From Owenia fusiformis (lineage: Eukaryota; Annelida; Polychaeta; Sabellida; Oweniidae): DNA of 64,000 bases. How positions within the stretch are numbered: position 1 is the stretch's first letter; each line of letters opens with the position of its first letter. The stretch spans positions 29,320,828-29,384,827 of the forward strand of contig CAIIXF020000010.1 in assembly GCA_903813345.2 (NCBI GenBank). The letters are read 5' to 3'. A model generated the notes under the pieces. It was not told the origin of the DNA and searched no databases. It saw nothing but the letters and a program-made list of their open reading frames with translations. The translations under genes were made by a program, and so were the position numbers. Positions 1 to 64,000 of the stretch are shown here, piece after piece.

Positions 1-4
1 TTAG

Positions 5-3000
5 ATCCACCTCCACTACCATTTAAGGTTCATCCACTGGACAGTAACACATCATACGTGTTTAGAATGAATGCAATAAATGAAGAAGGATCTAGTGGGT
101 TTACGGAACCATCCGGTATAGGAACTACATGGACCTTACCAAGCAGTAAAGAAATCAATCCTACTTTTATAAAGGATGGAAACAACATAATTGTTACATT
201 TAACAATTTTCCAAGAAATTGCACGAGTGTCACCATATATTGCTGCGAAGCTGAGGCAGCAACTAGCTGTATTACAAGAAATGTTACTAACCTTGGAGAA
301 ACACCTAAAGAAGTAATAATATCAATAGAAGAGAACAAAAAATACACAGTGTCCTTTCACTATTATCAGCGAGATGATATCATATATCGGTCTCAACACC
401 ATATTGCAGAACAAAGTAACTATACGCTTTGTATACAATTGTTTTTCAGATGTGTATTAATAAGACGCCTTCGCTTAATTTATCAAGAAAATCTCTCAGC
501 CCTTACGTATGACAAATCGCTATTCAATTTTGAATTTAAATTTTTGCCAAAACGTTAATTCAAACTGTTTTTAATCTAATCATGTACTTTATTATATCTG
601 TGTACTAATAGTATAAGTGTTTTAAAACATTTACTCATAACATTATTTTAATAGGTAACATTAGTAACATTACTATAATAGGTAGATTGAGATAATATAT
701 GAATTAAATCGTCATTTAAATATAACAAAAATCCACATTGTTAGAATCTAAAATGTTTCAAATAATATTCGGAATAATAAAATTCGGAATTAAATCCGTT
801 CTAACCACTGTGCCAATGCTTTCAAAATGCTATTTTAAGAGAAAGAGTCGGAGCCCACCAATATAGGAACAATAGTCGGAGGTGTCTTAGGGGGACTCTT
901 TCTAGCTGCATTGGTTGTGTTAAGTATTGCTTTCCTATTGTGGAGAAGACGATTCAATAGAACAACAGGTAATACTGAAAATACATTATGTAATCTATAA
1001 TCAAATTACGTCATCATATCATATAGCTAACAACAGACCTACTTAGTTGTGCTTCTCTTACTTTTGCCTACCAAAGAGCGCAAGTACCCAGAAAACTACA
1101 GCTTTATAAATGTGGTTTTATAAGCATTTTGAATATATATATTTGTAAAATGTCCGTCGACAATTTTATATAATACTATATATATATTTCGATGTAATTC
1201 AACGTCACTTTACAGGGAGATATCAGACATCACACATTAACAATATTAAATTAATGTTTACTTTATTAAATATTTTAGAAAAAGGCGAAACTCGTGAGCA
1301 CCAACTCGAGAAAATTGAACCAAACCGTCCAACAGCTAATAGAAGCTTTGCTGATGGTTCAGATAACTTAGCCTACGAAACCATCGGGAGATGCGATGAT
1401 CCAACCGAGGAAAGGGTTTGTTAATTTCTAGATGCTAGTGAACCCTGTGGATATAAAATAGGTGTTCTCTACAAGTTATTTCTATTGTACTTTTTAATCA
1501 GTTAATCAGTACATAGGTAAACAATCACTTTAAACACACGGGGAACTAAAAGCTTCGAAAACAAAGTGAAAACGCCTTGTTTCATTGGGATTGATTTTAG
1601 ATATGCTCAGTAACCTATTTCAACTGCTTGAGGCTTATAAACTAATGTTTTTCGTCTGACATGAGGATTTCAGCAAGAGTATTTCGACTTACATATGTAC
1701 CATTGGCTTAATACGGGAACATCATCATCATTATTTCAGAAGACCATTGGTAAATTGAGTCTCAACCAACTAAATTATGTAACTGGGTATATGTATTTTT
1801 AGTTCTAATTGATTGGAATAGGATTCCTTAAACAGGAGGTTCGAGGCCTCTCTTTTATATGTAGAAATATTGTATAGAATTCCATTTCATTTGAGTTACA
1901 ATTAGCTCATATACAGACACCATTTGGCAATCGAAACCAAAGTGGAGTAAGTTCTAAAATTGTTTAATTTGAAACAAATTATCATACTCATTCATTTAAC
2001 TTTTATTCTTGATAGACATACGATAGTGTACCAAGAGAGAACTTTGAGATTTCCTCAAGTCAGCTGAAACTTGAAAAAGAAATCGGAAAGGGAGAGTTTG
2101 GTGTGGTATGGAAAGGTCAAGGAAAAAACATACCACTGTGTGATAAAGTTGTAGATGTAGCCATCAAGACTCTCAAAGGTAAGATCCAGACAACCACAAA
2201 TAAACAATACGTAATTGAACTGTCTAATTACTGGACGGGGGGGGGGGGGGGGGGTTAAATGTTCGGGAGAATCGAACGGTGAAACTTGTAAGGTTTCCTA
2301 ATTCATTTGCTATATATGGCTGATACAGTGATTAAAATCTGCCCATAGTATAAACATAATACTGGTTCTGTATAATTCCATGTGAACATATATGTTATAC
2401 TTGTTATGGATTTGGTGATATTTTACATGATAAACATAGTTTTCTGTTATAATAGAATAAAAACGTATGGTTTATCATTCTGTAGATCCGAGTGAGAAGA
2501 ACAAAGGTGACTTTTTAAAAGAACTGGCGGTTATGAAACTTCTCAGTCATCCTAACGTAGTTAGTCTCGTTGCATGCTGCACCAAAAATGGTAAGGTTAT
2601 GTTTGAGATAATTTTTGTAAGTACCCAAACGCCTCTTACAATCAGCAAAATGATGTAGCAATAATTAGAAAAAGTGTTTTGATCATGGATGTCTAGGACT
2701 ATTATGTGTCCATGGTTCGACAAATAACACAATTCAACAATGTGGTCTAAAATCATAACCTTGAATAATTCATGATAATTTCAGACCCATACTACATTGT
2801 TGTTGAATACATGGAAAATGGTTCCCTGAAAGATTTTCTTAAAAAGAACAGAGCCGAAGGAAACAAAGTGTATGACAATCTCCACTCGGGAACAAAATCA
2901 CTAACATCAAGGCACCTGTTGATATTTGCGAGGGATGTAGCAAATGGGATGTCTTGTTTGGAATCATACAAGGTAATGCGGTGTCTTCCCATTTCGCCCC

Positions 3001-5102
3001 TTCCCACTTTGCCCCTTCCCATTTCGCCCCTCATTTATTCCCATTTGGCCCCTTCCCATTTCGCCCCTACCCATTTCGCCCCTTCCCATTTTGCCCCTTT
3101 CCCAAATTGCCCTTTTCCCATTTCGCCCCTCTTCCATTTCGCCCCTCTTCCATTTCGCCCCCGTCCCATTATGCCCCCTTCCCATTTCGCCCCTCATTCC
3201 CCCTTCGCCCCTTCCCATTTCGCCCCTTCCCAATTGGCCCCTTCCCATTTCGCCCCTCATTTATTCCCATTTCGCCCCTTCCCAATTGGCCCCTTTCCCA
3301 TTTCGCCCCTCGTTCATTCCCATTTCGCCCCTTCCCATTTTGCCCCTAGGTATTAAAAAGTAAAATACCTAGATACTGACCCTTGACCTTGGAATGACCT
3401 TGACCTTAGTTCACTTAATCATGGGTCACAGAGGTTCACAAGAGTCCCAATGACCTTAAATCAGGCAAAGGGGCAAAATGGCAAAGGGGCGAAATTGGAA
3501 AGGGGCCAATTGGGAAGGGACGAAAAGTGAAGGGGCGAAATGGGAAGGGGCCAATTGGGATGGGGCGAAATGGGAATAAATGAGGGGCGAAATGGGAAGG
3601 GGTGAGATGGGAAGGGGCAAAATGGGAAGGGGTGAAATGGAGAAGGGGCGACATGGGAAGGGGCGAAATGGGAAGGGGCGATAAGGGAAAGGGGCGATAT
3701 GGGAAGGGGGCAACACGGGAAAGGGGTGAAATGGCAAAGGGGCAAAATGGGAAAGGGGCGAAATGGGTAAGGGGCCAATTGGGAAGGAGCGAAATGGGAA
3801 TTAATGAGGGGCGAAATAGGAAGGGGCGAAATGGGAAGGGGCGAAATGGCAATAAACCAGGTAATGCGTTAACAAAACTGTTTTTACACTGCAAATAAAA
3901 ACAAATTATATTCTTCATTCAGAAAATTCGACAGACTTTTCTTCATGGCATTAGCAATTATTTTTCATTTGGCATATGCAATGCGTAGTTGGATAAAATG
4001 GTGTAAAATTGTGATAACATCATAGCTGTATATTCTAAATATGGAACAACGCTCATGTTTTCTAGATCATTCATAGAGATTTGGCAGCTAGGAATATCTT
4101 AGTTGATAAAGAATTAAGGGCAAAGGTTTCTGACTTTGGTTTCGCCAGAGATGTTGGAGAGGATGGAACCTATGAGAGAGGATCACAGGTATGATTAATT
4201 AACTTGATGTCATACAGTAAAACACTCCAGTCTCTGCTGATCATTTTAAACAAACTCAAGGAAATACTCAAATCTGTTATAATTCAACCTGCCATCTCGA
4301 TGGATATATGATAGCATACTTTTATTTTGTTTAAACAGTGTAATACTATGCCATATATTGTAACAAACTCTAAAGGATCGATCATGTATTTCCAGGGTAA
4401 ATTACCCATTCGTTGGATGGCCATCGAGTCCCTTCTGTACAACTTGAGTACATGCAAGAGTGACGTTTGGAGTTATGGTGTTCTGTTATGGGAGATCATA
4501 AGTCTGGGTAAGTATATAATTTACAATTAAAATGGCACCATAAACATATTTAACAGCAATTCGTTTTTATTAAGGAAATTAAAATAAAGCCATTTGTGTT
4601 TAACGAAAAAGGGTTATTCTTTTATGGAGCATAATACACTTTTTTTTGTATACGTGAAATACAGGTGCGACGCCATACCCTGGTATGGGAGCCCGTCAGA
4701 TCATGAAAGACATAGGTCGAGGATACAGGATGGAAAAACCTAAACAATGTGATCAAGAAATGTAAGTTGCCTTTATCTATATCGGAATATTATTTGACCT
4801 TGCATTTTTGAAAAGTGGAACTGTAAACATAATTGAATGTGTACGATAAATTAGAGTAAATACATTTCTTTCTCAATGACTTGGGTATGATAATGCATTA
4901 ACTAATTTATTTCAGATATGAGTTGATGTTGAATTGTTGGAATGAACGTCCAGAGAAGAGACCTGCGTTCAAAACAATTGTTCAGACAGTGAACAATATC
5001 ATTGAAGGAAACCACGATGATTATGTTAAGTTAGATGCCATTCCGGAACATATCTATGTTAATCTCCCAAGAATGGATGATGAACTTAATGAACGTATTT
5101 AG
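5..5102 (+). CDS. Receptor tyrosine kinase, FN3-type ectodomain end + TM + Tie/FGFR-like kinase (5' part outside window)
   Basis: Exons I infer from GT-AG sites and matching phase: 5-415, 846-968, 1279-1415, 2016-2178, 2486-2590, 2785-2972, 4066-4188, 4396-4507, 4665-4761, 4916-5102 (547 aa plus stop). The first exon has an FN3-like end ([12 protein letters not shown]) followed by a second FN3-like, N-glycosylated stretch. Then come a TM helix ([17 protein letters not shown]), a juxtamembrane exon with LAYETI, and a full kinase: glycine loop GKGEFG, VAIK lysine, [32 protein letters not shown]. All catalytic residues are present, so it should be active. The C-lobe (GTPYPGM, GYRMEKP, CW..RP) resembles the Tie/Tek group; naming beyond 'Tie/FGFR-like' is not justified. 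The tail reads [17 protein letters not shown], an ITAM-like pair; YVNL also fits a GRB2 SH2 site. Intron 6 carries a foldback element inserted at the splice donor. The kinase half is nearly identical to that of the next gene. Confidence 0.9.
2237..2255. repeat. Poly-G run (~19 G) in kinase intron
   Basis: A homopolymer G run of about 19 bases in the intron between the glycine-loop exon and the alpha-C exon of the first receptor gene. The same intron in the paralogue (after 18624) lacks it. Length may be unreliable in assembly. Confidence 0.8.
2980..3858. mobile_element. Foldback element with inverted minisatellite arms, inserted at a splice donor
   Basis: The left arm (about 2988-3345) is a 15-bp minisatellite, consensus TTCCCATTTCGCCCC. 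The right arm (about 3466-3850) is the same minisatellite in inverse orientation, around a unique core of ~120 bp. The ends are GGTGTCTTCCC and, on the other strand, GGTTTATTGCC. Both flanks carry AGGTAATGC (2971-2979 and 3859-3867), a 9-bp target-site duplication. The paralogous intron at 19366 has the single uninterrupted site, which shows this is an insertion. Ends starting GG(T), 8-9 bp duplications and long repeat-built arms fit foldback/Mutator-like elements; no transposase is present. ORFs here (PFRPF-type repeats in all frames) are by-products of the minisatellite. Confidence 0.85.
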
Positions 5103-5960
5103 GCAATTGATCATTGAATATAACTGGCACACAAGAAGACAAAACCTGCGTTACAATAATTGATATCAAGTGGTTTACATAATATAATCGTAGATCCAGA
5201 AGTTCTGATAACAATGCTTTACGTTTATCATTTACTTTTAAAGAATATTTTCACAGTAACTGGGTTATGCATATTCTCGTAAATCTAGAAAACTTTAAAT
5301 CTTGCAAGGAATACTTTATTAGTTTTCTTTGACTAAATGTCCAAAACGCCACTGCAAGGTTTAATTCTACAAATGGATGTTTGACTAGTAACAGACAATG
5401 TCTTAGATTCATGCATATTTCACCAGGACAATGCTCCGTGTAAGGTATCTGTTATGGCCAAGAATGTTATTCGCAACAAGTTAAATACATATTAAAACAT
5501 TCTCCATTCTCCATTCTCCTCAGATACATTGTTTGGTCCCCTAAAGAAGGAACTATGTGGCTCGTGTTTCAAGTCGAGAAATATTAAAGCTGCAAAGATG
5601 TGTACAAACACTGGGTGGGATAGAGGTGTATTAATGTAGAAGAACATAGATTATTTTGAGCATCTTCATTAAACTTTACCTCAAATACGATTTCAAAGTT
5701 GGTTTTTGTATTTTTCAGATTTTCAATATAAGTTGTTATGTGAATATACGCCCAAGTCCTGGAGTTTATTGTTTTTATCAAAAACAATAAATTGATGTAC
5801 ATTGTACATCATATGTTGATTATTATATTACGAAAACTGAAGTAACTCGTTTATTTTTTAAAGGAAAATCACGAAATAGCCGTATTTGTATTTCCACTTG
5901 AACACCTCGGCATAATTTGTGTATGAACACGATGTCTGTTTAGTTAGATTTTATTTTTAC
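5103..5960. other. 3' flank of first receptor gene, shared with paralogue
   Basis: No gene seen. The first ~460 bp after the stop align by eye with the 3' flank of the second receptor (20695-21165), including GGCAATTGATCAT and the AACAAGTT..ATAT..ACATTCT stretch. The duplicated block therefore extends past the stop codon. An AATAAA occurs at about 5786. Confidence 0.6.
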
Positions 5961-5969
5961 TTTACTTGT

Positions 5970-6800
5970 CCGTCTGTCTGTCCGTCCGTCCGTCAGTCCA
6001 TTTTAAGTTATCTTTGTTCAATATCAATACAGAAAACTCCAAGATGACTTCTGGTTCAAAAGCTCGCCTATTTTCAAAATTTTCGCGAAATTCAATTTTG
6101 GACAATTTGCTAGCTTTATAAATAATTTCAGGTGTCCTGCATTGTAAAAACCCATGTCACTGTAGTTCCATGCGTTAATTTTGTTACAAAACATCGGCAA
6201 AATTAGATATTGTTTTTTATTTTAGTTAACATTGATTTATCAATCTATCTCGCGAAATCCACTTTGGACCATTTATTTTAAAAGCTCTGTTGATAGGATT
6301 CCCGTTTTAAGTTATTCTGTTCAACATCAATACAGGACTCTTGGTTCAAAAGCTCGCCTATTTTCAAAATGGTCACCATTATCGTGTCGCAAAATTCACT
6401 TTTGGACCATTTGGTAACTTCATAAATGATTTCATCTGTTCTGCATTGTAAAAAGCCATGTCACTGTAAAGAGTATGAAATAACTTTGTTACAAAAAATC
6501 GCCAAAAGATTATATCTGTTTTTTTAATTTCAGCCATTTTAGTTAACATTGATTTGTCCATATGTCTCGCGAAATCTACTTTTGGACCATTTGTTTTCAA
6601 AACTTTGTTGATAGAGTTCCTACAACCTCCTACAACTCCTGGTTTATAAGCTCACCTAATTTCCAAATGGTCGCCATTTTTGTCTCGCAAAATTCACTTT
6701 CGAACGTTTTGGTACCTTAATAAATAGTTTTAGGTGTCCTGCATTGTAAAAAGCCATGTAATTGTAAAAAGTAGTTGTATGAAATAATTTTGTTACAATA
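5970..6800. repeat. Three tandem ~300-bp units, preceded by a TCCG/TCTG microsatellite
   Basis: The block containing CTGCATTGTAAAAA and CATGTCACTGTA recurs at about 6138, 6441 and 6739, spacing 303 and 298 bp. Other shared blocks are CTCGCGAAATC..CTTTTGGACCATTT and AGCTCGCCTATTTTCAAAATGG. A GTCTGTCCGTCCGTCC microsatellite lies at about 5970-5998. No coding sequence or TIR seen; likely decayed units of an intergenic repeat family. Confidence 0.65.
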
Positions 6801-6926
6801 AATCTGTAAAAAATTATATCCGTTTTTTAGTGTCTGTCTGTCAACAATTGAATACAAAAATACTTTGTGCATATATGTTGTGGTCTATCACTTAAGAGTT
6901 GTCTTTTTGAGGATGTTAGTCACATA

Positions 6927-7291
6927 CAGGGTGTCCAAAATTAGGGCCGTAAGAAACTTGAAAAATTCATTAAAATTTTGCATATTTTGCTTTGAAATTT
7001 TGAAATTATTTTGTTCATTAAATGTGAATTGTGTTCTAAAAATTTGATGATAATCTGTACGTTGTGTCAAAAATAATGTACCTTACAAAACATGCTCAAA
7101 GTGGGCACTTCTCTCTATGCACAAATGAATCCTGCGAACAATCCTGGGAAAAAATCCTGGTCCTTGTACATGGCGATAGCACGTCCCCGTCCATCTTCAA
7201 TGAACTAAATAATTCTGAAATTTCAAAGCAAAATGTGCAAAATTGACCAAGTTATTTAACTTTCTTACGAACCTGTTTTTTGGACACCCTG
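6927..7291. mobile_element. Tc1/mariner-like MITE (365 bp)
   Basis: TIRs CAGGGTGTCCAAAA at 6927 and TTTTTTGGACACCCTG ending at 7291, flanked on both sides by TA (6925-6926 and 7292-7293). A TA duplication and CAGGGTGTCC ends are the usual form of Tc1/mariner derivatives. There is no transposase frame, so it is non-autonomous. Confidence 0.8.
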
Positions 7292-7293
7292 TA

Positions 7294-8990
7294 TCTAATA
7301 ATTACAGGCCTCTAATCCTTTGTACTTGAGATGTCTTATAAATGTTTGCTAGCTCCTACACGAATACTATTGTTGTCAGAAAACCAAAAAGTCCTTCAAA
7401 CTCTAAATTTGCGTTTTCGTGTTATCAGTTTAACATTCCCTTTCCGAAATGTTAAAGATTTGTGTAACAGACTTCTCCGTGGCATTTTCTTTATTCCTTT
7501 TTATTTCGTATTTTTTAACACCATTACATAAATTAACTTCTTAATATGCAACTTTTTACCACATATAATTTAAAAATATTTAGTTTGAATTTTCCATTTT
7601 ATAGTGGAGCTCAATGGCAAAAATTACATAATTTGAATTACATTCAAACGTATCTAGACGCGATTTTCTTGAATTTGACAGATATAATGAATATTGGTAG
7701 GATAGATTGTTTTATGATATCGAAATAATCATAAAAACCTTTAAGAAAAGATTAAAGGGGTGCTTTTTATTTTTTACGTGCCTTCCAATACTACAGGGTA
7801 ACAATAGTTTTGGAAATGGTTTAATTTTCAAAAGCAGTACTTCTAGAATGTTTATCAAGCATAAGTAATGCAATAAGTTTTGAAAGGTATATTGTATATC
7901 TTAGCAATAATACCTAAACACATGTTACACAATAGGTAATTTCATAAAATATTAGATTACGATTAAATCAATCCATTATAATGATATACAATATTGGAGT
8001 AAACCTTCAAATTGAAGAATTGAGCTAATAATTTTCATTCCAAAATTCATTTCTCATATAAAACAGAAGAGCGAACTTTAATTGCGTAAATAATACATTG
8101 GTGTCATTCTCCATGACCTGTTGTGTGACTTTGCTTCTTTCCTCGGTTTATATGTGGGTGAGACTTGAGGGGATGGTTGTATGCGAAAATGTATGGTTTA
8201 GGGACTGCCTATTTGGACTATTATGTCTAAGAAACTATTCATTGAAATCACTCCATATTAGACATTATGCATGCCTTAGATGGAATTCTACATTAGAAAG
8301 AGATAAAAAGATGCTCAAACTCTTAATTCTCCAAAGTATAATTTGACATTGAATTAGTTATTGTAAACCTTAATATAATCCATTCTAGTCATATGGGTAT
8401 TTGTCATTTTGAAACTGATTTTCATAAAATTAATAAATGACCCCTTGGGGATGAACGGATTAATATCAAATGTTGCATTCACTAAAAATCCCACCTTAGT
8501 GCAGGGGTGCTCATTTATATTACCCTAGTTTGCTCTACTAATGTGCGGGGAAACAAAATTGAACGTTGATCATATTTAGCTCAACTACAGGTTTTCATGA
8601 AAATGACATCAATGTCACCTGAATAACCAGTTTAAAACGAAATTATTATCGTGAACGTTAAAAATCTAGAATTTTGTTGATATTCAACTTATGGCGTGGA
8701 AGGACTGGAAGCTGTACTTGACCCGGAAGTCAGTAAAATCGTAATTGTCGGTCACCCTGTAATTATGTAAATTGTACAATTCAAAACTACACTGATCTCA
8801 TATTGTATACACACGGAAGTAAATACCAATACGAACTCCTACATTGCCTGTCCTGTATGGAATCGTTTTAGAAAATCATGTATTGAATTAAATCTAAATC
8901 AACAATATGTGCATTTGAAAATTCAAATGATCCCAGGGCACTTGTTGCGTTAAAAACTGAGAAGTGAGTGCAATAGATAAACTTGTAAGC
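7294..8990. other. Intergenic region upstream of the second receptor gene
   Basis: AT-rich sequence; no convincing exon, TIR or Ig-like reading frame found on either strand. It probably contains the promoter of first exon 1a. The only site noted is an ETS-type CGGAAGT at 8814-8820. Confidence 0.4.
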
Positions 8991-11900
8991 ATGGAATCAA
9001 CACTAACATGTATTTGCATTTTGATTTTTACCTTGTATGCATCGTGTGAGAATATGATGCCACCAAGCTGGATACGTGAACCAAATGACACGGTAGCAAA
9101 TGTAGGAGACACGATAACACTCTACTGTGAGATAGACAGCTTACCTGAAGCACACAGGGTGAGATGGTATCGTGGATCAGAAAGTGTGGATGAAGTTGTA
9201 CTCAGCAACAATGATCAAATAAATCCAGTATTCGCTGATATCTATGAAATCATTGGGAAATATAATCTCCGCATTAAAATAGTCCAAGATAACAGGGACT
9301 TTACGTATTTTACTTGTGTCGGATTACTGTCCACACTCAGAGGCAGAGTCTCTGTTATAAAAGCTGGTAAGTTATATATTATTCAATATGATTTGTAATA
9401 TTGCACCATGTACAAGTACAAATCGTTAATATAAGTGGACTATTTGTATGATGGGAGTCCAGCAGTTCTGACCTTGAATGATGTCATAAACTACATTTAG
9501 CAAATTCTATAAACATCGGCTGAAAACATAACATACCAAAATATATGTTAACAAACATTAACACAAAACTGAAGCTGATCGGGTATCTGATGAAGAGAGA
9601 GTTCTATATGCGCGCTATATTCATTTTTGTTGATCATTCATTCATGGACTTTGCGTGCACGGTTACGTTGTGAAAAAGTCGTCAGCTTCAGGTCTTTATT
9701 GTTCGTGTTAACAAAGGCACCAATTTATTTTTGACTCGACCTGTAGACACAATAGCAGCACCAGGAGCCACATTGATGCTCTTCTGTAGGTTCAGAACAT
9801 GTACGAGGGTTGTCCAATAAGTCCTGAACTAATTATTATAAGACCAAGAGTTTTTATAAATAAAGGCTGAAATTTCATCAGTTTTATCTTTTGGAATATT
9901 CGATGTACAAAATTTAAAAATGCAATGTATTGTAACAAAAACGTTATGCATGTCCGAACTTGAATGGTACAGAGTACCCGGGGCACATTCTTTTCTCCTA
10001 AAAACGTCACAATTAATGTTAAGACAATATTTTCAAAGCTGTGACCGTCCTTCAAATTTGTTGTCTTGTTACAAGTGATAATGTGAATATGAGTATTGTG
10101 ACAGCTTGTTAAAAATGGTCGTTATTTATAACACCCGTTTCCATAGCAACGGCCCGAGTGAAAACTCTATTTTCCTCAAAATCCTGAAGTATGGTATTGG
10201 GGCTTTCCAATTATAACTTTCTTGTTACATGATATTTTAATTTGAAATTAAAAATACTGATCAGAAAATTTCTAAAGATAACACTGCTGAAATATCAGCA
10301 TTTTATAATATTCTTAGTTCAGGACTTTTCAGACAACCCTCCTATTAAATACGGAAGTTAAATCATTTATATTTTGAGGTTGCATTAGTCGCTTGGAGTG
10401 TTAGTGACGTGTTTTATACATCATCATGGTATATGGAATCGTATTAGGTACGTTAATAGTGTTACCAGTACTTCTCGGTAAGGCTCTCTCTGTTCCAACC
10501 TGGATACGTCAACCAGAGGACACTGTTGCAAATGTGGGAGACAGAGTAACACTCTACTGTGAGATGGACAACTTGGATGAAAGACATCAGGTTGCATGGT
10601 ATAATCCTACAGGGATACCAAAAACGATCAGCAACAATGGAGCTATAAATCCGTATGGGCCAGCATACAAAAATACATATGAAATCACTGGAATGTATAA
10701 CCTTGTTATAAAGAGCATTCATTATAATAACGTTAAAGACTTTTATTGTGAAGAAGTAAATTTCTCATTTAGAAGCAATCCTGTGTCTGTATTCATAGCA
10801 GGTGTGTACCATTTCAATGTTGTGTTTTACGCTTCTCCTCAAAGAGGGTCGAAATAGTAAAAAGACAACGTTGAACCGAATAAAACATATGTATATATAT
10901 ATATTTTAAGAGGGATATTGTAAGTTTTCATGAGCAATATGCAGTGTTTATCTTTTTGCTATATCTCTGAGTGAACACGTCAGTATTATTTTACATCTAT
11001 TTGACGTTCAATTAATGTGAAAATAAAATTGAAAAATAAGATATCGACTTAGGCAAGGTTACGAAATGAAGCATACTACATTTAATGTTCACACAAACCA
11101 CAGTGTCACCTGTCAATTGGGTAAGTACACACGATTAATTCAATATTGTGTCTGTTTATATACTTCTATACATTGCAAGTTTTTAGGAGTACACCGAGAT
11201 AAAGTAAGTAAACACTTAAAAGCAAAACTTTATCGATCTAAAAATGTAAAGATGTGTTTTACAAAAGTTATACTTGCATTGACAATAGTTCGTTTGACAC
11301 TGCAACAAAAATGGTTGCATGAAGGAGAAGACATAGAAGCTAATATAGGCGAGGATGTAACACTTTATTGCGAGCTTGACAATCTTCCGACTCATCATTC
11401 TGTACAGTGGTATATTTGGAGGACGGATATCACACAGTGGTTACTCATCAGTAGAAATAGTACAAGAATTATATACACTCCTCCCCAACATCCAAACTAC
11501 AATATAACTGGAACATATAATCTAAGGATTACTGCAGTGGTAGATATTGATTATACCAAGTTTTATTGTGAAGAGGCAAGGTCTGGGAATCTAAGAAGTA
11601 GAGATTTCTACGTTAGACGACCAGGTATCTATATTCTCCAACAAGATTTACAAAATTTCTCAAATATATTCTCTTCGAAAACCATGGCTAGTTCTCAAAA
11701 TATAACGAATCGATTTACATTTGATTCACGATTCCTTCTGAGCTGCAGATGGTGATGAACCATAACACCAAAATACAAATAATCCAAAATCAAACTAGTT
11801 TCAGGGTTCTTAAATGTTTTTTTCTTAATATCAAGTAATGTCATATATGTATAAGGAATGTCTAAATGACAAATCTATCGAACTATAATTATTGCTATGA

Positions 11901-14900
11901 ATACAATTTGAATATTGCAAAGTTCAAGCATTTGATAACATATCAAATCAAAAATATGATTTACATATAACAGGTATAACATTAACGTATATCGAAGGAA
12001 CCGATATAGAATCAGTGATCTCGCCAGGATTTTTTTCAACTAGGTGGTCAAAAAATCGGCATAACATTTTAAATTTATTTGTTGGTATCTTCGATTGAAC
12101 TAAGATATTGCTGGACTTAACATGTGTGCATAAAATATAACATTATTATGCAATACACCCCCTTTCATTGAATCACTGTAGACACTACAATTAGTGTTGT
12201 CATCAAACCGTCTAAATCTGAATTATAACCTGTTGGATTAGCAGCCATACTTTGACCTACTTTCATTCTCTCCTCTATTCTCATTTAGAATGTGAAGATA
12301 CATGTGGGTGCCCATGGGTGTTAAATTCTATTTAAAATAATATCCATGGCCATAAACGTTACTAGCCATAGTATAGTAGTCAAAGAAGACACCAAACGGA
12401 CAATTTATTTTAATGATAAATACACTTCTGGTTTTCATGCCCGTTGATCGGTAGGGATAATTTACTCAGTATTATTCAAATACTGATGATTGCCTGTCAA
12501 TTTCACTATAGATTGATCTCTAAGGTCGGTGACTGCATTTTCTTTTATTCTGATTATGCTTTGAATATGATTTATAAACCTTATACAACAGATAAGATGA
12601 ATCGCATTTCGTTGATTTAAAAAAAATGTTTTTGAACTAGGTGACGCGCAAACAGTGGCAAATCTTCAATTACCGGCTGTCGATGTTTTAATGATATTTG
12701 AAGTAGGTACGGGCTATGGGCAATCATTCTGATACTCATAGCGTCTTTCTGTTTCACCTGAAACATGCTCTGATATTATGAGGCATATTCTGTGATCTGA
12801 GCACATCAGATGGGAAGAGTCATAACTGTCAATAAGTGTGATAGTTATCATGGAATCATTTACCTTAATGTACAATTACAATACATTACATAATAGGCAT
12901 TGTATTTAACAGCAGATATTACAACAGGCACAGTTACACAAGTTTTATGACCCCAATTAGATGAAATATGAGCTGGGATGAAAGATCTCAAAAATCCTCA
13001 ATTTTGGGCTCTCCTGGATCGCCAAATCAAGCTCATTATATCATGGCATCTCAGGGCTGAAAAGATTTGAGATGTCATGGTTTATCATGATGATGGACAA
13101 TACATAATGCAATTGATAGATGAACAGGTATTGCCCTCCACAGAATGAAATATTTGCTTAATACTATCTACTGCTTGGATAAGGACATGGGAAATTCGAT
13201 AAAGAGTTGTCTGTTGTGGCCCATGTAAATGTGTTCGACTCTGAAATTAGCTAAATAACATGCGTAAGGTTATAAGCCCATTTTGTATTCTTTTCTTTCC
13301 AGTTGCGCCAGACAGTCCACCTACCATATCAAGTAGCAAAGACCTCTCTAATATCAGATCAGGTGACACTCTACAGCTAACATGTTCCAGCACTGGTGGA
13401 GTGGAGGCACCAACTGTAAAGTGGTACCAGGGAAACAAAGAAATTACAGGTATGAAAAGATAATGTTTCTCTAAAAGCATTCATTTTTACAGTATGTAGA
13501 AACAGGTAAGTTAATGCCCCTTTGTTAATTGTTTCCAAACAGAGTGTCAACATATTAATCTGTCTTAGTTCCCGTTTTCTTCCAATAATTCCTTCGGTTG
13601 TTTCAGATACAAGTAAGGTAGAGTTTCAGCCGAATAGCAACTGGGCTACAGCTCCAAGTCAGGCTAGTAAAAATGTACTCACTCTGCAACTCACACCAGA
13701 TCACAATGGGAATACGTATGAATGCAGGGTGACAAATAAGGCCCTTACAGGATATCAGACTGTTCGCAAAATATTAAACGTTAAATGTAAGTAAACAATT
13801 TATTCTTCAATGTTGGAATTTCAAGTAATCTAGCATCGTCGGTTCCACGTTCTGGGGATAGGTCCGAAGCTAGATGAAGCAAGATGGTAATCTAGCCGGT
13901 CATGTAAATTCGACGCGATACATTTTTTACATAGCCGCATTTTTATGAGAAACGTTATAAGAAACGTATCCTAATTTAAAATTGATTTTTTCTGAAGATT
14001 GTCTAATTTAAAGCAAAATTATGTGCGTAAATTTAGAACGTATTATAGGCTTAAATAATCGAGCGTTTTAAAATGTAAACATCTTTTAATTCCAACTTCC
14101 TACTATTGTTTTACCATCCTCTATCCCCCATTCATTTTGAATACCTAGATGCATAACTAAACATTGGTTGATCAGTTTTATAGTTAAATGCGTATTTTGT
14201 GATTTTTCAATGTTACCCTTCCCTTTTAAAATAAGGTATTAATAATTAAATATATAATTACTGTTCCAGATGCACCGCAAACTGTCACTATAGGTCCGAA
14301 TCACTCTCCATACAATGTCATCAAAGGAAAAAATGCAACATTCACATGTACATCTGACGGAAACCCATCTCCTCGCAATTATACATGGAAAAGAGATAAT
14401 GTTCAAATGGAAGCTACGGCTGCTAACACATGGGACAATACAAACGTACAAGAGTCAACAGATCCCGGAACTTACACATGTACGGCTTCAAATAATATTG
14501 GGGATCCGAAGTTGTCAACGAATGCAGTGCAGTTTGATGTCTTATGTAAGTACTTACATTTTCTGTACTTTCTGTATCAGAAATTCAGTTTGAATCATCC
14601 ATATTAAGTATGTTTAAAAAGTGACCTCAATTTGAATGCCCTTTGCTATTATTTAGATCCTCCTACAATAAAGAACTTACAGGATAGCTATATTTACTAT
14701 GAAAATGAACCCCCTTTAAAGATAACGTGTGCAGCTCAGGCTAATCCTGATGATATAACGTATGTCTGGGCTGGGGGACCAGCGAATTCGGATTCTAAAA
14801 CATTAACGATACATAACAGAACCGAGGGAGGTTACTACACCTGTAAAGCAAGAAACAACATGCAGCCAAGTGTTGGTGATTCACAACCTGGAGAAGATAC

Positions 14901-17900
14901 AAAGAATATATATGTGAATGCCTATTGTAAGTGTCCTCCTGGTTTAAATTCAAGTTGCAAATTGAGTTTAAAACTATTTCAAAGTGCATTTTACTTAGAA
15001 TATCCCTGCACCATTACCCCTTAAAATTCGCTGAAGATTTTTTTTATGGATTTAGAGAAAGCGGCCTTCAGTCGCGCGCAATTCCTCTTTCGTGCTTTCG
15101 GACGACTAGTGTGGAGTATTGAACAAAACAAATATTTTGTCAAAATGTTTTCAGATAAACCTTACAATGTAAGATTATCTCCCACCAGTGGCACCATCAC
15201 AAAAGTAGAGAACGATACTCTGCATAATATAAAGTGTGAATCATCTGCCAACCCAACGAGTAGATACGTATGGATCTTCAACAGCACAACAAAACAAAGT
15301 TCTAGTGACACTCTCAAACTTGGGAAATTAAATCGCGACCATCATGGAAGTTACAAATGCGAAGCATCAAACGATGTCGGATATAATACAGTCGAGTTCT
15401 CTTTGGTTGTAGAGTGTAAGTACATAACTGATTCATGGTATACTGAATTTTGAATTTGTCAATATAATATTATGAATGTTTAATACAAAATGTGCGTTTT
15501 ATATTATCATTGTTTGCGATATGTTACTTAAAAAGGTATGATTTGTTGTTTTTAGATCCCTCAGAAGTGACTTACTTTAGATCATCCACAGACCTATGGC
15601 CTGTTCTTGAAAAGTCTAATTTTTTTCTTACTTGCCATGCTGACAGTAGACCAGCATCTAAAATTGAAATTTATTTGGAATCGACAAAATTAAAAGAGGG
15701 CCCTGGAATATTAACACTGGTTTATACCGTCCCAAATGCTTCATGTAGACACATGGGAACGTATAGTTGCGTTGCGAACAATGGACGAGGAAACAGTGTG
15801 TATAAAAGATTCATAACTGTTCATTGTGAGTAGAATAGATCTGGAATTAAATAAATAATAAAATGGAATATTTGATTTGCCAACAATGGAAGTCGATTTG
15901 AGAAATACATGTACTAATAAATAAACAAGGAGCTCACGCATTTCGAACTCACCATTTTATTGTTATGAAGTCGGCGCCTTACCGAGTTCATTCTTGCGCT
16001 CTAGACCTTTCGGCCAAGTCGGCAAAAAGATGTTCCATCAGCCGACTTAAAAGTCTCAAATATTCTTTATCGTCTTTCTAATCGTGTGATGGTTTCAATA
16101 GATTCATGAACAACTATTCTCACACATTACGTTACATACTGGCACTTTTGAAGACTATTAGAGATCTAAGGAAGTGACGATTAAACAACAAGCCTCCTTG
16201 TATTTCAGGTTCACCAGCCGATGATGATATGCATCATTCTCAAACCGAAATATTTGCAAGCGTCGGAGGATCTATGCGTATTGTTTATAATGCCATTGGA
16301 TTCCCAGTGCCGGAATTCAAGTGGTTTAAGCTAGACACAGATAATGAAACATATACTCCCTTGCCGAATCACACCTTACTTTCCGTTAACACAACTAACA
16401 GATACATGCATCGTGCTGTGATGAGCATTCAGGAAGTGAAAGCAACAGACTTTGGAAAATATATCTGCATTGCATCAAACATTGTTAATAGTACAACAAA
16501 AATATTCGAACTAGATGTAAAAGGTATGTACTCAAAGGGCAAGATGTTGTTGAAGTTGGAAAAGTTATACATCGACGACCTCTATAACGCTACATTATTA
16601 ATTTGCTAATTATTCTCGACAATTCATGAATTTCGATCATATTTTGTTGATAGCAAATTATCTAATCAAAGACAATGTGTTGCACATTATATTTATTTGA
16701 TAATAAATTAACGACTTAGTTTATGTTTATTTTATAGTCATGACGTCATGAAAACCATTTGCATTTTACCGAAAGTATTCTAATTTGATCTCAATTGGAT
16801 TACTAAAAGACATTAAAAACAGAGTGAACAACTTTCTACTTTTATTCTGAAATTAACGCTTTCTGTACATCCCTTCACTTCTCATAGTTGGAACCAAATG
16901 TATTAAAGATAATAATTCTTAAAACAACAGAGATAAAATCTTGATGCCTCTCTTATGAAATATTTCCAATTGCTGTTTAAGTGTCGGAACCAGCTGCGTC
17001 CTCAAATATAGGTGTAATAGTTGGAGGTGTATTCGGGGCACTATCTATAGTTGTATTAGTTGTGTTAATCGTTGGTTTCCTACTGCGGAGAAGACGACCT
17101 AATAGAACAGCAGGTAAATATACCAGTAAATGTATTCAATAGAAATAAGCATTAATATTTTTATAGAATGTGTGTCGACTGCTTTGCTTATGTTATTGTA
17201 ATACAAAATGTCTATTGATATTTAGTTTATTTGATATTGTTTAGAAAACGACGAAAACCGTGACCAACAACTGATGGAAATTGAACCAAGTGGTCCCTCG
17301 GCTATTAAAAGCTTTGTTGATGGTTCAGATAACTTAGCTTATGAAACCATCGGGAAATGTGATCCACGTGAGGAAAGGGTTTGTCAATTTCTAGATACTA
17401 CTAATTTAATCTAATGGATACAATGCTGTGTTCAATGCAAATACCCTTGCGACTTCATCTTAATGCACAATTCAAAAGTTTGCGTGAGACCCCCCCCACG
17501 CGGGCATTAGTGGGGGAATTTTACAAAAAAAATGGGCCTGTCTAATTCCTTACGCCGTAGCCAAATAAATGTATCAATTTCCCTACCCCTGGAGCAATAA
17601 ATCTGGTCAAATATTCACGACCCCAGGGTCCTTCCACCATTCCACCAAAATCTATTTTTAAACATCAGAGTTCCTTGTTAGAAGACTGATGCTCATGAGT
17701 GTTCAGGGATACACGTGCAGTATTTTGTTTATTTTTACTTTAATAGGTTACCCCCTCCGTTTTATTCATCTATATCAAATCAATTAAATTTATATTTGTT
17801 CCAACGTAAAAGTTTTCCAAAATTAATTTTAAATTAAATTAATCATCTATATTAAATCAATTATAAGTAGGACTATTTAAGTAGAACGCGGAAGTGCATT

Positions 17901-20694
17901 TTTTCCGAAGGGAGGGCGAAAAGAAGCTTGACAAACCAATAATTAAAACACTGCTCAGCATTCTAGAGTTCCTCTCTCCAGCGGTTATTCTCGGTGATTC
18001 CACCCTTGAATGTAGTTGAGTTATTTTCTTCTGTTCCCGATATGAGCGATATTTAGTTCACTGAATATACCCATTATTTGCAAATTCTAAGGATCCTAAA
18101 GTGTATACTGGACGAAACAGATTCAGTCAAAAATCCCTATTCCCGGGCACATGTAAATCAAATTTCCCAACCCCGGGACGACAATCCTCGACAAAAATCC
18201 TACCCCTGGGGCAATATTGTGTATCATATTCCTTACCCTCCCCGTGTGGGGGTCTCACGCAAACTTTTGAATGGTGCATAAGACAATTTGTTGAAACTAT
18301 ATATCTCAGTTATTAAGTATGGAGGGAAGGCGTGTGAAATTATGGAATGAATTCTAAAATATGGTAGTCTATTTTAAAGTAACCACAACCCTTTGGCATC
18401 TATACTTAGATAATTAGAATAAACAGTCACATTACATGCATTAAGCCTTTATTCCCGATAGACATACGACAATGTACCAAGAGAAAACTTTGAGATATCC
18501 TCAAGTCAGCTGAAACTTGAAAAGGAAATCGGAAAGGGAGAGTTTGGTGTGGTGTGGAAAGGTCAAGGAAAAAACATACCGCTCTGTCATAAAGTTGTAG
18601 ATGTAGCCATCAAGACTCTCAAAGGTAAGATCCAGACAATCACAAAATAAACATATGAATTTGAACTGTTTAATTAATGAACGTTGGATAACATACGGAC
18701 AGAATTGATGAGGTTTCGTACCTAATTCATTTGTATGGTTATTTTCGACAATGGTCACAATCTGTTCAGTTTAAAATCACAGTGATATTGTATAATACTA
18801 CTGTTTTTGTATAATTTCATGTTAAATGCTATATAAATATTCTATACGTGTATCAAAATTGTTTATCTATTCCATAGTTTAGTATATATCTAGTTTGATA
18901 AGATATAAACGTGCGGTTTATCATTCTGTAGATCCAACTGAGAAAAACAAAGGTGACTTTTTAAAAGAACTGGAGGTTATGAAACTGCTCGGTCATCCTA
19001 ACGTTGTAAGTCTGATTGCATGCTGCATCAAAAAAGGTAAGCAAATGCTTAAAACAACATGTTACCATCGAAATGATGTAGCTTCTTTGAGATCCACTGT
19101 ATGTTCATCTTAGAATGTGTGCCAATATAATTCACTCCAAAACCATCACAATAAATATTATATCATAATTATTCCAGACCCATACTATATTGTTGTTGAA
19201 TACATGGAAAATGGTTCCCTGAAAGATTTTCTTAAAAAGAACAGAGCCGATGGAAACAAAGTGTATGACAATCTCCACTCGGGAACAAAGTCACTCACGT
19301 CAAAGCAGCTGTTACTATTTGCGAGGGATGTAGCAAATGGGATGTCTTGTTTGGAATCATACAAGGTAATGCGTTCACAAAACTGATTTAACATGGCAAC
19401 TTAAACTAAATACTTATATTCTGCTTTAGAAATCTGTAAAACGTTGTTTAATGAATTGCAATTATTTTTCATTTGGCATACTAAAATTAGGTAAAATGTT
19501 GGAAAGTTATCTTTTGATAACGACTTTAGATTTAAAACAAACGGTCTACCTTCACTTACCAAACACAATATTTATTTCTCCAGAGCTAGTTGTTTTCTGA
19601 ATATGCATCAACGCTCATATGTTTTCTAGATCATTCATAGAGATTTGGCAGCCAGGAATATCTTAGTTGATAAAGAATTAAGGGCAAAGGTTTCTGACTT
19701 TGGGTTCGCTAGAGATGTTGGAGAGGATGGGACCTATGAGAGAGGATCACAGGTATGATTCATGAATTTGATGTCACTCCTATGAATGACGTAGTCTCTG
19801 CTAATTATTTTATACAAAATCAAAGGCTTTACTCAAATCTGTTATAATTCAACCTGCCATCTCAATGTATACATGATAGTATAATTATATTTTGTTCATA
19901 CAGAATGACTGTAATAGTATGACATATATTGTGAAAAAAAACTTTTTAAGGATCAATATCGTCTTTCCAGGGTAAATTACCTATTCGTTGGATGGCCATC
20001 GAGTCCCTTCTGTACAACTTGAGTACATGCAAGAGTGACGTATGGAGTTATGGTGTTCTGTTATGGGAGATCATAAGTCTGGGTAATTATATGATTTAGA
20101 ATTAAAATGGCACCATATACATATTTAACAGCAATTCGTTTTTATTAAGGAAATTAAAATAAAGCCATTTGTGTTTAACGAAAAGGTGTTAATCATTTAT
20201 GGAGCATTATACACTTTTTTTGTGAACGTGTTATACAGGTGCCACACCATACCCTGGTATGGGAGCCCGTCAGATCATGAAAGACATAGGTCGAGGATAC
20301 AGGATGGAAAAACCTAAACAATGTGATCAAGAAATGTAAGTTACATGTACCTTTATGGATATAGGACATTTTCTTTAACATTGTATGTTTAAATATTAGT
20401 TCTGCAAATAGAATCGAAAGTGTACGAGTACAGCTGTAGATATGATAAATGTAAAAACAATTCATCCTCAACACCTGGGGTATAATACGTTAAGTAATTT
20501 GTTTCAGATACGAGTTGATGTTGAAGTGTTGGAATGAAAGTCCAAACAAGAGACCTGAGTTCAAAACAATTGTTCAAACAGTGAATAACATCATTGAAGG
20601 AAACCACGATGATTATGTAAAGTTAGATGCAATTCCGGAACATATCTATGTTAATCTCCCAAGAATGGATGATGAACTAAATGAACGTATTTAG
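8991..20694 (+). CDS. Seven-Ig receptor tyrosine kinase with ITAM-like tail (complete; isoform using first exon 1a)
   Basis: Coding exons: 8991-9366, 13303-13449, 13607-13786, 14270-14545, 14657-14926, 15155-15415, 15556-15825, 16209-16523, 16982-17113, 17245-17378, 18462-18624, 18932-19036, 19178-19365, 19630-19752, 19971-20082, 20239-20335, 20508-20694. They sum to 3336 nt, 1111 aa, with every junction in phase. Residues: signal peptide ~1-22, Ig1 to 125, Ig2 (two exons) to 234, Ig3 to 326, Ig4 to 416, Ig5 to 503, Ig6 to 593, Ig7 to 698, TM ~706-730, juxtamembrane to 787, kinase ~805-1075. Kinase residues: GKGEFG 811-816, K838, HRD 942-944, DFG 962-964. Tail Y1086-V-K-L and Y1097-V-N-L form an ITAM-like pair; LAYETI in the juxtamembrane fits an ITIM. 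Ig7 lacks the B-strand cysteine. The start is ATG 8991; an upstream in-frame GTG is not needed. Likely a plasma-membrane receptor signalling by autophosphorylation; the ligand is unknown. Exons 1b and 1c can replace exon 1a. Confidence 0.92.
9804..10342. mobile_element. Mariner-like non-autonomous element (539 bp)
   Basis: TIRs CGAGGGTTGTCCAATAAG at 9804 and, inverted, ...TTTTCAGACAACCCTCC ending at 10342, both followed inward by TCCTGAACTA. TA flanks both ends (9802-9803, 10343-10344). This is a mariner-type terminus; the interior has no intact transposase. It lies between first exons 1a and 1b, ending 83 bp before the ATG of 1b. Confidence 0.8.
10426..10801 (+). CDS. Alternative first exon 1b: signal peptide + N-terminal Ig domain
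   Basis: ATG at 10426, then a hydrophobic leader ([15 protein letters not shown]), then an Ig domain starting [15 protein letters not shown] with LYC, WY and DFYC. It is 376 nt long, exactly the length of exon 1a, and ends phase 1 at a GTGTGT donor, so it can splice to 13303. Without splicing the frame stops after ~18 further codons. It has its own leader, so it is an alternative first exon (own promoter) rather than an internal Ig exon. A separate one-Ig secreted product by read-through is possible. CGGAAGT lies 74 bp upstream. Confidence 0.75.
11252..11624 (+). CDS. Alternative first exon 1c: signal peptide + N-terminal Ig domain
   Basis: ATG 11252, leader [19 protein letters not shown], then a divergent Ig domain ([37 protein letters not shown]). 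It is 373 nt, ending phase 1 at a GTATCT donor, compatible with the acceptor before 13303. The WYIWR-x-DI segment is shared with the first exon of the third receptor (47662) and not with 1a or 1b, hinting at exchange between the loci. An upstream in-frame ATG at 11066 would give a longer, non-signal-like start; I prefer 11252. Confidence 0.7.
11625..13302. other. Intron between first-exon cassettes and common exon 2
   Basis: About 1.7 kb of AT-rich sequence. I looked for further [11 protein letters not shown]-type cassettes and found none; no repeat structure seen either. Confidence 0.5.
15930..16030 (-). repeat. tRNA-derived SINE fragment
   Basis: On the minus strand TGGCCGAAAGG (A-box-like, as in tRNA-Leu/Ser) is followed by a second GGTAAGGCGCCGAC D-arm-like block and a degenerate B box (GAGTTCGAAAT). 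It cannot fold as a functional tRNA. It sits in the intron before the Ig7 exon of the second receptor. Confidence 0.5.
17464..18278. mobile_element. PIF/Harbinger-like MITE (815 bp), TAA duplication
   Basis: TIRs TGCACAATTCAAAAGTTTGC at 17464 and its inverse ending at 18278, extending ~32 bp through GTGAGACCCCC. Flanked by TAA on both sides (17461-17463, 18279-18281). Internal short repeats of the form CCCTACCCCTGG/CCCAACCCCGGG. A three-base TWA duplication is typical of PIF/Harbinger. No transposase. It lies in the intron between the juxtamembrane exon and the glycine-loop exon. Confidence 0.75.
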
Positions 20695-21165
20695 GCAATT
20701 GATCATATGGAAAATAACTGGCACACAAGAAGACAAAACCTGCGTTCAAGTAATTGATGTAAAGTGGTCTAAATAATAGAATGGTAGATCCAGAAATTTT
20801 GATAACAATGCTAAACGTTTATTATTTACTTTTCAAGAATATTTGCACAGCAATAGGGTTATGCATATCCTCATAAATCATGAAAATGTTAAATCTGGCA
20901 AGGAATATTTTATTAGTTTTCTTTTGACTAAATATTCAAAACTTCACTGCAAGGTTTAATTCTACAAATGAATGTTTCAGTAGTAACTACTGGTCTGTTT
21001 TGGTAGTAACAGACAAAGTCATAGAATCATACATATTCCACCATGACAACGCTCCGTGTAGGAGATCTGGTATGGTCCAGGATGATATCAGCAACAAGTT
21101 GAATATGTATTGGAACATTCTACACCCTCCTAAGATACTTTGCTTTGTTTGGACACCTAAGGAGG
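20695..21165. other. 3' flank of second receptor gene
   Basis: Probable 3' UTR and flank; closely resembles 5103-5570 after the first receptor stop. No additional gene seen. Confidence 0.5.
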
Positions 21166-21167
21166 GA

Positions 21168-21690
21168 CTATGTACCTAAGGAGGGACGCTTGTAGGGTTT
21201 GGGTCCAGGTTTATTCAATTTCGATAAATTAATTTTACCCCCGCTTATACATTTCACCTCCGTATTGTTGAGCTTGTTCTCATCAAAGTCTCTTATTATT
21301 GAGCTTCCTATCACCAGTGTCTTATCGGATTCATTACCATTCTGTGATTTCAAGGAGGTGAGATGCTTGCGAAGATGTATACATTCATCATTTAGGTCTT
21401 TGCATTGTGATGTTTTTGCTGCCAATTGAGTCACCAAATCAGCATTGGTCGTTTGCATAGCATTAAGGTTAATTTTCGCTATTTCCATAGAGTCCTTCAA
21501 GTCCACAGTGGTATTCGAAAGATCATCAATTTTGTCAGTTAACTTTGAGACAGTGTTCATTAGGCGTTCAAGTTTGTTGTCATCGATTGGTATTTTCACT
21601 GATGATACAGTCTTTCTTGGTCTGCCTCTAGTTTTAATTCTAGTTTGAGATGGAAGAGTTTTTGGCGTTTTTGGAGAAGTACAGGTAACC
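21168..21690 (-). pseudogene. LINE ORF1 fragment (coiled coil + SGNH-hydrolase-like start)
   Basis: Minus-strand reading frame. A proline/lysine-rich start with an RGRPRK (AT-hook-like) patch is followed by a heptad-rich coiled coil (KLERLMNTVSKLTDKIDDL..), then TLVIGSSIIRDFDENKLNN, which matches block I of SGNH-type esterase domains in ORF1 proteins of CR1-type LINEs. It stops shortly after that motif, with no RNA-binding part or reverse transcriptase, so it is a truncated copy. No ATG starts the open frame. Confidence 0.55.
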
Positions 21691-21757
21691 GCAGTTTATC
21701 GATTCATAAGTCTGATTTTTCGAATGGTTTTTGGTGATGTTTCTTGGGTTGTAGTCC

Positions 21758-23776
21758 AGAGGCCTCATTATCATCTGGTCGCAACGCAAAATCGCATGCG
21801 AATCGCATCGCAAGACATCGCAACGCAACTATTTCCCAAAAATGTTATTATCATTCCATCGCATCGCAAGTCTGACGCAAAGTTATCGATTTTCTGATCG
21901 CAACTAAACAAAAAGTTGCGACGACGTTTACCCTGTCGCAAATCAAATCGCAAATCTAGTTCATCTTTGAGCGTTATTTTATCTATGTTAATGGATATTT
22001 TGTGGTGTTTTATATCGGTCATTTCACTACCTGTTAAGTATTAATCAATAGTATCGAAGAAATTGTTCAATTTTATTTATTTAATATGATTAAAATATAC
22101 ATTTAATTGAGCCTGTAAATCCTTAAAAATCACGTTTGTTTCTAAATATTGAGAATGCATCACATACTGTATACGTCTTAGATTGGTGCCTGCAATATTT
22201 CGTGCTCTTTGGAGCAAAGGATTTTCGCCAATTAAATATTTATCTAGCTAATAAAGCTTGTTTGGTGAATTAATCTTGCCACTACTACACTAATGTTCTG
22301 AGTATTCCTAGTGTTTATTTACCTCACCTACATCGTCTGCAAAAGTACAAGAACACCAAGATGTTTCATTTCATTCTGGATCACCACAATCGTATTGGCC
22401 GAAGAGTATTTCGAGATAGGTTTAACCCACTCGATTCACTAACTGCCACTTTTGTCCGACTTTGCAAGTCGCTCCATTTCTTCCTGAATTGGAACATGGA
22501 TTTGTTAAAACAATGGTTGAACTCCTGTGGTATCTGTGTACAGTATGTGAGGTGCTCGTTTTTCTGAATGATCTCTACCATGTTCCCAGATATAGATTTA
22601 ATATTAAAGACATTTTATTTGATCGAGTTTGAATATGAATAGAAACGTTGTTAATTCTACATAATAGAATAAATGCATATCACTGCAAATTACTAAGTTG
22701 TTAAATTTAATAGTTTAAAAATGAAAAAGCACGATTTTCTTTTTTACATAGACATGTACTCTGTATCTGTTGTTCAAGCATCACCCATCGCATTGAAGTT
22801 GACTCGTCGGAAAGAGTTAGATTTTCAATTTGAAATGAGAGTTCGTCTCAAAATTGTAGATTTTCACATTTTCATCCCGACCCTGATTCAAACATGATTT
22901 GCTTTGATCACAATGCAAAAGACGCGTTTCATATTTTGTTCCAAAGGAAAATAAATGCAATACACTGGAGACATATTTAAACATATATCGATATGGAACC
23001 CACAACTTACAATTTTCTTGCATGTGTATAAAATGTAAAATATACACCACCAAATAGAAAACTCATTAGCTGTTATCGTTTCATTGTCTGTTGAAAAATT
23101 ATGTTGACGGATTTTAGATAGAAGCATTGTAGAACACATACAACAACGACCAAAAGTTCGTTTTATTTCACTTAGTTTCAGTAACATGACAACTTCCGGT
23201 TTTAACAGTTATTTATTTTCAGTGATGTGTGACTTACATAACGTTTTTTCTAGTCCTCATTTCCACACCAAGTGAACTTATTTTTTCAGCTACCCTTGCC
23301 CAGCAACTATCCTGTGACTGTATTGTTATTTGACAGCTAAGTGGTGCCAAAAGAATATTTGCATCCTTCTCAATGAGAGATACTAATAATTCTTGTTCAT
23401 CATTTGTCCAATTCCCTGCCCTCGACATGTTTCTTCGACTACCGTCTGTTCAATGTAAATCGATTTGCATTTTGGCGCACTTATGTCTTGCACAAGTGTA
23501 ATGCATGCGCAACCAATCAAATCATATCAATTATTGGATTTTATCAATTTCAATCAATCAATGTCAAAAACTAGCGCCAGTGTCCTTTTAAATTTCGCGC
23601 CAAAATACACTCTAGACTTGCGATCGCAACTTACGTTTTAATTGTTTTGCGATTGCTTTGCGTCTGCGATTGCGCTCAATTGATAATACCACGCATCGCA
23701 TGCGTTACGAATTGCGATCGCAATCGCATCGCAGACGCAACGCAACTATTTGCGACCAGATGATAATGAGGCCTCT
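21758..23776 (-). mobile_element. TIR DNA transposon fragment with Myb/SANT-like exon
   Basis: Ends AGAGGCCTCATTATCATC at 21759 and the inverse GATGATAATGAGGCCTCT ending at about 23776, followed inward on both sides by GGTCGCAACGCA and many GCGATCGCA/ATCGCA subterminal motifs. On the minus strand just inside the right end, 23234-23428 encodes NWTNDEQELLVSLIEKDANI...SCWARVAEKI, the pattern of Myb/SANT-like domains carried by Harbinger-type elements. The CAGAGG start also recalls hAT. I could not find a clean target duplication, so the superfamily stays open. No full transposase seen. Confidence 0.6.
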
Positions 23777-23779
23777 GCT

Positions 23780-25239
23780 CTGATCACTAAACGTGTTATT
23801 TGAGTCATTCACAGGAGTTAAATCATTTTGAGACGGTCCCTGGCTGTGTTAGGCGATTCCATAGTTGACCCTATTTGGGAAGGTGATGAATGTTCAGAAA
23901 CATCTGAATCATAGCCAATCAATTGGCTTACAGTGGCAACATTTGCCATAGTTAATCCAATAATAGCCAATATCTATAGCACCGGATTCTAGTCAAGGAG
24001 GTGTGAAGTACCTTAGACCTTGTAGTATATTGGCTAGTTAGCCAATTAGTCCTGTATATGTGCCAAGATGTATATACTGTTTATAAAATCCACTCCAAAA
24101 ATATCCAAAAATGTTGATTAACTATCTCTTTTAATCTAAAATATTTTTCCAAATAGAGTTCACATTCCTAACTGTTAGGTATTCCTATACTGTATAGTAC
24201 TCTGCCAAATTATGTGCTACAACCTTTCTTTGTTTTGCTTATTTTCATGAATCAACAGGAGCAAAATCTTTTGTGACTTGCTACTCCGAGTACATTATTA
24301 GCTATCAAGTAAAATTATCAAAAAGTATTTCTGATTTTCATCACCTTATAGTCTGTGGTGCCTATACATTTGTAACTATTATTATTGTTTATATTAGTTA
24401 ATACATAGAAATAGAGAACGATATTTTTAATATAATATAAAATCAATTTCGCTGTTTTGTTCAATAAAGGACTAGAAGTGAGAGAATTCCCATTATTCAT
24501 AAATCTAGAGTTGAAAGTGTAAGAGATTACTTTAGACTCCCTTATTTCAGTTCCTATTCAATTTTATACTTATTCAACTTCTTGTTATGACCATTTAAAC
24601 TCAACGATTCTGTTGCAACTGTTTACATACAACTCTATATTTGAAACATCTCCCTTGTAACCCTGCATTTAGTGTGAAATTCTACTCAAAACAATAGATC
24701 CATTCAATGACCCTGAACAAGAGATACATGCCTGCATAAATTGCATTGAATTGTGGGAGACTGACGACACATGCTATCCAAAATTGCTTTGCAGAAGTTG
24801 ATTATCCAGGTCAATTGCACAACCGCCCTCTGTTTTAAGTTATTGAAGTGATATGTAGTTGACCTTGGGCAACAATTCATCTTAAGGTGTACTCTGACCT
24901 TTCCTGGATTTTTAGCTTCTCAGATCTTTTTGTACACACTTTCTTTTCTATCCCCTTTAAAGACTTTATTTAACCCTATGCTAAATCCAGGCGAATCCAG
25001 ACTAATAAAATACCTTATACTATAAAGAAATCGTATAAATAAAAAAAAAATGAAAAAATAATGCTTTTTGTCATTAATATCACATTTTGTATTGCTGGCA
25101 GTTTCGGTTTCACTTCAATTGACCTCGTTGACCTCCAAAATTCAATGACGTCATCGAAGTGGGGGTATTGTTTATGCCGCCATTGAAATATAGGTATAGA
25201 ATTTTGTATGTGATCTGATTTGAATAGATAATATATCAC
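23780..25239. other. Intergenic region upstream of THAP gene
   Basis: AT-rich; no gene or TIR element recognised. It includes several AGCCAAT/GCCAATTA words (23910-24045) and presumably the THAP gene promoter near 25100-25239. Confidence 0.35.
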
Positions 25240-28200
25240 ATGCCGTTCAGGTGTGTGGTGGGAGGGTGCAGCAACGAGCCCCGGGAGGGGATCTCGTTGT
25301 TCAAGTGGCCGAAAGATGCCAAGATGGCCCGCTTATGGGCAAAGTTCGTAGACAGTACGAGAAAAGATTTCACTCCAAGCGATCAGACCAGGATCTGCTC
25401 AGCCCATTTTAAAAGTGAGCATTTCTCAATAAACACCACACAAAACAGTATGCTTTTGTTGATGGGTGAAAAACCAAAGTAAGTACGATCTAAAAGCAGT
25501 ATAAGACCGATTTTTTACGACTATTTAGCGAGAATATCAACTCGGAAAATCGAACCCGGAAATAAAAATTGAATGCATATTTCACTTTCCGGATTCGTTT
25601 TTACGTCAAAAAGTAAAAATAATTTGCTGCATTATGTCTACATTCGTTGCTTATAAGTCGTTAGGACATATATACACTGGCGGATTCAGAAGTTAACAGG
25701 GGGCTGCTCAAGTATAATCTAACAAAAATGCCAATGTTTCGGCCATATAGACCACGGACCACTGACAGATTACCTCTTCTTCAGTGGTGTCTATGCTCAT
25801 TAATATACTCAAGCTTCCCATTTATCCTTTGAGCCTACTACCAATAGGGGCTGGATCTGTGATATAGATCTTCATGTATATTTGATAGAAATTGATAACT
25901 TGAATTGCACGAAGTAAATAATAAACCTCATTCTGTTTAAGAACTCCAACCTTGAAGAGGGACCAGGCTGTCCCGACCATTAAGACGCCTAAAGAAAGTC
26001 TGCATGATAGTCCAAGGTCATCTAAAGTTGGCGGAGCATTTGAAAAGAGAGAGAAACTGAGGGTATGTTTTTCAATCATAAATACTTATGTCTGTGCAGA
26101 AATAAAAATGATGAAAAAGGTCAAAGATATGTCATCTTTTTGTACAGGGGGTGCTCTGTCGGGAGATAATACCAGGTAACATATATTTTAAAACTATTAC
26201 ATAAGCTTGATGGCTTGTCTTGCCCCATGGCCATCCTTACTCCATTCTCACCCAAATTACCATGGTAATATGAACGTTAAGATATACTTACAGTGTATAT
26301 AACATGACCAATTTCATATGTCTTTATTTCATACTTTTATAGTGATCAGTACCAGATTTAAAAAAAAATAAAAACAAAAGAAAATAGATAAGGCAAGGAC
26401 CTTTTGAATATCCTTTTTACTGCAATGGTCAAGTTATGGTGCTAACAAACATTGGATTGACAAACTTGGGTTTGACAAATTTTTATTTTCCAGGATCGTG
26501 AAGAGCTAAGGCGGTTGATGTCAACAGACATGACAGATACAAGTAGTGAAGACGATCCCTTGCACTCATCAAGTGCAGTGTTTACCAAATCAACTGTGGA
26601 GTTGGGTTCAAGTGCCTCTACTACATGTATTGCCACCCAAGCAAATGTGGAGTCAAGATCCATCGGGACCTCCATACACAGTAGCCTAACTACTAGAGTT
26701 AAGGGGGTGCAGTGCAACACTGTTTTCACAAGAAATCGAGGTAATTTTTATCTTGAGATAATCACTTTGCATTTTAGGCCAGGGTGCAAGTGTGTGCCTA
26801 GAAACGACTTGTGAGAAGATTTGTTTTGTAAAATGTATAAAAAATGACAAAATTCAGTGAAAAAAATTTCACAGAATTTTCTTGTTTTTTATACACGTTA
26901 TCAAAACATTCTTCTCCCAAGTCTTTTCGAGGCACAGAAGTGCACTCTTTGTGCAAAACTGGAAGAGGTAGACAATGTGTCGAAGGAGTCATTCCTATTT
27001 GAAAAATAACATGTGACTCAATTGAGAAATGCCGCAAAATTCTGAACAGGCACCCTGACCTTGAGAATTAAATCATATTTTTCAACACATCTATAGTAAT
27101 CACAGTTTTAATGCATATAATGAAAGTTTTGAAAAATATTATATTAGGTTGTCAAACTGAGAGATATGATGGACCAAGTCAACTGCAGCAGTGTACCAGG
27201 AGTAGTCAAACTGACTTCGATGCTCCCGGTCTATATGAGGATGAGGAATATGCCGAAAGTGAACTCTCAGACATGTCAGATGATGATGATAACAATGACC
27301 CAACATGGGACCCAGAGATGGATGATTCAGAATCAGAAGAGTCTGACTCCGACTTTGAGGAAGATACACAACAGAAAATGTTAGTGGATGTTCCAATGTG
27401 AATAGATACTGTGAATTGCTTTATTTGATTTGGCAGTTTTGATCAATCCACCAAATTAAAAGAGCTGTCAAATTAAAGCAATTTACAGTTAAATGTTATC
27501 AGTTAGTTAGAATCCTTTCATAATAAAACTGAAATGAGGACACAACTTCCTTGAAATGAGAATACAAGGTAGATGATGAATCAAGGACTTTAACAATAAC
27601 ATTTACCTTAGAATTATTACACTTTCCCATGACAATTTGAAAAAATGAGTGATTTTGTAAAAATGGCTGTTCAATGGGATTGGCTACGTTTTGGCATTGC
27701 CCTTACATTGTTATCTAATGTTTATTATTATTATGCTGTTATATCATCAAATTGTATTAATTGATTTATGAAATATGCATGATTGTTTCATTATTTCAGG
27801 CCAACATTCCAGTCACATACGTTTTTTGTTGTTGAGCTGAGTCAACTATTGATGCTTTTCACAATTTGTGTAAACTGTGGAAGAAAGGGGGCAACAGGGA
27901 TTGTTCAGAGTGTCCTTGGTACCATGGTGTCTGTCCAACAAAAGTGCCAAGCTTGTACTTCTCAGTATCTTTGGACAAGCCAAACAGATTTCCATGGAAT
28001 CTGTCGGGGGAACATAATGTTGTCTGCAAGCATTCTATTCTCAGGTAGGCCCAAGTTATTAATGTCTAAATATTTATTTAAATAACAATAATTTGGACTT
28101 GGTTTATGAGGCATTTTAACGAAGGCCCCCCTTCCCCACAAGGTGGGCGGATCTTTTCATACTTTGGATAAGATTTCCACCGTTCAGATGACTTCCAATT

Positions 28201-31200
28201 CCTTCATGAGCTTATGTGGCAAGTCATTCAGGCAACTGTTGATCAGTAATATGATGTAATTGTGATTTGAAGGCATGTCGTACCACATAAACAGTCACAT
28301 CAGTTACATCAGTCATCAGTTACATAAAATGACACACATGATTTCCTTGCACACATTACAACAACCTAAAATGAATATGGTTTTCATGATGCTTATTTTA
28401 GAAGAAATGTCAGATTTCTGATGAAATCTCTTAATATCACTTCAAGCTAAGTCTGATTTTATTTTAAAATGTTAATTGTATTTGCACCCTCTTATGTGTA
28501 TAGGTTCATCACCAAGTAAGGCACTACGACAGATGAAATTTTGGGGGTTGCACACATATTCAATTGGATCATTCTTCTACCATCAGAAACACTTCTTACA
28601 TGGTAATCTTCATTTCTAGAGTTCTACTAAAGGAGATAGTTGTATAAAGTGTTGTTAATGTACATACTATAATGGTCTTATTAAACTTTGTATCTAAATA
28701 TTCACCTTTTTAACACAGGTTTACAATGACTATCGTGTTTGGTAATTTATGAGAGTTTATTATGTATGTAAACATGGTTAATTAAGCTCATTCTCTCAAT
28801 TATTTTTATTTGCCCCGGATGCCTTGATTTCCCGCTACTATGGCAACCGTTTCTTATTTAATATTTCTGTTAAACTAAATATTTTTTGCTGAATTAATAA
28901 GACATTCTATGCTGTACATTCTGTGAAAATTTCATTGGAATATATTGAAAAATAAAGAAATTAGAGAGATATTATGAGAACTTTATGATCAACCCTCGTA
29001 TGTTCATATGTATTTGTATATGATATGTTTTTTCTTAACTAGGTGCCATAAGACAAGTATGGGGAAGGCAGCAGCAACAGCTGCTAGAATCGGCCCCGAA
29101 GGATGGTATGATTGTTGGTGGAGATGCTAGATGTGACTCAGTCGGACACTCTGCCAAGTTTGGATCGTATTCTTTTTTGGACTTAAAGAGGAACAAGATT
29201 GTAGCCATGGAACTTGTGCAGGTAAGGACTGACTGTAAAACTATGTAAGAATTATAAATGAATTCCAGGATTTGAAGGTTCCTAAGAGTTCATGTAAAAG
29301 GAATCATGAAAATTGAAATTGGTTTGTAATAATGAGATGATGTTTGTTTGTGTAACAATTTATCTTCAACTTCTGTTATGGCAATTTCCAACTCACAACT
29401 CAAAAAATCAGATGAAAATTGATCTACCAAGTCTAAGATTAGAATTTGAGAATTTTGCTAGAAATGAGACTATCACAAAATATTTTGAATGATGCATGCT
29501 TACCTAAAGACAAAAATGAGAAATATGACAGTTTTTATATGTTTGCCCCTTTAGAAAAATGAAACAACGTCATCTAATGCCATGGAGCTAGTTGGGCTAA
29601 AGCGATGTGTAGCCAGTGTTGAGAAAACAGCCAAGATAAAGGTCCTAGTAACTGATAGACATTGTCAAGTCCAAAAATGGGTGCGAGAAAAGTGGAGTGC
29701 AGTCAAACACTATTATGATTGTTGGCATGTAGCCAAATGTAAATATTTTTAGGTTATCTATTATTAGACTCCAGATTGAAAATCTTGAGCCTATTGCGTT
29801 TGCCTGAACTATTCTTATTAGCACGTTTCTTATTATCAAAAATACTTTTGGTAAATAATCTTTTTACATGGTTAGTATAGAATGTTACTGGCTTACTCAG
29901 AAATTAGTTTTGCATTGCAACTCTTGCATACCCCAGGGCAACTGTTCAAGTCCCTTTTAAACTTGTGAAGAATAGAACATGTACATTTCTTTCTCATTTC
30001 GCATCATTACCAAAAGTCAGATTGTCTTATTAATAAAAGAGAATTCGACGGATTAGAAATTTTGAACCAATGAAGAGTGTTCACATTGAGTGGTGTTCTG
30101 CTAAGAGAGGTGTTCAGATAAACAGGGTTTACTGTATGAGACAAAAATATACTTGAAGCATTACTGTTTTTACTACGCAAACCTTAACTACTTACACTAA
30201 TATTGCCACTATGTGCTAACATCCACCATTGAATCTATCTATGGCCAACTTCCCGGGAATTTCTTGAGCATATTACACTGTGCACCCCCGCACAAATGCC
30301 CGGATATTCCTCAATTATTCCGCCATTTTCCTTCTGTAAAGACGGAAATTTTAGAATCGCAATAAATTTACAAATAACTTGTGACTATGGACACGGAACT
30401 GGGAAGTTAGTTGTTCTACAGGTTCATCAGTTACAAATGAAAGTAAGAGGACGAGGAAAATAGATCATATGGAACTATAAGACAAGTTTTCAAGGTTTTT
30501 TCTTTGGGTTGTTAGTCCACAAAGAAAACATCTGATCTATAAAATGTCGAAGATCTTACCTCGTTCGTTTTATCTTTGCTTGCTCCATATAGGGTCTTCA
30601 GTCCCGACATGAGATTATAGTAAGCATATGGAAAAGGTCTCTAGTGTCAATTGACCTTTTTTCCAGACAATTTGTCATATTAAATGACAATTTCTCTGGG
30701 GTCATTAGACCATCAGAACACATCATGTACAGAGAACGAAAAAGTACATGTTCTTCTCTGTGTTATGTTACATGTGAGAGGTTTTCAATCCAGATAAGAA
30801 AGTAAGGAAGCCCGAAGAAGGTAGACACTGTGTTTATGCCTTGCAGTACCTTGCCTTACACTGAGGTGTTTCTTTTGGTTGTCAGTCCATAAGAAAACAT
30901 TATCTGTTCAAGTTTACACAGCTCTCAATTTTTCGTCTCTGTATTCATCACATAAACGTGTTCAGTTCCAGATGAATATGAGAAATTTGAAAAATATCTA
31001 TATCTGAAGATGGCTTCAGACAGTCAGAGGTGTTTTTGGTTGTCAGTCCACAATGAAAACACATACGTGTTCAGGAGAACGCAGACGAAATGGCTTCTTT
31101 ACTGCTCATGTGTTTTTTGGTTGTAAGTCCACAATGAAAACACATACGTGTTCATAAGAAGTTATCACCTCTTTTCTTCATGCACAGTTTATAAAAGGAC

Positions 31201-34200
31201 TCCAGTCCCGATATGAATTATGTAATAAACATGAAGAAATAACTACACCAGTAATTTTGTCTTCCAGGATTTGACATGTGTCATGCATGGACTGCATGAT
31301 CCTAGGATGAAGAAGATATTTCTTCATCTTACAGTAGCGTGATCACAATAAGATGTTCAGATGAAGACACTTGGTTCACATACATTTAAATGTATTTAGA
31401 AAATAACACCGTATGTTGTAAAAGCTGGTGTAGTATTCATGTAATGTTGCATACATAGAACACGTATGCTGACCACAGCTGTATAATTGGTTTATTTAGT
31501 CCATTCAGTTTTATACTAGTTCTGCGCAGCAGGATAAGTTTGTCACTTATCCATTTGGTTCAGTTATTTCTGGAGTTGTTTGTCTACTGTTCAGAAAGAG
31601 GATAGGCTAAAGATTAACAAGAGTAACTGTAAGATTAACAGTAGGTCTACTGTGAAGTCGTCATCTTCTTCACAGAAAAGACCAATATAGCATTTTTAGC
31701 CTACTCATCTTCCAAGTAGATGTAAAATCTTTTCGAATCAGAGACCTATAAGTTATGGTCTCTGATTGAGCGTATCTGTTTTCTCCAAGTAATTGTACAT
31801 GTTGCTATTAATATATGCTGAAGAAAACGATTCATGGATGCTCACAATCATCCTGTTATTGGTTGATTCAGTCTCTTCAACAAAGAAGTAGAAGGTGACT
31901 TAGATTGTTTTAGTTTTTGAGTCTCTGGACTAGGCCTATCCTTCTAGCCATATTAACCAACAACTGAACAACACAAGTACTTATTCATATAAGAAGTGTT
32001 GTAAGCGTTGACAAATGACAATGTCATGAACTTGTCATTTCTGACTGAAATCTTTTTTTTCTCAGGAATCATTTCTGAATACTCCTATTTAGCAGTTTAG
32101 ACTCTATTCCTTGAATATTAACATTCAGAATTGAGTTGGCGGAAGTACCTTCGACATAGGTTACTTTCTCCAGATGCTTCTCATAAAGCATTCAACTCAG
32201 AGTTAATTGTTTGAGGAATTAAGATTACAGTCGAGGTTTTTTGAAAACTTAAACATTTGGCGGTTTTTCAGTTTGCCAGATAAAGTAAGGTTATGTCTAA
32301 AACATCACCTCCGTGAAGGTTTTGTTTCCTTTATTTTACTTGGCCTTGGCAGCTTTTGAAGTCAAAAGTTGATTTTTGAAGTCTAAGATTACTTTTCAGA
32401 TCTCTTGTAAGTCAGTTCAAGAGACTGTAAATCAAATTCTGTGCTTTCCCCTACAACCTTGGGTGTTATTCCAAAGGTTTTATTTTGTGATGAGGGGAAG
32501 TAGTTATACTTACTTATAACAAGTCCCTATATCTGTATTCCAGACCATGGGCCTATTTGCTACCACATCACACACAGAATGAATATTTGTTTATTTTGAC
32601 CTTGTTCAGGTTGCTCAGAGTATAGTCAAAGTGACTTTTAAACACGGTGTTTTACTCAGTGTTTTACTGAGCCAGTCTCAGTCATGACAGTATCATCCAC
32701 TGTGAAAAAAGCCAAATATAGTTTGTACTATAGCAAACTATTTTTTAGAATATCCCCCATATAGTTTGAATATCACCTAAAATATGGGCGAGAATAGTTT
32801 CTCCCATATTCCTAAAAACGGAACACTTTAATATAAGTCCTGATATACTCTCCCATACGCCCATATAAACTGAAATAAGTTGCATATATCATTGCAGAGT
32901 GTATATCTTTACTGAACTATTTTCCACTTATACGCCTCAAAGTAGGAATCAAACCTACTATATGCGGTGAAAAACAACTTATATTAAATTAAAACAGACT
33001 ATATCAAACTATACTTGACTTATTCTTCTCTTATTCTACCTCAAAACAAACTATACGCGTCTTATACGCGATATTACGTAATAGCTTCAGTTCCCGAGTT
33101 TGTTGTTTTAACAGATTAAAAGCAAAGTCCAGCATTGAATGTATTTTGTTTTCAATGCTAATTAATGCGCTTGTTCAGATTAATCTGGTCATTTCTACAA
33201 CTGAGGGTTCTAATTTCCATCAAAAAGTCATTTATAAATTAAGCTTTTTACTTTTACTAAATTGGACAATGGCAGTCGAATTATAATTAACACCGTGTTA
33301 AATTTTGGATTCATTTCATTAAGTCTGTGGAAAGTTACATTTTTCAATTAACTTGGTATTGAAGTAAAAATAATATAGAATAAAATGTTTAATATAGTTG
33401 CAATAAGAGGGAATCGTAGAGAATATTTTTTCCTGAATAGTAGGCAGTTATTTCCTGTTTTATAGCGGAATAAGATATAATAACTATTTTTAAAAACTAA
33501 TTTTTCTTTAATAATATTATTCGTGTATTATTTGAAGGGAACAACATATATTGCCATATAATATAGAATAATATTCTAGTCAGGAGCAAATAATATGTTG
33601 GCAATCAAAACCGGATTATATGCGTTTATTTTTGAGCCGTTAATCCCTAAGTATTCCATTCCTATGAAATGAGTTTCATTCACACTAATTAATCCGTTTA
33701 TTAGGATTAATTTCTACAGCTGATGGTTCTTGTTTCTCAAAAAAATTATTTGCAAATAAAGTTTTAACATATTTATTTGATTGTATAATGTCCATCGAGT
33801 TATGATTAAGATTGTGTTAAATTTGGGATTCAATCGATCAATCCATTGGAAAGTTAATTTTTTATTCTTAATTGATGAGTTTTCCTCACATTTTTACTGT
33901 ATCGTTTCTCTGTCACATCAGGTTTACAACAAACAACATTTAAATCCCCCGGCCTCTTACACAGGTACGAACAACCATCTGTACTATTCATTTTGCCAAC
34001 CAAAAAACAGTCATGAAACGGAACTGCTCAATATTCAATTAATATATTACGCATTTTATACAAGCCCGTACCTTCCCATGGCCAACAATTCTTAAAAGAG
34101 ATGCAGTTTTTCATCATTCACATACATGTATTGACATGTCAGAGCAATGTAATTAGTAAAACTTTAATCCCTAAGTATTCAATTTCTATGAATTGAGTTT

Positions 34201-37200
34201 TGTTCACCCTGATAAATAATCTGTTTGTTAGAGTTAATAGATTAATTTCTACAGTCTATGTTTCTAATTTCCACAAAAATAAATTACAAATTAAGTTTTT
34301 CATATTTATTTGATTGTATACCTCGTGCTATGATTAACAATGTGTTAAAATTTGGATTCAATCAATTACCTCATTGGGAATTAATTTTTTGATTTTTAAT
34401 TGTGGGGTTTCCTCACAATTTAACTCCATTGTTTCTCTGTAACATTAGGTTTAATACAACAAACAACATTTAAAGCCCTCTCTCACACAGACACAAACAA
34501 ACACCACTATTCACTTCGCAAACCACACAAAACGTTTATAACACAAAACTGCAAAAATATTCAGCTCAATACATTACGCATTTGATACAGGTCTGTGGCC
34601 ATGGGGGGAGGGTCGTTGGGTTCATGTGAATCCCCCACCCATTTGCCAAGATTCTTTCAAAATCATTGGTACGTTTTGAAAATTGACCCCCTGGGGTCAA
34701 ACTTATTACGAGCCTATAATATACCAGAAATATTGATTTCACCTGACAAATCACTTATAATAAATTAAGAAATAACATGCATTATGTAACTGATACAAGT
34801 ACATGTAGTATTAAGCCATATTAGAACAAAGTCAAAACTTATATTCTTTCATATTTCACAATTCATGTGGTTTCTGTTATCCATATGATATCTGAGATAA
34901 ACACCCGTGATAAACAACAGAGATTAGCCTTTGCAATACAATTGTTTCTATTAGAATCGGACCATTTCTGTTTATTACAGCTGGTTTTATTAACCATCCT
35001 TTGTTTTCCGTTTCAATATATACATATACAAAAGGTGCAAGATTCGGTATGTTTAGTTGATAATGTGATAATGCAAATAAAGGAACGGGCGCATTTTACA
35101 TTTATTGCAAATGTTTCATCTGACAAATCGATGATTATGTTTTGAGCAAATTGGTGCATGGAAGAACAAACTGTTCCAAATAACATACAGTATGGACATA
35201 CAGCTATGTCAGAGCAATATGATAAGTAAGACTTTAATCCCTAATTATTCAATTTCTATAAAATGAGTTTCGTTAACACTGATAACTAATCTGTTTGTTA
35301 GAGTCAATGGATTAATTTCCTACAACCAACGATTCTAAGTTCAACAAAAAATAATTTGCAAATTAAGTTTTTTATATTTATTTGATTGTATATTATCCCC
35401 CATGTTATGATTAACATTGTGTTCAAATTTGGATTCAATCGATCAATTCATTGGAAAAATAATTTTTTAATTCTTAATTAATAAGTTTTCCTCACATGTT
35501 TACTCTATTGTTTCTCTGTCACATCAAGGTTACAATAAACAGCATTTAAATCCCCCTCTTATATTACAAAGGCACAACCACCTGTATTCACTTTGTCAGC
35601 CACAAAAACAAACAGTCTTGACACAGAAATGCTCAATATTCAGCTAAATACATTACACATTTTATACAGGCCCATACCTAGCGACCCCCTCCCATTGGCC
35701 AACAATTCTTTCAAGATCATGCAGTTTTTCACCATCTCGTACATGTATTGACATGTCAGAGCAATATAAATAAAACTTTAATCCCCAAGTATTTAATTTC
35801 TATGACATGAGTTTTGTTCACTGATAACTAATCCGTTTGTTATGAATTAAAGGATTAATATCTACAGGCGATGGTTCTGATTTCCACAGAAAAATAATTT
35901 GCAAATTAAGTTTTTCTAATTTATTTGATTCTTTAGTGTCCCTCTTGCTATGATTAATATTGTGTTAAAATTTGGAATTAATCGATTAACTCATTGAAAA
36001 GCTATTTATTATGTTCAAAGTTCATCCTTGTATTGAAAGGTTAAACTTGGCTTATATGTTTCAATTTGGGAATAGTCTGTGACATGCTCTAAGTTCATCA
36101 GTATATTAAAAAGTTCAATTTGGCGCATTATCATAGTTCAATTTGGCGCGTTATTTATGATGTTCAAAGTACATACTTACATTGAAAGGTTAAACTTGGC
36201 TCATGAGTATGTTTCAATGGGACATAGTATGTAATGTGCTCCAAGTTCATCAGTATATTAAAAAAGTTCAATTTGGCGCATTATCATAGTTCAATTTGGC
36301 GCGTTATTTATGATGTTCAAAGTACATCCTTACATTAAAAGGTTAAACTTGGCTCATGAGTATGTTTCAATGGGACATAGTATGTGATGTGCTCCAAGTT
36401 CATCAGTATATTAAAAAGTTCAATTTGGCGCATTATCATAGTTCAATTTGGTGCGTTATTTATCAACAGGTTCACAGTCGTGCCGTGCTTCTGTGTAAAC
36501 TTTTGTGTCTTAAATAGCCACACCTTCACTTTAAGTCATGGTATCATCAGTGTTCAGTTCAATCACTATTTGAGAGATCTTACATGTTGTTTAGAGGTTT
36601 ATGTTTTTTCACCATGGAATCATTGTTACCATGTTTCCTTGGTGGTAGAACCTCAACACATCATTTAGTGGTACTGAAGTACTATATACTCGAGAGCTAG
36701 TGTACTCTTTGTTATAGACATGGTTTCGTTTGTCTTGACATGAGCTCTTCCAAACAAGAGATTCAGACTTACCTTTTTACGCATTGGTCAATTAATATTA
36801 ACAGTGGCAATTTTTTCACACATATGTCTTGTCGTGATCAAATTTTGACCAAGTTATTTTTGTAACAGTCTCATGATTTTAAGAATCACAGACATCCTCT
36901 GCTGTCTGTTATACATATGATCTTTAACGGAAATCTCAGTTTTCCGGGTGGTTTTGGAGATATTTCTATACGAATTATCTTCAGCTCCATCTATACTTTA
37001 TCAAATAGTTTCATTTTTGAGACAGTACATTTTTTAAGATGTTGTTCTGAGTAGAACACTGAGTTAAGGAATCGTTCTGCCCTGAGACTAGTAATGTCAC
37101 TACCCCCTTAATAGGACAAATATACATCTAAGGTTTATGATGTCAAGATTCCAAGTAATTAACAAGGCATTTTGGTGCCCTGTCACAGGAATGTTATTCT

Positions 37201-40200
37201 CAGGAACCACATAGTCATCGGTTCGATTCCTATTAGCTACTGTAGTTTAGTGCTGTTTGCCTATTCTATTTGGCAATTGAATAAGGCTTTTAACGTTGCT
37301 TTATTTTCCTCTGTACCATTCACATTTGAGGCAGATGGTGGTCAACCTCTTGAGGTGTTTAACAGAGGATTTCAATGCGAGAATAATTCTCGATATATTT
37401 ATACATGTTATATGGGAACGGTTCTTGAACACTTACTAGGTAGATGAAAGTTGCCCAAGAACATTTTTGTGTTCAAAGATGCAAATCATAACGTAGTTGT
37501 CATATCCACGTTGCTTGACAGCTAGACTTCCTTCAAAATCAGGGTTCATTTTCAACAAGAGAATGTGAAACACCTGTAGATTTTAAGGATGAGAAGCGTG
37601 ATGGGGTTTTTAACACCTATATTGCAAGAAAGCAATATTGTGACATCTGACACTACAGTTCAATTGATGTGTAATACTATTAACTATTAGACATCAAGAC
37701 TTCTCACTTGAATTGTTTGTTGTTTCTGATTCAAAGATTATTGATGTTTAGAACATCATAGTCTTATTAATGTGAGTTTGCATTCTAATGAGTTTATTTA
37801 CTCATATTTTAGTGATAGTATACATGTTTGTTTATGACTAAACAGCTATATTAGAAGATACATGAAACGTATATCTTCCCCAGCAACTTTGTGGATAAAT
37901 TGCAGGTGTTTCTTACCAAGAGACGCAGAGTTTTTATCACACTATATATGCGATAAGACTAGAATGCTACTGAATTACTTGGTAGTCGTCTTATTTACCT
38001 GTAATTGTTGTAAATCGAACTCTCTAATGATATTTCTATCATGATATCGTACAAGATTATGCTTTACTAGTCTAGTAAATTTTCTGATGTCAGCATATAT
38101 TAGAGGAGGGTTTTCAGAACCAGTTCCTAAATGATCTTGTCCTGATAACTTCTTCTAGAGTCGAATGATTCTTTAAGGTTTTGAGTTAGTGTTGTGAATC
38201 AGTTGAACTTATTCACTCTTAACCATTATAATCCCTTTCTTGGGTTTGTACCAAGATCTAGGATTGTATTCAGCAGGTATCATTTAGACATGTTTGGATA
38301 CATGACTATCTAATTAACCGATTTTTTCAGAAAGTGTTCGGTAATATGCAAGTTTTATTGTTGAATTGTAAACAACCAAGCATACTCGACTAATAAGGAG
38401 GGTGTACATGGGTTCTTCAATGATTGAACATGTGATCCTAATGGCAATGAGTAAATGATGAATCTCTACGTAGTTTATCATTCAGACACAGCTTAGCCTT
38501 TAAGGGTTACAATGCTTTGCAGAAGCACTTATACCAGATGTTTAATATTTAATGTAATTTGGGATTTCGGAGTTATCACAATCCCAAGAATATTTAAACA
38601 ACTGGTGTTCAAAGTTCGAATATCATAAAGAGTCCGACATATGGTAACCGATGTAGTACTTTGTCTCACCTTTACTCAAAAGAGAGAACGAAAAGTTTGC
38701 ATTGATTTGAAGAACCAGATACATTTAAGGAACTTCAATATAAATTCCTTTAGATCTTTGGATCAAGCAATTATTAGCTGTTATCTATACATGTACAAGG
38801 TATACAGAAGTATACACATGTAGCTGTTAAAGAAGGGTCGAAAACGTTATGTCAAGACCAGTAACTACTTCTTCAATCTTTGTTTCTAGAAGTCGAGTGG
38901 AAGATATGTTTAAAGCAGGCACAATGGGCAGCTTAATTTACTTCCAAGTCATGTATGTAAGTCTAGGACTATGCAAGAAGATATTCTGACATTTTTCTTA
39001 ACTTTATGGCCAATCAGAATGTCAGAATTTGTACTGTGGTATAAGTTCGTTGTTGACCTTTGGTGGTTGAATTACCCCGCCATAGATAGACGTCCGTTTT
39101 TTATCATAGTGGCCAATTGAGTCATATATGAAATAATACTCAGTAGTTTTTTAGCATAGTGAATCTGTATAATTAGTTTTGTTAAGTGTTTAACACAGTT
39201 TAAACATTTCACCCCAGAACTTGTATTTGGTTACTAAGTTCCTTAGTCCCGAAGGCTTTAGGATGTAAAGTTGGGTTACCTAAAGTTGTAGGGTTGATCA
39301 ATTTGTAGTTTGTTGCAAATTTATTCTATTCCTGTGGTCTTTCTGCTGTTTAACCCACCGCCTACTTGGCTGGGATTCAGCACATAGTGGCAATATTAGT
39401 GTAAGTAGTTAAGGTTTGCGTAGTAAAATCTTAAAATTTAAAGTAATTTTAGTTTTTATTAGTAAACCATACTTACCTAATATTGCCACTACAAATATGT
39501 CCCTCCCTCCTCCTCCGCTTACAGCAGAATGTTCATAATTGTTATAGCGGAATAATTGAGGAATATCCGGGCATTTGTGCGGGGGTGCACAGTGTAATAT
39601 GCTCAAGAAATTCCCGGGAAGTTGGCCATAGATAGATTCAATGGTGGATGTTAGCACATAGTGGCAATATTAGGTAAGTATGGTTTACTAATAAAAACTA
39701 AAATTACTTTAAATTTTAAGAATTTTTTAATGTTTTATTCCCGTTTGCTTTATATAACTATTGTTTCAGCATTGAAGAAAAAACTGCTAAAGCTTGCAAA
39801 CAGGAAGGATGGGGATCTTGTTGCTGTATGGCTGCGGAGCATTATCACTCATATGTACTTTGTTGCAAACACCTCAGACGGGCAAGCTGCGATCGCTCAG
39901 GAGAGATGGCTGGCGCTCTTAAACCACATGATAGATGTCCATGAGCACCGTGACCATGAGCATTTTAAATCATGTGCTCATCCACCTGGCTATGAATGTA
40001 CAAAGGACTATTTTGAACCAGGTAATAATGAAATCAATAAAAATTTGCAACTAAATTAAGTAGAAATACTTTATTCGTCTTTAATAATCGCAAATTGTAA
40101 CCCACTAAATCAAAGCATATTTTCACTGGTACTCACCTAGTTACGCAGACGATACGTCAGCGTAACAAGATGGAAGAACTTCCGGGCTTCGTTTTCGGTA

Positions 40201-41478
40201 AGATATTTTTATTATTTCTCGATTCTACACAACTTGACTCGTAAGTGGTGTAGAATCAAGAAATAAAAATATCTTACCGAAAACAAAGCCCGGAAGTTCT
40301 CCATCTTGTTACGCTGACGTATCATCAGCGTAACTAGGTGAGTACCAGTGATTTTGGTTGAAAGCAGAAATATGTAATGAGTATCTGAATGGGATGATTA
40401 AATGTAATGGTATAATATTGTGGTGAAAATCAACCATTATTTCAACAACTTCTTCATTTTTCCTTGGCATGGCTGATTTATCTCCAGGTTCTGATATCTA
40501 TGAAGACTTGTCATCAATTTTGATGAATCATCGACTTCTTAAAGATGTGGGAAAACTTTCACCATGTGGGCAGACTGCTTCATTGGAGGGTTTCCACAGC
40601 CAGCTTCTCATGTTTTGTCCAAAGATGTATCATTATCATTATGATGGCATGAAAAGCAGGTGATATGCTATATTCTCTTTTTATTACTAGATCAAATTAG
40701 TACAGTTTTCCAGTATTGATTTAATATTATAGAAATGCAAAAAGTAAAATCAGATTAAAGGGTGTACCAATATTGAACCAGATCAATATGATGTTCAATT
40801 GTTACAAATTATCAAACTACTATTATTCTCAATTATCAAAAGGTTGTTGTTGAGTGTGCTGCACTATAACGAGAATGCTGGAAGAGAATATGCAAGGGAC
40901 AAAGATGGGAACCTGTATCTCAACATGATTTACCCTAAAGGCCGTCCCCACGAGGCAGTTGTTCGTAAAGTTCGCTGCCAAATGACTTTCAGTGAGTAAT
41001 TTGTTTTTTAATGTCCCAACAGTTTTCTTGTCTCCAATATTCCACAAGCTTGAAAATGGCGCAATGATTATCTAAATAAATTGCCCCAGATGTACACTGT
41101 TTTGTGGACTTGCACATCATTACATTTGGAGAAAAGGTTAAGATGTACATGTGAAACTATAAATACATGTATATGTCACTCAAGGTAGAGTTTCTGAAGG
41201 CGAGATTTACTACATGTACTAAGACTGGCAATACGCTGCTTGACACTGCATTCTATGGAAGTTGTTAGTCTTGTTTTCTTTATTTTAAATTGATTTCTAA
41301 TTTTCCAGACTATGTAGATGAGCTTGTAGATGAACTTGGTTCTCTAATGGACAACCGGGAATTGGGGAAAAGATATGTGAAAGAACTTGCTCGAACTATC
41401 CCAAGGCCACTTAGCCATGAGGAGCCAGAGCACGATAAAATGGAAATCTATAATAATCAATTCCCTAGATACCAGTAG
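25240..41478 (+). CDS. THAP-domain DDE transposase-type protein (Kolobok/P-like), 762 aa, 12 exons
   Basis: Exons 25240-25478, 25960-26062, 26494-26740, 27148-27397, 27800-28044, 28504-28602, 29043-29221, 29555-29738, 39770-40021, 40488-40659, 40843-40991, 41309-41478; 2289 nt with all phases consistent and no internal stop. Residues 1-80 are a THAP zinc finger (C5, C10, CSAHF with C54/H57, then AVPTI). Next come a Ser/Asp-rich acidic linker, a Cys-rich block (CVNCG...CQAC), then RNase-H-type pieces: GGDARCDSVGHSAKFG, LVTDRH, HYYDCWHVAK and SLEGFHSQ, which supply candidate D, D and E catalytic residues. The family is Kolobok-like by my recollection; P-element-like is the alternative. The intact frame over 16 kb with large introns suggests a host gene or recently mobile copy; I see no TIRs at the gene ends. 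The eighth intron holds a 9.5 kb insert. Confidence 0.8.
30500..31215. repeat. Degenerate ~190-bp tandem units inside the 9.5 kb insert
   Basis: Four recurrences of a block with TTGGTTGTCAGTCCACAA / GAAAACA..CTGTTCA followed by a second block with AGTCCCGATATGA. Examples are at about 30510/30596, 30880/30964, 31035 and 31110/31200. Inter-copy divergence is high. Confidence 0.5.
33150..36000. repeat. Tandem array of ~535-bp units inside the 9.5 kb insert
   Basis: CTTTAATCCCTAAGTATTCA followed by a GAGTTTTGTTCAC / ATCTGTTTGTTAG block recurs at about 33640, 34163, 35233 and 35774, multiples of ~535 bp. A more decayed unit begins near 33180. One unit position near 34700 is replaced by other sequence. 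Confidence 0.65.
36000..36465. repeat. Three tandem ~150-bp units
   Basis: TGATGTTCAAAGTACATCC..GAAAGGTTAAACTTGGC and CAATTTGGCGCATTATCATA recur at about 36010, 36160 and 36310 with only a few differences; younger than the adjoining 535-bp array. Confidence 0.7.
36466..39370. other. Non-coding body of the 9.5 kb insert
   Basis: No reading frame above ~100 codons and no recognisable domain on either strand. A lone B-box-like GGTTCGATTCC at about 37220 may be a relic of a tRNA-derived SINE. Confidence 0.4.
40124..40350. mobile_element. Palindromic MITE (227 bp), 5-bp duplication
   Basis: Almost the whole element is one inverted repeat of ~100-bp arms around a short loop near 40235; ends CACTGGTACTCACCTAG and its inverse. 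Flanks ATTTT on both sides (40119-40123, 40351-40355). Five-base duplications and CAC-starting termini occur in Transib-type elements, but this assignment is only a suggestion. It lies in the intron after the THAP-gene exon ending at 40021. Confidence 0.7.
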
Positions 41479-41574
41479 ATAGTTTATCACATGAATCAAA
41501 ACCGGACGATCCATTGGCTGGCAGTTCCCACATGTGCACCTGGAAGGAAAAGGAAATATTTCGCAAATTTGAAA

Positions 41575-43510
41575 ATTCAGTTGGTATTTGTAAAAATGGC
41601 AGGTGGTGAAATTTCTCATGTTATTGCCTTGTCTAGCATGGTACATGTAGCCAGTGGGACATGTCAAAAAGTGTTCAATGTATGAACATAAAATCTGAAT
41701 GTTCGGAGTTGGCGTCAGTAAAAATGGCAGGTGGTGATATGTCTAACATGGTACATGTAGCCAGTGGGACATGTCAATAAGTGTTCAATGTATGATCATA
41801 AAAACTGAATGTTCTCAGTTGGCATCTGTAAAAATGGCAGGTGGTGATATGTCTAACATGGTACATGTAGCCAGTGGGACATGTCAATAAGTGTTCAATG
41901 TATGAACATAAAATCTGAATGTTCGGAGTTGGCGTCAGTAAAAATGGCAGGTGGTGATATGTCTTACATGGTACATGTAGCCAGTGGGACATGGCAAGAA
42001 GTGTTCAATGCATAAACATTAAAACTGAATGTTCTCAGTTGGCATCTGTAAAAATGGCAGGTGGTGATATGTCTTACATGGTACATGTAGCCAGTGGGAC
42101 ATGTCAATAAGTGTTCAATGTATGAACATAAAATCTGAATGTTCGGAGTTGGCGTCAGTAAAAATGGCAGGTGGTGATATGTCTAATATGGTACATGTAG
42201 CCAGTGGGACATGGCAAGAAGTGTTCAATGCATAAACATTAAAACTGAATGTTCGCAGTTGGCATCTGTAAAAATGGCAGGTGGTGATATGTCTAACATG
42301 GTACATGTAGTTAGTGGGACATGTCAATAAGTGTTCAATGTATGATCATAAAAACTGAATGTTCGCAGTTGGCATCTGTAAAAATGGCAGGTGGTGATAT
42401 GTCTTACATGGTACATGTAGTTAGTGGGACATGTCAATAAGTGTTCAATGTATGAACATAAAATCTGACATGTTCGGAGTTGGCGTCAGTAAAAATGGCA
42501 GGTGGTGATATTTCTCATGTTATTGCCTTGTCTAGCATGGAACATGTAGCCAGTGGGACATGTCAATAAGTGTTCAATGTATGATCATAAAAACTGAATG
42601 TTCGCAGTTGGCCTCTGTAAAAATGGCAGGTGGTGATATGTCTAACATGGTACATGTAGTTAGTGGGACATGTAAATAAGTGTTCAATGTATGAACATTA
42701 AAACTGAATGTTCGCAGTTGGCATCTGTAAAAATGGCAGGTGGTGATATGTCTTACATGGTACATGTAGCCAGTGGGACATGGCAATAAGTGTTCAATGC
42801 ATAAACATTAAAACTGAATGTTCTCAGTTGGCATCTGTAAAAATGGCAGGTGGTGATATGTCTAACATGGTACATGTAGCCAGTGGGACATGTCAATAAG
42901 TGTTCAATGTATGAACATAAAATCTGAATGTTCGGAGTTGGCGTCAGTAAAAATGGCAGGTGGTGATATGTCTAACATGGTACATGTAGCCAGTGGGACA
43001 TGTCAATAAGTGTTCAATGTATGAACATAAAATCTGAATGTTCGGAGTTGGCGTCAGTAAAAATGGCAGGTGGTGATATGTCTAACATGGTACATGTAGC
43101 CAGTGGGACATGTCAATAAGTGTTCAATGTATGAACATAAAATCTGAATGTTCGGAGTTGGCGTCAGTAAAAATGGCAGGTGGTGATATGTCTAACATGG
43201 TACATGTAGCCAGTGGGACATGTCAATAAGTGTTCAATGTATGATCATAAAAACTGAATGTTCGCAGTTGGCATCTGTAAAAATGGCAGGTGGTGATATG
43301 TCTTACATGGTACATGTAGTTAGTGGGACATGTCAATAAGTGTTCAATGTATGAACATAAAATCTGACATGTTCGGAGTTGGCGTCAGTAAAAATGGCAG
43401 GTGGTGATATTTCTCATGTTATTGCCTTGTCTAGCATGGTACATGTAGTCATTGGGACATGTCAAAAAGTGTTCAATGTTGTATAACATAAAAACTGAAT
43501 GTTCAGTTTG
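41575..43510. repeat. 110-bp satellite with ~900-bp higher-order period
   Basis: About 17 units of 110 bp, each with AAAAATGGCAGGTGGTGATAT and ACATGGTACATGTAG..AGTGGGACATGTCAATAAG. Two unit types alternate (GTTCGGAGTTGGCGTCAGTA versus GTTCTCAGTTGGCATCTGTA). A longer unit type with TTTCTCATGTTATTGCC occurs at about 41600, 42500 and 43400, spaced ~900 bp, giving a higher-order repeat. It starts ~100 bp after the THAP-gene stop, so the first unit may lie in its 3' UTR. Reading frames here are repeat by-products. Confidence 0.9.
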
Positions 43511-44587
43511 TACCGTAGAAGACATGTAGTGATTATAGTCATCCATTTGTAGAGGATACCTAATAGAAGGGAAATTTTTTCAATAGTTGTATTCTTCATT
43601 TTTTAACGACGCACTGAGAATTTTTCCTTGCTCCACAGCAAAGAATTTGAAATTGCTGCTTTATCACACCTTGTGAAACAGCTGCGATTTCAAATCATTT
43701 GCTTTCGAGAGAGTATTATTGGTTGATGTGTCACTATTGAATGAACTACACACTATTTACATAATTTCCTTTTTATTAGGAAACCTGTACACATGTATGA
43801 ATATAATCGAGTACCAAACTGCCTTATATGGTGAAATATCACGAAATAAAATTTAAAGATGACCGTTAAATATCCACACCTTGCACACATGATATCCACA
43901 CCGCTTGTTTTCGGAATAGCACAGTTTGCATAGAGTGTAAAACCTGCAGTCTGGTTACATGTATTAATAGAATCTGAACTATTTTATTTAGGGCCTATTT
44001 TATTTATTATAGAATAAAAAAATAGAAATAAACTATCAGAATCTGACAAGTATATTGCACTTTGTAGAAATTTATGTTTGAATTGAAATAAATTATAACT
44101 GGTATCTGAAAATGGATAATGTCATGTCTCAATCTGAATGTTTATCCTGAATACTGTATACAACAGTTACAGATGATGAATGTAGGTCACAAAAAATTGA
44201 ATTCTAAACAACAACATGATACTAGTATTTAAACATTTTGGGTCTGAACATTTTAAGTTTTATGTGCCTTATTTTTAATAGTCTAGGCTTCATTGAGAAA
44301 ATGAGATTCAGTTGTTCACAAATGTGCCCTAGAAAAATTCTCCATACTTTCAAAAAGGCAACCCAAATTAATTTTCAAGTGTATAAATATATTTTTTCTA
44401 ACATTCCTTAGTCTAGCTACTAGAGTCTAACATCTAAAGAGATATAAAGAAAAGTCCAAACTCAAGAAAACAGTGAAAATGTTTTCCCCTGTCAGTTCTC
44501 GGCTAGTTTCCATATTTATTTTAAACAAAATGTCTGTGAAGTACATCTATGAGTAGAGTACAGCATGAGCTGTCGTATATTTTAAAT
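43511..44587. other. Intergenic, nothing recognised
   Basis: AT-rich sequence without convincing frames, TIRs or arrays. Confidence 0.4.
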
Positions 44588-44833
44588 TTACCATGAGTCC
44601 AGATCACTTGGATCATCAGGCAACGGGTACTTTCCAGAACCCTTGGACCCTGCCTTGGGCAACTTTGGCTTTTGCTTGGCCTTGGATCTTCGAACTGACG
44701 ACCCAGCTTCTGGCTCAAAGCTACACATTGTAGTCACACCCCTCACATCTGCCTCTATCTTCTCCCTGTTCAGCCCTCTACTGACAAACCCACTGTCGTC
44801 TCCACTTGAGCTGTCACTGTCGCTGTCATACAT
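44588..44833 (-). CDS. Small acidic/basic hypothetical protein or terminal exon
   Basis: Minus-strand frame of 81 aa from the ATG at 44833. It starts MYDSDSDSSSGDDSGF (acidic, Ser-rich), then has a middle part REKIEADVRGV..CSFEPEAGSS, a Lys-rich patch (RRSKAKQKPKLPKAGSKG) and the end DPSDLDSW. Composition is protein-like rather than random, but I recognise no family. It may be the last exon of a minus-strand gene whose upstream part lies around 45022-45196, where a frame begins MDVKKTLILSDKGVRTEL; the linking splice sites are uncertain. Confidence 0.35.
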   Translation of the reverse strand: MYDSDSDSSSGDDSGFVSRGLNREKIEADVRGVTTMCSFEPEAGSSVRRSKAKQKPKLPKAGSKGSGKYPLPDDPSDLDSW

Positions 44834-45239
44834 GTTTTTAACTTTCAAATTGTAGAATTTTTGTTCACAAATGGCTTTCAGTATTGAACCGGAAATAATG
44901 ACAAATCAGCTGTTTCTTATGCGCAAAATTGCGCATGTTTTCTGTTTTTAGATATATTTTCTTTTTTAATGCAATTTTTATTAGAATACAGTTTTATCAA
45001 CCCACTTTAACAATAGGTATACTAATTTATTATTGTGATGTAGTGTTGTGGATACGTAAATCGTACATTTTCTTCATGGTTGTAAAACTCCAGAAATATG
45101 ATTTCCGGTATCTGTACTTTCAATTTGCGCATACGGTTCTGAAGTTCAGTCCTAACACCTTTATCCGACAAAATAAGTGTCTTTTTCACATCCATTAATA
45201 TGGATAACGTTTTAAGATAAGCACAAATGGACACACTCT

Positions 45240-45365
45240 ATCAATCATTCTATAAATGACATAAAACCGTCAGCCATTAAAGGCCCGGGGATCTTCACAC
45301 ATTGATTACCACGGCGCGCGCGCTACATTGTTCACTTTGATGACGCGAAACCACGTGACTAAATC
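45240..45365. promoter_or_regulatory. CpG-rich segment with E-box, possible promoter of minus-strand small gene
   Basis: GGCGCGCGCGC, GATGACGCGAAACC and CCACGTGAC (CACGTG E-box) cluster within ~60 bp in otherwise AT-rich DNA, just upstream of the minus-strand frame beginning at about 45196. Confidence 0.25.
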
Positions 45366-46171
45366 TTGAGGTGAAATGAAAAACAACAAAATTCCGATGG
45401 AGATTTTTCTCCTAGTTTATTGATTCATTATAGTGAATTGTTGGGTTTGATACTCCTCAGTGCTGTTTCTACCGATTGAGGTATGTTCGTTTTGTCTAAA
45501 TGTGATGAAATAAGACCTGTCAAATAAGGTCTTGAACACTTATTAAGGCTCAATAATAAATGAATTAAACAAGCATGAGTATCACAGTACATCAGTGAGT
45601 TAGTGAATACTAGTCAAATAATATAACGTTTGAGAAATTCCCTCTGTGCGACCAACTCTAGTATTGAAAGCATACCCTGGGTCGTAACAATACCCCGAGT
45701 TTATGCTTTATTCGAGGAAAAACTGAAGATATTTAAAATAAGCAATCATTATGAGAATGGTTACATCCCCCCATTTTTGCACTTTGAATCTTAAAGTAAC
45801 ATATTTACACTTCTAGGCCGAATTTCGACAATCTAAGCGAAATGAGTCAAGAAAATAGTCTTACCTTTCTATTAGGATGGGTTCAGGTGCCAAAAATAAC
45901 TGATCCATGGATATATATCATTTTGAAATTTGGATGCAAGAAATATTTTTTCGGGAGCCATGTTTTTTTTACGACTCATAACAGGAAATAGATTATCTAA
46001 ATGAAAACTGAATTTACATCATCAATCCTGGTTTTGACTTAAAAATTTACCGATATAGATAAAATAAATATTATTAAAATGATTATTGACTATTTTTTTA
46101 TTAATCTTATGCAGTGATTCGACTGTCTTCCAAAGTTTATAACATAGGTTAAGAATTACAATGTTATTTCA

Positions 46172-46272
46172 TCATGCAAGTGTGTGGCCTAATGGAGTAA
46201 GGCGCGGAGTCATAGTTTTGATAGATGGAATCCAGCTGTCGGTGGTTCGATTCCCGGTCAAGACTAGGTTTT
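46172..46272 (+). repeat. tRNA-derived SINE head or tRNA pseudogene
   Basis: A box TGGCCTAATGG at about 46186 and B box GGTTCGATTCC at about 46245, followed by T runs. The T-stem and acceptor do not pair well, so a working tRNA is unlikely. Confidence 0.5.
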
Positions 46273-46760
46273 TTTTTCTTTTTTATTTATCTCTCAGACA
46301 CATTTTTTTTAAAAAATCTCTTTTTATACAACATATAGTCATATCTATTACTTTTTGAGGTTTTAGATTTTAGATACATCGTAAATGTGTTACTTTAAAT
46401 AACTTTATCGATAACACATCACGGGTCTTTTTGGAGATATTATATTTGAGCTTATAGTCTATTATAAGGAATACATTAGTAGATCGATTGTACAAATTGG
46501 TTGCAATTTTGTCACTCCCCAGTGATTCTACCTTAATAAAAAACAAGAAATCTCGCCTAAATCTTAGAATTATCTAAAATATACGTATGTTGTTTGAAGC
46601 TCAACAATTGTCAAATTTTAAAGCGACTGTCAGGTTGTCTAAATAGTACTCTTATTTTATCTCTCATTAATTTTATGATATCAATGATTAATTGAACCCG
46701 GAAGTAAAACGTTAAAGGAGTGTGATATTTTTTTTTCACCTACTAGTATATCAAATTAAT

Positions 46761-47128
46761 ATGTTTTGGAGAATTGCATATGTATTCGGAGCTATGGTTT
46801 TACCTTTGTTCCTCTGTCAAACTCTACCACGAACCTGGATACGTGAACCAGAAGACACTGTAGCAAATGTAGGAGATACAAAAACACTCTATTGTGAGCT
46901 AGATAACTTACCACAAGGGCACTTTGTGAAATGGTACATTGCATCCAGTAATCAAGATATTTCTACAAATTGGAAATGTGAATCAAAATTTCATTGGTGT
47001 TTATGAAATCACTGGAACATACAATCTTAGGATTATAAGTGTCACGGACAACAGGGATTTTACACAGTATTATTGCCAAGAGTTAATAAGCAATATTAAG
47101 AGCAAGACTGTCTCAGTCATTAAAGCAG
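46761..47128 (+). pseudogene. Frameshifted alternative first exon (signal peptide + Ig1) of the third receptor
   Basis: ATG 46761, leader MFWRIAYVFGAMVLPLFLC, then [26 protein letters not shown]. The frame then shifts near 46970 and continues as [26 protein letters not shown] in another frame to a GTAAGT donor. Length is 368 nt, one more than a phase-1 exon needs, so a single extra base (in AAATTGGAAATG) explains it. Intact sister exons are at 8991, 10426, 11252 and 47662. Either a dead cassette or an assembly error. CGGAAGT lies 62 bp upstream of the ATG. Confidence 0.75.
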
Positions 47129-47661
47129 GTAAGTAAGCCATGACATTCAACATTGTTACAACATATGTTGCTAGTTTTACATATACGAAAGAAATGCAGG
47201 ATGGTCTGATACAACTTGGGCACTTCTGACCTACATACTATTAATTAGAAATATTGCGATACTAGTGATAATGGCATTTCATCAGTGGCAAGAGAGGAAG
47301 TACACATAATGATTTAAACACGTAGTGAAACGTGTTAAAAATCAGTTTATATGCTATAATTTTGATCTGCGACATTGATAATACATCAACTTCTCCTGAG
47401 TATAGTCAGGAGTGTACGAGTACATGTATATGAATTGATAGCAATTAATTATGTTGGTAAAGAACTATTCGGATTTTCGCAATATTTGGATTTCGTTTAT
47501 CAAGTTGGTATAGAACGTTAGACCCGTAAATAAACAAAGTGTATTCAAGTGATAAATTGTTGACCTTCATCATTCTGACGAGGAAGTTTAAAACATGAAA
47601 TCAAAGTGTATATAGATCGTTCCATTATGTTTAGCGTTTGTCGAAAAATTCATGATCAAAT

Positions 47662-50600
47662 ATGAACATGTTTTGTGAAAATATATTCTGCGCTGTGATT
47701 CTGACCACACTTTTTTGTCAAGCGGAAACTCTTACACCAACCTGGATACGTGAACCAGAGGACACTGTTGCAAATGAAGGAGATTCAATAACATTATACT
47801 GTGAGATGAATAACTTACCTCCAACACCCAGAGTGAGATGGTACATTTGGAGGATAGACATTGATCCTCAGGCTGAGCAGAGTATTAGTACTAATGAAGA
47901 TGTAGAGGATACTTTTACAGCTATCTATGAAATCACTGGAACATACAATCTTAGGATAAAAAGTGTCACCGACAACAGGGATTTTACCCAATTTCGTTGT
48001 GAAGGATTATTTGCTGGTCTAAAGAGCAACACTGTCTCTCTCATCAAAGCTGGTAAGTATACACATATTCTACAGCCTATTTGTACGAGTTCATATGGTA
48101 CACATAATCAATATAATGTGACTTATAGTATCAGAGGATTCGCCAGGACGAGTATTCTACAGCCTATATGTACGAGGTCATATGGTACACTTCTTCCGTA
48201 TAAGCTGACTTATAGTATCAGAGGATTCGCCAGGACGAGTATTCCACAGCCTATTTGTACGAGTTTATATGATACACATCATGCCTATAATGTGACTTAT
48301 AGTATCAGAGGATTCGCCAGGACGAGTATTCTACAACCTATTGTACGAGTTTATATGTTACACATTATCCTTATAATGTAACTTATAGTATCAGATGATT
48401 CGCCAAAATGAGTATTCTAATAGCCTATTTGTACGAGTTAATATGGTACACATCATCCATATAATGTGACTTATAGTATCAGAGGATTCGCCAGGACGAG
48501 TATTCTACAGCCTATTTGTACGAGTTTATATGGTACACTTCATCCCTATTATGTGACTTATAGTATCTGGGGACTCGCTGGGACGAGTATTCTACAATCT
48601 ATTGTACGAGTTCATATGGTGAGCATCAGCCGTATACTGTGATTTATAGTATCAGAGGACTCACAGGGGCGAGTATAAGCTTGCGAAGATAGGTCGCTAA
48701 GTGGGGAAAATGTCATATTTTATACATTATTGCTCTTAGTTTTTACACAGCTGTTAACAATTCATTATAAGGTCGACCATTTATGAAACAGTTTGTCAAA
48801 TGTTCAAACCATTAGTTTTACATTCAAGCTTAAAGATTCGCGCAATCTTTATCCAATCAGCGTTTGCGATGTGTATCGGCTCACGTATAAAACACGAATC
48901 CAACTCCAAATCCATGCAGGGGTGTATGAGGTACTCGAATCGGAAAGAGCTCGTGAAATCTGAATTTACATGCACATGGTCAATGTTTACACATGTTTGG
49001 AGTTATTGAAGAAAATGTGATATGGGGGTGGTTCCGAATTTGAAGTCATTGCTGGAAAATATGATTTTAATACGTGGAATTATATCTATACAGCACTAAA
49101 AATAACAGTACACATGAAGTACATGTATGATTGTGTCTAGAAATGTTTGAAACCCTTACGGAAAATTCTGTCTGCATTTTGTCACCATTGCTCTTTCTTC
49201 CCGCATTCTAGTGCTATTTGAATGAATATATTTATTAATGTGTTTCTAACTAAAATATATCACATTTTTTATTAACCACAAACATTTAGATCATAAAAAA
49301 TTATTCAATACTTGAGTGAGCACGATATGCAAGGGTTACAAAGTTGACACAGTAAATGACCACTGATATTGAGTTAGTCCATGCACACAGCGTATTCTGC
49401 TAATACATATTTGCTAACACCCCTCACTTTCATAGTGAAGTGACTAATTGGTTTATGTTTACGTTTTAATGTGTTTTGTGTTCCTTGTTGCAAGGGGGGC
49501 CAGTAAAGTAGACTGACATATTTTCATGGCAAGTTTTGATCGAATATGTGAGACACTTTAAAATCTAGTCTTATTTGTCCCCTTGTGACAACAGTGCTTC
49601 CATGCTAGAGTCCTACATGTACACCACTTACTTGTAACGCGTAACATTGTGATAGTAAAGGCCCGGTCACACCGCCCGGACGTTGCTGGAGCGTTCCTTG
49701 AACGTTGAAAAAATTCATCAACGCTCGTAAACGTTCACCACCGTTTAACAAAAGTTGGCATCCGTTAAAGCAACGCTGTAAACGCTCGGCCAACGCGGAT
49801 GTTTCTCGAGTGGCCATCCTAACGCTCCAAAAGTTTTGAGCTGCTCAAAATATTGCGAGCGTTGAAAAAGGGACAATTTTACGCCCTGGCAAAGTTGATC
49901 ACCGCTCCACCAACGCCCAGTCAAAGTTTGGCACCGCTAGACGCAAGTTCGTGGACGCTTGAATCCGCTAGACCAACGCAGAAATCTTAAACGTTGGACC
50001 ACCGCTGCTTCGCCAGCGTTGCCCGGGCGGCGATTAAACGTTGCACAAACGTCGGTGGAGCGGTTGTTAGCGTTTTATCAGCGTACATGGGGTTGTTGGA
50101 ACGGTGTCGGACGTTGTCGCAGCGTTCCATGGCGGCGATGAACTTTGCTTTGGCGTTGGTACAGAGGTGTCGGAGCGGGACCAGAATTTGGCTATAAATA
50201 CGTCGAGAAATGCATCACTGTGTAGAACACTGTGGAGACACTTGTGCATGTCTGGCATTTCAATTTTTTGCATTGTAAATTCCTAAATTAAGCGCTCAAA
50301 GTTTGTGATTTTGGATTTTAAAAAGGTGAATTATGCGATTTTTGTTTTTCATTAAATGTTAATACAAATAGACTTATACTGAGACCTTTATTCAAATATA
50401 GTATATACCTAGTGTTTTCACGTCAAGCAATTCAATAAATTATCTGTGAATTTTCTGCGCAGCTTGTTAAATGTTGCACTCGTCATGGTATTATACAAAA
50501 AGTTGATGCGCGCACAGCAATGCTAATAAAATTTGTCATGCGTCATGATTATTACCTTGCTGTAAATGTTATTTGACATTGTTAAAGCAATTTGAACGTA

Positions 50601-53600
50601 AATCGGTTCCAAGTAATGGAAATGCAACGATTAAATTGTGATATGTTTGTTTGAAATGATATGAGAGATTATTAAAGAAAATTGTAATGTTATTCATTCT
50701 TAATGTCATATTACATTAATAGAAGCACTTTAGATTTAAAACATTTCTTCTTTAATCCTTGAAGGACTTTTGTTAAAGTTACAAATTCCAATAAAGGTCT
50801 TTACTCTTAAACACTTCCCACTTGAAATAATTTCCCAGTAGTCAAACGCGACATGCTGCTAAACCAACGCTGCTGCTATTTATACCCTCGCCGAGGCAAC
50901 GCTCTCATACGCAGAACGCCGCTATACCAACGCTCGCATTACCGCTAAACAAACGCTAGCTACCGCTCGCAACCGCTTAACCAACGCTAAAGCAACACCG
51001 GCTTCAGCGGTGCACCGCTAAGCCAACGACGCCCGTGTTTTTGTTTTTCTCCCCATTTTGTGCGCGTTGACGAGCGTTGATGAATGTTTTCAACGTTCAA
51101 GGAACGCTCCAGCAACGTCCGGGCGGTGTGACCGGGCCTTAAAGTACAGTATCTTTTGCACTTCCAGTTGCCCCAAGCCAGCTTGTGATATCAGGGGCCG
51201 ATATTATCATAGAAGGAAGTGATGCCGTACTAACCTGCTCAAGCTCTGGTGGGAAAGAAGCCCCAAATACAAAATGGTATAGAGATGGAAACTCAATTAC
51301 AGGTATCACTATACTTTATTCATTTATTCATTCGTCCGGCAGTCCATCCGTGCATCCAACAACATTTCGATCCATCAATCAATCAGTACATTCATCCATC
51401 TCTGCATCAATCAATCCATGGATCCAGCCATTCTGGCATCCATCAGTGCATCCACCCACCTGTGCATCCACCCACCCGTGGATCTATCAATCCGTGCATC
51501 CATCCATCCGTGCATCCACCCATCCGTGCATCCATCCATCCGAGCATCCACCAATCCGTGCATCCATCCACCCATCCGCCGATCCGTGCATCAATCCATC
51601 CATCCGTCCATCCGTGCATCAATCCATCCATCCGTCCATCCACCCATCCATCCATCCGTCCATCCACCCATCCATCCATCTGTGCATCCATCCATCAATC
51701 CATCCGTCCGTCAACCCATCCATCCATCCGTCCGTCCGTCCATCCATCCGTCCGTCCACCCATCCACCCATCCATCCACCCACCCGCCCATCCGTCCGTC
51801 CGTCCGTCCATCCATCCATCCATCCATCCATCCATCCATCCATCCATCAATCCGTACATCCATCCATTTATCCATTCCTCCCATCCATTCCTCCCTTCCA
51901 TGCATTCATCCAGTTGTGTTGATATTCTGTTCTCTGTCGAGTGAATATACTGTTCTCTTTGTATACACTCAACCTATTATGGGTATGTTTATGTAATAAA
52001 GTTGATAGATCGTATCCTTGTGTATCTGATGAACTGATGATGATATATACGAAGGTTCGTTACTCTAATTACTCCAAGAATACTGATGACTATTGTAAGA
52101 TATTTATTGTAATTTTTATACTCCGAGGATTTTAATGGGTCCATGTAAGCTGCAACCAGACTCTTATTTTAATCGGATGTAATATCTTTAGACATGGTTG
52201 TGGAGAATCGCAATAAAAACTGGAAGACCAATCCCGGTGCAACAAGTTCAAGTGTCTTGACTATACCAAAGGTGACACAGAATGAACACGACAAGGTTTA
52301 CCAATGCAGAGTGAGCAACACAGCAACTAAGAACACTCCGTTAACAGAGGATGTCAAATTGGATGTGAAATGTAAGATGTGAAATGTTGGTTTAGGTGTT
52401 TTGAATCCTTTCAACATGGTGCTAAATTATAGTTTTGTCCGTTTTGGTTAAAATATGTTAATATTTGAATATCCGTTTAACAGATATTTTGAACAGAATT
52501 TTGCACTAACTTGTGGAAAATGATGCGGAGAACACTTCATGTTCCGAAAATCCCTAAAAACATCCTTAGTCTATCGCAGTTTATCAAATAAACAAATCGC
52601 TTGCAAAGTGGACAATGATACACCTTAGACGTCAAATAAAACATTACAAATAATGTACTTTGAAAATATTATTTACATTCCAGATGGCCCTAAAAGTGTA
52701 ACAGTTGGTCCATACTTGGATTACAAAGTTATTCAACGACAAGATATTACTCTTACTTGTTCTGGTGACAGTAATCCATCCCCTACTTCTTACCAATGGA
52801 AGAAGGGAGGTACACCTATTCCTGGAGCAACCAATCAGAACTACCCGATAACAAATGTTCAAACTTCTCACGATGGCACATATACATGTACAGTTGCTAA
52901 TGGCATTGGGAATGAAAAGACATCTGAGGGTCTTAAACTTGAAACATTATGTAAGTAGTATGTACTTCATTATCAATGTTGCATCAAATTGTCCAATCAA
53001 CACAATCATTTAATTGTTAAAAAGTTTAATTGTTAAAAACAATAAAAAGGAAAATAAAAGAGTTCTTCATACTCATAATCCAAATTTATGCTTTGTTCCT
53101 TAATATATGTTATTCTGTGGTGATTTCAGTCACCCTTATTATTTTAATGTGTGATTTATTCTCAAACTAATATGAATCTCTCTAGATCCCCCTACTGTGA
53201 ATATTCAGCCGACATACACATATCCAGAGACAGATTTGCCAAGAATTATTACATGTTCTGCTGACAGTAAACCCAGTCCTACCAAATATGTTTGGAAGAA
53301 AAGAGGAGAACAATCCAAACCAGATGGGCCAACACTGACAATAACAAATAGAGGCAATAATGGAACTTATGAATGTACTGCTACCAATGAAATGAATCCA
53401 AGTGGAAAGGATCCACAAACGGGGAGTGACACAAAGGAAACATTTGTTGATGTTCAATGTATGTATGACTAATCAAATGGGATTTACTATGATTGTTTTC
53501 AAGTAATTGTGCTCAAACTATTGCTCATAATAGTAGTATTGATATTACTGATAAAAATGGACTAAATTCTGAAGCCGATTCTTTTATACATATATAGTAA

Positions 53601-56600
53601 CATAGTATAAATTCAATTACATGGAGTGGTAGATGTAATGAGTTAGCAGGTTTACATTGCTTGTTGTTGGTGTAGATCTGATCCACACATCTCATTAATA
53701 ACAAATGGAGTTTGGGGTTTATAAGGAAGAGAAATGAACATGAATGAAATTATCATAGGTATATTGAACAGAATAGTATTTTTGGAAAGTGATTTCTAGA
53801 TCTGATACAGTGTTTAAACCAATTTTAAATGCAAGTTCTCTGTAGTTCTCAATACTGTTCAGCTCAATCATAACAACACTGCAATATATCCAGCTCTATA
53901 CTTTAGATTCACAGTAATTACTGTGCCAAAACACATATTGTATAACATATTGAAATGGACATTTTTATAATTTCTAGTCAAGCCTGGTGCACCTCAAGCA
54001 ATTAGAAGTACTGTGACCGTTCACACTACCTCCACAGCTATTCTTGAGTGCAGTCTTTCTGAATCTGAGCAAGGGAACCCTAGATCTTCTATGTTCAGAT
54101 GGAAAAAAAGTGGTATAAGCGTTGGTGAACACACTGGAAGATATTCAAGGCCAAATGTTAATGTGGCAAAGGATGATGATTCATACACCTGCACACCATT
54201 TAACAAAATTGATGATGGATCGTCAGCAACCATTCAGCTATATGTTCAAGGTACTGCATATACAGTCGTAGATGAGATGTTCTAACGCACCTATAGCAAA
54301 TTATGCTATGTTTGTAAACTTTATGTACTATATACTAAAATAGCCATCGCTTAAAACGTTGTTTAAAAGAAAATCCTTATCTCTCTTTTAGGCAGATGCT
54401 TTGCATGAAGTAATATCCCTATTATTAACAAGCAATTCAGAGTAGAAACCCATTCGTTTTTGATGAAAAGAATCTTTAGTTAGATCGATAAAATATATAA
54501 GGGTTATGTACTGGGAGGTTTTGGATACAGGTTTTATCCCAAGGGAAATATGTGTATATCCCGAGGGACCGCAGGGACTGAGGGATATACACATATTTCC
54601 CGAGGGATAAACCCTGTATCCAAAACCGACCGTACATAACAGATGTATTTCATACCTACTGATGTTCTAGGTACGTCATATACCTTATAAAGTTCCAAAA
54701 TTCAAAAATATACTTAAGATACGCATTTTCTTGGTGTTATAAAGTGGTTTTTTAAGTTTCTGAGATTATCCAACTCATATAACTCATATTTTGAAAAATA
54801 ATGTGAAAAGAAATTTGGGAAAAAATGGGAAAAAATTTTTGAAAAAAAAATTGAAAAAAATTGAAAAAAAAATTTGAAAAAATTGTGAAAAAAATTATAG
54901 GAGCGGGACCGGGATGGATACAGCGTGTATCCATCCCGCCCCGGGGCTTGGCTAGATACAGTATATATTCCCGCTCGTTATGTACCTAGAACCTCAGTAG
55001 GTATGAAATACAAATCTGTATACATACATGTAATTGAATTATTGTAATTGAATTATTGTACTCAAGTACACCTTTTTGGAAACCCAATAATTCAATTCAC
55101 TTATGAATTAACGTATCCATAAAGATAAGTTATGCTTTCACATTTGAACAAAATCTCTCTTTTAATGAACAAAATGCGTAAATGAAGTCTCACGTATGAT
55201 CTTCATAGTATTTCCAATGGATTTATAAGTACCTGATCTTTCATTTGACAACAAAAACAGCTCAAACAAATCACATCAGAGTTAACATTAGATCATGAAA
55301 AATATTTTCGATCTATCAATTTATATATGTCAAGTTTTTAGCAATGCCATTGAAAGATTGCATTGTTGTTTGCATTAATTATCCATTCTTTTTTGATAGG
55401 ATTTTCAATCATACGCCAACTTTTGATCCAAGAGTTATTTAAACATACACTGTGAAAAGTGGTAATTCACTTATTTTGATCTCTGAACTTCTATGCTGTT
55501 TTCTATGCAAGTAATTTTTTTCACTTCAGTATTGACCAAAATTAAAGTTTTTATCATATTTGATTGAGTGTGTGAGTGATAATATTTTGTCCTTTTTCTT
55601 CCTTCAAAAATAGGCGCACTGCCTGTTTAAATTTTGGATATTGATGTAACAAAACTTTCATGACCCAGCTTTAATCTAAAGAAAATTAGATACTCAGTTC
55701 CATATCGTCGCGACGATACCAGTGGCCATTCAAATAATCTTCTTTTTTCAGTAAAGCCGACATTTACTTCACAAATACCTGAAACTGTTAGTGTTGTTAA
55801 CACTGACCCATTGGATATAAAATGTCAGGACACTGCAAGACCGGGCTCTACCTATAGATGGTATCACAATAACATCGAACTATTGAATGATGATGGAGAC
55901 ATATATGCACATTCAAGCACACAGTCAATTAGGGGAAAGTTTACAAACACAGTCAGTACATTAAGATGGAAGACATCATCTTTTGTAAAAAGACGTAGTG
56001 GGAGTGGTGCCGTGAAATGTAAAGCTGATAATGCCGCAGGGACATCTGACCTTTCATTCAATATAAATGTACAGTGTGAGTATAAAGCTACACCTACTAT
56101 CAGAGTACATTGACCTTCATCAGTTCATAAACTTTACAGAGTTTAAAATACAAATTCACTTTTCATATTCCAAGTGACATGGTACTACGTTTGACCAAGA
56201 AGGGGTTGAGCAATTTATCCAAAAGCTCCTTACGTTCTAGCCTCTAATTTCAAAGTAAAAGGATTTTTTTTAATATGAATATAGAAATATACCAAAAGGT
56301 AAAATGCTTGATTCAAATGTGCATATTTTGCAAATGAAAACTTGAATGTTTTGATTAACATTAGATTAATCCACATTTAGTTAAACCATATGGGACTACA
56401 CTAACAGAGATGGGAACGGTTACAAAGGTGGAGAATGAAACACTGAATGATGTAAACTGCCACTCAAATGCCAACCCTCAAAGCACATTAGAGTGGACAT
56501 CAACGGCTACTCAGCCTGTCTCAAGTTCTGGTGGTGTTTTAAATATGGGGAAATTAAACAGAGACCACCATGGAGGATATACATGTAATGCTTCAAATAA

Positions 56601-58422
56601 CATAGGATATGAGACCAAACAATTCAACATAGTTGTTAATTGTAAGAAATTGTTGTTATTATTACTAAGTGTAAAAGCCAAATTGATATGATTCACACAG
56701 GATATCTAGTCTATCTGAGTCTAGGAAATTTCGGAAATTTAGAGTAATCGCCTTTGACACTACTGAGTTTTAATTGATACAACGCATGGTACTCTCTCAT
56801 CTTACAACAATCTAATTATATGGCTTTCTTCTATTAAGATATTAATTACATTTTAATTGGCAGTCAGAATCCATAAGAGGCAATATTAGAAAACATCAAA
56901 ACAAAGTACAATAAGAAAAGAGTGACATTTCCTTTTTTATTGTTGATTCTCTGCTACACTGCTTCATTCAGATCAATTGCATTAATATATTCGTGATTCG
57001 CACTGGCGGCAAATTTGAATGTAAGACGGTCCACTTTTAGAAGTATCGACAGATGATCTTAAAAATAAAAGGATTATGAGAAAATGAACTCCTATGGTTG
57101 TTTGAGCAAAATACATTATGGAAATGTGATTATTTTGGCTGTGAAACTATCGGAAGTACCACTGTTTATATTATCAGAATGATAGACTGACTAATCAAGT
57201 ATCTTAAAACACTCAGTTAAATGAAGATGCTACCATGGCAATGCTTTAATTTTGTTTAATTTGATTTAATTTAGTTACACATATCTACAGTTGAAGACTC
57301 ACTCTATAATGTAACTCGATGGTGACATTTAGTTATTTAGTGACACGTTAGTGCCCTATATAACCGTTCTGTTTTAATTCCAGTTCCATCAAAAGTGATA
57401 AGTTTGTCATCATCCTCCGGGACAACCATTGTAGAAAACACAGAATTCACCGTGTCATGCAGAGTTGAAGGACGCCCGATATCTAATGTAGGGCTTTACT
57501 TGGATAACCAGAGAGTGGAAGGACCAATTAAAAAACATGAATTGGATCACTATGTTAAAAGTGCCTCATGTCGGAACATGGGAACATACATATGTGAGGC
57601 TTACAATAACATTACAAACAAACTTGGTGATAAACAAGAGATCTCAGTTGAAGTTCTTTGTAAGTATTGCCGTGTACAAAATTATGTCATTATTACATTT
57701 TGTCAATTTCTTAGTCACATCCTTGGTCGGAGGGTATTTCACTTCATTACATAGACTGAATTGAAAAGTTCCATCATTGACTGGTTAAAAGATGGTACCA
57801 GCGGGTCTTACTCGGTGGTATGTTGGCTCACACCGGGTTTGGATTGTATTCGTTTTTTAAGTACATAGTAAATGCGATTTCCTCAATTAGGTATCTCGAA
57901 GTTAAAACTATTTCAAATCAGTTACTAATGCAAGTTACGGAATTGTCTGCTATTTTTGTACTGATTCTCATTAAAAAGCCACATAATAATATATTTCATT
58001 CAAACTAAAGATATTCAACCATAATCTAAAATCAGTACGTTTGTGAAAAGAATATTCGAGACATACACATATATTAAAATGATAACAATTCTCACGATTC
58101 TTTTCAGGTTCCCCAACAGATGATGATACAAATCCTTCACAAACTAAAACTTTTGCAAATGTTGGGGATGATAGGAGTTTTGTTCATAATAACATCGGCT
58201 TCCCAATGCCTGAATTCAAATGGTTCAAGCTAAACGCTGAAAATCACACATATTCGCCCCTGCCGAACCACATCTCCACGTATGTGAACACATTTAACAG
58301 GTACACCCATCGTGCTGTGATGAACATTCAAGGAGTGAAAGCAACAGACTTTGGAAAATATATTTGCAGAGCATCAAACGTTGTCAGTAACACAGAAAAG
58401 ATATTTGAACTTGACGCAACAG
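47662..58422 (+). CDS. Nine-Ig receptor, 5' part (TM and kinase exons not found in window)
   Basis: Exons 47662-48052, 51168-51302, 52192-52371, 52684-52950, 53186-53458, 53978-54250, 55752-56075, 56381-56641, 57384-57659, 58108-58422; 898 codons, all junctions phase 1. The leader [19 protein letters not shown] is followed by Ig1 ([29 protein letters not shown]), Ig2 over two exons, then seven single-exon Ig domains. Exons 56381, 57384 and 58108 correspond one-to-one, with equal or near-equal lengths (261, 276/270, 315 nt), to the last three Ig exons of the second receptor. Exons 53978 and 55752 have no counterpart there. The last Ig lacks the B-strand cysteine, as in the second receptor. By analogy it should continue to TM and kinase, but no such exon appears in the 5.6 kb to the window end. 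A TATATAG lies 47609-47615 upstream of the ATG. Confidence 0.88.
48060..48690. repeat. 87-bp tandem repeat (~7 units) directly after the Ig1 donor
   Basis: Units with TTGTACGAGTTCATATGGTAC and AGAGGATTCGCCAGGACGAG recur every ~87 bp from 48060. Because 87 is 29 codons, the frame of the preceding exon stays open for three units (to 48381). Later units diverge. Confidence 0.85.
49659..51139. mobile_element. PIF/Harbinger-like element (1481 bp), TAA duplication
   Basis: TIRs AGGCCCGGTCACACCGCCCG at 49659 and the inverse ending at 51139, extending ~75 bp through GGACGTTGCTGGAGCGTTCC. Flanked by TAA (49656-49658, 51140-51142). The subterminal regions are packed with AACGCT/ACCAACGC/AACCGCT motifs in both orientations, typical transposase-binding arrays. 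No transposase; the short frames inside are incidental. It lies in the first intron of the third receptor, ending 28 bp before the Ig2 exon. Confidence 0.8.
51309..51910. repeat. CATC/CCGT tetranucleotide-type array (~600 bp)
   Basis: Long run of CATC, CATCCATC, CGTC and CACC tetramers within the intron after exon 51168-51302. It leaves stop-poor frames in several phases on both strands ([16 protein letters not shown]), which are not genes. Confidence 0.95.
54501..54641. repeat. Large imperfect hairpin
   Basis: Arms of ~60 bp: GTTTTGGATACAGGTTTTATCC ... GGATAAACCCTGTATCCAAAAC, with ATATGTGTATATCCC and its inverse nearer the loop at about 54567. It is part of a nested palindromic element in the intron after exon 53978-54250. 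Confidence 0.75.
54643..55012. mobile_element. Short TIR element (~370 bp) next to the hairpin
   Basis: Ends TGTATTTCATACCTACTGA at about 54643 and the inverse TCAGTAGGTATGAAATACA ending near 55012, with a GTTCTAGGTAC continuation. The interior has a low-complexity GAAAAAAATTTG run and a small perfect palindrome, GGGATGGATACA/TGTATCCATCCC, at about 54911-54938. No coding capacity. Confidence 0.65.
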
Positions 58423-58552
58423 GTATGTATTACAAAAGACAATGTGAGTTAGGTTCACCACAAAACGATTGTGAATCAGTTACCTAGTTACATTTGTAAC
58501 GCTTCTTTGGCTATTTCTAGTTATGCGTGTTAATACGGTGTAAAGCATACTG

Positions 58553-58800
58553 TAAAGCCCCAGTCACATTTGCAACGGCGACCGTACGGTCTATCATTTA
58601 TACGGCCCATAGCAATTCTACGACTTCCGTGGAAATTCTAGGGTCAATTACTTTACACCCAGTTACATTTCTCGTACGGCGATCATGCGTCGACCACAGA
58701 TCAATTAAATCAGTGAATTTCTGAGGCGAGTGTAAGAAAATTTGGTCGCCTTGCGGTGTCCGTACGGCGTATCAAGTTATTTACAGCTCGGCAGCATGAT
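58553..58800. mobile_element. MITE end, TIR-like CAGTCACATTTGCAACGGCG
   Basis: AAAGCCCCAGTCACATTTGC begins at about 58553, followed by CGTACGG-rich sequence. Related inverted copies occur at about 61865-61885 (GGAAATGTGACTGG) and 63165-63196. Which end pairs with which is unclear. Confidence 0.4.
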
Positions 58801-58904
58801 AGCCGTAGATAGAATGCATATATTTATTCATTTCTGTGGTCCCCCGTAGAGATCATCAGGCCGGTGTAACAGATTTAAGTGTCCCCCGGTGGTCAGTGTC
58901 CTTG

Positions 58905-58963
58905 GGACAGCCAACCCTAGGGATCGGGGTCCGTAGGACCCCGATCCCTAGGGTTGGCTGTCC
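58905..58963. repeat. Perfect 28-bp palindrome with 3-bp loop
   Basis: Arms 58905-58932 and 58936-58963 are exact reverse complements (start GGACAGCCAACCC, end GGGTTGGCTGTCC) around the loop GTA. Confidence 0.95.
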
Positions 58964-59151
58964 ATTGGAGGACATTGAAAACCAGGTTTTTTTATCAACA
59001 AGGGTAAAATGGGGAGACAGTTATAACTGGGGAGACTCTCAGATCTGTCACACCAGTAACAGATTGTAATGTCCCCCGTTGATAGGATTTAATACTTGTA
59101 GTTACTAGGATCCAAGTTATAGTGTAGTCGAAATCGGATATCGGCATCTCT

Positions 59152-59245
59152 CCCACTGTGGCGTAATGGTTTAAGCGTTGGCATAATGTGTATTTATTAA
59201 TTGTGTTTGTATTTATTAGGTTCCAGGTTCGAATCCTGCATTGAT
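59152..59245 (+). repeat. tRNA-derived SINE or split tRNA pseudogene
   Basis: A box TGGCGTAATGG with GTTTAAGCG, then ~45 bp of AT-rich insert, then CCAGGTTCGAATCCTGC, a near-perfect T-arm and B box. The over-long anticodon region argues against a working tRNA. Confidence 0.5.
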
Positions 59246-61020
59246 ATATCATGTGTAAAATTATTAACCGTATGCACACTTTATATTGTATTGTATGTTA
59301 TATAGTTCAATACATTGTAGTATTTTATATTGTAGCCTATTATTATTGGTGCCCATTTTTTCATCTTCAAATGATACCACCAGTTTTTATAGATATTCTT
59401 TATTTATTTATTTTTTTATTCCTCTTAACCACTTTTCTCCTACTTCTAGCTAGGTCTGAGATAACTCTTATATGCTTCTACTAAGGACCTGAGCTGCACT
59501 TGGCAGGGAAGGAATTTTTATCTAGGTCAAGGTCGAAGGCCAAATCTAGGTCAAATCAGAGTTTTTTTAAGTTTCTCAGATTTCGTCTTCATATTTCATG
59601 AGTATTTCTTGCAATGAATTAAAATGTAACTAGATAAGCATTCCCTACAAATTGCTTACTATATGTTTGCGTTAAATCTTTACCGTTTTTGAGATAATTG
59701 ACGAAAAAAAATTGGTCATATTGCTTCAAATTGACCAATTTATTTTTTAAAATCATCTACAAATCACCGGGAACTCAAATCTGACCTTTCTTTTGACCTT
59801 CTGGGTTCAAATTTAGGTTTATTTAATCACAAAAAGACCCACTGATGTCTAAGGATAAGTATCGATATGGTGAAGTGAATTCAACAATGTTTTTCTCTTA
59901 AACCATTTATAGGAAACATTCTGTAAAATACACGGTCCTTTATGTAATGTTGACTGATTGGCAACAATATAATGCAAAAATAATGCATATACATGTATAT
60001 TTTATATAACTGTTTTTGCTAACATTTTTTTATGTAATTGTTTTTTGTTCCTTTTTACGAATTCTTGAGAATGAAATAAAATGTCTTTCCGAACCTTGTT
60101 GGAACAAAATAGCATAAACAGCATTTTCTTAGACCTCTCAATATTATAGTTATACAAAGAAAATTTGGGTTGATTTAACAAAAAGTATCCAAAAACTTCA
60201 AACAAAACCCCTAAAATAGATAAAAATTAAGATAAACCTTTCATTTCATTAACAAGATACTTATTTAAAACCAACCAAACTTTCCTTTGTACAATTGCAA
60301 TATTGAGAGACCTAAACACGTTGTGTTTATATGTCGTTTTGTTCCAATGAGGTTCGGATAGATATTTCATTTCATTCCGAATATATGATACCAAGAACAA
60401 AAAAAGTGTCTGATGTGTTTTTCTAAAACAATATAGAGAAAAGTCTATATATATAATTCAAATTATAATGTTACCATCCAAAAGATGACCATTAAATGGA
60501 CGATGTGTAAAATTTTCAGAATGTTTTGATGACTGGTTTAAGAGAAACGCGTGTTCAAAAAGTTCATCATATCGATACCACTCCTTTGCAAGGTCATATG
60601 TCAAGGTCATCAAACTAAATCACAAACTGTGTTTTCTTAGTTTATCAAAGTTGATGATTATAAATCAATATTTTTTGATGAAAGTCAGAATATATATTCC
60701 ACTAAAGGTTCTACACATATAAGCAATTGACTATCCATTAAAATTGTGCGACAGTTTTGAGATATTAGACCTCAAAAACTGAAAAAAGGTCAAATTTCGA
60801 AACTTTTCAAGACTAATTTTCAACTTGCTTCAAATTGACCAAACATTTTTATTTAGGAGTACATATACGCGATAAATATACTTACATTTTGTGAATTGTG
60901 TTATATTTGGTCTATATTTAACGTGACAGAGTAGTGCTCGATGATTTATTAATGATAAAACGCATTATTAGTTAATACATAAATAAAGGGGGGGGGGGGG
61001 CACTAAAAACTAGCTTTCGA
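59246..61020. other. AT-rich non-coding stretch
   Basis: No gene seen. The repeated phrase TTGCTTCAAATTGACCA near 59725 and 60828, with similar surroundings (GAGATA.TTAGAC), suggests a decayed duplication. A poly-G run (~11) is at 60988. Confidence 0.4.
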
Positions 61021-62007
61021 ATGATGCTGGTTTTTTGTGTCCCCAAGGGGACATTCAAAACTTCAAGGGGGACACTTAAAACTTGTCCGACGGACAAGCA
61101 TCCCCAGGGTTAACTGTCCCACGGACACTGGCCACTGGGGACACTTAGATCTATTACACCGGCGTAGTGTTTTGATGGGTTATGTACCCAGTTTGAAAAC
61201 AGTTTTCAGATCATGTTTGCTGTCATATATTTGCTGCGAACACAACGCTATGGTATTGTGCTTGGTATACTGTAAGGTCACTTATACCACGGCAACATCG
61301 AAAGATAAAGTTACCATTGGTCAATGTTTCACACCAAATTCTTTTTTGGTATTACATCCTAGCACTATAAACAGTATCTATAAATAGACTAGATGCAAGT
61401 AGAAATATTCTTGATTTATGTCATTGAATATTCAAAGTTCAGTCAAAAGTAATGCCATTTTTGAAATCTACATGTAAAAGTACTTCTAGAAATATGGTTT
61501 CGAAAATTTTTTTTTTTTGAAAATGTGACTTCTAGTTCGGGGAGATTCCCATAGACCACACGTTACAAAATCACTAAAAGTGAAATATCTTTTTCATATC
61601 ATTTTCTCTTACTGGACATATTTTAGATAGCATGACTGTTAGATACATAAGGGTTATTATATGAAATGTGAACCTCTAAGACAGATGTAAGCTTAATTTA
61701 AAAAGGCAATTTTCTACTATACCTGTCATGCTATCTGACCGGAACGAGCCACCTGGTGATGAGGCTGGTAACTACCTACTCGCATTTGCGTTAGATGAGA
61801 TACTGAATGATGTAAATAAAAAAACAAAAACATTTAACGTTTGTGAACAGAAATTCAAAATTCACCGTGTGGCTGTCGTTGGAAATGTGACTGGAAAAAC
61901 TATCCGACTGCAGAAACTCTACGACAAGCGTAGACATGTTACTGACCACGGAAATGATAGACCACACGGTCGCCGTAGGAAATTAATGTGACAAGGGTGT
62001 TCGCAGT

Positions 62008-63017
62008 GGTAACAGGACAACTCATCCCTAAGACAACTCATCCCAAGACAACTCATCCCCAAGACATCTCATTCCAAGACAACTCATCCCAAGACATCTC
62101 ATCCCAAGACATCTCATCTCAAGACATCTCATCCCCAGACAACTCATCCCTAAGACAACTCTTCCCAACTTGAAATATAACATTATTTTATACAATTAAT
62201 TTTCACTTTTGAAAGAATGAAATATATTTAGAGATTTTAGCAGTTAGCACACTGGTCATGGAATATCTTTGTTTTTTTATTAATATATACATTTTTCATG
62301 CTGTATTTTAAACTGACACATTTCATATTTTGTCATGCTGTATTTACTTCATATTTTTGTATTTTGTGGTTAGTTTAGCCTAGTTTTAGATAATTTTTGT
62401 TGACTGATTGGGATAAAGATAAACATGTTCAAATTAATATATACTTTGATTATTAAATCAAGATCATCAAAGGAGTAGGATTAACTCAGAATGTATTATC
62501 CAAGGTGCTATCAGAATAATTCTCTCAGATTAATTCAGTCTTTGTTTTAAAATATTTTGGCTTAATCCTCAATAAGATTGCCAATCTCAAACTTTCAGAT
62601 TTATGATGATTAAATTTGGAAATAGTGTCTATGACTTTTATGTTCAATTCTATATTCTCAAATATATTTAGAATAACCCAGAATTAATCAAAATAGCGGC
62701 AGTACTTACAGGTAAAACATAACTTTCAAGTGCAATTTCAAAATGCTAAAAATCAGTATTACAAAATTGAGTGTAATCAAATCACTTTGTAATCATAAAA
62801 AAGGGATATATATATATATATAATATAGAGGACAAAATAATTTATCAATTATACAAGTGGGATGAGTTGTCTTCGGGTGAGTTGTCTTGGGATGAGATGT
62901 CTTGGGATGAGTTGTCTTGGGGATGACTTGTCTTGGGATGAATTGTCTTGGGGATGACTTGTCTTGGGATGAGTTGTCTTAGGGATGACTTGTCTTGGGA
63001 TGAGTTGTCTAGAAACC
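62008..63017. mobile_element. Second foldback element with inverted minisatellite arms
   Basis: The left arm (62015-62165) is a minisatellite of AAGACAACTCATCCC units. The right arm (62858-63010) is the same unit inverted (GGGATGAGTTGTCTT). The core is AT-rich, ~690 bp. The ends are GGTAACAGG and, inverted, GGTTTCTAG; TTCGCAGT flanks both sides (62000-62007, 63018-63025), an 8-bp duplication. The architecture, GGT termini and duplication length match the element at 2980-3858, although the minisatellite sequence is unrelated. Confidence 0.8.
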
Positions 63018-63207
63018 TTCGCAGTCACGTCGCTATTTTGATGTTGAGGAGACATAAAAACTACAGTTGCCGTCCAGCCTCTTAAATGATGACGCACGAT
63101 CAGCTTAGGGTGCCCTATTGCGGGCGTAGTCTTTTTGACAAATACCAAGGCAGCGAAATGCGGCCACATGAGTCTTACGGCGATTCAGTTGCAAATTGAC
63201 AGGGCTT

Positions 63208-63366
63208 ACGGACAACTCATCCCCTAGACAACTCATCCCTGGACAAATCATCCCCTAGACAACTCATCCCCTGGACAACTCATCCCCTAGACAACTCATC
63301 CCCTGGACATCTCATCCCCTAGACAACTCATCCCCTGGACAACTCATCCCCTAGACAACTCATCCT
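63208..63366. repeat. Third array of the ACAACTCATCCCC minisatellite
   Basis: About ten 16-bp units, alternating CTAGACAACTCATCCC and CTGGACAACTCATCCC (32-bp period), in the same orientation as the left arm of the adjacent foldback element. No inverted partner on its right; possibly a lone arm. Confidence 0.85.
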
Positions 63367-64000
63367 TTATCACATGAAGCCAAATTGTTAAGTTTTTTTC
63401 GGAAAATAAATATTTATTAAATACACCTTGAATCATTCTTAATATCATTTTTCACTTTATTGACACAAATAAAATGGTCAAACGGTGCCAATAAAACTTT
63501 CATATTCTGTCCTTATATTACATGACTTAATATTTCATGACAAAAAATAAAGTTTTCTTTCTGCATAATTTTGAAACATGAACTTCAGTAACTTCATCTG
63601 TGACTGCTGTTAAAAAATTATAGTTGGATTAAAGAATATTTGAACTATAACACACATATAATGACATCAAAGGAGCTTCTTCAATCAATGTTAACATAAT
63701 ATTGAAACTGTATATTAAAATTAAAAGTGAATATTTACAAAACAAATTACAGATTAATTGGTTGATAATCTCCTTGACAATACCATAGTAGTACCATGGC
63801 ATATCATAGTTTTTTAAACAATTTTCCAGATTTCCCCTCAAGAAATCACTTTTCAGTCAAAAGACAACAGGCGTTTCATGTTCAGGCTAGGCAATTGGGC
63901 GCCATAACCATGAGGTTGCAAGTTCGAGGTGCTTTTGCTCCTTGTGTTTATTCATTTGAAGTTCTGTTTACGTAACAAAAGTGAGGTATTAAATCGAGGA
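63367..64000. other. AT-rich end of window with a tRNA-like block
   Basis: No exon recognised. At 63885-63940, GGGCGCCATAACCATGAGGTTGCAAGTTCGAG resembles the D-arm plus B-box block of tRNA-derived SINEs (compare the minus-strand fragment at 15930-16030). Confidence 0.35.

Follow-up and report, generated by a model that had tools for sequence, protein, structure and literature searches.

In the vertebrate clustered protocadherins, one large first exon encodes the whole cadherin ectodomain; in Drosophila Dscam1, internal mutually exclusive exons diversify the Ig domains. Diversification of an N-terminal recognition domain by promoter choice is known for adhesion molecules, namely the clustered protocadherins and sDscam, and Drosophila Dscam1 is described as undergoing mutually exclusive splicing (PMC4835542). 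The sDscam genes of Chelicerata, as that account presents them, carry tandem 5' cassettes of two or four exons, each with its own promoter and encoding N-terminal Ig domain(s), ahead of a common Dscam body with Ig and FNIII domains; the family's genes tend to be arranged in tandem, the number of cassettes varies between them, with at least 40 in one gene, and downstream cassettes too, not just the cap-proximal one, can splice to the constant exon (PMC4835542). The term 'tyrosine kinase' does not occur in the main text of that paper, and searching the open literature by title and abstract, which leaves absence unproven, returned no description of such first-exon choice on a receptor tyrosine kinase (RTK).

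The window analysed here is a 64,000-nt stretch of Owenia fusiformis DNA (GCA_903813345.2, contig CAIIXF020000010.1, positions 29,320,828-29,384,827, forward strand), a species with a published genome and stage RNA data (PMC9977687). Coordinates without a contig label are positions in this 64-kb window; C10 denotes the contig of the present cluster, and C91 and C51 are two unplaced contigs. The features of the cluster are collected in Table 1.

Table 1. Features of the receptor cluster, in window positions
Feature	Position	Strand	Description
Gene 0	848..5066	+	third copy of transmembrane and kinase end
Partial element match upstream of 1a	8812..8833	+	score reached by 0.6% of random 400-bp stretches
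Cassette 1a	8991..9366	+	first exon, leader and V-like Ig1, phase-1 donor GTAAGT
Upstream element of 1b	10351..10369	+	exact match to pattern of C91 array
Cassette 1b	10426..10801	+	first exon, leader and Ig1, phase-1 donor GTGTGT
Cassette 1c	11252..11624	+	first exon, leader and Ig1, phase-1 donor GTATCT; most divergent cassette
Gene 1 common exon 2	13303..13449	+	first half of Ig2, phase-1 start, without own start codon
Gene 1 six exons	13607..16523	+	second half of Ig2, then Ig3-Ig7; all phase 1
Gene 1 transmembrane and juxtamembrane exons	16982..17378	+	
Gene 1 seven tyrosine kinase exons to stop codon	18462..20694	+	PF07714 on spliced model
Cassette 2a	46761..47128	+	frameshifted by one base; no open first exon in this assembly
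Cassette 2b	47662..48052	+	sole intact first exon of gene 2
Gene 2 body from exon 2 through final Ig exon	51168..58421	+	nine Ig domains with 2b

Gene 1 has three intact first exons ahead of one body, with no body exons between them. Following placement of the borders by hand at AG acceptors and GT donors, 1a, 1b and 1c could each be joined in silico to the same 16 downstream exons, giving a single uninterrupted frame every time (1111, 1111 and 1110 amino acids, respectively). The spliced model has the ectodomain, single transmembrane (TM) span and complete tyrosine kinase that define an RTK, with seven Ig domains outside, a number on which an earlier note on this DNA and our exon-by-exon Pfam count agree, and with the G-loop and DFG motifs of tyrosine kinases inside. 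The 1a form matched Ig models and the full PF07714 kinase model (E 8.1e-93); at E 1e-10 only Ig and kinase models were found on the spliced model, and no FNIII model in Pfam matched the gene 1 Ig exons at E 0.1. The nearest solved chains to the kinase include the FGFR, Tie2 and RET kinases. On the evidence set out below, we consider it probable that gene 1 encodes a seven-Ig RTK that receives its leader and outermost Ig domain from one of 1a, 1b or 1c by promoter choice.

The earlier note had placed five homologous first exons in the window, each with a start codon, leader, Ig domain and phase-1 donor. All five were correctly located (5/5), opening with an ATG and followed immediately by a GT donor, and the full description holds for 1a, 1b, 1c and 2b, which have open frames and phase-1 ends. 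It fails for 46761-47128, where a one-base frameshift is followed by a stop codon; this rules out that the first exons are usable in all five cases and leaves gene 2 with a single intact cassette in the present assembly, and not the two described. The four intact first exons are homologous (40%, 36% and 52% identity to 1a for 1b, 1c and 2b respectively), have hydrophobic leaders followed by V-like Ig domains and all match Pfam Ig models (4/4), with 1a and 2b passing the curated Ig_3 cut-off and 1b and 1c falling below it. The predicted structure of 1a, of modest confidence (pLDDT 69; 37-43 for the other four models), would be closest to V-type domains, those of antibody light chains among them, with no match at an E below 0.001.

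Exon 2 begins in phase 1 after AG at both 13303 and 51168. The nine Ig domains of gene 2 are borne out by exon count and homology, part of the domains having been Pfam-scanned. Its description as a receptor kinase stands in that TM and kinase exons were found, although both lie beyond the end of the window (TM at 66586 and kinase at 67191-69966 in window coordinates, stretch L036). Upstream of gene 0, four queries found no Ig exons belonging to the family.

Searches of the genome confined clear cassette matches to C10, C91 and C51. Outside these contigs there was one match to 2b, on C7 (E 0.0013), and four to 1c (E 4.5e-5 to 0.02, 24-29% identity). A COX1 search aimed at the mitochondrial code gave no match. 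The family comprises 11 intact cassettes, one frameshifted cassette and at least four remnants; exon 2, by comparison, is present in four copies. The cassette tree has one well-supported inner branch in eight (N128551 with M2912). Five intact cassettes stand in tandem at C91:103247-136546, and the intervals between them gave no match to exon 2, Ig, TM or kinase at E 1e-4, those at E 10 being chance-level pieces (best 0.004). C91 and C51 might be alternative haplotypes of one another or of the C10 cluster, and some copies may be allelic, since C51 and C91 have common stretches up to 98.8% identical; the row of five on C91 is itself unaffected by this possibility.

Coding constraint was assessed by dN/dS computed pairwise between paralogues, a measure that does not resolve constraint branch by branch. 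Values were 0.22-0.68 in 48 of 55 cassette pairs, the other seven, all involving 1c, being saturated; the bootstrap upper bound of pN/pS was below 1 in 12 of 15 selected pairs. A GT donor follows every cassette (12/12) and is in phase 1 in all 11 that are intact, with scores of 6.2-11.1 bits (n = 12) against a median of 8.2 for body-exon donors (n = 38).

A 19-base upstream element occurs in exact form at four of the 11 intact cassettes (1b, N104323, N129659 and N136171), and N103247 has one that departs from it in three places. The exact pattern, which was shaped on C91 sites and then widened to admit 1b, has six matches in 498 Mb, all inside cassette arrays. With one mismatch allowed there were 12 matches (seven in arrays) versus 55 for the reversed control, and it is therefore the placement of the element that is informative and not its number. 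A matrix built from four C91 sites, and from no C10 or C51 site, had its best match in C10 and C51 shortly upstream of 1b (eighth overall, the first seven being on C91), with a score reached by none of 5000 random 400-bp stretches. The element was not recognised at 1c, 2a or 2b, where 2.3%, 12% and 32% of random stretches score as high, and its GGAAGT core is absent within 900 bp of N25910, N128551 and M2912, all otherwise intact.

A 111-bp block around one of the C91 sites has seven matches, all at C91 or C51 cassette units, which ruled out a dispersed repeat; it has no match at 1b, and thus the element itself is all that 1b and C91 have in common here. Three C91 element sites lack an adjoining intact cassette, and these were rejected as a contradiction of the promoter reading: site 125991 heads a unit that an insertion with inverted ends interrupts and that is truncated thereafter, and at sites 136967 and 130387 similarity to other units ends 20 to 160 bases past the element.

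The age and condition of the gene 1 cassettes bear on whether a single one of them is used, such as 1a or, as the nearest, 1c, with the others being leftovers of tandem duplication that await decay. We regard this as unlikely: 1b and 1c are old (dS between them is about 2, and 1c is saturated against seven of the 10 other cassettes) yet both are fully open with amino-acid change below synonymous change, both keep their donors (8.6 bits for 1b and 6.9 for 1c) and 1b retains the upstream element. Decay within the family is nevertheless real, as is seen in the frameshift of 2a, in four remnants, in N128551 and M2912, which lack the upstream element, and in C91 units that are broken by insertions.

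Acceptors, scored by motif only, bear on an arrangement like that of Dscam1, in which a common upstream 5' exon would be spliced to one of several cassettes. The best acceptor scored 0.3-5.7 bits in 11 of 12 cassettes, including all five of the window, which is the level of random 140-nt stretches (median 3.9, 90th percentile 8.3), and in 10 of 12 it fell below the 10th percentile (4.6) of the 38 body-exon acceptors (median 8.1). The exceptions are a 1b candidate of 5.7 bits at -47, within the body range, and N25910 on C91, with 10.4 bits 45 bp before its ATG and no upstream element; these two would fit such splicing, but given the random level of the remainder we consider it very improbable. 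Least probable of all are short secreted single-Ig decoys made by read-through of the donor and ending inside the intron, for although open frames extend slightly beyond the donor and nine of 12 cassettes are followed within 600 bp by polyadenylation hexamers, the hexamer distance is inconstant, many hexamers are expected in AT-rich DNA, and a good donor, needless for read-through, is kept at the same place in all 12, in the same phase except in 2a.

Taken together, the constraint, strong donors, poor acceptors and upstream element argue for promoter choice at gene 1. Each of 1a, 1b and 1c would probably be under its own promoter; a transcript would begin at one cassette, the phase-1 donor of this cap-proximal exon would join exon 2 at 13303, and any cassettes further downstream would leave with the intron because, we propose, they are without a good acceptor. 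The outcome would be a single signalling body with differing ligand-facing tips, and it is from the DNA that we infer promoter firing, splicing to 13303 and differences in ligand between the tips. The earlier note had proposed promoter choice on an RTK for both genes. For gene 1 this is the best-supported reading, by virtue of intact constrained exons, donors, poor acceptors, the element and the C91 array; gene 2, with one intact cassette and the other frameshifted, does not sustain it. An immune or allorecognition role of these receptors is, as that note said, a matter of inference.

C91 connects the family of cassettes with a relative that lacks a kinase and probably has a tail with tyrosine motifs; the candidate parts of this gene are cassette N25910, a TM at 48874 and exons at 54834 and 57616. 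We raise as a tentative possibility, one that we would not yet expect to hold, that a single cassette family deals the same variable V-like Ig tips, by promoter choice from arrays in which the number of intact first exons runs from one to at least five, both to a kinase receptor (C10) and to a kinase-less receptor with repeated tyrosine motifs in its tail (C91), the whole being a recognition complex. The C10 type would then signal alone and the C91 type presumably through recruited SH2 proteins, in the manner of paired receptors for self/non-self or microbe recognition.

If transcripts confirm promoter choice at gene 1, this means of diversifying receptor tips would extend to a receptor tyrosine kinase. 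The identity of the tip would then be coupled directly to kinase signalling; and ligand range, expression of one tip per cell and self/non-self recognition would become testable.

Among known systems sDscam of Chelicerata is the closest parallel, because there too 5' cassettes, each under its own promoter, serve to exchange N-terminal Ig domains. As in sDscam, gene 1 has tandem 5' cassettes with an N-terminal Ig domain joined to a common body; unlike in sDscam, the present cassettes are of one exon each, the ectodomain is of Ig domains only, without the FNIII that follows the Ig domains in sDscam and Dscam, and there is a tyrosine kinase inside. The scale also differs, with 40 or more cassettes in one sDscam gene versus three on gene 1 and at least five intact in a row on C91. 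Homologous first exons with start codon and leader before a common body, and same-phase cassette donors fitting a common exon, are features that gene 1 has in common with both the clustered protocadherins and sDscam, but the present first exons encode the leader and outermost Ig domain only, and protocadherins have no kinase. Exon choice that diversifies the Ig domains of one receptor recalls Dscam1, from which the present exons differ in carrying a start codon and leader and, in 10 of 12, in having no acceptor in the normal range. Finally, gene 1 resembles Ig-type RTKs in its Ig ectodomain, single TM and complete kinase domain, and departs from them in having several homologous first exons for its outermost Ig domain.

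An earlier note had described five homologous first exons in the window, each encoding a start, a signal peptide and a divergent N-terminal Ig domain and ending at a phase-1 donor (cassettes 1a, 1b and 1c before gene 1, 2a and 2b before gene 2). An ATG at the start and a GT donor after the end were present in all five; the reading frame was open in 1a, 1b, 1c and 2b, 2a having a one-base frameshift followed by a stop. Protein identity to 1a was 40% for 1b, 36% for 1c and 52% for 2b. Pfam Ig_3 matched 1a (E 1.5e-8) and 2b (6.4e-7), which passed the curated cut-off, and 1b (4.4e-5) and 1c (3.8e-5), which did not reach it. The structures nearest to a model of 1a (pLDDT 69) were antibody light-chain V domains, JAM-A and RAGE (every E > 0.001); with modest confidence, this tip is a V-like Ig domain. 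Between 1a and 1b, 9686-9793 holds a weak trace of a decayed cassette (E 0.08) that may be chance, and a tandem repeat with a unit of roughly 80-90 bases, seen by eye, occupies 48060-48680, directly 3' of the 2b donor.

Coordinates of receptor features and of copies of the upstream element
Feature	Sequence	Position	ACGGAAGTWAAATMATTTA copy
Gene 0, TM, juxtamembrane and kinase exons	window	848-5066	
Cassette 1a	window	8991	
Cassette 1b	window	10426	exact, -76
Cassette 1c	window	11252	
Gene 1, common exon 2	window	13303	
Cassette 2a	window	46761	
Cassette 2b	window	47662	
Gene 2, Ig exons	window	51168-58421	
Gene 2, TM and kinase		10 kb directly after the window	
C91 gene, cassette (N25910)	C91	25910	
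C91 gene, exon 2	C91	27409	
C91 gene, Ig exons	C91	to 41393	
C91 gene, TM exon	C91	48874	
Intact row cassette N103247	C91	103247	three differences, -256
Intact row cassette N104323	C91	104323	exact, -286
Array remnant	C91	125394	
Intact row cassette N128551	C91	128551	
Intact row cassette N129659	C91	129659	exact, -320
Array remnant	C91	135377	
Intact row cassette N136171	C91	136171	exact, -295

Joined to the 16 downstream exons of gene 1, cassettes 1a, 1b and 1c each gave a single open frame (1111, 1111 and 1110 residues respectively) in splice models with AG acceptors, GT donors, hand-placed borders and a stop codon closing the last exon. The ectodomain comprises seven Ig domains, counted exon by exon, and residues 804-1074 of the 1a form match PF07714 (E 8.1e-93), so that its tyrosine kinase is complete. 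The top match of this kinase among solved chains is labelled EGFR (9p9u), the FGFR, Tie2 and RET kinases being nearest thereafter.

Splice sites were scored with a matrix of 38 acceptors and 38 donors from body exons (those downstream of the cassettes), for which the nearest AG or GT was chosen automatically and a few may be wrong. The donors of 12 cassettes scored 6.2-11.1 bits (body donor median 8.2). The best acceptor within -80 to +60 scored 0.3-5.7 bits in 11 of the 12 and fell below the body 10th percentile in 10 (body acceptors: 10th percentile 4.6, median 8.1; random stretches: median 3.9, 90th percentile 8.3), the exceptions being 1b at 5.7 bits and N25910 with a good site of 10.4 bits. 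An in-frame stop lay within 63 bp 5' of the ATG in 10/12, all except 1c (-222) and N128551 (-132). Given these poor acceptors and close upstream stops, the majority of the cassettes resemble genuine first exons.

A search of the genome (498 Mb in 525 contigs) for COX1 had no match; searches with cassette queries gave counts that are lower bounds. Query 2b found at least 18 matches. Six of them lie on the window's contig (C10) and represent five cassettes, 2a being split in two; C91 has eight, C51 three and C7 a weak one. Query 1c also found at least 18 (six C10, seven C91, one C51 and four elsewhere at E 4.5e-5 to 0.02). Sorted by reading frame, at least 11 were intact (four C10, six C91 and one C51 among the matches listed), one was frameshifted and four were remnants; a fifth remnant lies on C91 near 126919 (E 1.6e-4). 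Four copies of exon 2 were found in the genome. At E 1e-4 nothing between the five intact C91 cassettes standing in a row matched exon 2 or the Ig, TM and kinase exons, and at E 10 the best body-exon piece in these intervals had E 0.004; as C91 stops at exactly 140000, the body served by this array would lie outside view. The likeness among cassettes, together with the intact C91 array, argues against chance. An insertion with inverted ends (C91:126039-126669) separates one cassette unit from its upstream element.

C91 also carries a gene that shares with the kinase receptors the same cassette family and last Ig and has a homologous TM, and no kinase match was found anywhere on this contig. 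Further downstream, NPYG (54834) and YAQPDK (57616) motifs recur in open stretches that extend to 57756 and are preceded by acceptor-like sites (by eye). No Pfam model matches these stretches, and a genome query with YAQPDK returned its own location only. They likely belong to the C91 gene, as a putative tyrosine-motif tail in place of the kinase.

NG86 dN/dS was 0.22-0.68 in 48 of 55 cassette pairs; the other seven, every one involving 1c, were saturated. For 15 chosen pairs pN/pS was bootstrapped, and the upper 95% bound stayed under 1 in all but three: N129659-N136171, N128551-M2912 (the latter on C51) and N25910-N104323. Pooled over seven close cassettes, with block limits set by eye, ratios were 0.45 for the leader, 0.30 from the N terminus to the first Cys, 0.55 for BC, 0.86 for C-C'-D, 0.24 for D-E-F, 0.90 for FG and 0.66 for the G strand. 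This pattern resembles that of a binding tip, in which the frame is conserved and the loops are freer to change.

The most over-represented 7-mer 5' of the cassettes, CGGAAGT (4/6 groups; nominal 1.7e-5, uncorrected for 1708 words), falls inside a longer element, ACGGAAGTWAAATMATTTA. For a matrix built on four C91 sites the top match within C10 and C51 was 1b, whose score was reached by 0/5000 random 400-bp stretches; the corresponding fractions were 0.6% for 1a, 2.3% for 1c, 12% for 2a and 32% for 2b. The element is present at 1b and suggested at 1a, the scores of 1c, 2a and 2b lending no support. N25910, N128551 and M2912 had no GGAAGT core within 900 bp. An exact pattern, derived from the C91 sites and then widened to fit 1b, matched six times genome-wide, all within arrays (1b, three intact C91 cassettes and two broken C91 units); one mismatch gave 12 matches, seven in arrays, and a reversed control 55. 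A 111-bp block around one site had seven matches, confined to C91 and C51 cassette units and excluding 1b. The dS between 1b and C91 cassettes is about 1.0-1.6, yet 19 non-coding bases match exactly, which points to selection. This element is the main support for separate promoters, for gene 1 chiefly through 1b.

The kinase regions of gene 1 and gene 2, its nine-Ig relative, are 85.6-91.6% identical with introns aligned too, the TM region 69.6%, and two Ig exons compared 54 and 67% as protein. The kinase ends of gene 1 (16900-20700) and gene 0 (800-5100) are 74-87% identical, also through introns. Unlike the ectodomains, the kinase ends of the three genes align through introns, which suggests that the signalling end was recently duplicated or underwent gene conversion; in genes 1 and 2 this end looks recent or homogenised and the ectodomain older. 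Four genome queries (cassette, exon 2, Ig5-like and last-Ig exons) found nothing of the family upstream of gene 0, which may be either a truncated copy or a receptor with a different ectodomain. By eye, 49660-51140 is an element whose ends are long and inverted (ggcccggtcacaccgcccgg...) and which stops shortly 5' of the gene 2 exon 2 acceptor, and an open frame at 25228-25482 encodes what we take to resemble a THAP zinc-finger domain.

From sequence, gene 1 is best read as tandem alternative first exons, putatively with their own promoters, on a receptor tyrosine kinase. Each cassette would be transcribed from its own promoter, and mainly the cap-proximal cassette would be spliced to the common body. 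An immune or allorecognition role would be no more than a guess, consistent with the freer loops and cassette turnover. Among the papers listed by searches of an open library, none describes, by title or abstract, first-exon cassette choice on a receptor tyrosine kinase. Clustered protocadherins employ promoter choice among tandem alternative first exons. In sDscam, as excerpts of the published account describe, tandem alternative first exons have their own promoters and splicing is mainly cap-proximal, with downstream cassettes used too (PMC4835542). Gene 1 belongs to neither family: it matches no FNIII or cadherin model and carries a kinase instead.
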